Positions 1-61,440 of a DNA stretch of 61,440 nucleotides are shown here, one piece after another. The number at the start of each line of letters is the position of its first letter. The first letter of the stretch is position 1. The translations under genes were made by a program, and so were the position numbers. This stretch comes from a virus. The DNA is taken from the IMG/VR virus record IMGVR_UViG_3300050821_001277, positions 1 through 61,440 of that record; one strand, given 5' to 3'. The notes under the pieces are model-generated. The model did no database searches. It was given only the letters and a program-made list of their open reading frames with translations, and was not told the DNA's origin.

Positions 1-129
1 GGGGAACTCCAGAGTCGAGGCATGGGATAACTCCAGCGTCGAGGCACGGGATAACTCCAGAGTCGTGGCACTGGAGAACTCCAGCGTCGAGGCACGGGGG
101 AACTCCAGAGTCGTGGCATGGGGGAACTC
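1..129 (+). repeat. 24-bp coding tandem repeat, left end
   Basis: About five tandem copies of a 24-bp unit with core AACTCCAG(A/C)GTCG(A/T)GGCA, each encoding one octapeptide. Third-position and W/R/L/E/V variation marks individual units. The same array occupies the right end of the window. Confidence 0.95.
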
Positions 130-625
130 CGTAATCCGTGTATTCGCTAAGATCGCTAAGTTGATTCTTCACGGTTTTTCGGTTGCTTTCCTTCCCGTCA
201 CCATCAACCTCAACATCGGCAAGCAGTCTGAGCATTGCCATGTTCAAATCGTTAAAGACCTCGGATGGTTTGAGCGCAATGCCGTCGAGGAGGCCGATAA
301 GATTGTTCTATATAAGCGAGTCTCTGCGGATTTCAAGACGCAAGAAAAGACCAAAAACGAAACACTATGGAATATTGGGGCAGCGGTAACCCATCCTGCT
401 TGGAATCCAGGAGCGTCGGAGTGTGGTGAGGGAAAGTTCCATGCGTGCTCACGGCCTTACTTTTGCGATGAATTTCGGGATAAGGCTGGCGACCACTATA
501 TTGCCATCGAAGTTCTAAGCTCCGACCTATACGAATGGAAGGATGCGCCTAGTTACCCGCATAAGATTGGATTTCGGGCAGGCACAGTGCTCTATGAATG
601 CGACCGATTCGGCAGAAAGAAGTAG
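2..625 (+). CDS. Octapeptide-repeat protein, C-terminal part (5' partial)
   Basis: The frame is open from base 2 and ends at TAG 623-625. It begins with five copies of an 8-residue repeat of form G/D/E-N-S-S/R-V-E/V-A-W/R/L, which should stack as a beta-solenoid, and continues into a globular C-terminal domain of about 160 residues containing KIVLYKRVS, an early His (THPAW) and three Cys. Proteins with such NSxVxAxG arrays followed by this kind of domain are common hypothetical phage proteins. The start codon is at 61125 at the other end of the window, so the gene spans the window junction. A GTG at 65 lies inside the repeat and is not the start. Function unknown. Confidence 0.85.
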   Translation, partial: GNSRVEAWDNSSVEARDNSRVVALENSSVEARGNSRVVAWGNSVIRVFAKIAKLILHGFSVAFLPVTINLNIGKQSEHCHVQIVKDLGWFERNAVEEADKIVLYKRVSADFKTQEKTKNETLWNIGAAVTHPAWNPGASECGEGKFHACSRPYFCDEFRDKAGDHYIAIEVLSSDLYEWKDAPSYPHKIGFRAGTVLYECDRFGRKK

Positions 626-676
626 GTCGCGCCCGATGTCACAACTTAGGCTCCCGTTGAGCCAGCGAGGGGAAAT

Positions 677-865
677 ATGAGACAACGCGAGCGATTGTGC
701 CAGCGCTGGCCGCAATGCGACTGCATTATGCGCGGCACAGAGAGAGACTGTGAACCTCGACCAATGACGGCTGCGGCCTTAAAGGAATATGCCGAGAGAG
801 AGCAAAGGCGGATTCAGCGTGAACAAGATACAGCCCATCTAGCTACGTGGATTGAGATCGTTTGA
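677..865 (+). CDS. Small Cys/Arg-rich protein
   Basis: A 62-residue protein starting at ATG 677 after a good GAGGGGAAAT ribosome site. CQRWPQCDC and a later Cys could bind a metal. The C-terminal half is Arg/Glu/Gln rich (EREQRRIQREQ) and probably helical. First gene after the repeat protein in the rightward operon. Family not recognised. Confidence 0.7.
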   Translation: MRQRERLCQRWPQCDCIMRGTERDCEPRPMTAAALKEYAEREQRRIQREQDTAHLATWIEIV

Positions 866-887
866 GCCAGCGAGGGAGGAAGAGAGC

Positions 888-1136
888 ATGGTAGAAAACT
901 CACGGTGGAAAACGATTCAGAGTTACGAGCACTTGGAACGCTTTCTTCGCAGCAATCCATCGTTGCGCGTCTACGATACTCGTGACCGAGAAAGCAGGTA
1001 CGTTATACGCCAATCGGCTGATAACGGCATGCTCGTTGCCACGGTGGATGGGCGCTCCTTCAACGCTCTTATCACACGCATGGAACGAGTTGCAGACGGG
1101 GGCTGGAAATTACGCAAGGCGGCGGTGACTCCATGA
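888..1136 (+). CDS. Hypothetical protein, 82 aa
   Basis: Start chosen at ATG 888 behind GGAGGAAGAGAGC; a longer in-frame opening at 852 has no ribosome site. Mixed alpha/beta composition, no signal or membrane segment and no Cys. The end overlaps the next start as ATGA (1133-1136), indicating translational coupling. Family not recognised. Confidence 0.75.
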   Translation: MVENSRWKTIQSYEHLERFLRSNPSLRVYDTRDRESRYVIRQSADNGMLVATVDGRSFNALITRMERVADGGWKLRKAAVTP

Positions 1137-1339
1137 CCAACTCTTCCGGCGCAGCTACGACCGTTAAACATCGACATAAATGGAAGTCTTCAACGAATCA
1201 CTCGTGTCCGCAGTGTGATGGCCTAATGCAGTACTGTGAGGATAGCCAATGCCCACTGTATAGGTGCATTGGGCGATGCAAGAAGATGTTCTCGATGCGG
1301 CTGGATCGTAGGCTTGTAGAGGTAGGTTATAAATGGTGA
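1133..1339 (+). CDS. Small zinc-ribbon-like protein
   Basis: 68 residues, coupled to the gene before by ATGA. CPQCDG near residue 25 and three further Cys (YCEDSQC, CIGRC) around 35-50 look like a four-Cys zinc-binding ribbon. The start MTNSSG is repeated almost exactly in the next gene (MVTNSSG), suggesting a shared or duplicated 5' end. Nucleic-acid binding is an inference only. Confidence 0.75.
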   Translation: MTNSSGAATTVKHRHKWKSSTNHSCPQCDGLMQYCEDSQCPLYRCIGRCKKMFSMRLDRRLVEVGYKW

Positions 1340-1575
1340 CCAACTCTTCCGGCGATTCCCGGGTACTCATCGTATGCGATAGCGGTGGTGCTTGGTACGT
1401 GCGGCGCGTTCGGCTGGTTAAGCATGACTTAGACAGGGATGAAAAGGTCTACTATTGCGACAAGCACCTCGCCGGCCCGTTCACGCTGATTGGCGATGCC
1501 GTTGAGGTCGTGTATCAATGGTGCAGAAAGCAGCACGCGCGGAGGCGAAATGAGCGGCGATTCTCGGGCTGGTAG
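1333..1575 (+). CDS. Hypothetical protein, 80 aa
   Basis: ATG 1333 overlaps the end of the preceding gene. The beta-rich first half (VLIVCDSGGAWYVRRVRLV) is followed by YYCDKHL and a basic C-terminus. Its first residues resemble the start of its upstream neighbour, so the start region may have been duplicated. Function unknown. Confidence 0.7.
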   Translation: MVTNSSGDSRVLIVCDSGGAWYVRRVRLVKHDLDRDEKVYYCDKHLAGPFTLIGDAVEVVYQWCRKQHARRRNERRFSGW

Positions 1576-1699
1576 TTTCATTGCTGGGCTATTGTTGAGC
1601 GTCCCGCTGGCGTGGCTGGCGGCTATGGCGGGAATATGTCTATCGAAGGCCATGCTTTACGTTATCGTTCTAATACCACACGACAGGTGCTTGCGATGA
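1550..1699 (+). CDS. Small membrane protein, 49 aa
   Basis: Starts at ATG 1550 inside the end of the previous gene and ends in ATGA with the next. About 35 consecutive residues are hydrophobic (FIAGLLLSVPLAW onward), enough for one or two inner-membrane helices, followed by a short charged tail. Function unknown. Confidence 0.65.
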   Translation: MSGDSRAGSFIAGLLLSVPLAWLAAMAGICLSKAMLYVIVLIPHDRCLR

Positions 1700-2019
1700 G
1701 CGGCGATTTTCTAGAGCGGGCAGCGCGGGAATGGTACGCAGCCAAGTATAAAGTTTCAATCTACGATCAGGACGATTGGTATGCCGCACATGCCGCCGAC
1801 TTCGCCCGTGACCGCCTGGACGCGCAGCGGAAGAAGGTCGCCAACTTATTCACTAAGTTGCAAGTCGCAGAGAGCTTTATTGAAAGTGCGCGAGAGCATT
1901 TTGAAGACCCTGAGACTACACGCTGTGCCGACTGTACCAATGCGTTAGTGGCCTATGACACACTGAGCGCCAAACCTATAGAGGAGATTCGCGCCGAACT
2001 AAAGAAGGGGCAGCAGTGA
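1696..2019 (+). CDS. Hypothetical protein, 107 aa
   Basis: ATG 1696 overlaps the previous stop as ATGA. The protein is helical and charged, with a CADC pair near residue 80. It resembles the small cytoplasmic operon proteins of many phages, but I do not recognise a family. It ends in a Gly/Gln tail. Confidence 0.75.
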   Translation: MSGDFLERAAREWYAAKYKVSIYDQDDWYAAHAADFARDRLDAQRKKVANLFTKLQVAESFIESAREHFEDPETTRCADCTNALVAYDTLSAKPIEEIRAELKKGQQ

Positions 2020-2059
2020 GGGAGTTGGCCGACGCGATCGAGGGCGGGAGGGACGGACA

Positions 2060-2257
2060 ATGAGCCTCTGTCCTAACTTTTGCAATTGTCCTGTTTGTCC
2101 GCACGGATGGCCAATATGCGAGTATTGCTCAGAGTGTGGTGCAATTAGAGAACGGGAACGTCAGCAAATTGAACACCTGCGTAGCGTGGCCCGACAGAAA
2201 TCAAGGCTGAAGCTAATTCGACGGCGCGGCTCCGCTGACGGGAGAGAGCAACGATGA
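2060..2257 (+). CDS. Cys-rich small protein
   Basis: 65 residues. The first 30 contain eight Cys (CPNFCNCPVCP, CEYCSEC), suggesting two zinc sites, and the rest is Arg/Gln rich and basic. That fits a small nucleic-acid or protein adaptor, which is inferred. Preceded by a GGGAGGGACGGACA ribosome site. Between this gene and the previous one lies only a 15-codon GTG ORF that I do not call. Confidence 0.7.
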   Translation: MSLCPNFCNCPVCPHGWPICEYCSECGAIRERERQQIEHLRSVARQKSRLKLIRRRGSADGREQR

Positions 2258-2415
2258 AACTGTTACCGATGAGACTTGTGATGCTGTTGGTGCTGGCAGC
2301 TTGCATCTGGCCGAGAGAAAACGTTAATCACGGCCCTCACTGGCGCTTCTACCACGTGGGCGACGTGATCGTGGCATTCTCGGTGGGAGTAATGATTGCA
2401 ATCATCAAGGAGTGA
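2254..2415 (+). CDS. Small membrane or lipoprotein-like protein, 53 aa
   Basis: ATG 2254 overlaps the previous stop (ATGA). Residues 5-20 form a hydrophobic segment ending in LAACIW, which could be a lipobox (L-A-A-C) or simply a membrane anchor. A second hydrophobic segment (VIVAFSVGVMIAII) lies near the C-terminus. If lipidated, the mature protein would be very short. Function unknown. Confidence 0.6.
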   Translation: MKLLPMRLVMLLVLAACIWPRENVNHGPHWRFYHVGDVIVAFSVGVMIAIIKE

Positions 2416-2491
2416 CGGGGCATGACGGGATGGGGAGAAAGGAGGTTCACGTGAGCGGATATTACATTGACGGTGGGAGAGGGAGGGGGAA

Positions 2492-2665
2492 ATGGACGAC
2501 CTGATTGAACTAGCTAACGCTCGGAGCCGAATCACTGGCGAGAATGCGGCAGAGGAATATCTGCGGCTTCTGTTACGGTTGGGCATGGCTGAAGAAGTAG
2601 AACCTACGAAAGCCGCGATGGAAGTAATCGACGAGTTTGAAAAAGGACGTGAGTTTCCTGAATAG
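2492..2665 (+). CDS. Hypothetical protein, 57 aa
   Basis: ATG 2492 follows a very strong purine-rich site (GAGGGAGGGGGAA). The product is acidic and fully helical, with Leu repeats (EEYLRLLLRLG), possibly a dimerising coiled coil. Two tiny ORFs of 10 and 17 codons lie between 2421 and 2504 and are not called. Family unknown. Confidence 0.65.
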   Translation: MDDLIELANARSRITGENAAEEYLRLLLRLGMAEEVEPTKAAMEVIDEFEKGREFPE

Positions 2666-2710
2666 GGCATGACGGGCGTTGAACGGGCAGGAGTGACGAG
2701 AGGAGGAAAC

Positions 2711-3121
2711 ATGGCAACGATGAGAGAGAACAAGCAGGCGATCCGCAAGTTTATGCGGGAGAACTACACGGATGAGCGGCTGGCAATGCTGCTGGCGCAC
2801 GCGCAGAGTGGGAGGTTAGCATTCGATTCTTGCTGCTGTTTCATAGGCATACCGAGTGCTCCACACGCTCTCGCGGGGGCGGGCGAACGAGCGCAACCGG
2901 AACCGCTACACCATCGCATCTATGGGAACAAGCTGCCCGATGGTAGCAGGGCCGAGTGGGCTTATGCTGAATTGGGAGGCCCGTCATGCCATGAACCGAC
3001 TCGCGACATAGTTCGCCGTCGAAAGATTATCCCAATGATTCGCGCCGAAATGCGCCGACGAGAGCGTGACGCGGCATCCGTGAGCGCGGAGTTCGCGGCG
3101 GAAGTGGAAGCGAGGCGATAA
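2711..3121 (+). CDS. Hypothetical protein, 136 aa
   Basis: Start chosen at ATG 2711 after AGAGGAGGAAAC; an upstream in-frame ATG at 2669 has no ribosome site. Helical N-terminus, a CCC cluster (FDSCCCFIG) near residue 38, and a basic helical C-terminus rich in Arg and Ala. It is directly followed by the radical SAM gene with 1 bp between them. Function unknown. Confidence 0.7.
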   Translation: MATMRENKQAIRKFMRENYTDERLAMLLAHAQSGRLAFDSCCCFIGIPSAPHALAGAGERAQPEPLHHRIYGNKLPDGSRAEWAYAELGGPSCHEPTRDIVRRRKIIPMIRAEMRRRERDAASVSAEFAAEVEARR

Positions 3122-3122
3122 A

Positions 3123-3998
3123 GTGAAATTGGTGCGGGTATTTCCGCGAAGGACTAGGGCAACGCCAGACGATGAGTTGGCGTTCTTCGATGCCCCCGGT
3201 ATGTTTGCGGAGGCCGATGAAGTTCATGTAGATGTGACGTTTACCGCCGACAAATCAAGGGCTGAACTTCTCGCCGAGCAGTGGCAGCGGGTAGCTCCAA
3301 CGAAGGTAGGGGGCGTGGCTTACGGCGATCCGGGAGCAGAGTTCGTACCGGGACGCTATATCAAGCACGGCTACACATTTACGTCTCGTGGTTGCCCAGA
3401 GCGATGCTGGTATTGCTCGGTCTGGAAGCGCGACCCCAACATCCGACTGTTGCCGATTCAGGACGGGTGGAACATTCTTGATGACAACCTTCTGGCTTGC
3501 CCCGAGGACCACTTCCGCGCCGTAATTGACATGCTAGAACGGCAGGATCGCCGCGCCGAGTTCACCGGAGGGCTGCAGGCGTCACGGCTGAAGGATTGGC
3601 ATGTTGACGGCTTTACTCGATTGCGCCCTCGCCCGGTATTCTTCTTCGCCTATGATGACCCTGATAAGTGCCGAAAGAGTCCGCCTGAGGCTATGCGCGA
3701 AGCGGCCAAGAAGATGCTCTCTGCTGGCTTTACCGCTGCGTCGCACCGCTTGCGAACATTCGTATTCATCGGCTTCCCTCAGGATACATTCGACAAGGCG
3801 GAGGCGAGACTGCGCGAGATGCTGAGTATCGGCTTCACTCCTTACGCGATGCTTTGGCAGCCTGAAACGCCAAGTGCGGAGAAATGGCGACCTAGCCCAG
3901 AGTGGAAGAAGTTCCAGCGGAGTTGGGCGCGACCCGCAATCATACATGCAGTCAATCCGCGCCTCTCAGGAGTGGAAGCGAGGCAGGTGGAGGGATAA
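3123..3998 (+). CDS. Radical SAM domain protein
   Basis: 291 residues with the radical-SAM motif C91-x3-C95-x2-C98 (SRGCPERCWYC), which binds a [4Fe-4S] cluster and cleaves S-adenosylmethionine to the 5'-deoxyadenosyl radical. The N-terminal part before the motif carries DAPGMF and GDPGAEF segments. The core afterwards is TIM-barrel-like (FTGGLQASRL, FFFAYDD, FVFIGFPQD). No C-terminal TRAM or SPASM cluster is evident. The substrate cannot be read from the sequence. The DNA methyltransferase in the same operon makes a nucleotide or DNA modification role possible, but protein or tRNA are equally open. GTG start. Confidence 0.85.
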   Translation: MKLVRVFPRRTRATPDDELAFFDAPGMFAEADEVHVDVTFTADKSRAELLAEQWQRVAPTKVGGVAYGDPGAEFVPGRYIKHGYTFTSRGCPERCWYCSVWKRDPNIRLLPIQDGWNILDDNLLACPEDHFRAVIDMLERQDRRAEFTGGLQASRLKDWHVDGFTRLRPRPVFFFAYDDPDKCRKSPPEAMREAAKKMLSAGFTAASHRLRTFVFIGFPQDTFDKAEARLREMLSIGFTPYAMLWQPETPSAEKWRPSPEWKKFQRSWARPAIIHAVNPRLSGVEARQVEG

Positions 3999-4002
3999 GG
4001 GG

Positions 4003-4341
4003 ATGGCCAACACTCAATCGACCGACGATTGGGAAACTGAATGCCCACGAAGCGATGACAGGCAACACTGTGATTGCTGGTACGACGGGAAACCGTGTTG
4101 CAGATGCGGAGCGGCTATGAATTTTGGACAGGCTTTGGAAGCACTCAAGAATGACGACAGCGCGAAGGTACGGCGCTCAGGCTGGAACGGCAAAGGAATG
4201 TGGCTTGGGTTGCAGGTTCCCGACGCCAATAGCGAGATGGGGATGCCGTACATCTACCTCAGCACGGTTGGTGGCAAACTGGTGCCGTGGAATCCGAACA
4301 ACATCGACATGCTAGCGGAAGACTGGGAAATTGCAGACTGA
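4003..4341 (+). CDS. DUF2829-family protein with Cys-rich N-terminus
   Basis: The last 74 residues match DUF2829 (MNFGQALEALKNDDSAKVRR, then GWNGKGMWLGLQ), a small domain widespread in phages and of unknown function. It is preceded by a 38-residue extension with four Cys and two His (CDCWYDGKPCCRCG). A second possible start at ATG 4118 would give the bare DUF2829 domain. I keep the longer form because AGGGG precedes ATG 4003. Confidence 0.8.
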   Translation: MANTQSTDDWETECPRSDDRQHCDCWYDGKPCCRCGAAMNFGQALEALKNDDSAKVRRSGWNGKGMWLGLQVPDANSEMGMPYIYLSTVGGKLVPWNPNNIDMLAEDWEIAD

Positions 4342-4386
4342 CGGCGTGCAGGCAGGCGCTGACGCGCTGGGAGGAAGGAGAACGGG

Positions 4387-4611
4387 ATGGCCTACACAAA
4401 GAAACAGAAGGTCGGCATCGGGATTTGTTCGGTCGGGGCAGGAAGCTGCCTGCTTCTCATGCTGGCGTGGATCATTAACGCAACTTATTGGCATTGGGTC
4501 ACCGGAAGCTGGCTCGATCATCACATTACCGATTACGAAACGGCTCCAATATTCTGCTTCGCCGGAATATTCTTTTTTACTCGCGTTGTGGCCGCGATAT
4601 TCGACGTGTAG
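4387..4611 (+). CDS. Two-helix membrane protein, 74 aa
   Basis: After a basic N-terminus (MAYTKKQK) there are two hydrophobic segments, residues 9-31 and about 54-73, with a loop containing paired His and Asp. The ribosome site is GGAGGAAGGAGAACGGG. An inner-membrane protein of unknown role, too far from the lysis genes to be called a holin. Confidence 0.65.
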   Translation: MAYTKKQKVGIGICSVGAGSCLLLMLAWIINATYWHWVTGSWLDHHITDYETAPIFCFAGIFFFTRVVAAIFDV

Positions 4612-4652
4612 CGAGGCGCAGCACCTACAGTTTGTGGTGGGAGGGAGGGGAA

Positions 4653-4931
4653 ATGTCAGTCTATGTCGATACGATGCGTGCGCCGCTAGGCAGAATGAAG
4701 ATGTGTCATATGATCGCGGATAGCCGTGAGGAGTTGTATCGCATGGCCATGCTCATCGGTGTCGGTCGCAGGCACGCACAAGCCGTTGGGACATACAGAG
4801 AACACTTTGATGTGTGCCTCACGAAGCGCAAGAAAGCCATCGCATTCGGTGCAATCGAGGTCGGTCAGAAGGAGTTAGCTAAGATGCTTATTGAACGGCG
4901 CAAATCTCTGGGAGGCGGCGATGCCCACTAA
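4653..4931 (+). CDS. DUF4031-family protein
   Basis: 92 residues. The N-terminus MSVYVDTMRAP and the segment CHMIADSREELYRMAMLIG are typical of DUF4031, a short family found in phages and bacteria with no proven activity. The conserved D, H and R residues could form an active site, but that is speculation. Start at ATG 4653 after GGGAGGGGAA. Overlaps the next gene by 11 bp. Confidence 0.85.
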   Translation: MSVYVDTMRAPLGRMKMCHMIADSREELYRMAMLIGVGRRHAQAVGTYREHFDVCLTKRKKAIAFGAIEVGQKELAKMLIERRKSLGGGDAH

Positions 4932-5163
4932 TCCTCAAGGCAACGTGGGAGGGGAGAACGGTGAGTGCTTTCATCCTAGCGACCGTATTGTCTATTACTC
5001 CGAGATTGACGACGAGGGCCGAGAGTACGAGGAATATTGGTGCGCCGATTGCCGAGTCTGGCTCACGCCGGGATTCATGGAGAGTTTATACGATAGACCG
5101 GATTGGGATGGCGGGATTACGGAGTACGATCTAATTAAGCAGGGTTACTATGCCAATAAGTAA
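4921..5163 (+). CDS. Acidic zinc-binding-like protein, 80 aa
   Basis: Begins inside the end of the DUF4031 gene. It carries C...H near residue 14 and CADC around 54, consistent with one metal site, and is strongly acidic (DDEGREYEEYW). It is followed in an overlapping frame by another zinc-ribbon gene. Function unknown. Confidence 0.7.
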   Translation: MPTNPQGNVGGENGECFHPSDRIVYYSEIDDEGREYEEYWCADCRVWLTPGFMESLYDRPDWDGGITEYDLIKQGYYANK

Positions 5164-5311
5164 GTGGTTCTGCAATGAGTGCGGCATCAAATCCGACACG
5201 GAATACTGCGGGAAATGTGGCAGGGACTGCGACTTCGCAGATGTACGTAAATCTGCCGAGCGCTTCAAAGAGAAAATGGCTGCGGCGAAAAGTGGCGAGG
5301 TGAAGCGATGA
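5150..5311 (+). CDS. Zinc-ribbon microprotein, 53 aa
   Basis: ATG 5150 lies 14 bp inside the previous gene. FCNECG, then YCGKCGRDC, give two CxxC knuckles about 11 residues apart, a classic zinc ribbon, followed by a basic helix (RKSAERFKEKM). Ends in ATGA with the 591-aa gene. Confidence 0.75.
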   Translation: MPISKWFCNECGIKSDTEYCGKCGRDCDFADVRKSAERFKEKMAAAKSGEVKR

Positions 5312-7083
5312 GCGAGAAAGCAATCGGGCTCTGCCGTACCCCTAATCATCCCTCTGACCCGCATCCCTTTGCTGGCGGATGCTTTGATTGGAAGCCTTTC
5401 CCAAGCGAGAAAGTGGCCAAGACGTGCCCGACATGCGGCAGTGACGATCCAGAGTACTACAAGACGTTTTCCATGTGCTATTTGCCTATTAGAGAAGGCG
5501 CGAGAGGGTGCATGGATTCATTTCACGACGCTGTGAAGGCTGCGATCTTCCACGACCCGGCTCCCCGCGAGGCCACGGAGGAGGAGCTTCGCGCCCAGCG
5601 TGCAGGCTACGTCAGAGCGGAGATGGCGTTCGGCACTGACAGGCAGGAAGCGGAAGAGCGCGAGGCCACGGAGGAAGCGCCGCCACCAACACTGGAGTTC
5701 ATTGGAAAGGTGCGCCGTCGCCTATTTATAAATGGCACTCGCGAGTGGAACGGCGTCGTGCGCGATGTCACTGCACAGTTAGAGCGCTTTGAACTTGTAG
5801 ATGTATCCCAAGTGTGCGAATTGATAGGGAAGTTTTATCGCGATCGTGCTCACTGGGCCAACTTTCAGCAAGCGATGATGAAAGCCGCTCCCCCACCCGC
5901 CACGGAATCCCAGCTCGACATCATAGAACTGACACAGCAGATCCGCGCACTAGTGAATCGCTATGCGGGCTGCGCGGAAGTAGGATGCGGGTGCGCGGGG
6001 TCTGTTTTGGTAGTTGCCCTACAGGAAGCGGAGCGGCAGTTAAACGGAGAGAGCGCCACGGAATCTGAACCTGCTCCCGGTAGTACGAAGGAATGGGTAG
6101 CTGCACTGGGGAAGGCCACGGAATCCGAACTCCGCAGCCAGCCGGAACCATCACCAGACCCATCAACGGTAATTACCGATGACTTTGACGCTTGGTGGGC
6201 AAAGGACGGCAAGTTTTACGACCCGGACTTCAGCGAAGTCCCATGGTATGACAAACGCAAAGGACTCGCTGAATACGCCTACGAGCGTGGGAAACTAGTA
6301 ACAACGCGATGGGCAGAGTCGTACAAGTCTGTCGATCCGTCAATGCTTGATGCGGCGAACATCATCACAAACGCCTGCCAAATCCTCGACGTAACGAAAA
6401 GTGAGTGGAGCGAGACAGATGCGTGGTCGGACTGGGATCAATCAGTACGTGATGCCGCAAGCGAGTGGCTTAAGAAGTTTTATGCTACCGAATTCGCTGC
6501 CCCCTTACCCGGCCCAGAGAAGCCTGAGCCAACGCGAGACGCTTTGCAGGAGCAGCTCACCGTCGCCCATGAGGACTTGAAAGAAGACTTTCGTTGGTTG
6601 CAGGAGATTTCTAGCGCTCTGAGCAGTTCGCGCACGCGCCCCGATGATTTGCAGAGCATGTTGGACGAAATCTATCATTTGCATTGCGATCTACGCGAAC
6701 TCCACAATGTGAACCGCATCGTCTCTGGGCTTCGGTCAAAAGGTGAGGCCCGCCCAGCGGCGATTACAGCGCTCAAGGAGATCGTCGAACTAGCCCGTCT
6801 CGCTGATGATATCTCCGTATGCAACGATATTGCCGAGATCGCAGAGAAGGCCCTAGCCGAATCCCCCGGAACGGGACTGCCCGCCTACGAAGTCTGTGAT
6901 ATTTGCGCTGGAACGAGGAAGGTAGGCGAAGAGGATTGTATCTGCTGTGTCGATAATCTTGGCGGCACGATGTTCGGCGAAGTTCAAGGGATGCGCCGTG
7001 AACTGCTGAAACGTAGAGAAGAATTGACAGCCAAGGGCGCGGTAGCACAGACTGCAACGCCGCAGGAGGGCCAAGTTAAATGA
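5308..7083 (+). CDS. Large hypothetical protein with ATEE/ATES linker repeats
   Basis: 591 residues, the largest protein of this operon. An N-terminal zinc-like segment (CPTCG around 39) is followed by several helical blocks separated by linkers that each begin with Ala-Thr-Glu, encoded by five copies of GCCACGGA. A C-terminal four-Cys motif (CDICAG...CICC) precedes a basic helical end. The blocks look like independent small domains that may have been added one after another. It is not a recognised enzyme. Coupled by ATGA at both ends, with the methyltransferase downstream. Confidence 0.75.
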   Translation: MSEKAIGLCRTPNHPSDPHPFAGGCFDWKPFPSEKVAKTCPTCGSDDPEYYKTFSMCYLPIREGARGCMDSFHDAVKAAIFHDPAPREATEEELRAQRAGYVRAEMAFGTDRQEAEEREATEEAPPPTLEFIGKVRRRLFINGTREWNGVVRDVTAQLERFELVDVSQVCELIGKFYRDRAHWANFQQAMMKAAPPPATESQLDIIELTQQIRALVNRYAGCAEVGCGCAGSVLVVALQEAERQLNGESATESEPAPGSTKEWVAALGKATESELRSQPEPSPDPSTVITDDFDAWWAKDGKFYDPDFSEVPWYDKRKGLAEYAYERGKLVTTRWAESYKSVDPSMLDAANIITNACQILDVTKSEWSETDAWSDWDQSVRDAASEWLKKFYATEFAAPLPGPEKPEPTRDALQEQLTVAHEDLKEDFRWLQEISSALSSSRTRPDDLQSMLDEIYHLHCDLRELHNVNRIVSGLRSKGEARPAAITALKEIVELARLADDISVCNDIAEIAEKALAESPGTGLPAYEVCDICAGTRKVGEEDCICCVDNLGGTMFGEVQGMRRELLKRREELTAKGAVAQTATPQEGQVK

Positions 7084-7799
7084 CCTACGATGTCGCTACA
7101 GGTCGCGGGATGCGGATACTCGATTTGTTCTGCGGTGCTGGCGGTGCGGCGATGGGGCTGCACTGGGCATTCCCGAAGGCGGAGATTGTAGGAGTAGACA
7201 TCAAGCCGCAGCCGAGGTATCCATTCACGTTTGTCCGCCATGATGCGTTGACTTATCCGTGGGAGGGGTTCACGTTCTTTTGGGCTAGTCCGCCATGCCA
7301 GCGTCATTTACGTGGACTCAATAACTCGCCGGGATTCGTAGCGAGTCGCTTTGAATGCCATATCGCCGCAACGAGGGCCAGATTAAAGAACGAGAGTTAT
7401 TGTCCCATACCATTTTGCATCGAGAACGTACCAGGTGCTCCGCTTTACTGGACGCTGAAACTGGGCGGCTGGATGTTCCCTGAATTGAAGGTCATCCGAG
7501 AGCGCTGGTTTGAGACTAATTTTGTGGTGAGGCAACCTAATCACGTCAAGCCTAAAGGCTTGTTGCATAAAGGCTATCTCTCGATCGCGGGGACCGGAAT
7601 CCAGAAATGGTGCAACGACCGAGGGTACAAGTTCGGCGTAGCAGATGCGAGAAAGGCAATGGGCATAGACTGGATGACACGCAAAGAACTTTCGCAGGCG
7701 ATTCCGCCGTCGTATTCTCGCTACATCGGAGAGCAATTCAAACTCTCGCGGTTAGGCGCGGCGACTCCAGCAGGCTCCGTTGGGAAGGAAGGCGGCTAG
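7080..7799 (+). CDS. DNA (cytosine-5) methyltransferase-like protein
   Basis: 239 residues with C5-methyltransferase motifs: motif I LDLFCGAGGAAMGL (14-27), motif IV PPCQ with the catalytic Cys at 73, and motif VI ENVPG (115-119). These predict SAM-dependent methylation of cytosine at C5, or of a pyrimidine. The protein is short, with little room for a target-recognition domain, as in other small phage orphan methylases. No cognate restriction enzyme is visible, so protection from host restriction or epigenetic control is the likely role. ATG 7080 overlaps the previous stop; ATG 7110 is an alternative start. The stop shares CTAG with the convergent lysin gene. Confidence 0.85.
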   Translation: MTYDVATGRGMRILDLFCGAGGAAMGLHWAFPKAEIVGVDIKPQPRYPFTFVRHDALTYPWEGFTFFWASPPCQRHLRGLNNSPGFVASRFECHIAATRARLKNESYCPIPFCIENVPGAPLYWTLKLGGWMFPELKVIRERWFETNFVVRQPNHVKPKGLLHKGYLSIAGTGIQKWCNDRGYKFGVADARKAMGIDWMTRKELSQAIPPSYSRYIGEQFKLSRLGAATPAGSVGKEGG

Positions 7800-8164
7800 A
7801 CCACTTCTAAATCCTTATCTCCGCTTTGCCAGACTGTTTCACGCACGCTCAAAGGCATCACGATGCAACCATGAGAGGCCAATTCCTTGCCTGCTTCTGA
7901 TATTTCATCGCCGTGGATACGGAATCCCGATCTCCCAAATGTTTCCGTGCCCTCAGCAGGCGTTAGCGGCAGGCTGTATGGCCCTGTGTCGTTGGCAAAG
8001 AATGGCGCGTTAATTATCCATGCGCCTCTCGGGATTGGCCCTACATCAGGGATGCTCTCTGCCGAAACGTCGTTCACGTGCGGGGGGTAGCCAGAATACC
8101 CTTGCCCCACTAGTTCGCCGTGGCGAGAGAGGCTACCATTGGAAGAATTATAAGTCCAACTCAT
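7796..8164 (-). CDS. Tlde1/DUF2778-like cell-wall enzyme, probable lysin
   Basis: 122 residues from ATG 8164. SWTYNSSNGSLSRHGELVG, IPRGAWII, FRIHGD (His 84) and SHGCIV (Cys 100) are the pattern of the Tlde1/DUF2778 family, an L,D-transpeptidase-like fold with catalytic His and Cys that cuts or exchanges peptidoglycan cross-bridges and is known from type VI secretion effectors. It is the last gene of the late operon, behind membrane proteins, and the only cell-wall enzyme I recognise in the window, so I infer it is the endolysin. ATG 8221 would add 19 residues. I prefer 8164 because it overlaps, as ATGA, the end of a coding-looking frame (PEELRKELEDVRTGK) just upstream. No signal peptide. Confidence 0.75.
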   Translation of the reverse strand: MSWTYNSSNGSLSRHGELVGQGYSGYPPHVNDVSAESIPDVGPIPRGAWIINAPFFANDTGPYSLPLTPAEGTETFGRSGFRIHGDEISEAGKELASHGCIVMPLSVRETVWQSGDKDLEVV

Positions 8165-8217
8165 TTGCCAGTCCTGACATCTTCCAACTCTTTGCGCAGC
8201 TCCTCTGGGAATGTCGG

Positions 8218-8331
8218 TCATTTTCCCTTCTGCGGTGGCCCTTGTGGCGGAGGGCAGGGAGGCGGGTCGTTTTTATCTGGCGGGTTGGGTGGGTTAGGCG
8301 GGTTACTGCCAAAGTAACAGTTTCGCATCAT
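8218..8331 (-). CDS. Proline-rich microprotein in lysis module
   Basis: 37 residues, 14 of them Pro, with NPP repeats and DPPPCPPP. It overlaps the stop of the upstream gene by 29 bp and ends where an ATG follows. Proline-rich short proteins in lysis cassettes recall outer-membrane spanins of the Rz1 type, but there is no signal sequence or lipobox here, so that identity is doubtful. Small size keeps confidence low. Confidence 0.45.
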   Translation of the reverse strand: MMRNCYFGSNPPNPPNPPDKNDPPPCPPPQGPPQKGK

Positions 8332-8749
8332 AAGTCACTCCTTGAAAGTCTGCACGGTCGTTTGTGCAGGAGATTCGGTCAGTCAAAGCACGGCAGTTTG
8401 GAGCTAGAACCGGGATATCTCCATTACGGACAATGTGATATCCGAAGCCCCTAGGTTGAATATCCCAGCATGGCCCTTTATCGCGGTAGCGCAACCATTT
8501 GAGCGCCATGCCAGCGGAGAAGAGAGGTCGGTAAGTCTCGCAGAAATGTCCGTTAAATGTGATTTGCGGTGGGTCGCCTAGCCGATGAAACTTCCAATTT
8601 AAAGGTGTGTACTCCTGTATGACTTCTAAAACATCTCCACCGTCTACGGAGGCGTCGTAGGTAACTATATTGGTCGATGGCCGCATGAAAATATATACCG
8701 CGATTCCGGCGAAAAGCGCACTAAAGATAATGGGTGCATACTTCGCCAA
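8303..8749 (-). CDS. Single-span membrane protein, lysis module
   Basis: 148 residues if started at TTG 8749, five bases after the previous stop. The frame is open much further upstream, but that part is antisense-like shadow of the coiled-coil gene. One transmembrane helix near the N-terminus (IIFSALFAGIAVYIF) is followed by about 120 residues with four Cys (CETY, CWDI, CRAL, CTND), probably periplasmic and disulfide-bonded. It may act with the following lysin. Family not recognised. Confidence 0.6.
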   Translation of the reverse strand: MAKYAPIIFSALFAGIAVYIFMRPSTNIVTYDASVDGGDVLEVIQEYTPLNWKFHRLGDPPQITFNGHFCETYRPLFSAGMALKWLRYRDKGPCWDIQPRGFGYHIVRNGDIPVLAPNCRALTDRISCTNDRADFQGVTYDAKLLLWQ

Positions 8750-8753
8750 GCCA

Positions 8754-9146
8754 TCATTCTTGGTCGAATTTTGGCCGCTTTTCGTCCATCTTCCCACAAT
8801 AATACGAAAAGGCTTCACGAATCTTTCCGAGGCCGCTGACCAAATCCTTCCCCAAAACTTCGTCCTTCTCGCGGCGAACTCGGGCTTCCTCGGTGACAGC
8901 GTTTCGTCGTTCTTCGGCTTCAGCGGAAAGCTGTAAACCGAGTCCAGCAATCGCTGCCTCCACTCTCTTGCGATCCGCATTGTCCGCGTCTCGGTGGAGT
9001 CTCTGCGCTTCATCTCGTAGAGCAAGATGACGCTTAAGAACAAGAAGTACAATGCCAGCAAGAATAGCAGCCAGTGAAGATGATGCAAGAGCCCAATATT
9101 CCGGACCGCCAGAAGCGTCGAGAAGCAAAATAGCGGCATCATTCAC
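8754..9146 (-). CDS. Membrane-anchored coiled-coil protein (spanin/holin-region type)
   Basis: 130 residues. A hydrophobic helix at about 18-37 (WALASSSLAAILAGIVLLVL) is followed by roughly 75 residues of charged coiled coil (HRDADNADRKRVEAAIAG...RREKDEVLGKDL). This is the topology of Rz-like inner-membrane spanins and related phage lysis proteins. Family identity is not proven and no lipoprotein partner is nested inside. It lies two genes before the lysin. Confidence 0.65.
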   Translation of the reverse strand: MNDAAILLLDASGGPEYWALASSSLAAILAGIVLLVLKRHLALRDEAQRLHRDADNADRKRVEAAIAGLGLQLSAEAEERRNAVTEEARVRREKDEVLGKDLVSGLGKIREAFSYYCGKMDEKRPKFDQE

Positions 9147-9192
9147 GGCTTCCTACATCTTAGAGCGTATTCCCGAGTTTGCAGCAACGCAA

Positions 9193-9351
9193 TCATTTTC
9201 GTTCCAGATTCCGAAGTTTCTGCCTTAGTACCTCAATCCGCCTGTCGATGATGGCTCGCACCTGCGAATCGGTAGTCTCTTCCCGCTGCTTCAGAAGGCG
9301 TGCTAGTTCTTGCTGTGGCGTCTCAGCATTCGGCTTGCGAGTCGCGTTCAT
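9193..9351 (-). CDS. Small coiled-coil protein, 52 aa
   Basis: Starts at ATG 9351 inside the end of the holin-like gene, overlapping it by 29 bp. Almost entirely charged helix (QQELARLLKQREETT, RRIEVLRQKLRNLERK). No membrane segment. Probably a cytoplasmic partner in the lysis cassette; function unknown. Confidence 0.6.
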   Translation of the reverse strand: MNATRKPNAETPQQELARLLKQREETTDSQVRAIIDRRIEVLRQKLRNLERK

Positions 9352-9553
9352 CCTGTCGCCCCTGCGCGTGTGCCGCCAGAATCTTGGTCGCTTCCTCGTT
9401 CTTCCACTCAGTCAGGCGGCTGTTCAAACTGTCGTGAACGCTGTCGGTTTTCTTGCCGTTGCGCCATGTCAAGACGACGCTGATCAGCACCCCAACCGCT
9501 GTGATGAATGCGGGGACGGCCTTGATCAGTTCGATCTCGACGGCGTCGGTCAT
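9323..9553 (-). CDS. Single-span holin-like protein, 76 aa
   Basis: One transmembrane helix (VPAFITAVGVLISVVLTW, about 13-30) followed by a charged helical tail. This is the size and shape of many phage class III holin-like or lysis-accessory proteins. ATG overlaps the previous stop (ATGA), pairing it with the 56-residue two-helix protein upstream. Which of the two is the true holin cannot be decided from sequence. Confidence 0.6.
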   Translation of the reverse strand: MTDAVEIELIKAVPAFITAVGVLISVVLTWRNGKKTDSVHDSLNSRLTEWKNEEATKILAAHAQGRQDERDSQAEC

Positions 9554-9720
9554 CTTACGGCGGCACCAAACACGCGATACCCAAGGATGCCGATAAGCAC
9601 CCAGATGATAAACAGGCCGCTAAAGGGGCGGAACCACGGAGTGTTCGGCGCGTAATAAACCCACCCTGAGAACAGGATGGCGATGATGTAGATCATCCAG
9701 AATAACCAAGCTAACGGCAT
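9550..9720 (-). CDS. Two-helix membrane protein, candidate holin
   Basis: 56 residues with two hydrophobic helices (LAWLFWMIYIIAILFSGWVY and FSGLFIIWVLIGILGYRVF) joined by a short APNTPWFRP turn, the class II holin shape. It has a textbook ribosome site AGAAGGAG seven bases before ATG 9720. Coupled by ATGA to the single-span protein, in a cassette that ends in the lysin, so pore formation at lysis is likely but inferred. Confidence 0.65.
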   Translation of the reverse strand: MPLAWLFWMIYIIAILFSGWVYYAPNTPWFRPFSGLFIIWVLIGILGYRVFGAAVR

Positions 9721-9738
9721 ATTAATCTCCTTCTGTAA

Positions 9739-10227
9739 TCACGGCTTTGCTTCCTGAGGAACGGTTGTAGTCTTAGTTTCCAGTGCAGTGACTTTGGTTT
9801 CCACGATAGCGGCTTGCACGATGGCCTTCTGAGGCAACGGTGGAGGCAATGGCGGCAGAACTCCGCTCAAGAATGGAACGTGCTTCTCTGCAATCGCCGC
9901 GACGGTATCCAGGATGGAATCGACCAAATAGCCGAATCCAGCCGCGCATGGAGCGAACTTCGTAATAACCGCCACGCCCCCAGACAGGCTACTCCAGCCC
10001 AGAAGTGACAAGCCTTCTGCAAGGAGTTGCGGCGTGAAGCATATCCAGAAAATGAGGCTATCCCAGAAGAACCGAACCAACAGGGGCACCCAACAGCGCT
10101 GGAAATAGTTCCCATAGCTGGAGCCGATTGGACTAGGCCCGTAAACACCCCAATAGGAGCGCTTTAGCATGAAGATTGCCATGCCGATGAAGAACCACGC
10201 CCATAGCCAAAGCAGGTGCAAGCTCAT
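9739..10227 (-). CDS. Polytopic membrane protein, 162 aa
   Basis: Three to four hydrophobic segments (LLWLWAWFFIGMAIFML at the N-terminus, then FFWDSLIFWICFTP and two weaker ones) are followed by a Pro-rich stretch (LPPLPPPLP) and a Thr/Glu tail. It sits between the peptidase region and the holin-like genes. Similar membrane proteins occur in tail-lysis regions of other phages, but no function is known. Confidence 0.65.
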   Translation of the reverse strand: MSLHLLWLWAWFFIGMAIFMLKRSYWGVYGPSPIGSSYGNYFQRCWVPLLVRFFWDSLIFWICFTPQLLAEGLSLLGWSSLSGGVAVITKFAPCAAGFGYLVDSILDTVAAIAEKHVPFLSGVLPPLPPPLPQKAIVQAAIVETKVTALETKTTTVPQEAKP

Positions 10228-10242
10228 TCGGTTCTCCTTGGA

Positions 10243-10452
10243 TTACTTCTTCACTGCTGGTGCTGGCAGAACGTTGTGAACTGCCGTGAAGATTGCGGAG
10301 CCTGCCGCTTTCGCATCCGCCACAGCCTTCTTGAATGCCGCCTGCACTGCGGGTTCTGAATTGGCGTACCAGTTTGCGATGGCCGACCAATCGCCCATCA
10401 AATCCGCTCCTAGGGTTGAGACCGCTGCTTGAGGACCGCTCATAGTGCTCAT
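10243..10452 (-). CDS. Small Ala-rich protein, 69 aa
   Basis: The start ATG at 10452 follows an AGGAGAAT site. The protein is helical and alanine-rich with an AFKKAVADAKAAG segment and a Pro/Ala C-terminus ending in two Lys. It could be a small virion or membrane-surface protein. Family not recognised. Confidence 0.6.
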   Translation of the reverse strand: MSTMSGPQAAVSTLGADLMGDWSAIANWYANSEPAVQAAFKKAVADAKAAGSAIFTAVHNVLPAPAVKK

Positions 10453-10467
10453 ATTATTCTCCTTTGT

Positions 10468-11235
10468 TTACCAAGGTTTCCCGCTGTGTACAATTTTCAA
10501 ATCAGTCTGCTGGTCATCAAGTACCGACAGCGGACACCAGAAGTACCCGTCGAGGCCCCAATCCGCCCCCCAACTGTTTTTAACCAGTACGGCAGGTTCG
10601 CAGCCTTGCGGTCTCAATGTCGGAACTTCGCCAATGTCATAGCCGCTCAATTTGACTTCGTGGCCCCCGAGTACGGATTCTCCAGGCTGTGGATTGTAAA
10701 TCCCTGATGCGGCAACTTCGTCCGACTCGAACGAAGCATACACAGTGAATCCCATCTGGACAGGCCATGGAACTTTATCGCCAAGAACGCTGAGAGCCAC
10801 GAGGGAACCTGTCAGGCCGTGATATGCGCCCATACGGTACTGTGCGGCATTCGCATTCATTTCAGCCGTGGGTTGCATGATCTTTTGCGAGGCGTCTGGA
10901 TACAAATAATCCTCACAGGCCCCATTGGCGATCACGACGTTGCAGCCCGTTACTCCATCTGAGCCGTCATCGTTTGGGAAGTTGCCGTCTGCAATGAGCG
11001 CCTTCGAGTACACATATAGCGGACTCAAGATAGGTTGTTTGTTTAGGAACTTTCTGCATATCCACTCTACTGATGACGCAAAGGCATGACCAACGCAGGA
11101 ACTGGTGCTTAACTGATTCTTAATAGGTCCGTCAAAGGGTCTCAAGTCTACTACTTCTGGCACTTGAGCCACGCGAGTCAGCATCCTGTGCGCAGCAAGC
11201 GGCGGAGGAATTTTGCGACCGTATCGGCGTATCAT
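10468..11235 (-). CDS. Papain-like (C1-type) cysteine peptidase
   Basis: 255 residues from ATG 11235, which overlaps the previous stop as ATGA; an upstream GTG-type opening at 11253 is less likely. The papain triad is visible in order: oxyanion Gln 41 and nucleophile Cys 47 (NQLSTSSCVGHA), His 192 (GGHEVKLSGYD) and Asn 220 (KNSWGADWG). No signal peptide or pro-domain. Located between the fiber genes and the lysis genes, it may mature a virion protein or cleave host envelope proteins on entry or exit; the substrate is unknown. Confidence 0.88.
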   Translation of the reverse strand: MIRRYGRKIPPPLAAHRMLTRVAQVPEVVDLRPFDGPIKNQLSTSSCVGHAFASSVEWICRKFLNKQPILSPLYVYSKALIADGNFPNDDGSDGVTGCNVVIANGACEDYLYPDASQKIMQPTAEMNANAAQYRMGAYHGLTGSLVALSVLGDKVPWPVQMGFTVYASFESDEVAASGIYNPQPGESVLGGHEVKLSGYDIGEVPTLRPQGCEPAVLVKNSWGADWGLDGYFWCPLSVLDDQQTDLKIVHSGKPW

Positions 11236-11930
11236 ATCGTTGGAACCCCGCATGGAAAGTTAGGCTGAGGCGCACCGCCCGGAGTAAGGGTATTGAAGAG
11301 TGACGTTTGCTGCAAGACGTACACGCCATTCACCAGATTCGATGTAGTCCACCGCACAAGCCCGTAGCCCGAAGCGTAGACGTTCTGCTCTAAAGTCTCG
11401 CCATTCGGCCCCCAGATGTAGCTCTGCACAATACAGGGAGTCGTCGGGGCGATGTCCGTGCCGAAGTTAGGAATCACAAGACTTAGGGCATAAGGCCCCT
11501 CGACCTTGGTCTGGATTGGGCCTCCCAGATTAGCGGTTGTGAATTTGCCACAGGCCGAATACGATCTGTACGTTGAATCGCTGGTCTCAACCGGGACATT
11601 CTCGCCTGCCAGATAACGCGGCATCCACGCGATTCCGCCATTGGCACCGGGCCATGACGCCGAGGCGAACATCTTAAACATGCTCGGATCAGTCCATGAA
11701 GTAGACCCCCCTGAGACTAAGGGCGAGTCGATATCCGTGATTGACTGATAGATGTAATCCTCATCGAATGTGAGTGTATCCCACGGATAGCCTTGTGCGC
11801 CCTTCATCAGCCATATGGTCTTATCCTGCAAGAGCGTGTAGATCGGCTGACCACCGCCAGCAACTTCCATATGGAATTCTTGCGCCCACGCCTCATCAGG
11901 CAGGATGTAATTTAGAACGTCTGTGCTCAT
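11232..11930 (-). CDS. Hypothetical protein, 232 aa, probable virion component
   Basis: Beta-rich protein without signal peptide or membrane helix, rich in aromatic residues (DEAWAQEFHMEV, DEDYIYQSITD, FPCGVPTI at the end). Overlaps both neighbours by ATGA. Its place among fibers and the papain-like peptidase suggests a structural or receptor-binding role, but I recognise no family. Confidence 0.65.
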   Translation of the reverse strand: MSTDVLNYILPDEAWAQEFHMEVAGGGQPIYTLLQDKTIWLMKGAQGYPWDTLTFDEDYIYQSITDIDSPLVSGGSTSWTDPSMFKMFASASWPGANGGIAWMPRYLAGENVPVETSDSTYRSYSACGKFTTANLGGPIQTKVEGPYALSLVIPNFGTDIAPTTPCIVQSYIWGPNGETLEQNVYASGYGLVRWTTSNLVNGVYVLQQTSLFNTLTPGGAPQPNFPCGVPTI

Positions 11931-12238
11931 TGCTTCACCTGTAGGCTTGCCGCCGTCTGATTGATGCTAAAAGTGAATACTCCCGGCTTTTCAGGCACGC
12001 CGCTGATAATCAGACTTCCGCCCTGTGAAACCACCTGCAAACCCAAAGGGACGCCTGACGCGGAGAACGAACTTGGCGCTGCGCCAAGAGTGTAGCGATA
12101 CGTCTTGCCGACCGTCGCAGAGGGCAGGATGGTGGCTGGCGGGGGGACTGGAGGGCTGGGAGCATGACCGCCACAGGCTGAGAGAAACAGCACGGCGATC
12201 AGCGCGAGATGGAGACGGCGAATCAACCTAGAATGCAC
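11927..12238 (-). CDS. Lipoprotein with Ig-like (He_PIG type) domain
   Basis: 103 residues. The N-terminus is a lipoprotein signal (basic start, hydrophobic core, LSAC-G lipobox with Cys 22) followed by a Pro-rich linker and a short Ig-like domain (ATVGKTYRYTL, SGVPEKPGVFTF), as in He_PIG repeats. It should be anchored in an envelope membrane. It overlaps the preceding Ig-domain gene by 16 bp. Adhesion, superinfection exclusion or fiber tethering are all possible. Confidence 0.75.
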   Translation of the reverse strand: MHSRLIRRLHLALIAVLFLSACGGHAPSPPVPPPATILPSATVGKTYRYTLGAAPSSFSASGVPLGLQVVSQGGSLIISGVPEKPGVFTFSINQTAASLQVKQ

Positions 12239-12876
12239 CTCGTACCCGCTAAGCAGTTATCAATCTCAATCTCTACGAGCGTCATGTATCGGCATTGCCA
12301 TTCCGTGAAACCTATGGGACATGGCTGACTGTATGCAATTGGGAGTTTTGGCGGCTCTCGATAGCCCAGAACTGGCATTGGCGGCATGTACGTTTCTTCG
12401 CTAGGAACCATACATTTAACAATCTCTGCATGGTGACCGATTTGCTTATCAGCGTTCTCTTGGGCAATCATCAATTCACCTGAATTGCACTGGCGCATCG
12501 GGATTGTACTAGCCACCTGCATATCGACTTTCATCTCGGTTTTTGCCGATCCGTTCGCACCAGTAATGGTCACAGTAAAGTTCGACGTTCCGGTCGCAGT
12601 CGGCGTTCCGCTAAAGGTAATCGTGGAACCGGACAACGCCATCGTGATCCCCGCTGGCAAGGAACCGGAGGTAATGGCGGCCGCATAAGGTGTGATTCCA
12701 CCTGCGAGCGTTACGGAGGCGCTATAGGACGTATTTATCACGCCTTGAGCCAGGGGACCACCGGCCGGGTTAAATGTGATGCCCGGGTTGATTGTGATCG
12801 AGTAAGTAGCGGTTTGTGCGGCCAATGGCAGGGCAAGGAAGATACTCAACAGGGCGATAATTCCGAAACGTCGCAT
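12223..12876 (-). CDS. Secreted Ig-like (He_PIG) domain protein
   Basis: 217 residues. Sec signal peptide (LLSIFLALPLAAQ, cleavage probably before Gln 21), then one putative-Ig domain with the He_PIG signature (YSASVTLAGGITPYA, GSLPAGITMALSG, ITFSGTPTATGTSNF). A C-terminal region has six Cys (CNSG, CMVP, CPIGF, CRYM, CLAG, CILG), likely disulfides in an oxidising compartment. The start MRRFGI mirrors the MRRLLS start of the giant fiber just upstream. Confidence 0.8.
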   Translation of the reverse strand: MRRFGIIALLSIFLALPLAAQTATYSITINPGITFNPAGGPLAQGVINTSYSASVTLAGGITPYAAAITSGSLPAGITMALSGSTITFSGTPTATGTSNFTVTITGANGSAKTEMKVDMQVASTIPMRQCNSGELMIAQENADKQIGHHAEIVKCMVPSEETYMPPMPVLGYREPPKLPIAYSQPCPIGFTEWQCRYMTLVEIEIDNCLAGTRCILG

Positions 12877-12885
12877 AGTGTTCTC

Positions 12886-15800
12886 CTAAGGCTGTAACTG
12901 GATTCCCTGAGTCACTTGTACCCCCACTGTAATCGAAAAAGACCCCGATGTCGCGGGAATAATCGTGTAACTTGCCGACCCGACCGTGCTGTCCGATAAA
13001 CTCGCGCTCCCGGCTACTGCATAGACCGTTTCGCTAACAGGCACGGATATCGTACCACCATTGGCAAGCAGGGTTCCCGAAGTGCATCCTGTCCCTAAGC
13101 CGTTTGTCTGCGGGCTCCCAGTTGTGTTCCAGCAAATGATCGCCCCGGAAGAAACGGAGGAAATGACCACATTCGTGGTGCCTGCATAAATCCCCGTTCC
13201 CGGTATCAAACTTGGCTGAGCCGCTTGCCCCGTGGCCGAAAATAAGGCCCCTACGGCCTGAGACGAAGACATTGACACCGTGCAACTTCCACTCCCAGAG
13301 CAAGCCCCTGTCCAACTGTTTAAGATTTGCCCTGCGTTCGGATGCGCCGTCAAGGTGACCGTGGTGGTTATGGGGTAGTAGCCGACGCAGTTGATTGTCG
13401 CGCAGTTGATCTCTTGGTAGTTGTCCGTTACTGTTCCACCCACCCCGGAAGTTACAGTCAGGCTCGCTCCGCCTTGCAGGATTGCTTGAATGATCTGCTG
13501 GTAGGCAAGATGGTAATTCGCATAGTTAGCGACCGTCGAGTCGTAGGCGATCTGCCAGTCCTGATAGTAGAGTTCGAAGCGGTTGCCGCCACGCTCTATA
13601 GCATAGGGGATCAGTGGAACCAAGCTACCCATGACGCCTGCCGTGTACGGGCCAAAGTTAGCCGGGTTAGAGAACGTCCCTGTCTGAAATTCGTGGATCG
13701 GCGGAGCGGGATACTTGTTGTAGTTGTAGGCGTGATCGTTGGTGGGATAGGTATTGTTGGTCAGGCTCCCGCCAGAAGCGGTGCCGAAGTTTCCGAATGC
13801 GGTGATGTCGTAATTCTGCAAGCCTTGATCCGCGAGGCCGAATCCGTTCCCGATTGCAAGCGTGGCCGCAGCGTCGGCGAACGTGTAGGGAACTTGGAGA
13901 AGGCCGCCGTTCATCGTCTGGTTGACGCTGAATTGGCCGTTGGCTGCGACGATCTTGGCCTCGATGGTGCTCATGTAGGTGTTGACCCACACGTTCTGCA
14001 ACTGTGCGATGGTCGAAGGCGATACTTGCGTCTCCAGTTCCGTCACGGCGTAGGGAAGCCATTCGCCGTTCGTTCCACCTCCCACGGAAATGTACGCAAT
14101 CTTGCTGGCATAGGATGATGCCTTGATGTGAGCGATGGCCGCTGCAACCGCGTTCCCCCACGCAGTCATAAACGGTGTCTGGAAGGCCACGGGATAGGCT
14201 GAATTATCTACGCCCTGCTTGCATTGACCCGGAGGGATAGCGCCCGAGCCGGGGTAATCCGAATCCGCACAGGCATAGAGTTGCGGAGCGCTCAAAGTTG
14301 ATGCCCAGTTTGACGAGAATACATAGCATGGCGTGTCGGTGTTCTTGCCAGCGGAGTGCCCACCGGAGGAGATCGGAGCCAGATGGATGACGGCTGACTG
14401 TGCCCCGAATCCCAGTTGCGCGTTGATAACCGCATCGAAGTTCGTCCATGAGTAGCCTGCCGAAGCCGTGCAGCCACCGTTTGAAGTTTCCCAGCCGCCC
14501 AGTGTTGGACTGACTGGCGAATCCGCTGTCCAAGGAATGATGACCGCGAACCCACTAGCTACGCCGTACATCGCAGAGAGCGCAGGCCCGCCCGTATGCG
14601 GCGGCGAGAGTACATAGACGCCAGGAATGGGCGTGAGCGTGTAGGTCGCGCTCCCTGCCATGCTGTCGAGATATCCGGTGCCCCCTGCGACTGCGTATAA
14701 CGTTTCAGACACGGGCACGATCACTGGACCGACATAAAGCGTCGAGCCGGGCGCGCAGCCAGTTGTCCCGTTTGTAGCGGGCGAGCCTGTCGTGTTGTAG
14801 CAAATGATCGCCCCGGAACTTGCGGTCGCAATGGTCACGAACTGCGTGACATTGTACGTGCCGGAACTCGGGTTGAACGTTGGCGTGCTGGCCTGCGGCG
14901 TGGGAGGCGCGGTGCCAGCGTCGAGAGCCACAGCATAGGCGTCGATGCGAGGCGTGCCAAGATTGTCGTCGCCCTGCGCCCCAAGCATCGAACTAGCCCA
15001 AAGGAAGTGGTCGCCTTGAGATGTAGCATAGCCAATGGAGAACTGACCACCGAAGCCGGATTCTGGGCCTGACGTGCAGTTCGCTCCACCCGGTGAGCCG
15101 CAACTGTAAGTGTGCGTGAAAATAGCTGGGAGCGCACCGGAGGGATACGTGTAGTAGGGGAAGTTGCACATTACAACATTCTGCTGATACGGCGGAGACA
15201 GAATGCTGCCCTGCGAAGTCTGCATCGCGTCCGTAGCACCGCACCAAGGCCACGTGTCATCGCCTGTTGGATGCACCCAAGTGAAATGCTCGTCTGAGTA
15301 GATAGGGACTTGGCCAAATGTGGAGAATAGCGCCGTATTCGCCAATGGCCGAATGTTGGGACCGAACTGGCTCGGGGTTAGAACATTAGAGACGCCGACG
15401 CTTTCATGGCCACCGAAATTAAGCCCACCTGTACACGTGATATCGTTGGAGCAGGCCCACTGATCCCCCGAGGTCCCGACCTGCCAGATGCTCCACTGAT
15501 TTGCAATGGAGGAACCCGCGCACGCGCCTCCGGTCCACGGCCCGGTGATAGTTACCGCGACCTGCGTACCATCAAGCGATAATTCGGCATCGTGGATGCC
15601 ATGCAGCGTCGAGCCCTGAGAACCGTAGCAGCCAGACGATGCCAGCGTGCCTGTCGCCGGAGTAGAGGAGTTACATGGACCTGCGATGTGACCCGGACAA
15701 AAATCCCAGTACTGCCCCGTATTGAAATTGACCGAGGAGCACCCAAGCGATGCGTCATACACAAAGTACCAATCCCCGCTCGCCTGCCCTCCGGGAGCAA

Positions 15801-18075
15801 TGACCATTCCGAATCTGTTTCCCGCAGCGGTGAGCCCCAGAATGCTATTCGATGCGCCCGTAAAGGTCGTCACGCCGGGGCATATACCAGAGCCGAAGAA
15901 GTTCACGACGGGCGCTGTTAGCGTGTAGGTGTTGGTCGATGGATTGATCGTGTAATCGTTGATCGTGTCAAAACTCGATACCGAATAGAAGTCCACGTTG
16001 CTGACACGCGAGAATCCGAACGCCTGAGAGATTGCTGGCCCGGTTACCGGAGACACGATCTGCAACGCGCCAGCAGAGTTCGTGGCCGCGCTGAAGATGT
16101 ACTGGAATCCGCCATTCGCCTGAAACGCGACATAGGCCGGGGTCGTCGTGCAGCAGTTCACTGACGACATGTAATCGTTGTCGCCCCCGGAGTGCGTCAT
16201 ATTGCCGATAGATTTACCCTGCGGAAAGGTGTGGCAGTCGGTCATCCGCGTGATCGGATTCAGTGGCGAAGGATTCAGCGTCGTGTCGTAGGCAACGGAG
16301 TTTTGCAGGTTACCCGAGCACGTATCCGGCTTGTTGTACGGGACTCCATTCTGCGTACCCGCCGAGGAGGTCAGCAGGCAGGAGGTGATGGAGGAGCAGG
16401 ACGAAAGTGTGTAGGCAACACCATTGATCGTCATGTACCCGGCCCACGAAGTCGAGAACGGCGTGCCGGAGATATTGGTAACGATGGTGCCGAGGGTGTT
16501 TACCGTGCCGGACGGACTGCTGGAAGAGAAGATTGGCGCAATGGTGCCGGGATTAGCAGTCGAGCGCGTCGAGCACGGGTAAAGGGGAGGGCCACATGCA
16601 GGAGTCGCGCTGAATGGCCCAACGTTCCACGTCGAACCCCGCGCTACCGAGGTACGCCCCGGAGCCACGGCCTGCACCACGCCGTTGATCGTCTGCTCAG
16701 TGACCGCATAGGTCGTATCATTGGTGTTGAACGTGCCGCCCGATGGCGAGGTGCCCGTGGGCCAGTTCGATGTCAGGTTGACGCCAGCGCCGAATAGCGC
16801 TGTAGTGTTCGTGTTCGGAGTCCACTGATAGTAGTCGCTGGCGGTGAAGCCTTGTGCGGCGGCAGCGCTTGGGGTCTGGCCGATGTTGTTCGCGATGGTC
16901 AGCGTTCCGGCTGTGAACGATCCGTCCGTGATCGCCGCTGACGAGTTAATGCAGTGATTATTTGCAGCCCAAAAATTCCCAGTAAAAGCAGAACCGTGCC
17001 CAGCATTTTTAATGCAATAGGGCCACCCACCAGCAACAGTGTTGTTCCAAAAATACATGGACCCAGAAGGAGACGACTGAGGTACTTGTGGACCATTGTT
17101 CCCACTCCCTGCCGAGTTCCAGATGTTGTTCCAGACATAATCAATCTCCCCTCCGTTGCCGACCTGCAACCCCTCACATTCCGTGTTACCTGTGATGAGA
17201 TTATCATGGATGTAGTACGTATTGTTGCCCTGCGCCTGAATCGTCTCGATGCAGTTTTCGTGGGTTACGCCATCAAACGAGTTTGTGATCCCGGTGATTA
17301 AATTGCCGCCGATTTCCCCGTTTGAGTACGGTTTGATCGCGTTCGTCATCGCCTTGTAGACGGAGTACATCGAGTTAAACGATTGCGTGCCGCCACCCGA
17401 AACTCCGTCGCCATCGGAATTGTCGAAGACTCCGTACTGCCATGTGCAATTCGTGGTCGAGGTCGAACCGCACGCGCCCGATCCGCCGAGGTAAGAGACA
17501 AAGCCCTGAATGTCGATAGCCGTCGAGTGATTTGCGGACCAGCCGTGCATGTAGAAGTGATCGAAGGTGTGCGTCTGGCCGGACTGAATCGTGATTAAGC
17601 CACCGTCCGAGCAGGTTCCCGCCCAGTAAAGTCCCTTTGCTTCGATCCACTCCCAGTAAGTATTCGAGGCAGAAATATTGAGGAAGAAATTATGATAGTT
17701 GTTCGAGGAGCCGGGGCACTCCGTCCCGCCCATGACCGTGCCCCCCGCGTTCCACACCGGGCGATTCCATCCGGTCGGGCAGTTCGCCGTGTTGTACCAA
17801 GTCACATCGCGGACGAGGGAGGTATTCGAGTAGGTCCAGAGGATCGGGAAATTCGCGTTCGTCCACACGTCGCAGCCGCGGATCGTGAACTGGTCGCCGG
17901 AAACGTGAGTATATGTCCCGGTGAAGGTCCGCATCTCGGGCAAGTGCGCCCAAGGGGTCGATTCAGAGGTGCCACTGTTGGAGTCGGAGCCGGATGCCGC
18001 GACGTAGTAGTGCGACTGCCCCCACGCTGGGAGGGTGAGCGCCAGCCAGCACGCGATGGAGAGGAGACGGCGCAT
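12886..18075 (-). CDS. Giant secreted multi-domain fiber / beta-helix protein
   Basis: 1729 residues, the longest gene. Signal peptide (LLSIACWLALTLPAWGQ), then a right-handed beta-helix of pectate-lyase type (YYVAASGSDSNSGTSESTPW, many NN and HN turns) to about 430. A middle region repeats CSTRS/CSSITSC elements. A chitobiase C-terminal-like domain lies near 1060 (ATASSGAIICYNTTG), and a TIM-barrel-like region at about 1130-1500 carries YISVGGGTNGEW, recalling glycoside hydrolases. Then come an InlB-type repeat (GGTVTDNYQEINC, LNSWTGACSGSGSCTVSM) and a second chitobiase-C-like domain. Probably a surface-polysaccharide-binding or depolymerising appendage. Domain names are by eye. Confidence 0.8.
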   Translation of the reverse strand: MRRLLSIACWLALTLPAWGQSHYYVAASGSDSNSGTSESTPWAHLPEMRTFTGTYTHVSGDQFTIRGCDVWTNANFPILWTYSNTSLVRDVTWYNTANCPTGWNRPVWNAGGTVMGGTECPGSSNNYHNFFLNISASNTYWEWIEAKGLYWAGTCSDGGLITIQSGQTHTFDHFYMHGWSANHSTAIDIQGFVSYLGGSGACGSTSTTNCTWQYGVFDNSDGDGVSGGGTQSFNSMYSVYKAMTNAIKPYSNGEIGGNLITGITNSFDGVTHENCIETIQAQGNNTYYIHDNLITGNTECEGLQVGNGGEIDYVWNNIWNSAGSGNNGPQVPQSSPSGSMYFWNNTVAGGWPYCIKNAGHGSAFTGNFWAANNHCINSSAAITDGSFTAGTLTIANNIGQTPSAAAAQGFTASDYYQWTPNTNTTALFGAGVNLTSNWPTGTSPSGGTFNTNDTTYAVTEQTINGVVQAVAPGRTSVARGSTWNVGPFSATPACGPPLYPCSTRSTANPGTIAPIFSSSSPSGTVNTLGTIVTNISGTPFSTSWAGYMTINGVAYTLSSCSSITSCLLTSSAGTQNGVPYNKPDTCSGNLQNSVAYDTTLNPSPLNPITRMTDCHTFPQGKSIGNMTHSGGDNDYMSSVNCCTTTPAYVAFQANGGFQYIFSAATNSAGALQIVSPVTGPAISQAFGFSRVSNVDFYSVSSFDTINDYTINPSTNTYTLTAPVVNFFGSGICPGVTTFTGASNSILGLTAAGNRFGMVIAPGGQASGDWYFVYDASLGCSSVNFNTGQYWDFCPGHIAGPCNSSTPATGTLASSGCYGSQGSTLHGIHDAELSLDGTQVAVTITGPWTGGACAGSSIANQWSIWQVGTSGDQWACSNDITCTGGLNFGGHESVGVSNVLTPSQFGPNIRPLANTALFSTFGQVPIYSDEHFTWVHPTGDDTWPWCGATDAMQTSQGSILSPPYQQNVVMCNFPYYTYPSGALPAIFTHTYSCGSPGGANCTSGPESGFGGQFSIGYATSQGDHFLWASSMLGAQGDDNLGTPRIDAYAVALDAGTAPPTPQASTPTFNPSSGTYNVTQFVTIATASSGAIICYNTTGSPATNGTTGCAPGSTLYVGPVIVPVSETLYAVAGGTGYLDSMAGSATYTLTPIPGVYVLSPPHTGGPALSAMYGVASGFAVIIPWTADSPVSPTLGGWETSNGGCTASAGYSWTNFDAVINAQLGFGAQSAVIHLAPISSGGHSAGKNTDTPCYVFSSNWASTLSAPQLYACADSDYPGSGAIPPGQCKQGVDNSAYPVAFQTPFMTAWGNAVAAAIAHIKASSYASKIAYISVGGGTNGEWLPYAVTELETQVSPSTIAQLQNVWVNTYMSTIEAKIVAANGQFSVNQTMNGGLLQVPYTFADAAATLAIGNGFGLADQGLQNYDITAFGNFGTASGGSLTNNTYPTNDHAYNYNKYPAPPIHEFQTGTFSNPANFGPYTAGVMGSLVPLIPYAIERGGNRFELYYQDWQIAYDSTVANYANYHLAYQQIIQAILQGGASLTVTSGVGGTVTDNYQEINCATINCVGYYPITTTVTLTAHPNAGQILNSWTGACSGSGSCTVSMSSSQAVGALFSATGQAAQPSLIPGTGIYAGTTNVVISSVSSGAIICWNTTGSPQTNGLGTGCTSGTLLANGGTISVPVSETVYAVAGSASLSDSTVGSASYTIIPATSGSFSITVGVQVTQGIQLQP

Positions 18076-18423
18076 TCATGCATTCGTCGCTGCGGTCATT
18101 ACACGGTCGCCACTGTAATCGCCGCGCTGATGAGCCTCACGGCTTAGACGACGTTGCTCAAGAATCTGATCGGTTTCGGCCTGAACAGCCTTGGGGTCCA
18201 TCGTCATAATCAAACGCTGGACTCCTTCGGTGCCGCTGACCGAGATTTCAACAGTGACAGTGAACTGTTTTCGGAACATTGCCTTGAATAAATCCCACCG
18301 GCTGATCCCAACCACGGTTCTGTTGTGTAAGAATGGGTCGTGCAACGGTTGTTCCTTGATAACCTTGCCATCAACCCGCGTCTTGATTGTGAACTGCTCG
18401 GTTCCGTTTTCGCCTACTCCCAT
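18076..18423 (-). CDS. Hypothetical protein, 115 aa
   Basis: Lacks a signal peptide, unlike its neighbours. Beta-rich first two thirds (EQFTIKTRVDGKVIKEQPLH, FTVTVEISVSGTEGVQRLIM) and a helical charged end. AGGAGGAACT precedes ATG 18423. Placed between two signal-bearing fibers, it could be a cytoplasmic chaperone or an assembly factor for them, which is only a guess from position. Confidence 0.65.
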   Translation of the reverse strand: MGVGENGTEQFTIKTRVDGKVIKEQPLHDPFLHNRTVVGISRWDLFKAMFRKQFTVTVEISVSGTEGVQRLIMTMDPKAVQAETDQILEQRRLSREAHQRGDYSGDRVMTAATNA

Positions 18424-18431
18424 AGTTCCTC

Positions 18432-18491
18432 CTATTTGAACAACTTGCAGAAGCTATCCCGCTTCACCGTCACTTGATTCGCCGCATTCAG
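18432..18491 (-). pseudogene. Second, out-of-frame copy of the fiber C-terminus
   Basis: Directly after the stop of the 1117-residue fiber, another frame reads LNAANQVTVKRDSFCKLFK and stops at 18432-18434. The fiber itself ends INASDPVVVKRDSSCKLTVAN. The DNA of both copies shares GTGAAGCGGGA and TGCAAGTTG at the same spacing. This is a remnant of an alternative fiber end left by recombination or slippage. It has no start codon of its own. Confidence 0.75.
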
Positions 18492-21400
18492 TTTGCCACG
18501 GTCAACTTGCATGAACTGTCCCGCTTCACCACCACAGGGTCTGAGGCGTTGATCGTATAAAAACCAATTTCAAAGTTCGATGGCGCTGTTGCTCCTACTT
18601 CGATACCGCCATCAATAGAGAATGGGAGTTGCGTGGTTATGGTTCCAGTTGAGCCCGCATAAATGGCATATTCAGACGTGCCGCTCTGATTGCCGCTGGA
18701 TTGCGAAGCCGTGGCCGTTGGCGATGTCGCCACAGTGGCGTGCGCCTCCATGTTGGTAGCAGCAGTCGTGGCCGTCCCAAAGGCAATCCCAATCCCAGCG
18801 CCACTGGTAGATTGCACCGTTGTGCCAGAACACCGAAACGTGTAATTCGTCAGCGGAACGAGAGGTGGAAATACGAACAGGTAATCCGCCGTGCCCGGAC
18901 CCGTCGCGGTAATGCTGGAGCTGTCTGCGGTCAGGATTAGCGCTGGTCCGGGAGTGGGCGAGACGTAACTTTGCACGCCGGAATTAGAGAACCAATTAGT
19001 CCCGTTGGTGAAGATTCTTATTCCCTGCCCTGGAGGTAACAAGACCGTGCTGGTCGATCCGTTTAACGTTGTCCCTGACGTGCCGGGACAAGTAATGCTT
19101 CCGTATGGCGAAGTTTGGCCGGGGAGAACAATGGCGAAATATTGCGTGCCTGATGAGATTGCATATGTAATGCCGTGCGAGAATCCAACAGGATATCCGG
19201 GGTCAGGCAGGGCAGGGATGCAGTAAGTAGTTCCATTTGTAGCATCTGCCAGCACGGTGCCCTTATCGTCCGATGTTTGGCAAACATTCTCCACCACAGA
19301 GGCATTGACTGGAGTCGTGCAGGTAGTTTCAGAAGTCGTGACGGCTGGCTGAGGGGTGTAATAATTAGCTGAAGTCCCGGCATAAGGAACTATGGGGCCA
19401 TCGGAACAATGCAGTACGCCATATCCCGAATCGCCATAGATGCAATCAAAAAAGGCGCCGTCCCAAGTAACGGTTGCGGTTCCCTGAACCGTAGTCACTG
19501 GATAAGCGCTATCAGGCGGAGAGTTCATGGTCTGCCAAACTTGATTTGTGGTAGTTTGCCCTCCGGTAAGTTCAATTACCCCTAATCCAGTGGAGGTACT
19601 GAGCACGGAGGACAGCGCACGGATACAGGAGCCGCCACTAGCTCCCACGCACGCGGTTGTATTGATCGTGCCAGAGTCCGATGCCCCGGTTTGAGCCCAG
19701 GTTAACGTGGTTACATCCGTCGAGTCGTTACAAGACACGCTCGTTGTGGCGAAGGTTCCATTGAATGTCGTGTCGCCCGTAACGCCATACACGGTAACCA
19801 GCGTGCCCGGATAAACGCACAGATTCCCAGCATCATTGGAGAGATTCGGGGTTGTGGTGGCGGTCACGATATTGCTGGAACGCGAGATTGTCGCAAGGTT
19901 CACCGTCCATCCAGAAGCACGGTACACGGGGTCAATCACCGATAAAGACAGCGCAGTCGCATCCGCCACCAGGTCCGCGCCATTGGTGCCGTCGCTGAAT
20001 ACGCCGTCGATCTTCGTGTTCTGCGTATGTGGCCCGATGTAGACTCCAGTACCAGCATCACTGACCTGCGTACCCCACAACTGCACATCGTTCGCAAGCG
20101 AAGGACTGTCTCCTGCCACGATGACGCCGAACGACCCGGAAGGACGGTAGAAAATTGTCTGTTCCAGAGCCTTGCCATAAATCTTCGTCGAGCCGTAGTT
20201 GAACAGCGCGATTCCCGTTTGGCAGTTTTGCGCCTGCGTGTTGATGGTGGTTTCGCCCGAACCGCTACGGCCAGAGATCGACCAATTCACGGAGGATTGC
20301 GTGCCTGCACTGGTGGTCAATGTGCCCGTGGTCCCGCTGGTGACTGTCGCGATGGTGTAGGCGACACTATTGATGATAATCGGCGCATTCACATAATCCT
20401 GCGTGAACGATCCAAGACCGGAAGTGAATGTATCGACCGTGAAGCCAGTGCCGCTGGTGGTGATCGTTCCTGTGCCTGAAACCTGCCGCGAGTACCCAAG
20501 GTCAAGGTCAATGGAGTTCGGAATAACGTCTGTCGCACCGGAGTTCTGACAGTTCCCCTCGCCTCCTGAAATATATTCCGAAGCAATACGGCGCACTGTC
20601 TGGATGCGGGTCTTGGTATGGTAGGTGTAGATGTTGGTCATGAAAAAGAATTGACTAACACCATTCCCACCGTCGAGCGTCACACAGACGCCAACGTAAT
20701 AGTTCTCGCAAGTAATGTTCGTTAACGCGCCGTCCGTGAGGGCAATTACATCGAAGGCTCCTAACCCAGTTCCGGCGTTGTCTTGGAATGCCAGATTCTC
20801 CGCCTGAAAACCAAGAGCGTTGGCAGTTGAAGCATTGCCCATGATGTAGGCGTAATATGCGCCATTGGTGAGAATGGTTGCGCAACCGCCGCCACGGCCT
20901 ACTGTGCCTTCACCGATGAGACGGACGCCGTGATAGGTATAGGGGGATGGGCCGTTCGTCAGAGCGGCTGATGTGTAGTATGTTCCGCACGGAAAATAGA
21001 CGTTGCCCCCTTTGTACGATCCCGTCTGCGGAACGGCATTGATGGCAGCCTGAATCGCCGCCGTGTCATTCGTCGTTCCGTTGCCTGTTGCTCCATAAGC
21101 CTTGACGTTCAAGACGGGCAACCCGTTACTAAAGCACGGGAACTCCACGCCGCCGTTTACATCGCAATTCCAGCCTGAAACGGTTGAGTAAAAGTAATTC
21201 TGCCCAGCGGTCGGAGTGCCCGGAGTGGACCCTTGCAATAATGCCATGCAGTTATGGGCTGATCCACAGGCAGTGAGGGTGGTGGTACCAATATTCAGCG
21301 GCCCAGTGATATTCAACGAGCTAGAGCAAGATAAATTTCCCGCGATGGCATTCCATACGCAAGGCAATCCCGCGAACACCCCGGCGTTATTGTATTGGAG

Positions 21401-21841
21401 CTGCCCATTTGTCCCTCCGGGAGTCCCACCACTGCCCGCCCCTCCGAGTGTGACTGTGTATGGGCCGAAGGTCGTGGTTCCTATCGTGACGGTATAATCA
21501 TACTGTCCAGCTGGAGCCCAAAATCCAATATTGCCCTGCGGATCGCCTTGAGTCTGGCATGAGGATGTCGTTGCTGGTTGCGGGGTATCCTGTGCCCCGT
21601 TAGGACAAGCTACACCTGCGTAAGTGTAGGTCGTCGCATAATTCGTGCATGGGATTCCGGGGCCGCTATTTGCTGGCGATTGGCATACGGCAAGCACGGG
21701 AGAACTTCCAGCGAGATTGGCTTGCAAAAGCGGTGAATATTGGCTGCTCACCGTAGCAACAGGATTGTCATAGCGAACAAGTGCCTGCCCGAATGCAGGG
21801 CACGCCCAAGCCAGAAGGATGAAGCAGCGGATAAGTTTCAT
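18488..21841 (-). CDS. Secreted tail-spike-like protein with pectate-lyase-3 beta-helix
   Basis: 1117 residues. Signal peptide (CFILLAWACPAFGQ) then an N-terminal beta domain with several Cys. A pectate-lyase-3 entry motif lies near residue 245 (LNVKAYGATGNGTTNDTAAI, then GGNVYFPCGTYY) and leads into a long right-handed beta-helix, the fold of phage tailspike depolymerases. The C-terminal receptor-like region ends VVVKRDSSCKLTVAN. Cys pairs such as CQSPANSGPGIPC and CTTPVNASVVENVC suggest disulfides. No catalytic residues can be assigned by eye. See the duplicated C-terminal peptide just downstream. Confidence 0.85.
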   Translation of the reverse strand: MKLIRCFILLAWACPAFGQALVRYDNPVATVSSQYSPLLQANLAGSSPVLAVCQSPANSGPGIPCTNYATTYTYAGVACPNGAQDTPQPATTSSCQTQGDPQGNIGFWAPAGQYDYTVTIGTTTFGPYTVTLGGAGSGGTPGGTNGQLQYNNAGVFAGLPCVWNAIAGNLSCSSSLNITGPLNIGTTTLTACGSAHNCMALLQGSTPGTPTAGQNYFYSTVSGWNCDVNGGVEFPCFSNGLPVLNVKAYGATGNGTTNDTAAIQAAINAVPQTGSYKGGNVYFPCGTYYTSAALTNGPSPYTYHGVRLIGEGTVGRGGGCATILTNGAYYAYIMGNASTANALGFQAENLAFQDNAGTGLGAFDVIALTDGALTNITCENYYVGVCVTLDGGNGVSQFFFMTNIYTYHTKTRIQTVRRIASEYISGGEGNCQNSGATDVIPNSIDLDLGYSRQVSGTGTITTSGTGFTVDTFTSGLGSFTQDYVNAPIIINSVAYTIATVTSGTTGTLTTSAGTQSSVNWSISGRSGSGETTINTQAQNCQTGIALFNYGSTKIYGKALEQTIFYRPSGSFGVIVAGDSPSLANDVQLWGTQVSDAGTGVYIGPHTQNTKIDGVFSDGTNGADLVADATALSLSVIDPVYRASGWTVNLATISRSSNIVTATTTPNLSNDAGNLCVYPGTLVTVYGVTGDTTFNGTFATTSVSCNDSTDVTTLTWAQTGASDSGTINTTACVGASGGSCIRALSSVLSTSTGLGVIELTGGQTTTNQVWQTMNSPPDSAYPVTTVQGTATVTWDGAFFDCIYGDSGYGVLHCSDGPIVPYAGTSANYYTPQPAVTTSETTCTTPVNASVVENVCQTSDDKGTVLADATNGTTYCIPALPDPGYPVGFSHGITYAISSGTQYFAIVLPGQTSPYGSITCPGTSGTTLNGSTSTVLLPPGQGIRIFTNGTNWFSNSGVQSYVSPTPGPALILTADSSSITATGPGTADYLFVFPPLVPLTNYTFRCSGTTVQSTSGAGIGIAFGTATTAATNMEAHATVATSPTATASQSSGNQSGTSEYAIYAGSTGTITTQLPFSIDGGIEVGATAPSNFEIGFYTINASDPVVVKRDSSCKLTVAN

Positions 21842-21845
21842 TGGA

Positions 21846-23522
21846 TTAGTAAAGAGTGCAGGTCGAAGCGCCGATGGTCACATCCGAATTCGTGGACGGC
21901 GTGCCGTAGATCGTGAATGTTCCACTGCTTGCCCCGCTGGTCATGGTGCCGGAAGAAAGCCACGGTACGTTAGAAGTGGCGGATGCGATGCTTCCCCCTA
22001 CCAGCATGTTGGTCGGGGTTGTGGATGAAACGTTTGAACTGCTCCCGGCAGTGCTCGTTCCTGCTAGCCCGGTGTAGATAATCGCATTGCCGACTGCGTT
22101 GGTTGGAGAGGCGGAAAAAGCAATTCCCAGAGTCAACCCTATAGCCGTAGTGGTCGTGCTATAGGTGCCCTGACATAGCCAACTTAATGTCTGGGAGCTA
22201 TTTGGAAGCGTCCATTGGCATATCGTGGTTTGAGCGGCGGTGAGCGAGATGCCTGCATTCGTTATTTTGCACTGGCCAGATTGAATCAGCGGAGTCGAGG
22301 ATTTTAGATATTCCGTCGTGCTGCTGCCTGCGACCGTGAAGATTGCCCCGACCGAACCATTCCCCTGATTGCTCTGAGAAAATCCGATATCGCCAGCATC
22401 TCCCACAATCTGCCCATTGGAAGTTCCGCACGAGGTCAGTGAACCAGCAGCCAGCCAACATCCGACTCCGGTCGTTAACACAAATCCTGTATTGGATGCA
22501 GAGCCGGTGGCCTGTTCACTCGGCGCTGTCGTGGTTCCAACTGGCAGCGTAAGTAAAGTCGTAACGACTGGCGAACCAAATGTTTTATTCGTCAGGGTTT
22601 GAGTCGCCGCAAGTGTAACCACAGTGTCACTCGTTCCAGGAAAAGTGAAGGTTGTGCTGTCTGTTCCAGAAAACCCTAGCGTATTGTTTATAGTGAGCGT
22701 TTTGGAAGTCGTACCGCCTGCAATTGAGAACCCAGTGGTCAGCGCAGCGAATGTAAGGCCATTGACCGTGGTCGGTGTAATAGCCCCTAGCGTAAATGTA
22801 AAAGCTGGAGTTGTTGTCTGAGTGGCCACAGTGGCGGATACGCCATTGGCCGTGGTAACCGAGGCACTGGTCACGGTTCCAACCCCACTAGGGAGATCGG
22901 CAGATGTCAAGGCTCTGAATGCCGGGGCCGCTGCCGATCCCGTTGTCGGCCCCGCCAAGACCGTGTTGGCCGTCTGTGTCAAAGCCGTAGCCGTTACGGT
23001 TCCAGAAGTCGTCACCGCCGTGCTTGGAGTTGAACTGTCAACGATGCCGTCGCCTGTGAACGTTACGCTGGTTACCGTTCCACTGGAGGTGCTGCCGCTT
23101 CCAAATAGAGACGCGGAAATTATCGGGCTGGTCTTGATATAGATGGTTGCCGTCCCACTGCTGTAGGAGGTAGGGCACAACTCGAACAAATCCCAGTTCG
23201 AGACATCGAGCAACTTGTAATTGCCAGCCGTTGTGATGGTCGATTGCGACGAAGATGAGGTTGATCCCGCCGGAACTACCTTCGTCGCTCCATCTGCCTG
23301 GCCGCCAATAGCGACCTTGGGGGTAAATGTTATCGAGAAAGTTCCGTTTACCGTGATGCCAACGGAACCAGCCCCGCTGATGTCCACTTGAGCGCAGGTC
23401 GTCACGGAACCGTTCGGGTTGGTCACTGCATTTGCAGCGGTAGCAGTGAATGGTCCATAGACAACTTGCCCGATGAGGGGAGGCCCAAGGGCAAGAAAGA
23501 GAATCAAGAGTAATTTACGCAT
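21846..23522 (-). CDS. Secreted Ser/Thr/Gly-rich fiber protein
   Basis: 558 residues with a signal peptide (LLLILFLALGPPLIGQ). The shaft is low-complexity Thr/Ser/Gly/Ala. It contains VLAGPTTGSAAAPAFRALTS and ATQTLTNKTF, segments recurrent in phage side-fiber proteins, and a C-terminal domain with paired Cys (CKITN, CQWTL, CTLY). ATG follows AAAGGAGTTAT. Probably trimeric and part of a host-binding appendage. Confidence 0.8.
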   Translation of the reverse strand: MRKLLLILFLALGPPLIGQVVYGPFTATAANAVTNPNGSVTTCAQVDISGAGSVGITVNGTFSITFTPKVAIGGQADGATKVVPAGSTSSSSQSTITTAGNYKLLDVSNWDLFELCPTSYSSGTATIYIKTSPIISASLFGSGSTSSGTVTSVTFTGDGIVDSSTPSTAVTTSGTVTATALTQTANTVLAGPTTGSAAAPAFRALTSADLPSGVGTVTSASVTTANGVSATVATQTTTPAFTFTLGAITPTTVNGLTFAALTTGFSIAGGTTSKTLTINNTLGFSGTDSTTFTFPGTSDTVVTLAATQTLTNKTFGSPVVTTLLTLPVGTTTAPSEQATGSASNTGFVLTTGVGCWLAAGSLTSCGTSNGQIVGDAGDIGFSQSNQGNGSVGAIFTVAGSSTTEYLKSSTPLIQSGQCKITNAGISLTAAQTTICQWTLPNSSQTLSWLCQGTYSTTTTAIGLTLGIAFSASPTNAVGNAIIYTGLAGTSTAGSSSNVSSTTPTNMLVGGSIASATSNVPWLSSGTMTSGASSGTFTIYGTPSTNSDVTIGASTCTLY

Positions 23523-23532
23523 ATAACTCCTT

Positions 23533-23904
23533 TCAGTGATGATGCGTCACGAGCCATGTCATGCCGATTGCATTAACGCTTTCGCCAGCAGTGAATACGT
23601 GCAGCCAAACGCGGGAAAGGCGACGATGCTTCATTCGGTAGAACAGATAACTCGGTCCCACCCCGGCGACGAATCCCAGCCCAGCCCCCGCAGCCTGACC
23701 AGCAAAGCCGTGATACACGAAAGGCCGCGCCAACGGATCGACTTCGATGAATCCGCCAAGAGAGACACCGCGCTGTGTAGCCCAACTATCGAGCGTGATC
23801 GCGCTTGCGTAGACTCCAACCTCGATTTTCGTTGGAGTATTGAGAAAAGATTCCTGCGCCCATGCCGAGCCGTAGAGCAGACAGAAAGCGAGCAGCGCCC
23901 TCAA
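23533..23904 (-). CDS. Signal-bearing small membrane-associated protein, 123 aa
   Basis: N-terminal signal (LLAFCLLYGSAWAQ), a central Gly/Ala hydrophobic segment (AGQAAGAGLGFVAGVGPSY) and a basic region, ending in TWLVTHHH. Overlaps the upstream fiber gene by 4 bp. It may be exported and embedded in an envelope membrane beside the fibers. Function unknown. Confidence 0.65.
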   Translation of the reverse strand: MRALLAFCLLYGSAWAQESFLNTPTKIEVGVYASAITLDSWATQRGVSLGGFIEVDPLARPFVYHGFAGQAAGAGLGFVAGVGPSYLFYRMKHRRLSRVWLHVFTAGESVNAIGMTWLVTHHH

Positions 23905-25373
23905 TTCAGTTGTTCTCCTACTGAGACATTCTGCGTGCAGGTATTCGAAGTCGAGGCCACGCTAAAGCTGCAGTACGGGGCGAAATAGAGAGGGCTCGTC
24001 CAGGTCGAACTTCCGGAAATCGCAGTGTAAATCGGGGTTCCTGTGCTGGTATCCACCTGGGGATTGCAGGTAAATGTTCCGCTGCCACCCGAAGCCGTAG
24101 CGACTACGCAGGTAAACGTCATCGCCACCGAGAAATCACTGGAGTTGGAACTGGTGGAGACGACGTACCCTCCGGTGCCGCACATTCCAGAGCTGTTTCC
24201 GAAACAAAAGCCGACCTGCTGATTGCTCGATCCGCCGCCGGGAACGACCGTTATCTGGGCCGTGATACGGAAGGTTTTCGAGACCGCATTCTGGGTGTTG
24301 GCTGGGAATATGATTTGCTTCAGTTGCTGCGCCGAAGTTGTGTTGGCGGATGTCGTGGTAGCCACTCCGCTGGCAGAAACAATGATCGCGTTTCCTCCGC
24401 CGCTCCCCCCGGAAGCGAGTGCAATGGTGTAGGTTCCCGCGCCGGAATTGGTCGAGAGCACGATGCCGACTTCCTGCGTGCCCTGCGGTAAAGGCGTCGG
24501 GGGAGCCAGTCCACTGTCGTGGCAATCGCCCGCCGTCGTGGTTGAGATTTCTACATAGTCCCCGGCTGTCGTCGCTCCATCGAAGATGCACGAAACTGTT
24601 CCGCTCTGCTGAATCGTGGCGTTGCCCGTAATTCCGGCTCCCGCCGTGACGATGCCAATAACTCCTCCGGTTGCCGTAATCGGTGACACAGTCGCTGTCG
24701 AGGGCGCTCCGGTCAAGGTCGCCAACCCATTGAGAACGGTAGCCGTTGAGGAATTGTTCGCGATGCAGACGTAAGTTCCCGGCCCGTTCGTCATCCCGCA
24801 GCCGTTGACGATCGGTGTGGTAATCTGCGGACTGAGATTGCCGAGAATGTTCTGGGTTGTGCTTGGGAACGTGAGGGTAACATTGCCGGACGGTTGAGGG
24901 AAATTTAGCGTGGTTTGATTCGGCGCGGTGCCAGTCACGATCTGAAACGACAGCGGCGATATAACAATCGGCTCCGCGAAGGTTTGGGTCGCGTACCAAG
25001 TGTTAGGAAGATTCAGTAGGCCATAGTATCCCGTGACCCCGTTAGTGCTTGAAACCGTCTGGCCGTACTGACAGTTGACTCCGCCGTAGGTTTTGATGAC
25101 GATGGTGTAAATTTCATTTTCTGCCAGCCAGATGTTGGCCGTTCCGCCAGCCGTTAGTGGAACTATATATGGATTCTCCGTCGTTCCCGAGTAGTCCGTA
25201 TAAGTTACTTGGGGATTGGTCGTATTATTGGCGAATGTGAGAACGCATCCGAAAGCGTTTGGTTGGCCATTCTGCAAGTACGAAGTGAAGACAGGTTGCG
25301 GGCTCAGTGTCACAGGAACTTGAGCAAACGCCGCGATACAGGCCATCAGAATAAATAGCGCGAGTTTCTTCAT
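23901..25373 (-). CDS. Secreted fiber protein, 490 aa
   Basis: Signal peptide (LALFILMACIAAFAQ). The N-terminal domain has VTYTDYSGTTENPYIVPLTA, a motif common at the start of phage tail fibers, a Thr/Gly-rich shaft (FPQPSGNVTLTFPST) follows, and the C-terminal domain carries Cys pairs (CFGNSSGMCG, CSFSVASTSNTC). First of the run of exported fibers after the ejection proteins, so possibly the fiber attached nearest to the tail. ATGA overlap on both sides. Confidence 0.8.
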   Translation of the reverse strand: MKKLALFILMACIAAFAQVPVTLSPQPVFTSYLQNGQPNAFGCVLTFANNTTNPQVTYTDYSGTTENPYIVPLTAGGTANIWLAENEIYTIVIKTYGGVNCQYGQTVSSTNGVTGYYGLLNLPNTWYATQTFAEPIVISPLSFQIVTGTAPNQTTLNFPQPSGNVTLTFPSTTQNILGNLSPQITTPIVNGCGMTNGPGTYVCIANNSSTATVLNGLATLTGAPSTATVSPITATGGVIGIVTAGAGITGNATIQQSGTVSCIFDGATTAGDYVEISTTTAGDCHDSGLAPPTPLPQGTQEVGIVLSTNSGAGTYTIALASGGSGGGNAIIVSASGVATTTSANTTSAQQLKQIIFPANTQNAVSKTFRITAQITVVPGGGSSNQQVGFCFGNSSGMCGTGGYVVSTSSNSSDFSVAMTFTCVVATASGGSGTFTCNPQVDTSTGTPIYTAISGSSTWTSPLYFAPYCSFSVASTSNTCTQNVSVGEQLN

Positions 25374-25633
25374 TGGTGCGGCATATCCTTCGGGCTGATC
25401 TTTCGTACCAATACGGGGGTCTTCATCCGCATAATCGCCATTGGATCGACGCCGAATTGCGGGGAATGATTGATTAGTATGAGTTTGTAGCGAGCTTCCT
25501 CTTCTGGCGAGCGGTCTAAAAGTTCATCATGCCTGTCATGGCCGCTGAGGATTCTGCCGTGATCGTCTATCACGATTGGCCCTCTGGTGACAGGGGAATC
25601 AGCCGAAATATGCTTCGCTGGGTCGAAGGTCAT
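25370..25633 (-). CDS. ParB/DdrB-like domain microprotein
   Basis: 87 residues. SPVTRGPIVIDDHGRILSGH resembles the core of ParB-type and DdrB-like nuclease domains (GP-hydrophobic-V-D-x-x-G-x-h-h-x-G-x-x-R), here ending HDRHDEL. Such domains occur as modules of phage polyvalent proteins that travel with the DNA. Here the domain is free-standing, coupled by ATGA to the large ejection-type protein. Activity is uncertain because the Arg after the glycine is displaced by His-Asp-Arg. Confidence 0.6.
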   Translation of the reverse strand: MTFDPAKHISADSPVTRGPIVIDDHGRILSGHDRHDELLDRSPEEEARYKLILINHSPQFGVDPMAIMRMKTPVLVRKISPKDMPHQ

Positions 25634-27762
25634 TGTTGATCCGTCTTGGGTTTCGCTTCGAGCTTATCCTTTGGCGTTTCTTTTGCCTCAAACCTGTGAA
25701 TGTCGCTTAGGTCACGTACTTCATACTGGGCGGGGTAAGAGTCACCCGAGCCTGGGACCGTGACGTTTGTTGGTGCGCCTGATGCAACTGGTAACTTTGG
25801 TTGGCTCTCTGCATGAACCTCTGCGCCCGCATTAGTTCGTCCGTTTGCAGGCTGGGACGGAATAGCGGCGGGGGAACTTTCGGGGCTGGTGTTGGCGGTT
25901 GCATTTGGTTCTCCTTCATAAAGTAATGCTCTGTTAGCTAATTCTCGTGGCAAGAAATGTTCGTCAATCTCGCCGTTCCTCGCCTTGGGGCTATATTTAA
26001 CGGCCTCGGGGTCATTAGAGACCCGAAATTTTTCGGCCATGCTCTGGGGTAAATCTATATATCTAATTTGCCCTTGATTGGCCTCGTCTGCATAGTGCTG
26101 GGCGTCCTCGATATTAGTTGTAAACCATCGTCCCGAAGCAGCTTGCGATGATTGAAACTTAGGGTCATCTCTAATCCACGATGGGATGTTATTTCCAGCA
26201 ATAGGAGGCACGGATTCACCGCGATAAAGTCTAACTGCAGGCTCTTGGGTTGGCCATCCTTTCGGTTGCTGAAATTTTGGGGCTGTGTCCCCGATCATGG
26301 TGCCGATGGGTTCTCCCTTGGGTTCTGTGTAGCCGGGGAGAGGCAATTCAGGCGTAGAGGCTGGCAATAAGCCTGCAATGCGCGGCCTAGGGGCGATCTC
26401 AGGCAACGTGAAGCCATCTGTCACTGGATTCGCAAAAGACCGCTCAATCAAGGCCGAACGGGTAGCATTGCTGGGGAAGGCGAACTTGTTGATGAATTCT
26501 CCCGCTCCCGCCCCCATAATTCCGCCAGCAGTTGCGCCCCACGGACCACCCAGCTTTTCTCCTGCCAAAACTCCGGCTCCCGTAGCGGTTGCACGGACTA
26601 GATTTCGCCCTGCATTGGCGATTGGGCCACTCCCTGTTCCACCCACAGTCTTATCCCCGTTGAAGATTTGGTTTTGCGCTGCGTTCCTGATCTTCAGAAG
26701 CGAGCCTTCCGTCGCCCGCAGGTCTCCTATCCCCGGTTCGCCAAGTTCTTCTAGGCGGTCATAGAGATTATTTTTGATCTCATCGTTGGCATAATGTCGG
26801 GCCGCATAGTTTGGATCGGTATTCAGAGAATCGAACTGCTGCGCTCCTGTCTGGGCGTCTTGCGCTCGGTTCGCGGAGTTCAATTGTCGTCGGATTCTAT
26901 CAGCTTCTGCGAGCGTTTTAGGCTCATCGAAGTTATATGGCTCAAGGTAAGAAGCGCCCGCATCAACGGAATCGGGCTTTGCAACTCCAAGATCACTTTG
27001 GGCAATGCCATTTCTCGCCGCCGCTACTGGGTCGGTCGTTAGCTGTGCTCCCGGATGGTTCTCTATTGCTCGCGAGACGTGATTCTCGATTCTCTGAATG
27101 CCCGCATTAGCTGCATCCACCACATCCGAGGGAGTCTTGAGCGGCGAATCCGCATGAGCATCTTCGAGCAAAGGTCTGGCCGTCTGGAGGTCATCCAAGG
27201 TATACGGAGCGCTCTTTGTCGGAGGAATTGCCTTCATGAAGTTCGCATGGGCCGCATCTGCAACTTGTGGAGACGCCGCTGGTAGTGTTCCGAGCGTTGC
27301 AGGTTTTCCGCCTATTCCTTCGGTCGGAACCGCACCCGGAGCTAGTTTCCCCATTCCGGCCCCAGCGGCTACATTCGCGCCAGCCCCCACCATTGTTCCG
27401 ACTCCGCCTGCGGTATCGCCAGATTCCAACTGGTCCCCCGAGTGCGCCAATACAGGACCGAGGCCGGGAATAAGGTATTCAGCCCCGTGAGTCAATCCGC
27501 GAACGATATCGCCAGAACTTAATTCTTTTCCAGCCCTTCGCCCGAGGTCCCCCTGCGCCTGCCCCATCTCCTCAAGTGTGTCTATTGGATGCGTAAAGAA
27601 TTTCTTGCCCTGCTCTTGCGATACAACCCCGAATCCAGATGCCGCATTACTTACAAAACGTGATATAGCAGAAGGCTGGCTGCTAATTGCCTGCACCTGC
27701 GAGGGGTCCACCTGAATGCTTTGAACCTGCGATGGATCAACTACGATTGGCTGATTGCTCAT
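25630..27762 (-). CDS. Large ejection-type virion protein with ART-like C-terminal segment
   Basis: 710 residues. Repeated VDPSQVQ at the N-terminus, amphipathic and Gly/Ala-rich segments (GGVGTMVGAGANVAAGAGMG, GPWGATAGGIMGAGAG), helical middle, no signal peptide. In P22-like phages the third ejection protein (gp16 position) has such features and is expelled into the cell. Near 510-570, AVRLYRGES, GRWFTTNIEDAQHYA and YIDLP follow the R-then-S/T pattern of ADP-ribosyltransferase folds; the late catalytic Glu is not obvious. Pro/Ala-rich tail. A second reading frame overlaps the C-terminal part. Confidence 0.7.
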   Translation of the reverse strand: MSNQPIVVDPSQVQSIQVDPSQVQAISSQPSAISRFVSNAASGFGVVSQEQGKKFFTHPIDTLEEMGQAQGDLGRRAGKELSSGDIVRGLTHGAEYLIPGLGPVLAHSGDQLESGDTAGGVGTMVGAGANVAAGAGMGKLAPGAVPTEGIGGKPATLGTLPAASPQVADAAHANFMKAIPPTKSAPYTLDDLQTARPLLEDAHADSPLKTPSDVVDAANAGIQRIENHVSRAIENHPGAQLTTDPVAAARNGIAQSDLGVAKPDSVDAGASYLEPYNFDEPKTLAEADRIRRQLNSANRAQDAQTGAQQFDSLNTDPNYAARHYANDEIKNNLYDRLEELGEPGIGDLRATEGSLLKIRNAAQNQIFNGDKTVGGTGSGPIANAGRNLVRATATGAGVLAGEKLGGPWGATAGGIMGAGAGEFINKFAFPSNATRSALIERSFANPVTDGFTLPEIAPRPRIAGLLPASTPELPLPGYTEPKGEPIGTMIGDTAPKFQQPKGWPTQEPAVRLYRGESVPPIAGNNIPSWIRDDPKFQSSQAASGRWFTTNIEDAQHYADEANQGQIRYIDLPQSMAEKFRVSNDPEAVKYSPKARNGEIDEHFLPRELANRALLYEGEPNATANTSPESSPAAIPSQPANGRTNAGAEVHAESQPKLPVASGAPTNVTVPGSGDSYPAQYEVRDLSDIHRFEAKETPKDKLEAKPKTDQQ
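25707..25904 (-). CDS. Candidate overlapping gene inside the ejection-protein gene
   Basis: A 65-codon ORF in a different frame of the 710-residue gene, starting at ATG 25904 six bases after a perfect AAGGAG. The product is Pro-rich at first (MQPPTPAPKVPPPLF) then Gln/His/Arg-rich. The surrounding gene is low-complexity here, so chance is possible. The strong ribosome site is the main support. Confidence 0.35.
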   Translation of the reverse strand: MQPPTPAPKVPPPLFRPSLQTDELMRAQRFMQRANQSYQLHQAHQQTSRSQARVTLTPPSMKYVT

Positions 27763-29477
27763 GGAGCTAAAGTTAGTTTCCCGGTGTTCGGATCAACTGA
27801 CGTAACTTTATGCGGAGCGCCGTTGTACATCACACTATCGCCAACCTTGAATTTTGCCGGGGCGCTATTCGGCGTTGGATGTCCCTGCCCGAAGTTCATC
27901 GGCTGAAACTTAGACCCGTAAGTTTGGTTGATCGTCTGCACCTTGTTAGCATGGAGTTGCGCGGCATTCGTGGCGACGGTCTGCTGCAAATCGCCCATAT
28001 CTTTCAGCACTGCATCGGAAATATTTTTGCCCGTCATCACTCCGCCAACAGCGCCTGCCAGTTTGTCGTATAAAGAACCCGCCGCGCCGAATTGATCGAC
28101 CTCGGTGCGGTTGATTCTGTGAACTCCTTGTGCTGTCGTAATCTCCAGAGCGCCTTGCAGAGGGACGATCTTTACGGCTTCCTTATTTCCGCCCTTGGCT
28201 TCGTTCAAGAAGTCCATCATGTTTTGCGATGCCTGATAAGCCGTCGCATATTCCTCGCCTGCCTTCGCGAAGGCCGCCGTTGCGGGGGCGACAAGGTGGG
28301 GCTGAACCGTAGCCACGGCAGCCGGATTAAGTTTTTGCATGGCGACTTGCTTGTCAATTTCCGCCTGCACCTGATAAGGCAACCGCGCCGCGGCATCTTG
28401 TTGAGCTTGATGCGCAGCGAATTGATCGGGCTGGCCCCCATCGGCAACGAATTGACGGAAGGCCTCCACATTCGGAGATGCTACGCCGTGAATCAACTGC
28501 CCAGTCTTCACGTTGACTAAGGTGCCTTCGCCTGCTGGCTTCCATAATGCGGCTTCGGCTTCGGATTGCGCCTGAGCACCCTTTCCAGCAGCTTCCGCAA
28601 TATCCGCCTGCGCCTTCTGTTGTTTCAATAGCTCCGCATGAAGCCCAGCTCCAGCCTCAGCTTGGTCTAGATCAGACGTATCCGTAAGGGTTGGCTTGAA
28701 CTGCCCTACAGGAATCCCCATTCTCGCGGCGCGCACGAGAAACTGCTGATAGGCTGCCTGCGCTTCTGGCGTAATTGGTTGTGGCCCTTTAGAGGCATCC
28801 TGTAATGCACTCTCAGTCGCAGTCGGCTGCTGGCCATCAGGTTGCGCTCCAAGAGACTCCGGCGATCCGGGCTGCGCTTTTCCGATTGGAACTTGCGCTT
28901 GAGGAATGTTCGGCAGCATCCCAGAAGGCATTCCGCCCGTGCCGGGAACTGCATTACCGAGAGGGTTCGGGGCTTGGCCTTGCGCTGCAGGAACCGGAGT
29001 AGCTCCAGCGTTAGCCTTAGTTAACGCTTTATCGTTCGCGTCCCTTACGGACTCGATTCCATCCACGATAACGCCATTTAGTTTCTGCTGATGGTCAAGC
29101 GCGGCATCGCTCAATCCAAGCAATGCCTTCTGCATCTCCACCTGCTTCATGCGCATGGCATTGATCGTCATGGGATCAGCCCCACCCTGCAGCATCGCAT
29201 TGTAGAGGCCTTCGGTGTCGAAGCCGACGGGCTTGCCGTTTTCGTCTTTCTGCACGAACTGTGGTGCGAGCTGGCGGCGCAGTTGCTCGTCTTTCAACTG
29301 CAGCGCCTGGGCTTGGTTTTGCTGCTGCTGGCCTTCGGTATTGGCCTGAATAGCCTGTTGTTGGGCTGCCGCTGTTTGCAATTGCGCGGCTCGCTGAAAC
29401 TCAGCGAGGGCATCCGGGGGCGGGTTCTGCGCTGGCTTTGTTACATCTAGCTCGGGAAGAGGTATGCCTACGGACAT
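27759..29477 (-). CDS. Ejection-type virion protein, 572 aa
   Basis: Gln/Ala-rich helical protein (AAQLQTAAAQQQAIQANTEG, then QQQNQAQALQLKDEQLRRQL) with a Pro/Gly central linker, a long helical second half and a small beta-rich end (FKVGDSVMYNGAPHKVTSVD). Located like P22 gp20 between the other two ejection proteins. No signal peptide. Probably packed in the capsid and injected to build the trans-envelope channel. Overlaps the next gene by 4 bp. Confidence 0.7.
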   Translation of the reverse strand: MSVGIPLPELDVTKPAQNPPPDALAEFQRAAQLQTAAAQQQAIQANTEGQQQQNQAQALQLKDEQLRRQLAPQFVQKDENGKPVGFDTEGLYNAMLQGGADPMTINAMRMKQVEMQKALLGLSDAALDHQQKLNGVIVDGIESVRDANDKALTKANAGATPVPAAQGQAPNPLGNAVPGTGGMPSGMLPNIPQAQVPIGKAQPGSPESLGAQPDGQQPTATESALQDASKGPQPITPEAQAAYQQFLVRAARMGIPVGQFKPTLTDTSDLDQAEAGAGLHAELLKQQKAQADIAEAAGKGAQAQSEAEAALWKPAGEGTLVNVKTGQLIHGVASPNVEAFRQFVADGGQPDQFAAHQAQQDAAARLPYQVQAEIDKQVAMQKLNPAAVATVQPHLVAPATAAFAKAGEEYATAYQASQNMMDFLNEAKGGNKEAVKIVPLQGALEITTAQGVHRINRTEVDQFGAAGSLYDKLAGAVGGVMTGKNISDAVLKDMGDLQQTVATNAAQLHANKVQTINQTYGSKFQPMNFGQGHPTPNSAPAKFKVGDSVMYNGAPHKVTSVDPNTGKLTLAP

Positions 29478-29479
29478 AG

Positions 29480-30361
29480 TTAAGACCCCGCCAGCAGGGG
29501 TGAGTTCGGGTTATAGGCAGGAGGAGCCGCTACCGTTGCGTATGGGTTAGCCGCCGTTGCGCCAGCGGGGAATCCATTGTCTGGGCTGTAGAAATCTTCG
29601 TCGCTTAGGCTTCCACTATTAAATCCGCCTCCGTAACTGCCGAGCGCTATTCCCTGATCGGCACTGTTGGCGATGCCGTTAAACATATTGGAATATGCGT
29701 TCGCCGCGCCGATGTAACCTGCCGCTTGTGCAGCGCCTTTATTGTTGATTTGCGAGGCTTGCTGCTGGCCCCCGGTGAGGTAGAGGTTCGAGAGATTGTT
29801 CGCCGCCGCCTGCCCGAACTGACCGAGTTGTGCTGTCGAATTGAGTCCGGTCTGGACGCCCTGCCCTGCGGCACTGAGGTTCGTTTGGTACTGATTCAGA
29901 GCATTTTGATATGCCTGCTGATACGTCGTCGTCGCTAAGCCTTGCCCGTACTTCTGCAAAGCGGTCCCCGTATTTCCCGAAAGCAGATTGCCTGTCGCAG
30001 CGGCGTTCTCATTGATCGCCTGCGTTCCGGTTTGGAGATTGAACTGATAACCCGGTGTTTGTTGCGCTTGCGCAAGAGTCGGAGCAGTGAATGGATTATT
30101 GATAAGGTTGGCATAAGCATTTGCCGAAGTCTGCCCCAGTTGCTGATAAGGCTGTTCGGCTTGCTGCTGGCCGGCCCATTCATTCTGCTGAAAACTTATC
30201 CCTTGTTGCTGATTCTGCTGCTCAAGTTGCTGCGCCTGCTGTGCTGCTGTTTCTTGCGCCTGCGCTGCATTCCCCGCAGCATTGGCTTGCATGACGCCAC
30301 CAGCGACACTACTGGCCGCCCCAATTGCAGCAACCGCTAGAATAGGACCAGTGATCGACAT
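29480..30361 (-). CDS. DNA-transfer / pilot-type virion protein, 293 aa
   Basis: A hydrophobic N-terminus (ILAVAAIGAASSVAGGVM) is followed by a Gln/Ala/Asn-rich helical body (QEQ and QQQ runs, AGQQQAEQPYQQLG) and a Gly/Ser/Pro end. Proteins of this make-up at this position are annotated as DNA transfer or ejection proteins in podoviruses (P22 gp7 position). The N-terminal segment may insert in the membrane rather than act as a Sec signal. Confidence 0.72.
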   Translation of the reverse strand: MSITGPILAVAAIGAASSVAGGVMQANAAGNAAQAQETAAQQAQQLEQQNQQQGISFQQNEWAGQQQAEQPYQQLGQTSANAYANLINNPFTAPTLAQAQQTPGYQFNLQTGTQAINENAAATGNLLSGNTGTALQKYGQGLATTTYQQAYQNALNQYQTNLSAAGQGVQTGLNSTAQLGQFGQAAANNLSNLYLTGGQQQASQINNKGAAQAAGYIGAANAYSNMFNGIANSADQGIALGSYGGGFNSGSLSDEDFYSPDNGFPAGATAANPYATVAAPPAYNPNSPLLAGS

Positions 30362-30362
30362 A

Positions 30363-30818
30363 CTAGAGGACTTTTTGTCTCACTATATCTGACTTGTGCC
30401 AACCCAAAGCTTCTAGCAATTCACCGTTCTCAAATCCCGCCTTTGTACTAATCGTCGCTTTAATGACTCCATTTGCCTTTAATTCTGCTTCAGCGAACTT
30501 CAAGAGCTTAACTCCAGCTCCTCCTTTTCGCTCGCTGGGAATAATGTAGAACATATCAGTAGTGGAAACCTTGCCAGCGTCTTTGTTGTGCGGATGATGC
30601 GAGACGATGACGCCGACATAATAGCCGACGAGCCTCCCACTCCGTCTGGCGGTTACAATGAGCAAGAAATTCTTTGTCTGGAGATCGGAATATAACTCGT
30701 TATCAAGCCCCAACGGCATAGATTCCTTGTGGAGGGCAAGTTCGTCATAGTGAGTTCTGAAAATATCTTGGCCGTCCCGCCAGAGAACTTCCCAGGGCTC
30801 GACTTGAAGCTTTAGCAT
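30363..30818 (-). CDS. GNAT-family acyltransferase
   Basis: 151 residues of GNAT fold: beta4 with LLIVTARRSGRLVGYYVGV, then DMFYIIPSERKGGAGVKLLK with the cofactor-pyrophosphate loop R97-K-G-G-A-G102, then a C-terminal beta strand ending in the GW pair (LLEALGWHK). GNAT enzymes move acyl groups from acyl-CoA, or in some branches from acyl-ACP, to amines. The gene overlaps a phage acyl carrier protein by 7 bp and precedes the ejection proteins, so a virion protein could be the target. Substrate and donor are inferred. Confidence 0.8.
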   Translation of the reverse strand: MLKLQVEPWEVLWRDGQDIFRTHYDELALHKESMPLGLDNELYSDLQTKNFLLIVTARRSGRLVGYYVGVIVSHHPHNKDAGKVSTTDMFYIIPSERKGGAGVKLLKFAEAELKANGVIKATISTKAGFENGELLEALGWHKSDIVRQKVL

Positions 30819-31024
30819 GATGGCGTAAGGCGAATAAGGTCATACAAATCGTGGAATGTCTCGCACCGCTGAATCGTGACCTCATCCAAAGTAAGACGAT
30901 ACTCGTCTTCAAGCGCTTTGATGAAGGCCAGATATTCGAGCGACTCAATCGCTGAATCGTCGATTTTGGATTCAATCGAGATTCCATCTCCTAGTTCTCG
31001 TTTAAGAATTTCCTCAAAGATCAT
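30812..31024 (-). CDS. Acyl carrier protein-like protein
   Basis: 70 residues, acidic, four-helix pattern. IESLEYLAFIKALEDEYRL matches the ACP helix II region, with Ser 28 at the 4'-phosphopantetheine site; the usual DSL reads ESL. The N-terminal helix (FEEILKRELGD) and the last helix (CETFHDLYDLI) also fit. Host holo-ACP synthase would have to load it. The Asp-to-Glu change before the Ser may weaken or alter recognition. It sits in the virion operon between a tail protein and the GNAT gene, with which it overlaps. Confidence 0.75.
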   Translation of the reverse strand: MIFEEILKRELGDGISIESKIDDSAIESLEYLAFIKALEDEYRLTLDEVTIQRCETFHDLYDLIRLTPSC

Positions 31025-31362
31025 GCGCTTTTGTACCAGTCCGTTCCGTCAGACTTGATTTTGAAGCTGCCTCCTAGCGCCGTCAAAGTATAAGGACCAA
31101 GAGGAAGATTCGCACCCTTAAGTGTGAACGTATTGTCATCTGCCGAAATCTTTATGTAGGTGATTTCTTGGTTCTGGTTCGTTTGCCCCGTAGTGGTATC
31201 CAGCCCCGCCGCAGGGGGCGCTTCCGTATACGAACCGTTCGACGTATCTACTTTATTCAGGGGCGCAGATTGTTGAGTCTCTAACTCCCAGAATTGCATG
31301 GGCTGGGAAAGATCGGCAAAACGCAAGGGCGGAGGGCGACGTGTTATCTGCGTAGTGGGCAC
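31021..31362 (-). CDS. Hypothetical virion-region protein, 113 aa
   Basis: A flexible Pro/Thr/Gln-rich N-terminal half is followed by a beta-rich half (EITYIKISADDNTFTLKGAN, then LTALGGSFKIKSDGTDWYKS). The last phrase recurs in the 302-residue secreted protein (YNCKSDGNWYKSG), so both may end in a related small beta module. Coupled by 4 bp to the ACP gene and by 1 bp to the gp10-like hub. Possibly a tail-tip or plug protein. Confidence 0.65.
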   Translation of the reverse strand: MPTTQITRRPPPLRFADLSQPMQFWELETQQSAPLNKVDTSNGSYTEAPPAAGLDTTTGQTNQNQEITYIKISADDNTFTLKGANLPLGPYTLTALGGSFKIKSDGTDWYKSA

Positions 31363-32891
31363 TATGTGATCTTCCGAAGTTGCTCAGAGATTCGCTCTCC
31401 CGGCTTATAGGCGTACTGCCCATCTTCCGTCCTTGCCGTCAGGAAAGCATCGCATATCCTCACGGGAACAGGATCGCTACCCCTCAAGAAATACTGCCGC
31501 ATTCGAGAACGGCCAAGCTTGACCTTTCGCGCGCGAACATTCGACACTCCCGCTTGCCCAATTGATAGATAGTAGTCGTTACTGCGTTGCGTAAGGCGGT
31601 CGATCCAGTACAGGATGACCTGCGGTGCCCTCGGCTGATTGCCGTCCAGCAGCGGAGGAATCGGCCCAACTCCCATCTGGATGTCGAATTCTACTTCGTC
31701 ATGGTATAGCCATTTGTTCTCTACCGAGATTTGCGGCCCTCCGCGCTCCCAGATAAGCGGATTACCGAAGTCCTCATAGATGTTGATGGACATCTCGTAG
31801 ATATTCCCAGAGAGAGGATCGCCAACGAGATGCATTCCCATAAATTCCATGTGCGACATTGAACGATGAGCAATGAACGTTCCGGTCCTCTGATTCCAGA
31901 AGGCTCTCTTGTGCCACAACGAGGTAAAGAAGTCATAGCACCATGTCTCGTTTGCCGTTGGAAAGCGGATCATCAGGAACTTGTGTCCCTGATCTTCATA
32001 CGCATAGCTCACCGCATCCGCGATGGTGGAGTAGGATTGCAGGGCAAACTCGACTGCCAGAGTCGAAATCCTTATTCCGACATTCTGTCCCATCATCTTC
32101 ACCACGCCGCTGCCGCGCTCACTCTGCTCAATCCAGCAAAACGTATCGTTCGCCTGTACGGTCCCGAACGTCGCAGCGCAGCCATCTTCGAGGAAGGCCC
32201 CCTGGATTGGGATGAATGGCGGATAGCCCGCCCCGCAGTCGTAATAGCCGATGATCTTCTTCCCGGAGAGAAACCAAACGATATCGTGATCGAATTTCAG
32301 GGACACGATGTTGTCAGGAAAGCGAGAGATTGTTGAGATAAACAGCCCGCTCCATGTCGTGCCGTCTTCGAGATTTGAGACCTGAAACGTGTTCGAGTCC
32401 TGAATTACCGCGAAAAAGTATCCATCACAGAAGTCGATTTGCAACACTGGCCCGTTGAATTGTGCCATGTCCACGGCCAAGAAGCTATTCGCAGGATGAT
32501 TCGCGCCGTTTGAGTCAGTGAAGGCAGTGAGCACAAAGATGAAGAGATCGCCGTTCGACAGAATCAGCAAGTGCGTCTGGCAGCAGAAAATTTGTGTTGG
32601 GGTAACAGGCGTTACGTTTAGCGTTCCCCAGTTCGTATAGGTCCCATTGGTCAGAAGTTCGTAGAAACTAGCTCCAGCCACGAATCCGCGCCCATTGACC
32701 TGAAATTCCCAAGGGATAGATGACTCTGGGAGCGTGTACTTTGTTGCGAGGCCGGGACTTGGCATCAACGTAATTGCCGACTTTGCACCAGCCGTCTCGG
32801 GAGTTTCCGGGATTCGATTGATGCAGGTCTCATTGTCAACGTTTGGCGACTGTAATTGATATGCGCCAGAATTGAATCCGAAGCGGGCGAT
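31362..32891 (-). CDS. P22 gp10-like tail hub / DNA stabilisation protein, probable ATC start
   Basis: Beta-propeller-like protein of the phage stabilisation family (NGDLFIFVL, DFCDGYFFAVIQDSNTFQVS, MSHMEFMGMHLVGDPLSGNI), which forms the hexameric hub below gp4 and closes the head. The first ATG/TTG opening (32768) would remove a well-formed N-terminus reading ARFGFNSGAYQLQSPNVDNE. That extension runs back to an ATC at 32889-32891, exactly six bases after a perfect AGGAGG, with no ATG, GTG or TTG available before the in-frame stop. I therefore place the start at ATC 32891 (509 residues; P22 gp10 has 472). A sequencing error is the alternative. Confidence 0.75.
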   Translation of the reverse strand: MARFGFNSGAYQLQSPNVDNETCINRIPETPETAGAKSAITLMPSPGLATKYTLPESSIPWEFQVNGRGFVAGASFYELLTNGTYTNWGTLNVTPVTPTQIFCCQTHLLILSNGDLFIFVLTAFTDSNGANHPANSFLAVDMAQFNGPVLQIDFCDGYFFAVIQDSNTFQVSNLEDGTTWSGLFISTISRFPDNIVSLKFDHDIVWFLSGKKIIGYYDCGAGYPPFIPIQGAFLEDGCAATFGTVQANDTFCWIEQSERGSGVVKMMGQNVGIRISTLAVEFALQSYSTIADAVSYAYEDQGHKFLMIRFPTANETWCYDFFTSLWHKRAFWNQRTGTFIAHRSMSHMEFMGMHLVGDPLSGNIYEMSINIYEDFGNPLIWERGGPQISVENKWLYHDEVEFDIQMGVGPIPPLLDGNQPRAPQVILYWIDRLTQRSNDYYLSIGQAGVSNVRARKVKLGRSRMRQYFLRGSDPVPVRICDAFLTARTEDGQYAYKPGERISEQLRKIT

Positions 32892-32943
32892 GACTAACCT
32901 CCTACCTTGGATCGTGGTCGTCTAGTTCGGTAAAAAGCAAGCA

Positions 32944-33123
32944 CTACGTGAGCCTCAAATTCTTAATCTCTTTGAGATGCGGCGTGAGTTGTTCCGCCAG
33001 TTTCTCTGCCGATGTTCCAATGTTCGCTCGGTCCAGATTGATTCGCACCCAGCAGGCGGACATTTTAGGGTCTTTCTTCTCATCAGGATCGTGAACTCTA
33101 ATGGTCAGCACCAAATCAGCCAT
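32944..33123 (-). CDS. Hypothetical protein, 59 aa
   Basis: Starts at ATG 33123, 8 bp inside the previous gene, after GAGGGCAA. One beta segment (MADLVLTIRVHD), a linker and an amphipathic helix (SAEKLAEQLTPHLKEIKNL). Small head-tail-region protein of unknown function. Confidence 0.6.
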   Translation of the reverse strand: MADLVLTIRVHDPDEKKDPKMSACWVRINLDRANIGTSAEKLAEQLTPHLKEIKNLRLT

Positions 33124-33310
33124 TTGCCCTCTGATGTGCAGGCTGAAAGGCTACCCGGATGTGATTTTCACGAGAGATGCAGCGGCACAAATCTTTTGGC
33201 AGTTCGCAGCAAGGACACAACGCACCCTTGGCCGCTAGATGCGCCCTGAGGGATACGTCGAGAAAGTTGCGAATTTGCTTCATTTCCAGTGTTACTGATT
33301 CTCTCGGCAT
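33116..33310 (-). CDS. Small Cys-motif protein, 64 aa
   Basis: ATG 33310 directly follows the stop of the gp4-like gene; the longer open frame upstream is a shadow of that gene. An N-terminal helix is followed by CPCCELPKDLCRC, a compact four-to-five-Cys cluster likely to bind zinc, and a basic end. Role in virion assembly not known. Confidence 0.6.
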   Translation of the reverse strand: MPRESVTLEMKQIRNFLDVSLRAHLAAKGALCPCCELPKDLCRCISRENHIRVAFQPAHQRANG

Positions 33311-33311
33311 T

Positions 33312-34121
33312 TTACGTCCACGTGCGCGTGCGATACGAAAAGGTTGTCGATCTTCGCCCCTCTTGCGTACCAGGCATTCCAGAATCCAGCGTTGAGATGT
33401 TTGCTGTCTCTGCGTTATTCGTAAACACTGCTGCCCTAGCCGCTGCCGCATCTGCCCTAAGGGATGGCGACGGGGTTCCGCCAAGCATTTCGGCCAGACT
33501 CAGCATCATCGCGGCTCGGTAACCGGGCGGAACTGTCGTACTTGATTGCGGCCCTCCCACTGGATCAGTAATGCTGTCGAATTGGAGTATCTGCACCCAA
33601 GTTTCGAGCCTCAACCCAAACGCTGTATTTGAAATCGGCCACAGATACAATGTGCCATTTGGAAATGTTGGGTTATAGAACAGGTTTGTCGGGTACATGC
33701 TTGAAATACCGGGCAAAGTCACTCCGGCCCACCACTGATTCGTCTCTATCGAGATCGGAGCCAGCACCGGAGGCGTAGTATTGTTGATGATCGCGCTGGC
33801 CGACACGATCTTTACAGGCCTTTGAGTAGCAAAATACGTGGCACCGGGGGCAGGTCCGATGGTTGCGGCAGCAGAACCATCGGGCTGTACTGGAAGATTT
33901 ACCGGAAGGGTGTAGTCGGTAAAGACAGAGGCGTAGGCGTATTTCTTGCTAGTCGCCCACGTGTCGAGCATGTAGTTTCCCTTTCGGAAAATCCACTGGA
34001 GGACATCGGGATCAACGATTTCACCGGGCGCACTGATGTTCACTTCAATCGCCGCATCCGTGGCAATATCCTCAAAACTATAAGCAATCGCGGTTTCGGA
34101 AAGCGGCGGAGTTATGGGCAT
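33312..34121 (-). CDS. P22 gp4-like head-completion / tail accessory protein
   Basis: 269 residues. DPDVLQWIFRKGNYMLDTWA and the later NLFYNPTFPNGTLYLWPI, LRLETWVQI and PPGYRAAMMLSLAEML match the gp4-type tail accessory family, which binds the portal after packaging and joins it to gp10. Longer than P22 gp4 (166), with an insertion around 75-150 and a Ser/Thr/Arg tail. It follows a strong terminator-like hairpin and precedes the gp10-like gene by two small genes. Confidence 0.75.
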   Translation of the reverse strand: MPITPPLSETAIAYSFEDIATDAAIEVNISAPGEIVDPDVLQWIFRKGNYMLDTWATSKKYAYASVFTDYTLPVNLPVQPDGSAAATIGPAPGATYFATQRPVKIVSASAIINNTTPPVLAPISIETNQWWAGVTLPGISSMYPTNLFYNPTFPNGTLYLWPISNTAFGLRLETWVQILQFDSITDPVGGPQSSTTVPPGYRAAMMLSLAEMLGGTPSPSLRADAAAARAAVFTNNAETANISTLDSGMPGTQEGRRSTTFSYRTRTWT

Positions 34122-34131
34122 AAGAAATAAA

Positions 34132-34174
34132 TGGCCTCAGATGTTCCGATTGCTCGGCTCCCCTTCTGAGGCCA
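34132..34174 (-). terminator. Rho-independent terminator between head and tail genes
   Basis: A perfect 10-bp stem (TGGCCTCAGA with TCTGAGGCCA, loop 23 bp) followed on the minus strand by TTTATTT. It lies in the 83-bp gap after the BIG2 head-region gene and 10 bp before the gp4-like gene, so it probably attenuates rather than ends late transcription. Confidence 0.7.
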
Positions 34175-34204
34175 TAGCGCTAAATGCGCCATTCGGGGAA
34201 AAGG

Positions 34205-34816
34205 CTAGTAGGTTACCGTAGCGGTTCCGAAAACCGAGGTGTTGGTGATGCTGGTTGCGATCACGCTGGCCGCGCCGCCCGGAGTCGTCGGCGGTGTGTA
34301 AAGCCCGGTCATGGAGATCGTTCCGCCCGTCGCAGGACTTACCGACCAGCTAACCCCAGCGGGATCGTTGGTTGTCGCCGTGAACTGCTGCGTTGATCCC
34401 TGAGCCACAGGGCCAGCCGTAGCGGGAGAAACGGCAACTGTAATGGTTGCTGGAGTCGCGGCGGTGATGTTCGTAGTTTGGGTAGCCAGATCGGTAACGA
34501 CAGGCTTTAATGCAGCCGAGGCCGTATTCAACTGAGTAACCAGTGCTTCCACGGCGGCGGGAGATACCCCTGCTCCAGCGGCTTGAGCAGCCAAAAGGGT
34601 TGTAATCGCCGCGTCAAGCGCTTGATCGGCGGTTGTGAGTTCGGAAGTGCTGCCCTGAAGCGAAGTTACCGCAGATGTAAGATCGGCCAGAGCTTGTGTT
34701 GCTGTGACTTGCGTAGACATGATTTTCTCCTCGTTGATTATGATTCTGTTCAACAACTCAAGCGCCTGATCCAGTTTGCCATCCGCGCCAAGGTGGAAAT
34801 AGATGTGATAATCCAC
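34205..34816 (-). CDS. BIG2/Ig-like domain protein, probable head decoration
   Basis: 203 residues: an N-terminal helix with HIYFHLGADGKLDQALELLN, an alanine-rich helical stalk (70-120), and a C-terminal Ig-like domain of BIG2 type (ITVAVSPATAGPVAQGSTQQ, VSWSVSPATGGTISMTG, GLYTPPTTPG). Ig-like domains on head proteins usually bind cells or decorate capsids. A second start at ATG 34720 has the better ribosome site (GAGGAGAAAATC); I keep the GTG at 34816 because the extra residues look folded. No signal peptide. Confidence 0.75.
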   Translation of the reverse strand: MDYHIYFHLGADGKLDQALELLNRIIINEEKIMSTQVTATQALADLTSAVTSLQGSTSELTTADQALDAAITTLLAAQAAGAGVSPAAVEALVTQLNTASAALKPVVTDLATQTTNITAATPATITVAVSPATAGPVAQGSTQQFTATTNDPAGVSWSVSPATGGTISMTGLYTPPTTPGGAASVIATSITNTSVFGTATVTY

Positions 34817-34819
34817 GGC

Positions 34820-35122
34820 TTAGGCCAGCTTCTTCAGGCGTGCGCCGATCAACTCCAATCGGGCTTTCGTGGGCAATGGAAGATGCCGATGATTCGGTTT
34901 ACGGCCAGCCATTACGTTCGATTCCTCGATTGCGTTGTTCACGGTAAAAAGTTTCCCGTCCACCGTGACGTGCTTGGGATACTCGTAGTGGACCTTGAGA
35001 TTTACGCTCACCGTCACCGAAGTTCCGGCGTTTTTGGTTTTACGCAACTCCACCAAACCGGAGACGATACGGCTCATGTCGGTGGGTAGAATTGTTGCGC
35101 CATCAGGCAGCATTTGCGGCAT
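34820..35122 (-). CDS. Hypothetical protein, 100 aa
   Basis: Start at ATG 35122 after AGGAAGGAGTGCTCC, 20 bp inside the upstream gene. Beta-rich centre (SVTVSVNLKVHYEYPKHVTV) and a basic C-terminus (MAGRKPNHRHLPLPTKARLE). Between head genes, function unknown. Confidence 0.65.
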   Translation of the reverse strand: MPQMLPDGATILPTDMSRIVSGLVELRKTKNAGTSVTVSVNLKVHYEYPKHVTVDGKLFTVNNAIEESNVMAGRKPNHRHLPLPTKARLELIGARLKKLA

Positions 35123-35717
35123 GGAGCACTCCTTCCTGAATGGCTGTGATGATCTCAACTTTCGATGCCTCATCTGCCACGGTTAGGCCGTAAGTCTCCC
35201 GCGCTTCTTTGAGCAGGTCTTCTTTCGGCATGAGGTTGAGTTTGATGATGTCGCTGACAGAAAGAGTTGTGCGTGTTGCAAGCAGCGGATTGGTTTCCGC
35301 CCTCCCAATGACTTCCAGCGGAGATTTAGCGTCGATCAGTTGACGAGTTGGGGGATTCTCCACGTACCCGTCAGCCAAAGCCAGTTTCTTGGCCGCTTCA
35401 TCTGCGACTTTTATAGTCAACGGCTCCGAAGGCGGAATGTCCATCGGCGCAAGATGAGGATTCGCTTCATTGCGCCGCCTGATTCCGAGCCTTCGCTGTT
35501 CGATTGACTCATCTTTCATGGTGGGGTGATAAAGCATTTGCGGAAATGGCTGATGTCTGTAAATCGGCCATCCCGGACTTCGTTCAGGATGATGATAGTC
35601 CACCACCTGCATACTGCCGAGGTTCTTGAGTTTCTCCGCCTCCAGAGCATCGAGTTCTTCGCGCAAAAGCTTTCGACGAAGTTCGATTTCCGAGGCGTTG
35701 AATGTGTGTGCTGCCAT
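35103..35717 (-). CDS. Hypothetical head-region protein, 204 aa
   Basis: N-terminal coiled coil (IELRRKLLREELDALEAEKL), a His/Pro/Tyr-rich stretch (VVDYHHPERSPGWPIYRH) and a helical C-terminal domain. Starts just after a UUCG terminator, with AAGGAGACCT as ribosome site. The first part recalls capsid-associated coiled-coil proteins, but I do not recognise a family. Confidence 0.65.
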   Translation of the reverse strand: MAAHTFNASEIELRRKLLREELDALEAEKLKNLGSMQVVDYHHPERSPGWPIYRHQPFPQMLYHPTMKDESIEQRRLGIRRRNEANPHLAPMDIPPSEPLTIKVADEAAKKLALADGYVENPPTRQLIDAKSPLEVIGRAETNPLLATRTTLSVSDIIKLNLMPKEDLLKEARETYGLTVADEASKVEIITAIQEGVLHAANAA

Positions 35718-35725
35718 AGGTCTCC

Positions 35726-35752
35726 TTAAAAACAGCGGGGCCGAAGCCCCGC
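35726..35752 (-). terminator. UUCG-loop rho-independent terminator after capsid genes
   Basis: On the minus strand GCGGGGC-TTCG-GCCCCGC is followed by TGTTTTTA: a 7-bp GC stem with the very stable UUCG tetraloop and a U-tract. It closes the coat plus secreted-protein segment, and the next gene's AAGGAG lies right after the U-tract. It should make coat transcripts more abundant than tail transcripts. Confidence 0.85.
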
Positions 35753-35759
35753 CATGAAT

Positions 35760-36668
35760 TTACTGACCGTACAGTGCCACCGATGCCGAGATGTTGGCTG
35801 CGGTATCGGAAGTAGCCGTCACGAACTGGAAGGTTAGAACGTTCCCCGCCACGATTGCTACCCCGTGAGTGGTATCGCTGCAGGTCGTGCCCGCCGCCGC
35901 GATGGTACAAGTCAACGCGGTTGCGCTGCCATTAACGTACAGCGTAAGTACATCCTTGCTGGTGCCTCCAACGACCGCTGCCGAAGAGTTGACATACAAG
36001 TCTGCCAACTCTCCCGAACTGGTTGCAATCCAACTAAAAGTTGCCGTGGATGCGCCAGAGCAGGCCGCGCCATTGAGGTATTCGGTAGCTGCGGAACCGA
36101 CAGTCCCAGTACAGAAAGCCGCAGGCGTGCTTCGTTCGCCCCCAGAGGCTGAACCTACGCCAGACTTGTACCAGTTTCCATCAGATTTGCAGTTGTAGCG
36201 ATTCCCATCCGTGAGATTGATCCACGGAAGGATGCTGGGAAGCGTTGCGCTCCCCGTGGCATTCGCCCAGCAAGTCCCGGCCACGTCGAAGCCCTGATAG
36301 AGATTTGGGCGTCCAACAAAGACGGTTCTCCCTGACGCATGACCTTCCGCTTTGGTTCCATGTGATCCGCGTTGTACGAGGATGCACGTCCCGCTAGGCG
36401 GAATCGAGTTAGTTACCACGTCCATCGCTTCCGTATCCACCCACAGGGTCGTGCCTACAGAAACCGTGGCATAGACATTCGTGAGTGAAGCCAGACAGAC
36501 ATTGGAAGTGTAGGGCGAGCTGCCCCCAATCCCAAACGTCAACGGGGTCGGAATGGCAGTTGAAAGAGTTGTCGTGGAAAGAGTCTGCGCGCCTTGAATC
36601 TGTGCGAAGGAGGAGACAGCCAAAGCCGCAAACACCGCAACTGAGAAGATTCTCTTAAGCATTTTCAT
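35760..36668 (-). CDS. Secreted protein encoded directly behind the coat gene
   Basis: 302 residues with a clear Sec signal (RIFSVAVFAALAVSSFAQ, cleavage before Gln). The mature part is Thr/Ser/Ala/Gly-rich beta structure with about ten Cys (CLASL, CILVQRG, CTIAAAGTTC) and YNCKSDGNWYKSG. Expressed with the coat protein and ended by the UUCG terminator, so made in quantity. A head fiber or decoration protein would normally stay in the cytoplasm, which conflicts with the signal peptide. Family not recognised. Confidence 0.75.
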   Translation of the reverse strand: MKMLKRIFSVAVFAALAVSSFAQIQGAQTLSTTTLSTAIPTPLTFGIGGSSPYTSNVCLASLTNVYATVSVGTTLWVDTEAMDVVTNSIPPSGTCILVQRGSHGTKAEGHASGRTVFVGRPNLYQGFDVAGTCWANATGSATLPSILPWINLTDGNRYNCKSDGNWYKSGVGSASGGERSTPAAFCTGTVGSAATEYLNGAACSGASTATFSWIATSSGELADLYVNSSAAVVGGTSKDVLTLYVNGSATALTCTIAAAGTTCSDTTHGVAIVAGNVLTFQFVTATSDTAANISASVALYGQ

Positions 36669-36683
36669 TGGTTGTTTTCTCCC

Positions 36684-37934
36684 TTACGCGCAAGCAATTC
36701 GGCAGCAGGCATTGTCCGGCAGAAGCGCCCCAAAACCCATGAGACAGTCTGCCCGAACGATCCATGACCGAGTTTGAGGGTCCATCATCTTGAACATCGC
36801 AATGGACATTTTGGTGTCTGGGTCTTCCGCTCGAGTCTCCCATTCGCAAGCCTTCGGATTGGCCAGAGGAACGCCAACAAGCGCGAAGGCGTCTTTTGCG
36901 ATCAGCAGGCCTTGAGTGGAAGTCTTCCCGTTCGGAGCCGTGGTTCCGGGGTACGAAGTCATTGCCGCGCCAGAGGCAGGCAAGGAATCAACGTTCTGGA
37001 ACTGCGATCCTGGAGGAAAGAGTGGAGGCGAAATATTCAACACATCAACACCGCCGCCAACGCAAGTGATCGGCGTCAAAACAACGAACTGCTTCGGCGT
37101 TGAGGAGATGTTGTTCCGGTTGAGCGGGTTCACTGCGTTTACGCCAGCAATGCTGAAAATATCCCCAGCCGCGTAGGTGTCTCCAGCAGTGGCCGTAATG
37201 GTCAACTGGGACCCTTGCTGATTGGCTCCGTTGACGGTATTGGTTCCTGCCTGAGTCCCTGCCGTTATTCTGGTCAGGTTTACAGACTCACGCCATTCCG
37301 CATTCGCATGAGGGCTGGCAATCTGCCCATCGCGATACTGTTCGCTGATTTCCCCAGTGGGGTTCAGATACGAAGCGTAAGCGGGCACCAGAGACGTAGA
37401 TACCGCAGGCGGGTGGAACATTCCCCACGGGCCTCCGGCGTCAGGATCAGTGCCTTGCTCAATCAGTCTCTGTCTTGCTTGCATGAACGGCGTCATGCTG
37501 CTGGGATCAACACCCAACTGGCCGACAATGTTCGAAGCGTTCAACGTGGCAAAGTTGATGAACCGCGTATCAATGTAATTCGCCAACTGAGTAACGATGG
37601 GGTCGAGGTAACGCCGCTTGAAATATGCGCGCCCCTTACCCATCTTGAGCGCTTCTTCCACGGAATCGTATTGAAAATGAACATTGAACGGCTCATTCAC
37701 CGAAATGGTCACAAACATTTCAGTGATGGCCTGAGGCTGAAAACCCATGCCTTTGGTTACAATCCAGCGAGTCGGCAAAGGCACGCGCACGGTATCGCCT
37801 ACCGCGAAGTCTTCTTTGAATCCTTTCTCGTAATCGTGGTTCGCATATTTGCCGCAAACCAGCTTATTCTTGAGTTGGCGCAGCATCTCGAACCCGATCC
37901 AATCTACAAACTGAAATACGTTTTCACCTGCCAC
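36684..37934 (-). CDS. Major capsid protein, P22 coat type
   Basis: 416 residues (P22 coat 430). The P22-coat pattern is seen in the N-arm (FEMLRQLKNKLVCGKYANHD), FAVGDTVRVPLPTRWIV, the long spine helix (RRYLDPIVTQLANYIDTRF), an inserted Ig-like domain at about 225-330 (GSQLTITATAGDTYAAGDIF) and the end (MSIAMFKMMDPQTRSWIVRAD). It forms the HK97-fold shell with the scaffold encoded just upstream. Confidence 0.88.
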   Translation of the reverse strand: MAGENVFQFVDWIGFEMLRQLKNKLVCGKYANHDYEKGFKEDFAVGDTVRVPLPTRWIVTKGMGFQPQAITEMFVTISVNEPFNVHFQYDSVEEALKMGKGRAYFKRRYLDPIVTQLANYIDTRFINFATLNASNIVGQLGVDPSSMTPFMQARQRLIEQGTDPDAGGPWGMFHPPAVSTSLVPAYASYLNPTGEISEQYRDGQIASPHANAEWRESVNLTRITAGTQAGTNTVNGANQQGSQLTITATAGDTYAAGDIFSIAGVNAVNPLNRNNISSTPKQFVVLTPITCVGGGVDVLNISPPLFPPGSQFQNVDSLPASGAAMTSYPGTTAPNGKTSTQGLLIAKDAFALVGVPLANPKACEWETRAEDPDTKMSIAMFKMMDPQTRSWIVRADCLMGFGALLPDNACCRIACA

Positions 37935-37944
37935 GGTTTATCCT

Positions 37945-39048
37945 TCAGCGAACTCCAGCCCTACGCGCTTTACGTTCGCGATCATTCTCGATCTTTTCAA
38001 AGTCGGAGAATGACCGTTTTTTAACAGCTTCATCCGCAGGGTCTCCCGATGGCGAACTCTTTCCCGAGAGCACTGTAGGTGGCGGAGGAAGAGGCTTCGT
38101 TGTGGCAGAAGGTTTCGGAGGTGGAGTTGCTTGGACTGTTCCCGTCAATCGCGCTTCGATCCTCGCGAGTTCCATCATTTGCAAGGATGGATGAATGGTG
38201 TTTTCATATTCACCCTTCTTTCGATCTTTTCCTTGCGGTTCATGATAGAAACCCTCAAGAATTTCGGGATGCTGGCCTAAGTAATACGCTACTTCGGCAG
38301 CATTCTCAGAATTCCTGATGAAAACATCGGCAGCAGAACCTCGGGGCAGATACAGATCGGGATTGCTGACAACCTTGTCGAAATCGGGATATTTCTTCCG
38401 TCCAACTTCGAACTTGGTTGCCAATCCTTCATTGAGAAACCGCTCTGCTTCCGTCTGCTGGCGCTGTTGTTCGGTCTTGGTTAATTTTCCTTCGACTTCC
38501 GCCATGACTTGCGCTCGGAGCCATGCCGTATGCTCTTTCTGCCATTCGGCTACGCTTTGATATGGCTTTCCAGTCTTAGGATTATTTCCACCAAGTTCCG
38601 GCTCGGGATCGGTGGCCTTAGTTTCCGCTGCCGAGGACGACTCGGGCTTTGCGCTAGGTTCTGCGGGTTTGGCAAGACGAGATTCAAGCTCTTTGAAACG
38701 GGCGTCCCATTTCTCCTCGGCCTCTTTTCGCTCTTTAAGCAACTGAGCGACTCGGCCATCCACATCTCGTTTCTTCTGCGGTTTCCCCGGCTCCGTGGCG
38801 GGGGCGGTTTCAGCCTTGGCAGTAGTCTCTCCTACCTTGGCTGCGGAAGATGTCGTTTCTTCTTTCGAGACTGCCGGGGTCTCCGTTTTCGGCGTTTCCT
38901 TCGGTTTGATAGGCGGGAACTCCCCGCCCTTTTCCCATGCTGCGTACTCTTCTTCCGTAGCGTTGTTTAGACGCTCCTGAAGGCTTACTTCCTGTTCTTC
39001 GACCGCTGCCGGGGCGGCCACTTCTACGGCGGGTGTTTCGGTAATCAT
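37945..39048 (-). CDS. Scaffolding protein
   Basis: 367 residues, highly charged and helical, Glu/Lys/Pro/Ala-rich (KPKETPKTETPAVSKEE), with a long coiled coil (RVAQLLKERKEAEEKWDARF) and a basic C-terminal end (DFEKIENDRERKARRAGVR) as in coat-binding tails of scaffolds. It lies between portal and coat as in P22 (gp8). Expected to be released from the procapsid. Confidence 0.8.
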   Translation of the reverse strand: MITETPAVEVAAPAAVEEQEVSLQERLNNATEEEYAAWEKGGEFPPIKPKETPKTETPAVSKEETTSSAAKVGETTAKAETAPATEPGKPQKKRDVDGRVAQLLKERKEAEEKWDARFKELESRLAKPAEPSAKPESSSAAETKATDPEPELGGNNPKTGKPYQSVAEWQKEHTAWLRAQVMAEVEGKLTKTEQQRQQTEAERFLNEGLATKFEVGRKKYPDFDKVVSNPDLYLPRGSAADVFIRNSENAAEVAYYLGQHPEILEGFYHEPQGKDRKKGEYENTIHPSLQMMELARIEARLTGTVQATPPPKPSATTKPLPPPPTVLSGKSSPSGDPADEAVKKRSFSDFEKIENDRERKARRAGVR

Positions 39049-39287
39049 TGTTTACCTTTCAGTGCTAAAATCGTATTGAGCGCGTGAGACCATTTAGGCA
39101 GTTCGTGTTGCAGCGGCGCACGTAGTCGCGAGAACAGTTTTTCCTTCTGCCCGAGGCTCCGAGTCCAAAGGAATGTGACATGGCCATTCACGTCCTCGCA
39201 CGCGCTCTCATTTCCCTTGCGGCCTTGCGTGGCATCTGCCGTCATCGTTAACAGTAACGTCATCGCCAGGATGCGGCTCATTGTCAA
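39045..39287 (-). CDS. Small signal-peptide-like protein overlapping a lipoprotein
   Basis: 80 residues. N-terminus ILAMTLLLTMTADATQG looks like a Sec signal; the rest is basic and helical (KEKLFSRLRAPLQHELPKW). Its first 80 bp overlap the end of the lipoprotein gene in another frame, and its end overlaps the scaffold start by 4 bp. A short version starting near 39210 is possible. Confidence 0.5.
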   Translation of the reverse strand: MTMSRILAMTLLLTMTADATQGRKGNESACEDVNGHVTFLWTRSLGQKEKLFSRLRAPLQHELPKWSHALNTILALKGKQ

Positions 39288-39417
39288 AGACGCACGTGCC
39301 CTTTACTCCTTCGCCAAAATCTACTCGCAGATCGTCCAGTACACGCCCGTGCATTCGAGGCTTTGAACAGGACGCGAGCATCACTAGCAAGCACATGCAA
39401 AGAAAGGCATACTTCAT
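39208..39417 (-). CDS. Small lipoprotein, 69 aa
   Basis: Signal with lipobox LASC (Cys 17) after a hydrophobic core (FLCMCLLVMLA). The mature part of about 53 residues contains a C...C pair and acidic loops (DFGEGVKGTCVFDNEPHPGD). It overlaps the portal stop (4 bp) and shares 80 bp with the next exported protein. Such nested exported pairs recall spanins, but in an unusual place for one. Confidence 0.6.
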   Translation of the reverse strand: MKYAFLCMCLLVMLASCSKPRMHGRVLDDLRVDFGEGVKGTCVFDNEPHPGDDVTVNDDGRCHARPQGK

Positions 39418-41717
39418 TGGTTTTCCTCTGGTTGCGGCTGATTCTGTGCCGCTAAAGTCTGTTCCTGAGCTTGATCCGAAGCCTGTGACAACTGAGCGTT
39501 AGCGGCTGCCGTCTGCGCCTGAGCCCGTTCATGTTCCTGCTGATCCTTCTGTAATCCAACTTCGTGCGCTTGCCCAATGATTTGCTCAATCCGCGAGGCA
39601 TCCTGTTCCGCAATCTGATCCGTTGACCGTGATTGCTTTTGCATCTCGGCAACAATGATCTTCGCCCAAACCTGCAATTCTGCCAGTCTTTGAGCGCTCA
39701 CATGGGCGGCGGCGTCCGATTCTCCGTCAGATTGAATCTCCATCTGCTTAAGCTGCAATTTCGTCTGCTGCTCAAGGACTCGCTTCGCCCGATCTTCATG
39801 CAAAGCTGCATTCTCGGTCTGAAGTTGCTGTAATTGCGCCTGCAACTGCTGTACCTGTTGCTGAATCTGTGCTGGATCGCCTTGCGGCGGCTGTAGAATC
39901 TTTACCATCTGTTCCGCAATGGGGCCGAGTTGCTTCAGTTCAATCGACAGCGCCAGTAAGGCCTTGGTTGTGGCAGGATCGAAGCCCATATTTGGAATTT
40001 CCGAGATAAACGTCTCAAGAAAATCACTCGCCGCTTCTCTCTGCGAATCCGCCGTCGCCTCCACGCCAATCGTGATGTCGTACTCGCCAAGCGTCATGTC
40101 GTGATGCTGCTGGGTGCCATCATCATCAACATACGGCTTGTTGACCCAAACCAGCTTATCCTTGTTGTCCTTCGTGCGAATCATTACTTCTCGCGGCCCA
40201 GCGTCCACCTTCGTGATGAGATCGTTGCAGATTCGCCCTATAGCTCCAAGGAAGCGATGATTGTAGTTGTCGATGAAGTGGAATGCTCCTTGATCAGACT
40301 GTGCATCAAGTTGCTTGATCGCCACGCCGGACTGCACATTCGCATCGGTTTTTCCGACCGAAGTGTTGTACATTCCCACAGAAGATTGAATGGCCCGAAG
40401 AAACGATTCAACGCCGATCATCAGGTTTTGGAGGGGAGGATCAAATGGGGTTTTAGTTGGCGGTTGGGCTGAGTAACTTCCATCCGGCAACTGTACTGCT
40501 TTGTAAGTCAACCACGCCTTTGGAATATGGTGCGCTTCCTGCCAGTCCTTTTCGTATCCGTCTATGCTGCCTTCGAGAATCTGGTTGGTTGAGCGCGGCA
40601 CCTGACCTACAGATTCAAGCGCCGTCGTCATGAAATAGTTGAAAGCCATCTGCGGTTCACGGGCATTCCGTATCAAAGACATCAAGACTTTGCGCGACCG
40701 CCCAGCATCCGAACTGTAAACTTCCTTCCCAAACAAGGGAACTATCGGAATCCACTTCCCGATCCACTCATTGCGCTCCAAAATCTCTATGCCATTCGTG
40801 ATGTACTGCACGATCTTGGAAATCTGCGTATCTCTTTGGGTGATCAGAGGGCGCTTGAGTTCTTCGTGCTCATCCGTGGCTGGATACACTACGAACTTGC
40901 CAGTTTCGTCTATCCCGCCTCCGCGTTCTTCGAGTTTCGACTTTAATTCCGAGCGCTGTTGACCTTCACCCATATCCATCACGTACACGACATCCGGTGT
41001 TTTGTGAACCTTCCAGTATTCCGCTACCTGGATATGCTTGTCCTTGATCCACAACGGGTAATCGGTTGAGAATGTCGCGTCAAAGTCAGTAATCTTTGCT
41101 GTTGGCCAGCGACGTTTGAACTCCTTCTTCGTGAAGGTTTCCAGTACAAAACAGAAATCGGCGTCAGAGCAATCAATCTCCTTGCAGGCCGGATCGAACA
41201 ATACCGCGTTCGGATTTGGTATCCGCTGGATGATGATTTCTTGATCCGTGCTGGACTCGGAAACGTATCGAAGAATGACTCTCGCATAGCCGTAACTTCT
41301 CTGGCAGGCATTCTCCATTGCCGTGAGATATGCCGCTTGTGCATCGGAGCGGTACTGAATCGCCCTCAATCTGTTTTCTCTAATCTCTGCGAGCTTCGCC
41401 GTCGCTCCGTACCCAGCTGGAGAAACTTTAATCTGGCGCGGATGCTGCCTGACTTCGTTGATCACTAGATTTGTGTATTGGTTGAGCTGATCGCAGGAAA
41501 TCATTGGCCGTTCTGACCCAGATTTGCGACGTAAGGCTTTCTCCGCTTCTGGCCAGCCATCATTCAGAACGAACTGAATGTCTTTATCGCCCTCAGCCAT
41601 CGTGGGCTCGAATGATTCATGGGCGGTTTCAAAGTTCTCGCGAATTTCTTCGAGAAGTTCATCATCTTCTGTAACTTCTCCATCATCCCGCTCGTCGGGA
41701 CTGTAATCATCGGCCAT
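39414..41717 (-). CDS. Portal protein, P22 gp1-like
   Basis: 767 residues (P22 725). DKDIQFVLNDGWPEAEKALR, RPMISCDQLNQYTNLVINEV and RQSYGYARV-type segments (ACQRSYGYARVILRY) are the P22-portal pattern. The C-terminal 170 residues are Gln/Glu/Ala coiled coil (QIQQQVQQLQAQLQQLQTEN), corresponding to the barrel that projects into the capsid. The dodecamer at one vertex is the packaging channel and gp4 docking site. Confidence 0.9.
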   Translation of the reverse strand: MADDYSPDERDDGEVTEDDELLEEIRENFETAHESFEPTMAEGDKDIQFVLNDGWPEAEKALRRKSGSERPMISCDQLNQYTNLVINEVRQHPRQIKVSPAGYGATAKLAEIRENRLRAIQYRSDAQAAYLTAMENACQRSYGYARVILRYVSESSTDQEIIIQRIPNPNAVLFDPACKEIDCSDADFCFVLETFTKKEFKRRWPTAKITDFDATFSTDYPLWIKDKHIQVAEYWKVHKTPDVVYVMDMGEGQQRSELKSKLEERGGGIDETGKFVVYPATDEHEELKRPLITQRDTQISKIVQYITNGIEILERNEWIGKWIPIVPLFGKEVYSSDAGRSRKVLMSLIRNAREPQMAFNYFMTTALESVGQVPRSTNQILEGSIDGYEKDWQEAHHIPKAWLTYKAVQLPDGSYSAQPPTKTPFDPPLQNLMIGVESFLRAIQSSVGMYNTSVGKTDANVQSGVAIKQLDAQSDQGAFHFIDNYNHRFLGAIGRICNDLITKVDAGPREVMIRTKDNKDKLVWVNKPYVDDDGTQQHHDMTLGEYDITIGVEATADSQREAASDFLETFISEIPNMGFDPATTKALLALSIELKQLGPIAEQMVKILQPPQGDPAQIQQQVQQLQAQLQQLQTENAALHEDRAKRVLEQQTKLQLKQMEIQSDGESDAAAHVSAQRLAELQVWAKIIVAEMQKQSRSTDQIAEQDASRIEQIIGQAHEVGLQKDQQEHERAQAQTAAANAQLSQASDQAQEQTLAAQNQPQPEENQ

Positions 41718-41928
41718 CGCGCCAGTTGTATCCAGATGTCTTGGTGGTGATCTTTGATCCTTTGCGCCTGCGGCCTACTACGGCATTGGCCTCACGGACT
41801 GCACGGCCTTCGTTCCCAGTCTTTGCTAGGACTCCATTGGCAACATCGGCCCATTGCCTGCGTTTCTTAGGGGTGCTGGCCTTCTTCGTGTGCCGGGTAG
41901 GGCCATCTTCTGGAGTCCACGGAGTCAT
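41707..41928 (-). CDS. Small basic protein, 73 aa
   Basis: HTKKASTPKKRRQWADVANG and TGNEGRAVREANAVVGRRRKG form a short basic module I have seen as a free-standing small protein in phages and bacteria. Overlaps the portal start by 11 bp. Function unknown, and DNA or RNA contact is plausible from its charge. Confidence 0.7.
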   Translation of the reverse strand: MTPWTPEDGPTRHTKKASTPKKRRQWADVANGVLAKTGNEGRAVREANAVVGRRRKGSKITTKTSGYNWRDGR

Positions 41929-42113
41929 TGTCTAGCGGAATACCACTTGCACCACGCTGCCCAGTCTACCGGCGACTTCACGGCCTGACATTTCGGCGGC
42001 GATCCGAAGATGAAGTGCACGCAACGGGCACAGCGCTCACCTTTGTGTTGGGACGGAGATTCGTAATCGACTTTGGCATGATCGAGTTTGTCTTTTGCGG
42101 GCCGCTCATCCAC
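41925..42113 (-). CDS. Small Cys-rich protein, HiPIP-like spacing
   Basis: 62 residues with CARCVHF, CQAV and WCKWY. This CxxC...C...WC pattern resembles the four-Cys core of high-potential iron-sulfur-type small proteins found in phage portal regions; zinc binding is equally possible. ATGA overlap downstream, 8-bp overlap upstream. Confidence 0.6.
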   Translation of the reverse strand: MDERPAKDKLDHAKVDYESPSQHKGERCARCVHFIFGSPPKCQAVKSPVDWAAWCKWYSARQ

Positions 42114-42366
42114 ATTGGGCCACTTTGCGCTTTAGTCTCTTCTTTCGGTTTCGCGTCGATTCCCAAAGTAATTCGTAGGCTGGGACCTCAAAGGAAAGAT
42201 GGGGACTCAACGCCTCGTATGCCTTCCGCCTCTTCGTTGGAGGATTGGAGCGTAGCAAAGTCTTGAACTGCGTAAGAGAGCTAATCATCGCCGCCAATTG
42301 CGGAGCCGGGTCAATCAGCGACACCCCCATATCCGACAGCATCTCGGCAACACGAGGTTCCATCAC
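42106..42366 (-). CDS. Hypothetical protein, 86 aa
   Basis: A helical acidic first half (MMEPRVAEMLSDMGVSLIDP), then a basic end (TRNRKKRLKRKVAQCG). Coupled on both sides. In the packaging-portal interval, function unknown. Confidence 0.6.
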   Translation of the reverse strand: MMEPRVAEMLSDMGVSLIDPAPQLAAMISSLTQFKTLLRSNPPTKRRKAYEALSPHLSFEVPAYELLWESTRNRKKRLKRKVAQCG

Positions 42367-42668
42367 TCTTTCTCCATCTCTTCCTCTTCCATCTCGCCTT
42401 CGTCCCCTTCATGTTCTTTGCCCATAACTTCGTGTGGGATGTTCAAATGCTGCGCGAGGTGGTGGAACAAGTGCCCCTCCTGCACGGGCACAGGCTCTCC
42501 CTTCGGGAAGATGTGCGGGCCTTCGGGAGGGTGTTCGAATTCTTGAGTGTGATGGTGGTAAGCGGTCGTCCCGCCATTCTCGGCTTCGGCGACTTTGATG
42601 TGATCGAGTTCTTTCTTCGGCTTCTTGGACTTCGCCATCGTCTCTGCCCGCATGTTCAGTCCTGCCAT
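42363..42668 (-). CDS. Hypothetical His/Glu-rich protein, 101 aa
   Basis: Basic N-terminus (MAKSKKPKKELDHIK), a His-rich centre (YHHHTQEFEHPPEGPHIF, HLFHHLAQHLNIPHE) and a run of Glu/Met at the end. The His clusters could bind metal. Start could also be ATG 42638 (MAKSKK). No family recognised. Confidence 0.6.
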   Translation of the reverse strand: MAGLNMRAETMAKSKKPKKELDHIKVAEAENGGTTAYHHHTQEFEHPPEGPHIFPKGEPVPVQEGHLFHHLAQHLNIPHEVMGKEHEGDEGEMEEEEMEKE

Positions 42669-42677
42669 AAAAGCCTC

Positions 42678-43130
42678 CTATACGCCGATGTAGGTAAAGG
42701 TTGCCGCGTTTGGTGTGAGATTAACGATATACTGCGCGATGGCGTTCTGGGCAATCGTTGCCGTCCCTACAATCGTCACCCCGGTCCCGCCCACCAAAGT
42801 AAACGTCCCCGCGCCCGTCTGGGCTATTGACAGCGTGTATTGCAGGCCATTGGTTTGAATTGCCGGGTCCGTCAGGAATGTTCCAAACTGCGCTACGGCG
42901 TCGGCCCACAACTGCGCGGCAGTTCGGGTGGTCTGATTTCCCGGCGTGGTAGCCGCAGACGCCAAGAACACGTCGAGCGCCCCAGTCAGTACGTTGGCTG
43001 GAATGGTGCCAGCCACAACGCCAGCCGCAAACGTTGAGTAATACGTTCCAAACAAGGCAAGTAGTTGCGCGGCTGCGGCAGCGGTGAAAGTTCCGAAATT
43101 CTTGAGCGGAGTGGATGGGTTGACTGCCAT
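42678..43130 (-). CDS. Hypothetical protein, 150 aa, possible decoration protein
   Basis: Ala/Thr/Gly-rich, N-terminal helices (AAAAAQLLALFGTYYSTFAA) and a beta-rich C-terminal half (YTLSIAQTGAGTFTLVGGTG, AQYIVNLTPNAATFTYIGV). The composition suits an abundant structural protein. No signal peptide, no Cys. Confidence 0.65.
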   Translation of the reverse strand: MAVNPSTPLKNFGTFTAAAAAQLLALFGTYYSTFAAGVVAGTIPANVLTGALDVFLASAATTPGNQTTRTAAQLWADAVAQFGTFLTDPAIQTNGLQYTLSIAQTGAGTFTLVGGTGVTIVGTATIAQNAIAQYIVNLTPNAATFTYIGV

Positions 43131-43135
43131 GATGT

Positions 43136-43339
43136 TTATCCTTTGCGAAGTTTCGCGTTTGCCTTGCGTCGAACGGTCGCAGCCTGAGAAGGTGACAATG
43201 TTCCTGCCTTGACGCCTTGTGTCGCCCTAGCTTTCGCATTGGCGGCATGGGAGCGATCAGGAATCGGAAATCTTCTGCCCGGTAAGGCGAATACCGAATT
43301 ACTGAGATTGTTCCGCGCTTCACTCGTTAATTTTGCCAT
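43136..43339 (-). CDS. DUF6582-like small protein
   Basis: 67 residues: KLTSEARNNLSNSVFALPGR, RFPIPDRSHAANAKARATQG, then a basic end. The phrase LPGR..PIPDxxHAxNAxAR is typical of a small domain found in phage head proteins and small orphan ORFs (DUF6582-like). Confidence 0.75.
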   Translation of the reverse strand: MAKLTSEARNNLSNSVFALPGRRFPIPDRSHAANAKARATQGVKAGTLSPSQAATVRRKANAKLRKG

Positions 43340-43340
43340 G

Positions 43341-43598
43341 CTAGAAACTCATTTGCGGTCGCGGACCAAACATCCCCGCATAGGCATTCGCGGCCTGTTG
43401 CGGCGGAGGGTTAAACCTGCCCTGAATTGGTGCAACGGGCTGCTGAATTGGCTGTCCGGGCTGTGCCATCGGTGGCTGGCCACCAAACGTCTGCGGAGGT
43501 TGCATAGGCCCAAGATAGGGTGCTTGGATCGGGGCTTGCGGCCTCATACCTTGAGCGAAGGCATTGGACATCGGCATGTTGGGCATCATGGGAATCAT
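43341..43598 (-). CDS. Pro/Gln/Met-rich protein, 85 aa
   Basis: Start at ATG 43598, which overlaps the previous stop as ATGA. Disordered composition (MIPMMPNMPMSNAF, PPQTFGGQPPMAQPGQP, FNPPPQQAANAYAG). Similar short Pro-rich proteins sit near terminases in other phages without known function. Confidence 0.6.
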   Translation of the reverse strand: MIPMMPNMPMSNAFAQGMRPQAPIQAPYLGPMQPPQTFGGQPPMAQPGQPIQQPVAPIQGRFNPPPQQAANAYAGMFGPRPQMSF

Positions 43599-43729
43599 TC
43601 GTCTGACTCCGACCATGTGCGCTCAACCGATTCGGTGCGGGCCTCGCTCAGTTTTGCAGGTTTGGAGTAGTGGGCCGGAAGGCGGGAGTCTAACGCTTTT
43701 GGACTTTTCCTTGGTAACCGCACGCGCAC
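43595..43729 (-). CDS. Small basic-acidic protein, 44 aa
   Basis: Starts with GTG 43729 (or 43723) inside the end of the RHH/zinc gene and ends in ATGA with the next. RLPRKSPKALDSRLPAHY then KPAKLSEARTESVERTW. Its tight coupling at the end is the main support. Function unknown. Confidence 0.45.
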   Translation of the reverse strand: MRVRLPRKSPKALDSRLPAHYSKPAKLSEARTESVERTWSESDE

Positions 43730-44031
43730 ATCCATCGACTTAGAACTCTGTTCCAAACTAATGGGTCTCCGTCATCGGGGCAGAGCGGAGTTCCTGAATC
43801 TGCCGCTTCATCACGGCCAGTAACATCAGGTCGGTGAGCGACTGGTTCGGTTCGCTCATCAGATTTTGATAGCACTTCTCGAGGTTCGCTAGTACGCAAT
43901 CCGCTATCGTCAGCTTTTTCAAGCCTCGCCTCCATCGCCGTCATTACCCATTCCGTAAGAGTTTGACCGCGCAAGATTGCATCTGCCTTCGCTCGACTGA
44001 GCAAGCCACCCTGAATCCCTTTTACGTTCAT
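43690..44031 (-). CDS. Ribbon-helix-helix plus zinc-ribbon protein
   Basis: 113 residues. The N-terminus KGIQGGLLSRAKADAILRGQ, TLTEWVMTAMEARLE has the beta-helix-helix pattern of Arc/MetJ-type DNA-binding proteins. A disordered middle leads to CPDDGDPLVWNRVLSRWMCA, a CxC-type ribbon at the end. Directly before the ATG lie three GGTAACCT-type repeats, the sort of tandem site RHH dimers bind, so self-regulation is likely. No ribosome site is visible other than these repeats. Confidence 0.7.
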   Translation of the reverse strand: MNVKGIQGGLLSRAKADAILRGQTLTEWVMTAMEARLEKADDSGLRTSEPREVLSKSDERTEPVAHRPDVTGRDEAADSGTPLCPDDGDPLVWNRVLSRWMCACGYQGKVQKR

Positions 44032-44057
44032 GGTAACTTAGGTTACCTAGGTTACCT
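44032..44057 (-). promoter_or_regulatory. Three tandem GGTAACCT-type repeats, likely operator
   Basis: On the minus strand AGGTAACCTAGGTAACCTAA then GTTACC abut the ATG of the RHH gene: three units at 9-10-bp spacing, one helical turn each. This arrangement suits cooperative binding of ribbon-helix-helix dimers. The unit is also a near-palindrome. Confidence 0.65.
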
Positions 44058-44070
44058 GCTGCAGTCAAGT

Positions 44071-44154
44071 TCACGCCGTCACCATCCAAATCACAAACCC
44101 TGCCACTAAGACCAGTCCAGCGCCGACGACGAATCCTTTCCAGAAGTCGCTCAT
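44071..44154 (-). CDS. Single-span membrane microprotein, 27 aa
   Basis: ATG 44154 overlaps the large-terminase stop (ATGA). MSDFWKGFVVGAGLVLVAGF then VIWMVTA is one short membrane helix with a basic N-terminal flank. Too short for the usual gene finders. Function unknown. Confidence 0.55.
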   Translation of the reverse strand: MSDFWKGFVVGAGLVLVAGFVIWMVTA

Positions 44155-45635
44155 GACCATGCTGTGTGCGCGCCTCCGCTATAGCTCGGCTTTCGCTTAG
44201 GAATCGCCACAGTTTGCGCCCATGTGAGGCAAAAGGCATCAGCATCGTCTGGCGAGGCCTCTCCACGCGCCTGAATGTCGGCCTTGGACTCAATCACAAG
44301 CTTGCCGGAATTGTTGATGTGATAGCCCGGAAGACAAAGTTGTGAGCACAGGTTTTCATCATCTGGCAATCCGCCTAAGTTTAGCCATTCCTTACACTTG
44401 CCGTACATGTAGGCGCGCATGTTCAGGAAGTGCGGATCAGGCGAGGCAGCCCCAAAGTTCACTTCGAATACATTCGTGAACCCTAGAGCCTTTAGTCTCA
44501 CAGCGATAGGTGCACCAAAGGCAGAGTCAATGAACAGCGCGGCTAGCTTATGTCCCGGCCTCTGATCTCGAAGCAGCTCTGCGCACAACCCCACCCGTTG
44601 ACTTCGGTCAGGATCGTGCTCTCCGGGTATCCGGATTGGCTTAAGGTCTGTAAGGTTTCCATCAAGTCCTTTTCGGAAGCGTATGACATTCCAAGCCTTA
44701 CCTCCACCACTAACGTCAAACCCTGCGATGATCGGCTCATCCGGCATCGCTACTTGCTTGCGTTTTCGTGCCGCATCTACTCGGGCCTTGTCGATGTACT
44801 GCAACTCAGAAGCAGAAGGAGGCAGGCCAAACACGCGCACCTTAACGAAATCGGATGTCTCGCCGTAGTCGCTAATCCACTGCTGGATAAGGGATTTATT
44901 GGTAAACCTAGACTTGCGACTGTCAACTGTACGATGATTCCAGCGAGGAGCCAGATCGCCGAAGCAGATGCGGTAAAACTCGCCAGTATTCCTGACTGGT
45001 TGGCCCCATACGAACATCATTGGCTCGCCGTCCGTCAATCCGCCGTAAGCCGTGTGGAAAACCTTATCAGGAACTTCGGATGCCTCATCAAACAGATACC
45101 ATGAAGTGCTAGTCCTAGCGTGTTGACCTGCAAAGCTTTGCGCATTTTCTTCTTTTGAAGTCTGCGCCTGAATCTTCCATGTGTCGGGAAACTGTTTATG
45201 GTAGATTCCGCCAGCTTGGATGTCAAACCAGTGGGCGGCTATCGACATCTTCGTCCATGCCTGAATTGCAGCCCACGTCCTCTCGTCTAACTGCTTGAAA
45301 GTGCCGGCAGTTACAGTTCCTATGCTGTTTGGCCGAGTCTGAGAAATCCAGTTCGCTATCCATGCACCTTGGACGCTCTTGCCGGTACCGTGGCCTGAAG
45401 ATTCAGCCATCTGGATGGGCATTACAGGCGTGCGGCCGTCAAACTTGCGCTTACGAACCTCTTCGCCAAGGGAATTCAGGAACTCAATCTGGACTTCATC
45501 TGGACCCAATTCATCCTGGAGGGGGCCCGGTAAACCCCAAGGATATGCCCCCAAGACATACCTCAACGGATCGGCATAGCACTCCGCCAAAAACTCAGCT
45601 ATTTGCACATCTGGGCTTACTTCAAGAACGGGCAA
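44151..45635 (-). CDS. Terminase large subunit
   Basis: 494 residues. ATPase: Walker A SGHGTGKS (80-87), Walker B WYLFDEASE with D183-E184, coupling segment TAGTFKQLDERTWAA. The nuclease domain starts at AGFDVSGGGKAWNV (Asp 307), and SPDDADAFCLTWA supplies a late acidic site. It drives DNA into the procapsid through the portal and cuts the concatemer. It overlaps the small subunit by 14 bp. The order and P22-type portal suggest headful packaging. Confidence 0.93.
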   Translation of the reverse strand: MPVLEVSPDVQIAEFLAECYADPLRYVLGAYPWGLPGPLQDELGPDEVQIEFLNSLGEEVRKRKFDGRTPVMPIQMAESSGHGTGKSVQGAWIANWISQTRPNSIGTVTAGTFKQLDERTWAAIQAWTKMSIAAHWFDIQAGGIYHKQFPDTWKIQAQTSKEENAQSFAGQHARTSTSWYLFDEASEVPDKVFHTAYGGLTDGEPMMFVWGQPVRNTGEFYRICFGDLAPRWNHRTVDSRKSRFTNKSLIQQWISDYGETSDFVKVRVFGLPPSASELQYIDKARVDAARKRKQVAMPDEPIIAGFDVSGGGKAWNVIRFRKGLDGNLTDLKPIRIPGEHDPDRSQRVGLCAELLRDQRPGHKLAALFIDSAFGAPIAVRLKALGFTNVFEVNFGAASPDPHFLNMRAYMYGKCKEWLNLGGLPDDENLCSQLCLPGYHINNSGKLVIESKADIQARGEASPDDADAFCLTWAQTVAIPKRKPSYSGGAHTAWS

Positions 45636-46164
45636 TTCTCTCCCTGCCAGCAGCTAACCGTTGTAGAATCAGGTTAGTATCTGTAACTTCTACACGATCA
45701 CGCAAGGCCCCGAGATGCCGGGAGGCCAGCTCCAACGCCCGAGTTTTATCGGCCAATTTGAACTTCTTGATGTACCCGACCGCCGCCCGCTCCTCCCCGC
45801 TGCCAGAGAACAGTTCTGCCATCTCGAAGCCAGAAATAGCCCGCGCCGAGTCCTCGTCAAGCTCAGTCAAGGGCTTCGCGGAGCCGTCTGGATTCCAGTA
45901 TTTACGGGGATCGTAGTAGCAAAGTCGTGCAATCTCTTGCCGCACGCGCTCAAGCGTAAGATCGAGCTTGGAATTGATGCGCTCATTCTCGGATTCAATC
46001 GCGGCGCTGATTTCAGCATCCTTCAACAACCTTTGCCCTTGAGAATAAGCCGTTTTTTCGCTGTATCCTGCTTCCTTCGCAGCCCGAGTTGCGTTCTGAT
46101 CGAGCAGGTATTCTTTGACGAAGCGAGTCCGCCGCTGCTTGAAACCTGTTTCTGCTTTAGCCAT
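45622..46164 (-). CDS. Terminase small subunit (Terminase_2 type)
   Basis: 180 residues. FVKEYLLDQNATRAAKEAGY, SEKTAYSQGQRLLKD is the N-terminal helix-turn-helix of Terminase_2 proteins. A helical oligomerisation region and LADKTRALELASRHLGAL follow. It recognises the packaging site, which in related phages often lies in or near this gene. Confidence 0.92.
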   Translation of the reverse strand: MAKAETGFKQRRTRFVKEYLLDQNATRAAKEAGYSEKTAYSQGQRLLKDAEISAAIESENERINSKLDLTLERVRQEIARLCYYDPRKYWNPDGSAKPLTELDEDSARAISGFEMAELFSGSGEERAAVGYIKKFKLADKTRALELASRHLGALRDRVEVTDTNLILQRLAAGRERIARS

Positions 46165-46175
46165 TTGCGATTGTG

Positions 46176-46358
46176 TCAGCGGTACGCATAAAACTCTTCG
46201 GAAGTCAGGGGTCGTTTACCAATAGGGATACACCAACAATTAAGCCCGTTGCGAAATACCGCCGCTATCATGATGTGCGTATATACGAAGGTCCATGATT
46301 CGCCGAGATAGGAACCTACGGGAATTTCCACGGTACAGACTGGCTTAGCGGTAAGCAT
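46176..46358 (-). CDS. Hypothetical protein, 60 aa
   Basis: ATG 46358 overlaps the previous stop as TGATG, which decides the start. Beta-rich (MLTAKPVCTVEIPVGSYLGE, then SWTFVYTHIMIAAVF) with two Cys near the end. Possibly a small packaging accessory; no family. Confidence 0.6.
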   Translation of the reverse strand: MLTAKPVCTVEIPVGSYLGESWTFVYTHIMIAAVFRNGLNCWCIPIGKRPLTSEEFYAYR

Positions 46359-46567
46359 CAAAACATAATTCCGTGAGATGAAACTTGCTGAGTTGTTCCG
46401 AGTGCAATGACTTGATTTGGTGCGCAAAATTTCACGCCAGAAGGCACACAGCGTTGATGATACGTGTCGCCGGCCCAGATGTTCCGCTCGGGGATAGACT
46501 CAGTGACCATACAATCGCATTGATTTTTACTGCAGGCGTTACACAGAAACACGAAGCTATCGCTCAT
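46358..46567 (-). CDS. Zinc-finger-like protein, 69 aa
   Basis: Start at ATG 46567 behind GAGGAGCTT, overlapping the previous stop (ATGA). FLCNACSKNQCDC near residues 6-18 and a later Cys pair suggest metal binding. Followed by a coupled gene before the terminase. Confidence 0.65.
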   Translation of the reverse strand: MSDSFVFLCNACSKNQCDCMVTESIPERNIWAGDTYHQRCVPSGVKFCAPNQVIALGTTQQVSSHGIMF

Positions 46568-46893
46568 AAGCTCCTCAAATCCGGTGAAGGCCACCGCGAG
46601 AATCCAAACTGCGCCCCCTCGGGGTTATCGCGCTTATTCTTAAGCCTTTGCGCTGCTTGGATGCGCTCGTTCTCCAACATCTTCGCCGATCTTGCTTCGC
46701 GCTCAGGATCAATCCCTTTCAGCCAGAGCTTCACGATTGACCACGAATGCGCCACGGTCAACTTGATGCGATCCTTAGCGAGTCTCACAGCTACGCACAA
46801 CTTACTGACTAAGCGCCGAGCTTTGGTGCCGCTCACAAAATGCTTGGGCTGATCAGAAAGGGACTGGTAATGCTCAAGAACGCCTATTGTCAT
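46564..46893 (-). CDS. Hypothetical basic protein, 109 aa
   Basis: Helical, Lys/Arg-rich (GTKARRLVSKLCVAVRLAKD, then LKGIDPEREARSAKMLENE). Ends in a Pro/Ser/Arg tail. Coupled to the zinc-finger gene. Nucleic-acid contact is possible from its charge. Confidence 0.65.
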   Translation of the reverse strand: MTIGVLEHYQSLSDQPKHFVSGTKARRLVSKLCVAVRLAKDRIKLTVAHSWSIVKLWLKGIDPEREARSAKMLENERIQAAQRLKNKRDNPEGAQFGFSRWPSPDLRSL

Positions 46894-46905
46894 GGATTCC
46901 GAGGT

Positions 46906-47166
46906 TTATACCAAAACGCCGTGGTGAAATGGCTTCGTGGTGGCTTCTAGCCGCCTGACGTTTCTCTTTTGAACAGGGTCATAAACGTTTAGCGCCATGA
47001 AGGTATAGGCGCTAAGGTCCCACCCACGCTGGGTAATAATGTCGCTTAATTCCCGCGTTGCGTCCCGCAGGGTTTCGGGTTCCCCGTCTTTTAATTCCAA
47101 TCCAATCATTTTGAGACGCAGATAGGCATTGAATTGCGAACGGATGCAGAACTCGACAAGCCCCAT
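46906..47166 (-). CDS. First gene of the late leftward operon, 86 aa
   Basis: ATG 47166 is taken as start; TTG 47184 would add six residues. Mixed helix and strand (GLVEFCIRSQFNAYLRLKMI, LRDATRELSDIITQRGWDLS). No family. It directly follows the regulatory gap at 47.2-47.4 kb. Confidence 0.6.
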   Translation of the reverse strand: MGLVEFCIRSQFNAYLRLKMIGLELKDGEPETLRDATRELSDIITQRGWDLSAYTFMALNVYDPVQKRNVRRLEATTKPFHHGVLV

Positions 47167-47184
47167 CCGGCTGGCTACACGCAA

Positions 47185-47397
47185 AGATTTACCACAGACG
47201 AGGACTGCAAAGCAAGTTTATTTTGAAAATTGCCGAGGGGCGCAACAAGTGTTCAGGTGCCGCATATAGTCTTCTTGCAAGAGTCAAACAAAAACGATAA
47301 TTGCCGCGCTGAATGAAAGTATAATTCGCGCCGCTATGCAAGGAACCCCAACTCTTTACACCAATGAATCGCCTCTCGCTCCCCGAGGGATTCCGTC
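47185..47397. promoter_or_regulatory. Divergent control region of late operon
   Basis: A 213-bp AT-richer gap between the late leftward operon and the gene at 47398. On the minus strand TTGTTT-N17-TATATG is a candidate sigma-70-type promoter for late genes. On the plus strand TATAAT (47320-47325) and GATAAT (47296-47301) are candidate -10 boxes, the latter with TTGCAA 15 bp upstream. No hairpin or gene seen. Confidence 0.5.
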
Positions 47398-47754
47398 ATG
47401 AGCGCCAACATTATTTCTTCAAGCGATGCTGATTTAGTGCTGCACAAATGGGTTACGGAGCATGTTCCGGTAATCGTTTGGTTCGTATCGGCAGACAAAT
47501 CTGTGCGGCTCAAGCTGACTGGTTTCGCCAACAGTTTTACAGGCGACCTTGGGCTAGTTTTTACAACTGAATCCCTATATAAGCCCGCATCCGAGAATTT
47601 AACGCATGTGTCATTCCTTGGGATCACTAGCTCCAAGTGCGAATACTCAGATGCGACGGTTTCGCCCGACCCGGCAGTCGGGTCTGGCTTGCGCCTCACT
47701 CTCCCAAACGGGGATACTCTCACAATCTTGGAAAAACTCTCCCCGGCCAAGTGA
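47398..47754 (+). CDS. Hypothetical beta-rich protein, 118 aa
   Basis: Preferred over an antisense ORF in the same place because it has a ribosome site (GAGGGATTCCGTC) and a plausible fold: helix (LVLHKWVTEHVPVIVWFVSA) then beta strands (VRLKLTGFANSFTGDLGLVF, LRLTLPNGDTLTIL). Similar short proteins occur in acidobacterial genomes to my memory. It stands alone on the plus strand and could be a regulator. Confidence 0.65.
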   Translation: MSANIISSSDADLVLHKWVTEHVPVIVWFVSADKSVRLKLTGFANSFTGDLGLVFTTESLYKPASENLTHVSFLGITSSKCEYSDATVSPDPAVGSGLRLTLPNGDTLTILEKLSPAK

Positions 47755-47807
47755 AGCCAAACTGTTAGCCATGTCACGGCCTCTTTATCTTCCATTTTCA
47801 TCTCCAT

Positions 47808-48155
47808 TCAGGAGAGTATATTATTACCCATTTTCTCCAATGCAACGAGCGCATGGTAGGCTAGTCTCGCATAAGTTTCCTCGCCAGACAGGCCCATACA
47901 CTCCGCTTGTCTCAACGATGCGCGTATGATTGGGCAGGATCGAGACCGCAACCACCTCCTTAACCCGTCAGCCGTTTCAATACTCTGCGCATCTTCAGCT
48001 GTTTTCGCCTCAATCCTCCATGCCGGAAAAGCTAACTCCTGAATGCCGTTTTCACCGCAGAGACCGCAAAATTTGGAATGGTGAGCCTCCGGTACTAGGG
48101 CTTTGTCCCCCGTGGATACAACCCGTCGCCTGCTTTCCGCGCTACGGTCGCGCAC
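47808..48155 (-). CDS. CxxC protein, 115 aa
   Basis: Start uncertain: GTG 48155 is the first possible codon in frame and lacks a ribosome site. HSKFCGLCGENGIQELAFPA is one metal-binding knuckle, followed by a helical region (ETYARLAYHALVALEKMGNN). Convergent with the gene at 47398. Confidence 0.5.
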   Translation of the reverse strand: MRDRSAESRRRVVSTGDKALVPEAHHSKFCGLCGENGIQELAFPAWRIEAKTAEDAQSIETADGLRRWLRSRSCPIIRASLRQAECMGLSGEETYARLAYHALVALEKMGNNILS

Positions 48156-48256
48156 CGGATGGTAGGCATTTGTTTAAGGCTCACCATGATAGGCTCGGTT
48201 TCCCTGCCTACACAGCCTTTGCGGCTTGCGCCACTTGTTCATAAGCTCTTGTCCAA

Positions 48257-48448
48257 TTAAACGACAGCCGCCGAGTGCAAAGGCTTTGTCCAGTTAGGGT
48301 TACCAGCTTTTTCTCGCTTGCTGATCGTTGCGGGTGCGCCACATTTGCGGCAGCGTTTAGGCTCAGGCGCGTTCTTGCGCGGAAACCACTTATGCCCACA
48401 TTCGCATTTGAGATAGCCGTCTGGTGTTTTGTGGTACATAGCAGTCAA
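48257..48448 (-). CDS. Zinc-ribbon protein, 63 aa
   Basis: LKCECGHKWFPRKNAPEPKR, CRKCGAP: two CxC/CxxC knuckles about 18 residues apart, a classic ribbon. TTG 48448 or ATG 48439 start. A 100-bp stretch to the next gene holds only small ambiguous ORFs. Confidence 0.65.
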   Translation of the reverse strand: MTAMYHKTPDGYLKCECGHKWFPRKNAPEPKRCRKCGAPATISKREKAGNPNWTKPLHSAAVV

Positions 48449-48810
48449 ACCAGCGAGAATGCTGCGGTGTGATCCTCGCTGGACCTTGCGCTGTGTGCGA
48501 TTGGCCTATCCTCTGGAGAACCGCCTGAGACTTGAATTCCCGTTTCGCCGGATTCAAGGCCACAGCCCCTTTCGAATCCGTGTCGGCACCCTTTACTCTC
48601 AGCCGCCTCGGGTGCGAAATGTCCGTCAGTTTCTCCTCAGTCTTACAGGCCGCTCTGTTTGTGGAATGTCTCTCGACGTTCCCGCCGATGAAAATACCGT
48701 ATCACATTCCGCACAATTCGTGCAAGGCAAAAATATCCACAGCGCAACTCGTTGAAAACAAGACGAAGATAGTGCTTGCACGTTTTGGGGGAATTGTGTA
48801 TATTCTTCGC
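48449..48810. promoter_or_regulatory. Divergent regulatory gap, 362 bp, with HNH promoter
   Basis: No convincing gene. A 32-codon Cys-rich minus-strand frame ([14 protein letters not shown]) begins with TTG near 48732 and is not called. At 48776-48804 TTGCAC-N17-TATATT forms a good sigma-70-type plus-strand promoter. The -10 box ends 6 bp before the HNH ATG, so the message would start at or very near that ATG. Confidence 0.6.
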
Positions 48811-49197
48811 ATGGTTTGGGTTTGCAAACATTGTGGCTCTACTGAGACGTATCAAAACGCCAAGAGATGGCTACGCTGCAAACCTTGTACCAGAAAGCAA
48901 ATCGACACGATCCAAGGGGTGCCTTTGTACTCGACTTGGAAAGATATGAAGGGTCGCTGCTACAATCCGCGCAATCGTGGTTACAAATATTATGGAGCGC
49001 GGGGAATTACGGTTTGCGAAAGATGGCTAAAGTCCTTTGACGCATTCCGGGAAGATATGGGACCAAAGCCGAAAGGATTCACTTTGGAGCGCATCGACAA
49101 TGATGGAAATTACGAGCCATCCAATTGCCGCTGGGCTTCATGGATGGATCAGGCTAAAAATCGGCGGCCCAAAGGTACTGCGCTGGTATCTTGTTAG
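48811..49197 (+). CDS. HNH endonuclease with N-terminal zinc knuckle
   Basis: 128 residues. [11 protein letters not shown] and LRCKPC give a zinc ribbon. [50 protein letters not shown] is the pattern of small phage HNH nucleases (DNA nicking or cutting, often free-standing homing enzymes). ATG 48811 is fixed by the promoter position. A longer open frame upstream (from 48532) is non-coding. Confidence 0.85.
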
Positions 49198-49222
49198 GAC
49201 GCGTCACACTCGGGAGGCAAAA

Positions 49223-49408
49223 ATGACGCAAAGAACTGAAGATTATCGAGCGATTGGGCATGACGGTGCAATGTGCGCGATGATTGCGCGGCACGATCCG
49301 TTTAATTCCCACGAGGTATTTAGCATCCAGCAAGTTGCCGATCAGATAGCCGTTGCCGACATTATCGACACGCTGCGACTCGACAGCATCCAGAGAGTGG
49401 GGCGGTGA
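49223..49408 (+). CDS. Hypothetical protein, 61 aa
   Basis: ATG 49223 after CTCGGGAGGCAAAA; the same leader-plus-ATGACGCA start recurs at 50029, 50369 and 52331. Helical (FSIQQVADQIAVADIIDTLR). Function unknown; first of a long tiny-gene operon. Confidence 0.65.
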   Translation: MTQRTEDYRAIGHDGAMCAMIARHDPFNSHEVFSIQQVADQIAVADIIDTLRLDSIQRVGR

Positions 49409-49411
49409 GCG

Positions 49412-49615
49412 ATGGAAACCGCCCTTGTAGCAGTCCACTGCCCCTCTCACAACGTTGGAATGGTTCCACGTCCGCTTGACCGTCAATCGCCTGAGACACG
49501 ATGGTGCGGCGCTTGGTGGGACTGCCCAGAATTTAGGTGTGGATGCTCGATTCTTTTCGAGTCGCCAGAATTGCGGGCGCAATTGAAGGAGATGGGTGAC
49601 GCCCGTTTCCAATAG
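49412..49615 (+). CDS. Cys-containing small protein, 67 aa
   Basis: CPSHNVGMV, WCGAWWDCPEFRCGC: five Cys and a His arranged for metal binding, followed by a short acidic helix. 3 bp after the preceding stop. Function unknown. Confidence 0.6.
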   Translation: METALVAVHCPSHNVGMVPRPLDRQSPETRWCGAWWDCPEFRCGCSILFESPELRAQLKEMGDARFQ

Positions 49616-49663
49616 GCTCTGTACGTGCGTCTCCGCGCGTGCGGAGCGTCGGCGCGTCGAAGT

Positions 49664-49756
49664 ATGCGTAACGCATTGGGTATGTATCCCACAAAGAGCG
49701 GCACGTTCGGATCAGGCGAAAATGACCTCGACGATCCAGAGGGAGAATGTTCGTGA
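49664..49756 (+). CDS. Microprotein, 30 aa
   Basis: ATG 49664 to TGA 49756, sequence MRNALGMYPTKSGTFGSGEN then an acidic end with one Cys. Its stop overlaps the next start (GTGA). Weak support because of length. Confidence 0.35.
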   Translation: MRNALGMYPTKSGTFGSGENDLDDPEGECS

Positions 49757-49833
49757 GTTGTGAAACATGGCAGTTTGTGGCGTTCTTATTCGGTATTGCG
49801 TTTACGTTGGTTTGGCTGCGAGGCGTGAAATGA
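49753..49833 (+). CDS. Single-span membrane microprotein, 26 aa
   Basis: GTG 49753 after GAGGGAGAATGTTC. WQFVAFLFGIAFTLVWL is one membrane helix with a positive end (RGVK). It ends in ATGA with the next gene. Likely an inner-membrane microprotein; role unknown. Confidence 0.5.
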   Translation: MSCETWQFVAFLFGIAFTLVWLRGVK

Positions 49834-50012
49834 CCACATTTGAAGACTGGATGATCACCAAGCAGATCAAGGATGATGAGCAATATGATCGCACTCGGCA
49901 AAAGCTACTAAATGCGCCTCAGTTGCCAGAACACTTCAACAGCTACGAGGACATCGCTGAATGGTGTGCCGAATACTCGGTTTGGTGGAAAACGCGCATG
50001 ACCTTGCCGTAG
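49830..50012 (+). CDS. Hypothetical protein, 60 aa
   Basis: ATG 49830 fixed by overlap with the membrane microprotein. Acidic and helical (FEDWMITKQIKDDEQYDRTR, YEDIAEWCAEYSVWWKTRM). Downstream, 50013-50135 holds only a 13-codon frame (from ATG 50018) and a copy of the CTCGGGAGG leader; no gene called there. Confidence 0.6.
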   Translation: MTTFEDWMITKQIKDDEQYDRTRQKLLNAPQLPEHFNSYEDIAEWCAEYSVWWKTRMTLP

Positions 50013-50135
50013 AGACACACTCGGGAGGGGATGAAAAATGACGCAGTTGCTCGATTGAGCGAAAAGCCGTAAACACTAGTCGAGTCGAAGAGATTGAAAG
50101 GCTGGACGGTTGGGGGACGAAAGGAAAACACAGTT

Positions 50136-50372
50136 ATGAGCACTGAGCGCCGCTGTGATCGCTGCGGATCGCGAACCACACTAGAGGGTAACATTCGCCT
50201 CCTGCCTCACGATTGGCTTGCCATCTCGTACTACGAGCGCCCATTCATTGAGAATAGCATCCCTTCAACCACGGAAAGGGATTTGTGCAGGGCGTGCAAA
50301 GGGGAGTTTTGGACGTTTATACAGCGCCGTGTAGCTCACGGCTCCGCGCCACAAGGAGAGGAAACAAAATGA
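50136..50372 (+). CDS. Zinc-ribbon protein, 78 aa
   Basis: CDRCGSRTTLEGNIRLLPHD, then DLCRACKGEFW: two CxxC knuckles roughly 38 residues apart, the distance of a zinc ribbon with a large loop. Start ATG 50136. Ends in ATGA. Confidence 0.7.
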   Translation: MSTERRCDRCGSRTTLEGNIRLLPHDWLAISYYERPFIENSIPSTTERDLCRACKGEFWTFIQRRVAHGSAPQGEETK

Positions 50373-50587
50373 CGCAAGCAAGAATTCGTGCATTGAACCG
50401 CGAACGGCCGCGACTTGAGCATTATGAAAAGACTTTTCCAGAACTCTACGCCGCACTCGAAGCCGCATTGCCGCTGCTCGATTATCCAAAATGCCGGATG
50501 GGACACGGCGACGATTGCCCCGGATGTCAAGCCCGTAAAGCAATAGCGTTAGCTGAGGCCGCACTCAAGAAAGCGAAGGGATTATGA
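50369..50587 (+). CDS. Hypothetical protein with CxxC site, 72 aa
   Basis: ATG 50369 overlaps the previous stop and follows AGGAGAGGAAACAA. Helical (LEHYEKTFPELYAALEAALP), then CRMGHGDDCPGCQARKAIAL, a C-H-C-C cluster of the sort seen in short phage zinc proteins. Ends in ATGA. Confidence 0.65.
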   Translation: MTQARIRALNRERPRLEHYEKTFPELYAALEAALPLLDYPKCRMGHGDDCPGCQARKAIALAEAALKKAKGL

Positions 50588-50769
50588 TCGAATCGGAACA
50601 TAGGCGAATCGACTTTTACTTAGATGCGGCGAAACGACAAGGCTACCATCATTCGGAATGCTCTTGCGGCAAATGGAATTTCTATTCTCCAGCCACGAAT
50701 GCAATGGTGCGTGCTGCCAAGCTACGAGCTGGATTTAATAAGCATGTCAGACAAGTGAAGGACGCCTAA
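50584..50769 (+). CDS. Hypothetical protein, 61 aa
   Basis: ATGA start. RIDFYLDAAKRQGYHHSECS, CGKWNFYSP: HH...CxC motif may bind a metal. Stop overlaps the next ATG as TAATG. Confidence 0.6.
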   Translation: MIESEHRRIDFYLDAAKRQGYHHSECSCGKWNFYSPATNAMVRAAKLRAGFNKHVRQVKDA

Positions 50770-50918
50770 TGAGCACAGAAACCAACGAAGTTCATAAGAT
50801 CGCGCGGGACGCCGTGGTTAAGACGCTCGTTGAGACGCCGGAAGATCGCAACAAGCGCGTTTTGCGGGAAGGCCTGGATTCATGGCTGGTCAATCGTTGC
50901 CAGCCGAGGGAGAATTGA
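50769..50918 (+). CDS. Helical microprotein, 49 aa
   Basis: ATG 50769 fixed by TAATG coupling. Charged helix (VHKIARDAVVKTLVETPEDR) and a C-terminal amphipathic end. No family recognised. Confidence 0.55.
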   Translation: MSTETNEVHKIARDAVVKTLVETPEDRNKRVLREGLDSWLVNRCQPREN

Positions 50919-50920
50919 AA

Positions 50921-51229
50921 ATGAAGCGCTTCATCATTATTGAATGCAACGATCGAATGTCTACGATGTTCGTCGCGGTCCACGAGGGCGAATCTATTTG
51001 CATGACGCCGCTTGTTTTGAACGATCTTCCCGACCAATGCCGTGCCGCTACAAAGGCTATTCCCGTTGACAATATCGTGGATTGCCCCATTCACAAGGAA
51101 GAACTCCTTGCAGTACTAGACAAATATGTATTTCATAGCGATTGGCCGGGGGATAGAGATTGGCATGGAAACCGCGTGCACGAATTGAGGTCCGATGCCG
51201 AGATGGCGGCAAGAAAGGGGAAGGCATGA
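50921..51229 (+). CDS. Hypothetical protein, 102 aa
   Basis: MKRFIIIECNDRMSTMFVAV opens a beta-rich protein with Cys at three positions; a helical C-terminus follows (HELRSDAEMAARKGKA). ATG 50921 after GAGGGAGAATTGAAA. Function unknown. Confidence 0.6.
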   Translation: MKRFIIIECNDRMSTMFVAVHEGESICMTPLVLNDLPDQCRAATKAIPVDNIVDCPIHKEELLAVLDKYVFHSDWPGDRDWHGNRVHELRSDAEMAARKGKA

Positions 51230-51414
51230 AAATTGTTACTGAGCACGTCTATCCCGCTATTCCTATTCGCGAATTCGATTGGTGCGCCTACGACGATGAC
51301 ACCTACGAACCGAGCGACGGCGAAGAACCGGGCGGGATTATCGGCTTTGGCGCAACCGAGCAGGAAGCCATCGCAGACTTTAAGGAGCAGTGGGAAGAAA
51401 AGGGGGAGGCATGA
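51226..51414 (+). CDS. Small acidic protein of a common phage/plasmid family
   Basis: 62 residues. MKIVTEHVYPAIPIREFDWC, AYDDDTYEPSD, IGFGATEQEAIADFKEQWEE. The phrase P-I-x-x-R-x-x-D-W then G-x-G-A-T-E-x-E-A-I-A-D is typical of a widespread small family of unknown function. Coupled by ATGA on both sides. Confidence 0.8.
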   Translation: MKIVTEHVYPAIPIREFDWCAYDDDTYEPSDGEEPGGIIGFGATEQEAIADFKEQWEEKGEA

Positions 51415-51623
51415 GCATTGCACCGTACTACATTCGGGCAATTATTGACGCCCATACAATTCCAAAGCCGGACATTTCATCGACTACGCTAGAAGAACTG
51501 GAGCGCGATGGAATGATACAAAAAACCTCGGCGGGCAATTGGATCACCACGGCAAAAGGGAGGGCTTATGTAGAAGCACTCATGGAAGTGCCCATGCCTA
51601 TACAGAAATGGGTGCAGCCATGA
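51411..51623 (+). CDS. Small winged-helix-like protein, 70 aa
   Basis: LEELERDGMIQKTSAGNWIT, TAKGRAYVEAL resembles the wing part of small winged-helix proteins in which a helix is followed by GxI and a beta hairpin. DNA binding possible but not shown. ATGA start, 4-bp overlap downstream. Confidence 0.6.
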   Translation: MSIAPYYIRAIIDAHTIPKPDISSTTLEELERDGMIQKTSAGNWITTAKGRAYVEALMEVPMPIQKWVQP

Positions 51624-51751
51624 GCCTAACCTGGGAACCAAAGCCTGAGCCCCGAGTCATCGCCTTCAACGCCTACGGCTTGAAGTGTTTGGCCTTTAGC
51701 CTCTTCTGCTGGGCCGCGTGCGCAGCGATTGTTTGGGAGTGGCTGCGATGA
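51620..51751 (+). CDS. Membrane microprotein, 43 aa
   Basis: MSLTWEPKPEPRVIAFNAYG then LKCLAFSLFCWAACAAIVW: one membrane helix with three Cys, short basic end. ATGA coupling on both sides. Confidence 0.5.
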   Translation: MSLTWEPKPEPRVIAFNAYGLKCLAFSLFCWAACAAIVWEWLR

Positions 51752-51825
51752 AGGGCTGGGGCGCACCACTTCTCATTGCCCTGATTGTGCTTTACTGCTG
51801 GGCGAGGCTCTATTGGCTATGGTGA
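51748..51825 (+). CDS. Membrane microprotein, 25 aa
   Basis: ATG 51748 overlaps the previous stop. GAPLLIALIVLYCWARLYW is one membrane helix rich in aromatics. The end overlaps the next start by 7 bp. One of four membrane microproteins in this operon. Confidence 0.45.
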   Translation: MKGWGAPLLIALIVLYCWARLYWLW

Positions 51826-52025
51826 GAATCCCCGACAAGGACCGCTGCATCGCCATTGTTTCTTCTAAACTAGCCGTCAATGTCGGTAAGCGCTGCGTCA
51901 ATAGAGCGATTCGTGCAATGGAAAGAAGGGATCAGATCAAGCATTACGAGAGCGGAATTCGACCCAACTCATTTTGTTGCCCGACTCACGCTTGGACTTG
52001 GCCTTGGGGCGGAATTCAAAGGTGA
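51819..52025 (+). CDS. Hypothetical protein, 68 aa
   Basis: Helical basic body (VGKRCVNRAIRAMERRDQIK), then SFCCPTHAWTWPWG with Cys and His close together. ATG 51819 inside the end of the previous ORF. Function unknown. Confidence 0.55.
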   Translation: MVRIPDKDRCIAIVSSKLAVNVGKRCVNRAIRAMERRDQIKHYESGIRPNSFCCPTHAWTWPWGGIQR

Positions 52026-52120
52026 GGCGCACTGACCCATTGTCGTGGCCGATTCGCGCCCTGCTTATTCTGTGGGCTCTGGTGGTGCTGTACATCTTGG
52101 GATTAGGGAGGCATCTGTGA
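52022..52120 (+). CDS. Membrane microprotein, 32 aa
   Basis: GTG 52022. PLSWPIRALLILWALVVLYI then LGLGRHL is one membrane helix with charged flanks. Coupled both sides, the next start being GTG 52117. Confidence 0.45.
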   Translation: MRRTDPLSWPIRALLILWALVVLYILGLGRHL

Positions 52121-52329
52121 TCGCCCATTTCTTCCCCTCCGAACTCACGCCACTTGACGAGGCCCGAGGCTATGCCATGTGCATGATAGTAAGCGCAGTT
52201 TCGGATGCCTCCGCTTATTCGTGGCAGCAAGCCCTGAGGGCCGTACCGCAAGAACCGCTGGAATCTGACATGGAACTCGATGCCGTTATTTTGCAGTACC
52301 TGGAAGTGCTGCAAAGGGATTGGAACTGA
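52117..52329 (+). CDS. Hypothetical protein, 70 aa
   Basis: GTG 52117 is chosen because it overlaps the previous stop (GTGA). Helical (LDEARGYAMCMIVSAVSDAS, MELDAVILQYLEVLQRDWN). No motif recognised. Confidence 0.55.
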   Translation: MIAHFFPSELTPLDEARGYAMCMIVSAVSDASAYSWQQALRAVPQEPLESDMELDAVILQYLEVLQRDWN

Positions 52330-52330
52330 A

Positions 52331-52534
52331 ATGACGCAAGAATGGTTTTGTGAAGCGTGCAACTCTATCGGAAGAACTAGAATGCGCAAGGACATAGACG
52401 TTTACAGCGGGGCCAGAGCAATTATTGATTCTCATACCCGAATATCGCCGAGATGCCCTGTTACCTCTGGCAAGATTCGCGTTCGTGCCGAAGGACTTTC
52501 GCAGGCCGATTGGGATAAAGTGTGTCGCCGATGA
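52331..52534 (+). CDS. Hypothetical protein, 67 aa
   Basis: ATGACGCA start, as in several other genes of this operon. FCEACNSIGRTRMRKDIDVY with one CxxC, then a beta/turn region and a short helix ending VCRR. Overlaps the last gene of the operon by 4 bp. Confidence 0.55.
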   Translation: MTQEWFCEACNSIGRTRMRKDIDVYSGARAIIDSHTRISPRCPVTSGKIRVRAEGLSQADWDKVCRR

Positions 52535-52725
52535 CTCCCCGCCTAGACTTCCGCTACCCGAAAGAGCGCGTCTTGCTCGATTCCGCCACTATGAGGCTTA
52601 GGAGGCTGCTGGAAAACAATGGCCCCGACCACGCATCTTTCAGAATTATCGCTGCAAACCCCATTTCCGCCCTCGGACAGGCCATTGTAGCGATTGCCAA
52701 GGCCGTCGTGCTGGCTTCGCGCTAG
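52531..52725 (+). CDS. Last gene of rightward tiny-gene operon, 64 aa
   Basis: ATG 52531 overlaps the previous stop. RLRRLLENNGPDHASFRIIA and a hydrophobic helix (SALGQAIVAIAKAVVLA) near the end. Its TAG shares CTAG with the convergent NinG-like gene. Confidence 0.55.
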   Translation: MTPRLDFRYPKERVLLDSATMRLRRLLENNGPDHASFRIIAANPISALGQAIVAIAKAVVLASR

Positions 52726-53186
52726 AAAGGCAATTCTGGGGGAATAGGCATGTACTTTACCTCTCGGCCCGGCGGATCGGGTTCCTTCTTCCACTCGTGC
52801 TTTAGTACGCAGATGAGTTCCTTCATATCGAACTTTGCCGATGTCTCTCGCGCAATCTGTTTCAGTCGTTCAATCCTGCCGGGAAAAGTCACTTCAACCC
52901 ATTGATAAAACTCATGTTCGTAGAGATGCGCCCAAAACAGGTGATGGTTGCGGCAGATCGGCAGGCGGTTGTCTTCGTGATAACGGATTGAGGCGTACAT
53001 CCCGCCCTTTCTGAGAATGTGGGCACCTTGCAGCCCTCCTCCGCACCGCACGTTCGGGATGTGGGCCAAGATGCAGCGTTCACCATAAATCTTGAAGGCT
53101 ATGGCTGTGGCCCAGGCATCGGCTTCATCAACAAGTTTCTGGTGTGCGCTCTTGCGTTTAATCGGCTTCTTACTCTTGATTCGCAT
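52722..53186 (-). CDS. NinG/Rap-like recombination nuclease
   Basis: 154 residues. Basic start (RIKSKKPIKRKSAHQKLVDE), then GERCILAHIPNVRCGG, LQGAHILRKGGMYASIRYHE and DNRLPICRNHHLFWAHLYEH, the HNH-like arrangement of lambda NinG (Rap), a Holliday-junction-directed nuclease. It fits a region that encodes ERF and YqaJ recombination proteins. Last gene of the early leftward operon. Confidence 0.8.
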   Translation of the reverse strand: MRIKSKKPIKRKSAHQKLVDEADAWATAIAFKIYGERCILAHIPNVRCGGGLQGAHILRKGGMYASIRYHEDNRLPICRNHHLFWAHLYEHEFYQWVEVTFPGRIERLKQIARETSAKFDMKELICVLKHEWKKEPDPPGREVKYMPIPPELPF

Positions 53187-53420
53187 TCAGTCTCCTGCCT
53201 CAACCCGATACCACGGCCTGAAATTGATGAATTCCGCCATGCCGTGCGCCGGATGCGCGTCTCTGCGACCAGCACAACGGCACATTAACCATTCTGGCCC
53301 TAAGAGAATTTCTTGCCGAGGGGTTGCGAGATATCGTGCGGTCGCTTCCTTTTGAGCGAGACTGTTTTGTCGAGCCTCCGTGGAGCGATTGTAACTTCTG
53401 GTCCCAGTGCCATAGGTCAT
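53187..53420 (-). CDS. Hypothetical protein, 77 aa
   Basis: ATG 53420 overlaps the HNH stop (ATGA). Basic N-terminal half (TGTRSYNRSTEARQNSLAQK), then EWLMCRCAGRRDAHPAHGMA with CxC and two His. Possibly metal-binding. Unknown. Confidence 0.6.
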   Translation of the reverse strand: MTYGTGTRSYNRSTEARQNSLAQKEATARYLATPRQEILLGPEWLMCRCAGRRDAHPAHGMAEFINFRPWYRVEAGD

Positions 53421-53842
53421 TGTTCTACCTCCCACGCTTGTTCTAGCGCTCCATCAACCGCTTGCCACGGCACGCCGCGACTCTTGGCGACTGCTATCTG
53501 CTGCGCTTGCAATGCCGCCTGCTCATCCATGAACTCGTCCCACTCTTTCTTGTCCGCGATTTCTTTGATGTTCTGCATGTAGTAAGCCTGCTTTGCCGAC
53601 ACCCAGCCGTGATCACGTTCCCCAACAATCAGCAGGTTCCAGTGTCGCTGGTCTAGCTTGCAGCCGTCACGATGGTGGACCTGCTCGTCTTTCGTTAGCT
53701 CCCGGCCCAGTATTGCAGCGGCAACGATCCGGTGAACGTACTCATGGCGGCAAGGCCCAGCGGTGACGCGGAGGTAACCCTTCGTCGTCTTCGCGGTCGT
53801 GCCTGCTCCACGGTTAGGAGTTGGCTTGCGCTTTATGCTCAT
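53417..53842 (-). CDS. HNH_3-type endonuclease
   Basis: 141 residues from ATG 53842. GYLRVTAGPCRHEYVHRIVA, EQVHHRDGCKLDQRHWNLLI is the HNH_3 core (H...HHxDG...N...L) of free-standing phage HNH nucleases. A long helical C-terminus follows (IADKKEWDEFMDEQAALQAQ). Likely a homing or recombination nuclease. Confidence 0.85.
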   Translation of the reverse strand: MSIKRKPTPNRGAGTTAKTTKGYLRVTAGPCRHEYVHRIVAAAILGRELTKDEQVHHRDGCKLDQRHWNLLIVGERDHGWVSAKQAYYMQNIKEIADKKEWDEFMDEQAALQAQQIAVAKSRGVPWQAVDGALEQAWEVEQ

Positions 53843-54017
53843 CGATAGGGCACTCTGCCGTTCGCTTAACACTTAAACTCCGGCGATTATCCACGGAATA
53901 ACCACCGCCAAAGTCTACGATGCAGCGGCATTCGTCGGCCAAAATAGTCCTCCCGTCGTCCTGCTTGTAGACGGATCGCACATACTTTCCCACTCGCTCG
54001 AAACTTATTCCGCTCAT
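53814..54017 (-). CDS. Hypothetical protein, 67 aa
   Basis: ATG 54017 after GGGAGGGAAAG. FERVGKYVRSVYKQDDGRTI, LADECRCIVDFGGGYSVDN gives a beta-rich protein. Overlaps the HNH gene by 29 bp in another frame. Unknown. Confidence 0.6.
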   Translation of the reverse strand: MSGISFERVGKYVRSVYKQDDGRTILADECRCIVDFGGGYSVDNRRSLSVKRTAECPIDEHKAQANS

Positions 54018-54220
54018 CTTTCCCTCCCGAAAAAGAACTGATTGCTGTTGCTCCAACTCTCGCCCACATTTGCAGGCCTTACCTTACTCCTCGCCTGCCT
54101 TGACCTCTCGCTCACACATCGTAAACAACGCCTTTGTGAGTCCTGCTTGCATTTACGCTGCGACTCGGAGAATAAGCCTGCAAACTTCTCCTGCTCGCAG
54201 CCGCCGCAAAAGAGCTTCAT
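54014..54220 (-). CDS. Zinc-finger-like protein, 68 aa
   Basis: MKLFCGGCEQEKFAGLFSES, KCKQDSQRRCLRCVSE: four or five Cys in two knuckles, basic. ATGA start. Nucleic-acid binding is likely but inferred. Confidence 0.65.
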   Translation of the reverse strand: MKLFCGGCEQEKFAGLFSESQRKCKQDSQRRCLRCVSERSRQARSKVRPANVGESWSNSNQFFFGRER

Positions 54221-54453
54221 CGCTGACCCGAAAAGTCGAGTATTGCCGTAAGTGTATATTCAACAATTCTGTAGTCGAAACCTCTCCGTTTTGGGTATGC
54301 TTCGGCTAAGTGGCGACTGTAGAATTGTTTTCGATGCACGGGGTACCAGGAATTCTTCCCTGTGAAACTCCATTCAATGATCCACAGTCTACGACTGTAT
54401 TTAGATTCCTCCACCGACTCCGCATCTTTTGTAAACCCATCATGAATTAACAT
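54217..54453 (-). CDS. Hypothetical protein, 78 aa
   Basis: RRLWIIEWSFTGKNSWYPVH then QFYSRHLAEAYPKRR, FDYRIVEYTL: a compact alpha/beta protein with a strand-helix-strand pattern. It follows the methylase stub. Unknown. Confidence 0.65.
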   Translation of the reverse strand: MLIHDGFTKDAESVEESKYSRRLWIIEWSFTGKNSWYPVHRKQFYSRHLAEAYPKRRGFDYRIVEYTLTAILDFSGQR

Positions 54454-54466
54454 TTTTATGAGCCTT

Positions 54467-54517
54467 TCATCCGTGGTAGATCGTAATCCCCGCGTGAGGT
54501 CCGTAATATGGCTTCAT
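54467..54517 (-). pseudogene. 16-codon stub resembling the start of a DNA methyltransferase
   Basis: ATG 54517 overlaps the previous stop (ATGA). The 16 codons read MKPYYGPHAGITIYHG and then stop. The same opening (PYYxxxxxTIYHGD) is the usual N-terminus of N6-adenine/N4-cytosine phage methyltransferases, where the next residue is Asp. The rest of such a gene is absent; this is probably what a deletion left. Confidence 0.55.
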
Positions 54518-54672
54518 TTCCTGCGTCCTTGCCCCAGCGCCGTCCAGTGCTCATTCTCGATATGCCAAATTAGCATTTCAAGACTGTCGAACTCTGCCTT
54601 GCACTGCGGTTCTTTCGCTGGTCCTCCGCCGACCCTCTTGTTTGTTTCGTGGATGCCGCAGATGAACTTCAT
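54514..54672 (-). CDS. C2H2-like zinc finger microprotein, 52 aa
   Basis: ATG 54672 overlaps the preceding stop (ATGA), with AAGGA nine bases upstream. KFICGIHETNKRV then CKAEFDSLEMLIWHIENEH: Cys and HxxxxH placed as in C2H2 fingers. Small DNA- or protein-binding role inferred. Confidence 0.65.
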   Translation of the reverse strand: MKFICGIHETNKRVGGGPAKEPQCKAEFDSLEMLIWHIENEHWTALGQGRRK

Positions 54673-54809
54673 CTTACCCATTCCTTGCGCACGTCCCGCC
54701 ATGCCACGTGGCCATTCTCATCTTTCAGAAGTACATGCCGCCAGCCCGGAAACGAGCACGGATGCTCGCCTACAATCTGCTGCCCGATGTACCAGCCGCC
54801 GCTAATCAT
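54669..54809 (-). CDS. Hypothetical protein, 46 aa
   Basis: ISGGWYIGQQIVGEHPCSFP, GWRHVLLKDENGHVAWRDVR. Reads as a small beta protein and its ATGA overlap with the zinc finger supports it. No ORF of this size would usually be annotated. Confidence 0.55.
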   Translation of the reverse strand: MISGGWYIGQQIVGEHPCSFPGWRHVLLKDENGHVAWRDVRKEWVR

Positions 54810-54824
54810 GCCAGCCTCGCTTCC

Positions 54825-55058
54825 TCACGCTTTCCTTCGCCATGCCCGCCGCAGTTCTTTCTCCCGCAGAGAACTGGAAACTTCTTGCCCAGCCTTGTTT
54901 GCCACACGACAGCGGTACACTTTCGGGGCAACGACGGAACTAAATGCAGGGTTTTCATATGGGTCTACCCTTTCGTTGTCGGAGGTTTGCCACGCTTTCA
55001 GCGACCAAACTACCCAATACTTGTTGAGACTTAGAGGCGTCCATACAAGTTCGCTCAC
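54825..55058 (-). CDS. Hypothetical protein, 77 aa
   Basis: LNKYWVVWSLKAWQTSDNER, ENPAFSSVVAPKVYRCRVAN, ending in a very basic helix (LREKELRRAWRRKA). Overlaps the replication-type gene by 4 bp. Unknown. Confidence 0.6.
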   Translation of the reverse strand: MSELVWTPLSLNKYWVVWSLKAWQTSDNERVDPYENPAFSSVVAPKVYRCRVANKAGQEVSSSLREKELRRAWRRKA

Positions 55059-55525
55059 TTCTTCCTCCGAAACCGCTCCAGCTCTTCTTGCGTATAAAGT
55101 CTGGGCCTACCTGCCAGCATCTTCTTGTCGAGTTCTGCAACCATAGCCCGGAACGGAGCAGCTTCGGGGTCACGATACCAGGCCTGAAACTCATCTCGCC
55201 GTCTAGCGATTTCCTCACGGCTTGGCACCGCTGGACCTGCACTCTGTTCGCATTGCCCCATCCAGGCGTTTACGGCCTCAAAGAACTCGCTCAACTTGGG
55301 CCAGCGCTTCAGGTTCCGTCCGCACCAGTCTGCCGCATACTCAATCCCCGCTATGGGAACTCGGGAGAGATCGCTGTGCCACTGGTTGATGATTGGCTCG
55401 GTTAAAACTCGGTCTAATCGTATCGCCATTTGCCGGAGCGCCGCATCGATTCTGTCTTGCTCTGGCAAAGGCCGCATCGGTTGCACTGTCGTTAAGCTCT
55501 GCGAAGGTTTTGGGCTTGTCATCAT
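55055..55525 (-). CDS. Replication-loader-like protein
   Basis: 156 residues. MAIRLDRVLTEPIINQWHSD, LSRVPIAGIEYAADWCGRNL, KRWPKLSEFFEAVNAW resembles P/DnaT-type helicase-loader fragments that end in helical, basic tails. The start at ATG 55525 has GGGAGA nine bases upstream. Its first 185 bp overlap the end of the next upstream gene in another frame. An internal start at residue 33 would remove the overlap but has a poor ribosome site. Confidence 0.6.
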   Translation of the reverse strand: MMTSPKPSQSLTTVQPMRPLPEQDRIDAALRQMAIRLDRVLTEPIINQWHSDLSRVPIAGIEYAADWCGRNLKRWPKLSEFFEAVNAWMGQCEQSAGPAVPSREEIARRRDEFQAWYRDPEAAPFRAMVAELDKKMLAGRPRLYTQEELERFRRKK

Positions 55526-55799
55526 GGAACCATTCTCCCGGCGAATCGAGGTAGCGGCTTTGGTGATACCAAGAGGTAGGATGAGGAGTGAAGTGCTTTC
55601 TCTGTCCTGCAGGACTTCTAGCGAATAACGCTGTGGCCTGCAACAATCCGGTCACGGCTTCATTATGCGTCATTCGAGGGCCTGTCTCGCCCGCCACTAA
55701 ACGTCTGAGGGCGCGTTCTATTTCAAGGAGTGCTGCACGACGGGCGACCTTTCGGGGGTAGGCATCGTAAATCGTGATTAAGTCGGATTCGAGGCTCAT
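55341..55799 (-). CDS. Replication-initiator-like protein, 152 aa
   Basis: ATG 55799 fixed by ATGA. LITIYDAYPRKVARRAALLE then ALFARSPAGQRKHFTPHPTS, WYHQSRYLDSPGEW matches the Y-P-R-K...PHPxxW module at the C-terminus of phage replication (O-like) proteins. The usual N-terminal winged-helix DNA-binding part is missing, so it may need a partner. Its end overlaps the loader-like gene. Confidence 0.65.
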   Translation of the reverse strand: MSLESDLITIYDAYPRKVARRAALLEIERALRRLVAGETGPRMTHNEAVTGLLQATALFARSPAGQRKHFTPHPTSWYHQSRYLDSPGEWFHDDKPKTFAELNDSATDAAFARARQNRCGAPANGDTIRPSFNRANHQPVAQRSLPSSHSGD

Positions 55800-56056
55800 A
55801 GTTTCCTCATGGCGCGGCGACAAATTTCCATCGGCGATAGACCTTTATTGTCATCGAACGCCAATCTCTCAAAATTCTTCTGCTGTAACTTGTGGGCGCT
55901 TTTGTGTGAGTGCGCTTGTTTTCTCAGCGAGTGCGCCTTTTCCGTCGCCGCCTTGTATTCCTGCTGGTGGAAACACTCCGCTGTTCCGTCGTCCCATTCT
56001 TTGCCAGTGAACCATTTCGGGGGAAGATTTAATTCAACTTCGCTGTAAATTCTCAT
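55796..56056 (-). CDS. Hypothetical protein, 86 aa
   Basis: LNLPPKWFTGKEWDDGTAEC, HQQEYKAATEKAHSLRKQAH, SHKSAHKLQQKNFERLA: helical and basic, one possible metal site (C-H). Precedes the replication genes. Unknown. Confidence 0.6.
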   Translation of the reverse strand: MRIYSEVELNLPPKWFTGKEWDDGTAECFHQQEYKAATEKAHSLRKQAHSHKSAHKLQQKNFERLAFDDNKGLSPMEICRRAMRKL

Positions 56057-56084
56057 TTTAGAGACACCGCTTCTAGTATTGGCT

Positions 56085-56498
56085 TTAGGAGTCCAGCCCC
56101 ATTACACAGTCATGTCTGTCAGTTCGTCTTGAGAAGGCAGGTACCGGGTAAGCTGCCAAATAGCGTGGGAGGTAAAAGCGGAATCGCTGGAGTTTATCCT
56201 TTCGGCACCAGCCCATTGCTCCCTCACCGAGCCTTACCTTCTCTTCTCCGACCTTGGCGGAGTTTACGTATAGCAGCGGCCCGTTTTTTCCCGGTAGCAA
56301 GCTGTGCCGCGAAGCAACCGCCCTCAAACGAGGGAGACAGACGTAGGTATCCCAGCGCATGAGGTCAAACTCGAATTGTTTTGAGAATGGTCTTGCATTC
56401 GCCGGGTCGTTCACGAGAAGGATTGGGTGGTGTTGGTGACCCGGCGAAGGATTAAACCAACGGGCCACCCGCTCCAAATTGTCTCGCGCCATAAGCAT
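56085..56498 (-). CDS. Hypothetical protein, 137 aa, start uncertain
   Basis: The first half reads as a real protein (RDNLERVARWFNPSPGHQHH, PILLVNDPANARPFSKQFEF, DLMRWDTYVCLPRLRA); the second half is less typical. No ribosome site precedes ATG 56498 or 56492. TTGACT-N18-TATGCT overlaps the start region, so a promoter may lie here instead. No gene is seen between 56057 and 56084. Confidence 0.5.
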   Translation of the reverse strand: MLMARDNLERVARWFNPSPGHQHHPILLVNDPANARPFSKQFEFDLMRWDTYVCLPRLRAVASRHSLLPGKNGPLLYVNSAKVGEEKVRLGEGAMGWCRKDKLQRFRFYLPRYLAAYPVPAFSRRTDRHDCVMGLDS

Positions 56499-56562
56499 AA
56501 CCAAAACCGCAGTCCAAAGTCAAACTATTTTTACAAGGCAGGTTCCGTATTCACTCGGAACC

Positions 56563-56778
56563 CTAGCGTTCACGTTCCATGATGTCGGCAGCGGCCAGAG
56601 CCTCTTGAATCTGTTTGTCCTCCAACTTGTTATTGCCGCGAAGAATGCGTTTCCAACACCATTCCCGAATCGTTTCAGGGGCACAACAGTCATGGCCCCG
56701 AAGGACAAATAACATTTCGTTGTTCTGGGCCCGGTTGAGGCAACTGCTCTGATCCGCGAGTTCAAATTGTTTTCTCAT
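56563..56778 (-). CDS. Small early protein, 71 aa
   Basis: ATG 56778 just after the preceding stop. QNNEMLFVLRGHDCCAPETI, REWCWKRILRGNNKLEDKQI, QEALAAADIMERE: a helical protein with GHDCCAPxxI, a phrase I associate with small phage proteins of unknown role. Gap 56499-56562 shows no gene. Confidence 0.65.
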   Translation of the reverse strand: MRKQFELADQSSCLNRAQNNEMLFVLRGHDCCAPETIREWCWKRILRGNNKLEDKQIQEALAAADIMERER

Positions 56779-56782
56779 GGTT

Positions 56783-57013
56783 TCACTCTGCCAACTCCAG
56801 CGCGAACAGCCGCTCTCCCGGCAGCAACTGAAGGTTTGCCGTGGCCAGAGCACGGGACCAGGATGCGGCCTTGAAACGCAGCGTGCGGGTCTCGAATTCA
56901 ATCTTCACACCTGCCGTTGGTCTGCGGAACGTTGCGCTGTAGACCTCCGCCACAGCCTTGGTTTTCTTCGTTTGCTCGACTTCTAGCGATACTCCGTGCG
57001 TCTTTTCTGCCAT
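56783..57013 (-). CDS. Small beta-rich protein, 76 aa
   Basis: GVSLEVEQTKKTKAVAEVYS, ATFRRPTAGVKIEFETRTLR, FKAASWSRALATANLQLL. ATG 57013 follows AAAAGGGAGGGCAGC. Between the HerA gene and the previous small gene. Unknown. Confidence 0.65.
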   Translation of the reverse strand: MAEKTHGVSLEVEQTKKTKAVAEVYSATFRRPTAGVKIEFETRTLRFKAASWSRALATANLQLLPGERLFALELAE

Positions 57014-57025
57014 GCTGCCCCTCCC

Positions 57026-58678
57026 TTAAAAGAATATCCAATCTGCTGCTTTTACAAATCCGGTGCGCGGATAATCCAACAGTCCCTTGGTGCGGAGCGC
57101 GCCTACGGGATTACCAAACGCCCCACCGATAGGCGAGTAGCCAGCTTTCTCCGCAAGGTCCGCTTTGGCGATCTCCTCTTGCCCTGCGTTGTCGATTAGC
57201 GCCCGCAGAATCTTCTGTTCTGGGCCTGTGCAACTGCTTTCGATCCGCCGCCAAATTTCGTCCTGATCTGGCGGGTCTAATGTGCCGATTGCCTCTTGAC
57301 CTGCGTCCGTTAACACAACAGTTCCCGGTTGTGGATAGTCGATGTAGCCCTTGGTTCGCAATGCTCCCATTGGATTACCGAAGGCCCCGCCCACGGGGGA
57401 GTACCCAGCCCACGCAGCCACCATGTTCTTTGGCGGAGTTTCCTTCCCGATAGAAAGAAGCTCGGCTAATGCCTTGAGAATTTTGGTTTCTGGGCCAGTC
57501 AAATCACCGTTTGATGAAGCGACAACCGCGCGGGTTCGCGGAGCCGGAGTCGGAACCACGCGTGGCGGGAGTGCGGCGACGGGCATTCGGCGCACGCTTG
57601 CCAATGCTGCTTCAATTACTCCCGCAGCCTGCTTAAGCTCTTTTACCGACTCACCCAGCGCGGCAATCTGCTCAGGCTGTAACATTGGAACCTCTACGCG
57701 CCTTTCCTCAACAACCTGCTTCACTTCGGTGGGGCGTTTGGACAATTCCCCCTTAAGTTCGCGCACTTGTCTTTGCAGATCAGCGATGCTCTTGGCTTTT
57801 TCCTCCGCTTCTTTCGGTAGATCAGCCAGACTGGGCAGCAGAGCCTTAATCTTCTCCGGGGTAGGAGGCGGTTCGCCAGCGTGCTTGGAACTCCCAGCCT
57901 CGGGATGCGTAGTCTGGATCGGCCCTACGGTAACTAGCACTCGTTCTGTAGAAATCGCAGGGCCTAGAAAGTAAAACTTGCCTTTCTCCAACATCCTGAT
58001 TTCATCGAAGAAGGGGTGCACTTCGTTGCCGTAAACTCCCAGCGCGTCAGCGGCGCGCTTTCGGTCGATATCAATGAACGTGCCGCCGATGCCAACGTTC
58101 AAGAGTTCAGACGCGGCATCCTTGCGGAATTTACCCAATCGCTGCGTAGCTGCCACGAGACAGTAGCCACGCTTTCTTCCTCGCGTTGCCATCCCGATCA
58201 TCGCATCCGACGCCTCAGATTCTCCCGCCCCCTTCTCAGGGCAGTAAACGTGCGCCTCATCCACAATCACCACCAGCGGGTGCCACAGCGTCTTGGGGGC
58301 ATCAATCAACGCCTCTAAGAAGTTCTTCACGTAGGAATGTCGTTCGCTCGGCTTCATCTCGTACAAGTCACAAACCGCACAAGCTCTAAGTTCCAACAAG
58401 CGTTGCGCCGTCAACGCCGCGATACGAGGATGCGCGGCAGTCTCGCCGCCCTTGCCGACCAGAACATAGTCGAACTTTTCCCGCAGTGTGGCGAACTCAC
58501 CTTCTGGATCAATGATGATGACTTGCACCTTCCCAAACATCTGCTCCGCCAACCGACGAAGGAGCCAAGACTTTCCCTTGCCCGAATTGGCCTGCAAGAG
58601 CATACGAGTCCGCAGCAACGTATCCAGATCAATGCTGACGTGCTTGCTTCCCGCATCGCCAATTACAATATGAGCCAT
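57026..58678 (-). CDS. HerA/FtsK-superfamily ATPase with two winged-helix-like C-terminal repeats
   Basis: 550 residues. Walker A ANSGKGKSWLL (30-40), segment IIIDPEGEF, Walker B LVVIVDEAHVYCPEKG (D140-E141), sensor/arginine region MATRGRKRGYCLVAATQR. This is the DUF87/HerA pattern, hexameric DNA translocases that in archaea work with the NurA nuclease at DNA ends. A coiled coil (280-330) leads to two copies of a GYSPVGGAFGNPMGALRTKG module (about 420-440 and 510-530), each in a winged-helix-like context. No NurA is seen; the next gene is a YqaJ nuclease, which might be the functional partner. Confidence 0.88.
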   Translation of the reverse strand: MAHIVIGDAGSKHVSIDLDTLLRTRMLLQANSGKGKSWLLRRLAEQMFGKVQVIIIDPEGEFATLREKFDYVLVGKGGETAAHPRIAALTAQRLLELRACAVCDLYEMKPSERHSYVKNFLEALIDAPKTLWHPLVVIVDEAHVYCPEKGAGESEASDAMIGMATRGRKRGYCLVAATQRLGKFRKDAASELLNVGIGGTFIDIDRKRAADALGVYGNEVHPFFDEIRMLEKGKFYFLGPAISTERVLVTVGPIQTTHPEAGSSKHAGEPPPTPEKIKALLPSLADLPKEAEEKAKSIADLQRQVRELKGELSKRPTEVKQVVEERRVEVPMLQPEQIAALGESVKELKQAAGVIEAALASVRRMPVAALPPRVVPTPAPRTRAVVASSNGDLTGPETKILKALAELLSIGKETPPKNMVAAWAGYSPVGGAFGNPMGALRTKGYIDYPQPGTVVLTDAGQEAIGTLDPPDQDEIWRRIESSCTGPEQKILRALIDNAGQEEIAKADLAEKAGYSPIGGAFGNPVGALRTKGLLDYPRTGFVKAADWIFF

Positions 58679-58688
58679 GCTGCCCTCC

Positions 58689-59393
58689 TTACGGGACTAT
58701 CGAACTGTAGCTTGCGGCCTCGTTCTGTATCGGCACGCTCTTGGTCAACGCCTTGAGTTTCGCATCCACTTCGGCAAGGAACGAGCGCACCTCGTCTTCC
58801 ATCATGCCGATAGTATGGTCGAGTTCTTCGTTCCGATGAAGGCGCTTAATGAATAGGCGGTGCTCGGGCGGGAAGCGGGGATCGAAGGCGATGAAGTCTG
58901 CCCACTGCCGTTCCGCGCAAGCCATCTCAGCCAACAATTGAGGCACGTGCTCTTCGGGTATCTCGCCCGATTCCAAAATGTCGAGGTGGTTGTCAGAGGC
59001 CAGACACTTAATCTCGATGAGCCCGTCTTCGCCTACAAGTGAATCGGGAGATGCACCGAACCACTCAATGCTGGGGTGCATGGCGAAGCCGATGGGGGTA
59101 CACTTCTGGTCGGTAGCGATCTCATAATATCCCCGCGCCACAGGCTCGTTTTCGATTCCCCACTCTACCGCTTGCAGGTTGCCAATGTTGTGGTCTTGCG
59201 CCCGCCCAGTAAGCCGCTCTATCACCAACTCTTTCAGATAGTTGTAGTGCGGCTGGGCGTAGTCCCCCTTTTTTCGGCCACCGCTGGCACGTTGCAGGCG
59301 CTTCATAACGTCCTTCACTCGGGATGCCGTACACATCCCGATTCGCTGCATTAACCACTCTGGCGTTTGCTGGACAAGCCCCTCAATAATCAA
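58689..59393 (-). CDS. YqaJ-type viral recombinase exonuclease
   Basis: 234 residues. QTPEWLMQRIGMCTASRVKD, WGIENEPVARGYYE, FGASPDSLVGEDGLIEIKCL (Asp 117, Glu 127, Lys 129) form the PD-(D/E)xK lambda-exonuclease-like active site. It resects dsDNA ends to give ssDNA for the annealing protein encoded just before. ATGA overlap with ERF. Confidence 0.92.
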   Translation of the reverse strand: MIIEGLVQQTPEWLMQRIGMCTASRVKDVMKRLQRASGGRKKGDYAQPHYNYLKELVIERLTGRAQDHNIGNLQAVEWGIENEPVARGYYEIATDQKCTPIGFAMHPSIEWFGASPDSLVGEDGLIEIKCLASDNHLDILESGEIPEEHVPQLLAEMACAERQWADFIAFDPRFPPEHRLFIKRLHRNEELDHTIGMMEDEVRSFLAEVDAKLKALTKSVPIQNEAASYSSIVP

Positions 59394-60157
59394 GCGATTG
59401 CCTGCTTTCTGGCACCGTAAGCCGATTGCAACTTGTGGTAGGCATTCATGTCCCGCGCATTCAGAGCTTCCGCAGCGGCCTTTTTGTAGGCATTCGTCAG
59501 CCCTGAGGACGTTTCGCAGCGCCCAATTTCGTCAATCTGATCTTTCAACCATTGTTCCCCCACCGAACCAACCGCCCCGTCCGTGTCGAGCCCCTTGATG
59601 GCGATTCCGCAGATTGAGCAGAGGGTATACCGTTCCAAATAGGAAAGCGTGCTCCCCTCAGCCTGAATCGCATTCTTGGAGCCTGTCTTATCGGCACACC
59701 CCCGCATGGACGTGCTTTCCTTGTGCCCAAGTTCATGGGTCAAGGTGCAGGTCACCACCATCCACTCTCCTTCATAAGTGGTTGACCAGCAATGCTCAAT
59801 CCCAACAGCGTTCAGGGCTGGGATGATCTTTTCGCAGACCTCATCCAGGGGCGCGTAATAGTAAGCGGGTTTCGCGTTCGCCTCTCGGGAAATAACGATT
59901 GGCTTCGTCTTTTCGATGGTCGGAAGATTCCTCTTGAAGTGGTTCTTGGCGACGGCAAAAGCCAACCTTGCCTGCTCTGCCTGCCACTCCTTCGCCATGT
60001 CCATCATGGCCCGCATCTTCGCCACGTCGAAGTTAGGGTCTTGCCCCCAACGCTCTACCATGCCCAAATATGGGTTGTTAGCAACCAAGGCCCGCGATTC
60101 CTGCTTGCCCTCCGTTGGCACCACTTCGCCCTCAAACAGCGTCTCTTTTGTGGCCAT
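59390..60157 (-). CDS. ERF-family single-strand annealing protein
   Basis: 255 residues from ATG 60157. LAFAVAKNHFKRNLPTIEKT, YYYAPLDEVCEKIIPALNAV, GIEHCWSTTYEGEWMVVTCT and GSTLSYLERYTLCSICGIAI are the ERF pattern. It promotes annealing of resected strands with the YqaJ exonuclease, used in P22-type genome circularisation. The start overlaps the RHH stop as TGATG. Confidence 0.92.
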   Translation of the reverse strand: MATKETLFEGEVVPTEGKQESRALVANNPYLGMVERWGQDPNFDVAKMRAMMDMAKEWQAEQARLAFAVAKNHFKRNLPTIEKTKPIVISREANAKPAYYYAPLDEVCEKIIPALNAVGIEHCWSTTYEGEWMVVTCTLTHELGHKESTSMRGCADKTGSKNAIQAEGSTLSYLERYTLCSICGIAIKGLDTDGAVGSVGEQWLKDQIDEIGRCETSSGLTNAYKKAAAEALNARDMNAYHKLQSAYGARKQAIA

Positions 60158-60306
60158 CACGCCCTCCCGTTTCGTTTCACCGCTTCCGCAAGAGCCTTGG
60201 TGACAAATTCGCTAACCTTTTCGCCCTTCACGGCAGCGGCCCCGCGCACTTTCCGCCATAGTTCGGACGGTATATCTCGCACGTTGATTGTCTGTGTATT
60301 TGCCAT
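60157..60306 (-). CDS. Ribbon-helix-helix DNA-binding protein, 49 aa
   Basis: MANTQTINVRDIPSELWRKV, RGAAAVKGEKVSEFVTKALA is the beta-helix-helix pattern of Arc/MetJ repressors. First gene of the early leftward operon, transcribed from a consensus-like promoter whose start lies about 2 bp before the ATG, so no ribosome site is present. As the first product, it probably regulates this promoter pair. Confidence 0.82.
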   Translation of the reverse strand: MANTQTINVRDIPSELWRKVRGAAAVKGEKVSEFVTKALAEAVKRNGRA

Positions 60307-60314
60307 GCTTGAGA

Positions 60315-60343
60315 TTTGTACGCCACCTTTGTTAACTTGTCAA
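60315..60343 (-). promoter_or_regulatory. Early leftward promoter (TTGACA-N17-TACAAA)
   Basis: Minus-strand -35 TTGACA at 60343-60338 and -10 TACAAA at 60320-60315 with 17-bp spacing. Expected start 1-3 bp before the RHH ATG (60306). Confidence 0.75.
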
Positions 60344-60367
60344 GAGTGCGAAGAAAAAAAAGAATGC

Positions 60368-60396
60368 TTGACAGCATGACCAGAGTTTGCTACGGT
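60368..60396 (+). promoter_or_regulatory. Early rightward promoter (TTGACA-N17-TACGGT)
   Basis: Plus-strand -35 TTGACA at 60368-60373 and -10 TACGGT at 60391-60396, 17-bp spacing, 31 bp before the lipoprotein ATG with an AAGGAG site. Its -35 lies 24 bp from the opposite promoter's -35; CTTGTCAAG between them is a palindrome that a dimeric repressor could use. Confidence 0.7.
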
Positions 60397-60426
60397 TGCT
60401 GCGTCCGATACCAATAAGGAGAACAC

Positions 60427-61062
60427 ATGAAATTCAATCGCACAATCTTCTGGCGCGTCTTCACCCTTTTGACCATTCTGGAAACCTGCTTCATGCTCAC
60501 CGGCTGCACGGCGGCTTGGCTTGGAGCTATAAGCGCTCTATTGCCCACCATTGGGGCGGTCGTGAATGCCATCGTGGCCTTCGTGGCGGCTTTGTCGGGC
60601 AAGACGGTATCGGCTTCGACCACGGCGGCAATTCAGAAGTGGGCGGCGAACGTATCGACCGAGATCAGCAACGCCGAAACCCTCATTGCTGCAGCCAAAC
60701 AAAGTGCAGGGACAAGCATCCTCGGCGAGATTCAGGCCGTCATGGAGTCGATCCTGTCGCAGTTTAACTCTATTCTTTCGGGCGTCGATGTTACCGACAG
60801 TTCCACGATTGCCAAATTGACTCAGTTCGTGGCCCTGGGGGTGGCGGCAATCAACGCTGTGCTGTCCCTGATCCCAATGGCAATGGCAAAGATTGATGCA
60901 GGCGCATCCGAGGACGAGTTAAGGCAGTATGACAAACTCGGGGCGAATGCCGTTAAGAATGCGACCAAAACCATGCGGGAGACTTACGCGGCCATTCTCT
61001 CAGAGCATACCCCGAGCGCCGACGTGAACGCGGCCTTGGATAGTTTGCCGAAGTCGATCTAG
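60427..61062 (+). CDS. Lipoprotein from a dedicated promoter
   Basis: 211 residues. Signal and lipobox LTGC (Cys 27), then a long Ala/Val/Ile helix region (ISALLPTIGAVVNAIVAFVA) and helical body with few aromatics. Standing alone behind a strong-looking promoter and far from fibers, it is a candidate superinfection-exclusion or host-envelope-modifying lipoprotein. Identity is not established. Confidence 0.7.
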   Translation: MKFNRTIFWRVFTLLTILETCFMLTGCTAAWLGAISALLPTIGAVVNAIVAFVAALSGKTVSASTTAAIQKWAANVSTEISNAETLIAAAKQSAGTSILGEIQAVMESILSQFNSILSGVDVTDSSTIAKLTQFVALGVAAINAVLSLIPMAMAKIDAGASEDELRQYDKLGANAVKNATKTMRETYAAILSEHTPSADVNAALDSLPKSI

Positions 61063-61124
61063 CTCTGTGCGGGGCTGGCAGAGCATCGCCAGTCCGCCAG
61101 CAAACAAGTTAGAGAGAGGCAATT

Positions 61125-61440
61125 ATGCAGAAAATTATCGTCACGACTCAGGCGGAGCTTGATGCGCTCCCCTTACGGTTCGATGAATATACGCAGATCG
61201 TAATCCAGAATACAAAAGGCATGCGCCTCAGAGTCGTGGCATGGGAGAACTCCAGCGTCGTGGCATGGGATAACTCCAGAGTCGTGGCACTGGAGAACTC
61301 CAGCGTCGAGGCACGGGGGAACTCCAGAGTCGAGGCATGGGGGAACTCCAGCGTCGTGGCATGGGAGAACTCCAGAGTCGAGGCATGGGGGAACTCCAGA
61401 GTCGAGGCATGGGGGAACTCCAGAGTCGTGGCACGGGAGA
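61125..61440 (+). CDS. Octapeptide-repeat protein, N-terminal part (3' cut by window)
   Basis: ATG 61125 after AGAGAGAGGCAATT. A 34-residue start (MQKIIVTTQAELDALPLRFD, EYTQIVIQ) is followed by nine NSxVxAxx units up to the window end. This is the 5' part of the gene at 2-625. The phase needs 20+24n further bases before base 1. Confidence 0.88.
   Translation, partial: MQKIIVTTQAELDALPLRFDEYTQIVIQNTKGMRLRVVAWENSSVVAWDNSRVVALENSSVEARGNSRVEAWGNSSVVAWENSRVEAWGNSRVEAWGNSRVVARE
61230..61440 (+). repeat. 24-bp coding tandem repeat, right end
   Basis: About nine tandem units of the 24-bp repeat, with W/R/L and E/D/G variation, running to the last base. The left-end array is the same repeat; together they break the sequence. 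Confidence 0.95.

Follow-up and report, generated by a model that had tools for sequence, protein, structure and literature searches.

The tailspike-type protein, the fiber-like proteins and a coat-linked protein of a P22-like short-tailed soil virus are encoded with Sec signal peptides. A virion-docking domain lies directly behind the predicted cut of the tailspike-type protein, and the predicted mature proteins have a paired-cysteine signature. The virus is represented by the record IMGVR_UViG_3300050821_001277, of which positions 1 to 61,440 were analysed (61,440 nucleotides; hereafter the window). In textbooks, tailed phages are put together entirely in the cytoplasm. We propose, with a probability of about two in three for the model as a whole, that the tagged proteins are exported by the Sec pathway, fold oxidatively and dock onto the particle at or after lysis.

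Signal peptides among the late genes

The minus strand of the window encodes a P22-like short-tail module of the podovirus type, with portal, scaffold, coat, gp10-like closure and gp7-like ejection protein in P22 order (matches to phrog_156, 8865, 283, 578 and 598), and the late-gene order is that of Xanthomonas phage PBR31. The portal protein (39414..41717; phrog_156, E 4e-82), the scaffold (37945), the gp10-like head closure Hc3 (31362..32768; phrog_578, E 2e-68) and the gp7-like DNA ejection protein (29480..30361; phrog_598, E 8e-18), which is also free of cysteine, have no signal peptide. The same is true of the P22-like coat protein (36684..37934; phrog_283, E 3.8e-50), which served as an internal control; it has relatives among annotated phages only at about 30% identity or less, and a few viral contigs from the environment contain close relatives. 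The replication arm includes a HerA-like DUF87 ATPase (57026–58678). ORFs at both ends of the window (61125–61440 and 1–625) encode the same short repeat, of the NSRVEAW/ARG type. Simply joining the ends gives no one continuous frame in the repeat register, and the ends do not form a direct terminal repeat; for these reasons the window was probably cut inside a repeat-bearing region, which does not imply circularity.

Signal peptides were called with a heuristic predictor of our own, not with SignalP, in 51 window genes. Nine were flagged: seven with type-I peptides (named here by first coordinate: 12223, 12886, 18488, 21846, 23533, 23901 and 35760) and two with lipoprotein signals (11927 and 39208). 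None was flagged among the portal, coat, scaffold, tail-hub, ejection and replication genes. The type-I peptides have the basic n-region, hydrophobic core and small residues at −3 and −1 of substrates of Sec and signal peptidase I, and in all seven the last residue before the predicted cut is small and the next one is Gln; the weakest cleavage site is that of 21846 (PLIG). A preliminary description had named six of these genes as having a basic start, a hydrophobic core and a small-residue–Gln site, and had called for a prediction on each; all six were positive, with an uncharged core in every one. The two additional genes that it had described as lipoprotein-like or signal-bearing correspond to 23533 and 11927, and a third ORF, 39208, of lipoprotein type, can now be added.

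As a measure of chance, the predictor flagged 1.2% of internal segments taken from these same proteins. Among shuffled N-termini it flagged 3.6% when they came from the late genes tested and 16% when they came from the signal-bearing proteins. Chance hydrophobic N-termini were rejected as an explanation on account of these rates, the uninterrupted series of tagged genes in relatives (seven in a row in contig L017) and the cysteine parity described below. Mis-called starts were also rejected, because the peptides are conserved in relatives and no window gene has, close to the mature N-terminus, an internal in-frame start codon with a ribosome-binding site, from which a leaderless form could be made.

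Six of the seven genes at 12223–25373 encode type-I peptides, and the seventh gene with such a peptide, 35760, adjoins the coat gene; all the flagged genes lie on the minus strand. The tailspike-type protein (23901..25373, 490 aa) consists of a signal peptide (residues 1–17; MKKLALFILMACIAAFA/QV, the slash marking the predicted cut here and below), a head-binding domain at about residues 18–115 and a fiber body without a match. The exported fiber-like protein of 558 aa (21846..23522; signal peptide 1–18, MRKLLLILFLALGPPLIG/QV) has an N-terminal relative in L017 which also carries a signal peptide. The tailspike-like protein of 1117 aa (18488..21841; signal peptide 1–18, MKLIRCFILLAWACPAFG/QA) contains the start of a pectate-lyase-like beta-helix (PF12708, E 2.8e-12), and its N-terminal domain, with four conserved cysteines, is found behind signal peptides in dozens of viral contigs; its gene has no evident ribosome-binding site. 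The largest of these proteins, fiber- or adhesin-like and 1729 aa long (12886..18075; signal peptide 1–19, MRRLLSIACWLALTLPAWG/QS), has host-type CHB_HEX_C_1 and InlB B-repeat domains. A protein of 217 aa (12223..12876; signal peptide 1–20, MRRFGIIALLSIFLALPLAA/QT) has a He_PIG Ig-like domain (PF05345, E 3e-8), and the lipoprotein-type product of 11927..12238 (FLSA/C) has a weak He_PIG match. The other lipoprotein-type ORF (39208..39417) is small and lies between scaffold and portal. At the end of the exported-fiber block a papain-family cysteine peptidase without a signal peptide is encoded (10468–11253; PF00112, E 3e-10; phrog_16701).

The remaining small signal-bearing protein (23533..23904, TTG start, 123 aa; MRALLAFCLLYGSAWA/QE) has a weak match to DUF5658 and is probably a small membrane protein rather than a fiber. 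With this exception, the earlier claim that most fibers and a capsid-linked protein carry Sec signal peptides holds. The capsid-linked protein (35760..36668, 302 aa) has a signal peptide at residues 1–22 (MKMLKRIFSVAVFAALAVSSFA/QI), giving a predicted mature N-terminus at Q23. The peptide is kept in five relatives of 60–73% identity, with an invariant A22/Q23 junction, and one relative has a leader longer by 11 residues; relatives of the fibers are tagged too. The product is likely to be an outer capsid decoration or a head fiber. Its AlphaFold2 model was poor (mean pLDDT 41) and a fold search returned nothing meaningful. Inspected by eye, the C-termini of 23901, 18488, 21846 and 35760 show no hydrophobic membrane anchor.

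A virion-docking domain behind the predicted cut

The predicted mature N-terminus of 23901 opens directly with a head-binding domain homologous to that of P22-type tailspikes (gp9); the beta-helix start of 18488 is a second likeness to these proteins. A profile of the 23901 family matched the tailspike head-binding domain of PDB 7eeq (E 6e-7) and the tail spike 9vyg (8e-6); tblastn aligned the domain to the tail spike of PBR31, at its N-terminus (E 4e-5). Among 36 distinct tagged sequences of the domain, that of the window included, 16–77 residues with a hydrophobic core precede it. The spikes or fibers of P22, PBR31, Rhodoferax phage P26218 and VvAW1, unlike those of the window, have no signal peptide, and in PBR31, P26218 and a group of other untagged contigs the start Met coincides with the predicted cleavage point to within a few residues. 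Since untagged relatives start at the junction, the signal peptide stands directly ahead of the virion-docking domain. Docking domain and beta-helix body are matched in different proteins: 18488 has PF12708 but another N-terminal domain, and the docking domain of 23901 is followed by no body match. The AlphaFold2 model of the docking domain was poor (mean pLDDT 56) and gives no basis for Cys–Cys distances; nothing meaningful came from its fold search.

The arrangement of this domain bears on whether the tagged proteins ever join virions. They might instead be exported to work on the infected cell or on what surrounds it, by shielding receptors against superinfection or re-adsorption, by trimming exopolysaccharide or by altering the surface of a lysogen. 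Export is well supported, some tagged proteins have host-type domains, and a precedent exists in WceF of Pantoea stewartii, an exported bacterial enzyme with a tailspike fold (PMC7949094). WceF shares a tailspike-like beta-helix and an export signal with the window proteins; it is, however, bacterial and Tat-exported, whereas they are viral, have Sec-type signals and include a virion-docking domain. All 36 distinct sequences of the 23901 family keep the tailspike head-binding domain at the mature N-terminus, 23901 lies where a tailspike gene is expected in the late operon, an arrangement shared with PBR31, and a phage lacking these genes in its virion would have no evident spike; a role solely outside the virion is thus unlikely.

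The docking domain directly behind the 23901 cleavage site also disfavours a mere recruitment of host surface proteins, one of three options raised in the preliminary description. That option contains a grain of truth, in that host-type domains (CHB_HEX_C_1, InlB B-repeat and He_PIG) occur in parts of 12886 and 12223. The other two, export by infected cells and joining of the particle outside the cytoplasm or at lysis, fit best when taken together. In the filamentous phage M13, the virion protein that binds the receptor, pIII, is known to be made with a cleavable signal sequence and exported by Sec (PMC8310372). The window proteins, which we infer to be virion components, are likewise signal-bearing and of receptor-binding type; pIII remains attached to the inner membrane by an anchor, for assembly by extrusion, whereas they lack a C-terminal hydrophobic anchor and belong to a tailed phage.

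Cysteine parity as a signature of oxidation

The mature type-I proteins of the window have 8 (35760), 12 (23901), 0 (23533), 8 (21846), 28 (18488), 42 (12886) and 6 (12223) cysteines, so that the count is even in every one, zero included; the earlier remark that several have paired cysteines thus understated the pattern. Relatives of 35760 have 6 or 8. Cysteine makes up 2.3% of the tagged proteins of the window against 0.65% of its untagged late proteins, and 2.1% against 0.5% in the phage Tunturi 1. Across related viral loci, the count is even in 92 of 103 non-redundant tagged proteins that contain cysteine (p 2e-17), as compared with 119 of 239 untagged proteins. With one tagged protein per 25%-identity cluster, 74 of 84 are even.

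Steps in cysteine number between disjoint pairs of homologs follow the same rule, with 7 even and 0 odd steps for tagged proteins against 12 and 46 for untagged ones (Fisher 7e-5). In this comparison cleavage was refined to the small-residue–Gln site, and the contigs with untagged docking domains (L057–L073) were left out; in a first test with crude, unrefined cleavage sites, 7 of the 10 steps were even and 3 odd. Genes of the contigs were called by a simple script, the noise of which should weaken a parity signal and not create one.

In the docking domain itself, 34 of the 36 tagged sequences have two cysteines, two have none and none has a single one, while all 18 untagged domains are free of cysteine. 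Some pairs have been relocated, to positions 74/85 in L109 and 31/38 in L115. A Fisher test of signal peptide against cysteine gives 2e-12, a value not to be taken at face value because the domain tree needs only about two changes of signal-peptide state and hence offers few independent contrasts; the parity tests carry the weight. Tagged domains without cysteine occur at L106:6089-7423 and L116:4860-6428, where the signal peptide may possibly have been acquired recently. In L103, an untagged, cysteine-free protein with a head-binding domain (8851–9981) adjoins a tagged, cysteine-rich fiber (10001–13588).

Disulfides formed in an oxidising compartment would explain the cysteine pattern simply. 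Parity that holds across many relatives indicates a real passage through such a compartment, and export and oxidative folding of the tagged proteins are, judged from their sequences, very likely. An alternative is that the hydrophobic N-termini are retained as anchors or oligomerisation segments, without export, and that no disulfides form until the proteins have left the cell. This would agree with the normal, wholly cytoplasmic assembly of tailed-phage virions, and extracellular oxidation would produce disulfides too. It is nevertheless improbable: the peptides have a full n-h-c architecture and a conserved small-residue–Gln junction while the core sequence varies freely, relatives without the hydrophobic stretch start at that junction, and the fibers of Tunturi 3 and 4, phages of the same host genus as Tunturi 1, reach the same outside yet are poor in cysteine. 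Just as improbable is a split fate, in which an unexported share of the spikes is assembled in the cytoplasm and an exported share serves outside, for although it would reconcile signal peptides with cytoplasmic assembly, the window genes lack the internal starts mentioned above and the consistently even, high cysteine content suggests that the functional form is oxidised.

Relatives of the virus and assembly in two compartments

Tunturi 1 (PP887698) is described as a podovirus of the acidobacterium Tunturiibacter (PMC11924767). Its fiber block includes five tagged proteins, gp12, gp13, gp14, gp16 and gp17, with 20, 10, 20, 1 and 32 cysteines. A profile comparison of gp12 with the docking domain reached a probability of 3%, on which no relationship is claimed. 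Tunturi 1 and 2 resemble the window in having such a signal-bearing, cysteine-rich block with mostly even counts, and differ from it in their head and tail-hub genes. The main text of that paper mentions neither signal peptides nor mass spectrometry, and neither virion proteomics nor protein localisation was found for any of the phages treated here. In the open-access literature, to which the search was confined, no description of signal peptides on tailed-phage spikes was found. Among other phages of the same host genus, the fibers of Tunturi 3 (a podovirus) and Tunturi 4 (a siphovirus) are untagged, with about 0.35% cysteine, and the stretch of the jumbo phage Tunturi 5 that was read has no tagged proteins; on these grounds we rejected the idea that the trait is general among phages of the host phylum. 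Nor is the trait a feature of all P22-like phages, as P22, VvAW1 and CV-1-33 are untagged in the late genes checked.

Single tagged tail-region proteins occur in PBR31, Burkholderia phage BcepC6B, P26218 and Acetobacter phage phiAX1, all four with even cysteine counts. In PBR31 and P26218 the tag is found not on the main spike but only on a protein next to it. PBR31 orf035 and BcepC6B gp19, annotated as structural protein or tail fiber, resemble the window proteins in their Sec signal peptides and even cysteines; unlike in the window, only one tagged fiber was found in each of these phages, beside an untagged main spike or fiber. The ‘putative structural protein’ of PBR31 (L034:16154-16963) lies directly after the untagged spike and has a Sec signal peptide, as does its BcepC6B homolog gp19. 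Among environmental contigs, L017 has an unbroken run of signal-bearing genes (11427–17545), seven when the preceding gene (9992–11419) is counted, which is more than in the window. The hub genes are P22-like in most contigs with tagged fibers and Tunturi-1-like in L023, and the trait is therefore common to two or more podovirus lineages.

No prophage turned up in two scans of bacterial genomes, so that the host of the window is not fixed directly. An acidobacterial host is suggested by the cleavage style, before Gln, and by a region that 12886 shares with gp17 of Tunturi 1 (37% over 89 aa, with CHB_HEX_C_1 in both).

The P22 tailspike is the last piece of its particle and can be added to heads in vitro. 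In the window, the tagged parts are those that could be added last and from outside, and the parts needed earlier are untagged; the model is proposed for this reason. Head, portal, tail hub and ejection proteins would be made in the cytoplasm as usual, while tailspikes, accessory fibers and the coat-linked protein would be sent through the host Sec pathway. Signal peptidase would cut before Gln, leaving the head-binding domain of the spike at the new N-terminus, and the spikes would reside in the periplasm and fold there with disulfide bonds. Lysis would then breach the inner membrane, DNA-filled heads would meet the waiting spikes, and spike docking would be the last step of assembly, at or after lysis.

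We think it rather probable that assembly in two compartments is a general strategy of short-tailed soil phages, probably those of Acidobacteriota, with at least two origins among podovirus lineages. Annotation would be affected too, as a signal peptide in a phage genome is usually taken for the mark of a lysis or conversion gene. If the model is true, the parts that bind the receptor mature away from the rest of the particle, in a different compartment, and do not meet it before lysis, which would bear on the evolution of host range, superinfection control and spike stability. For study, such spikes would have to be expressed without their leader and in an oxidising compartment. The cultured phages Tunturi 1 and 2 make the model of exported spikes directly testable.
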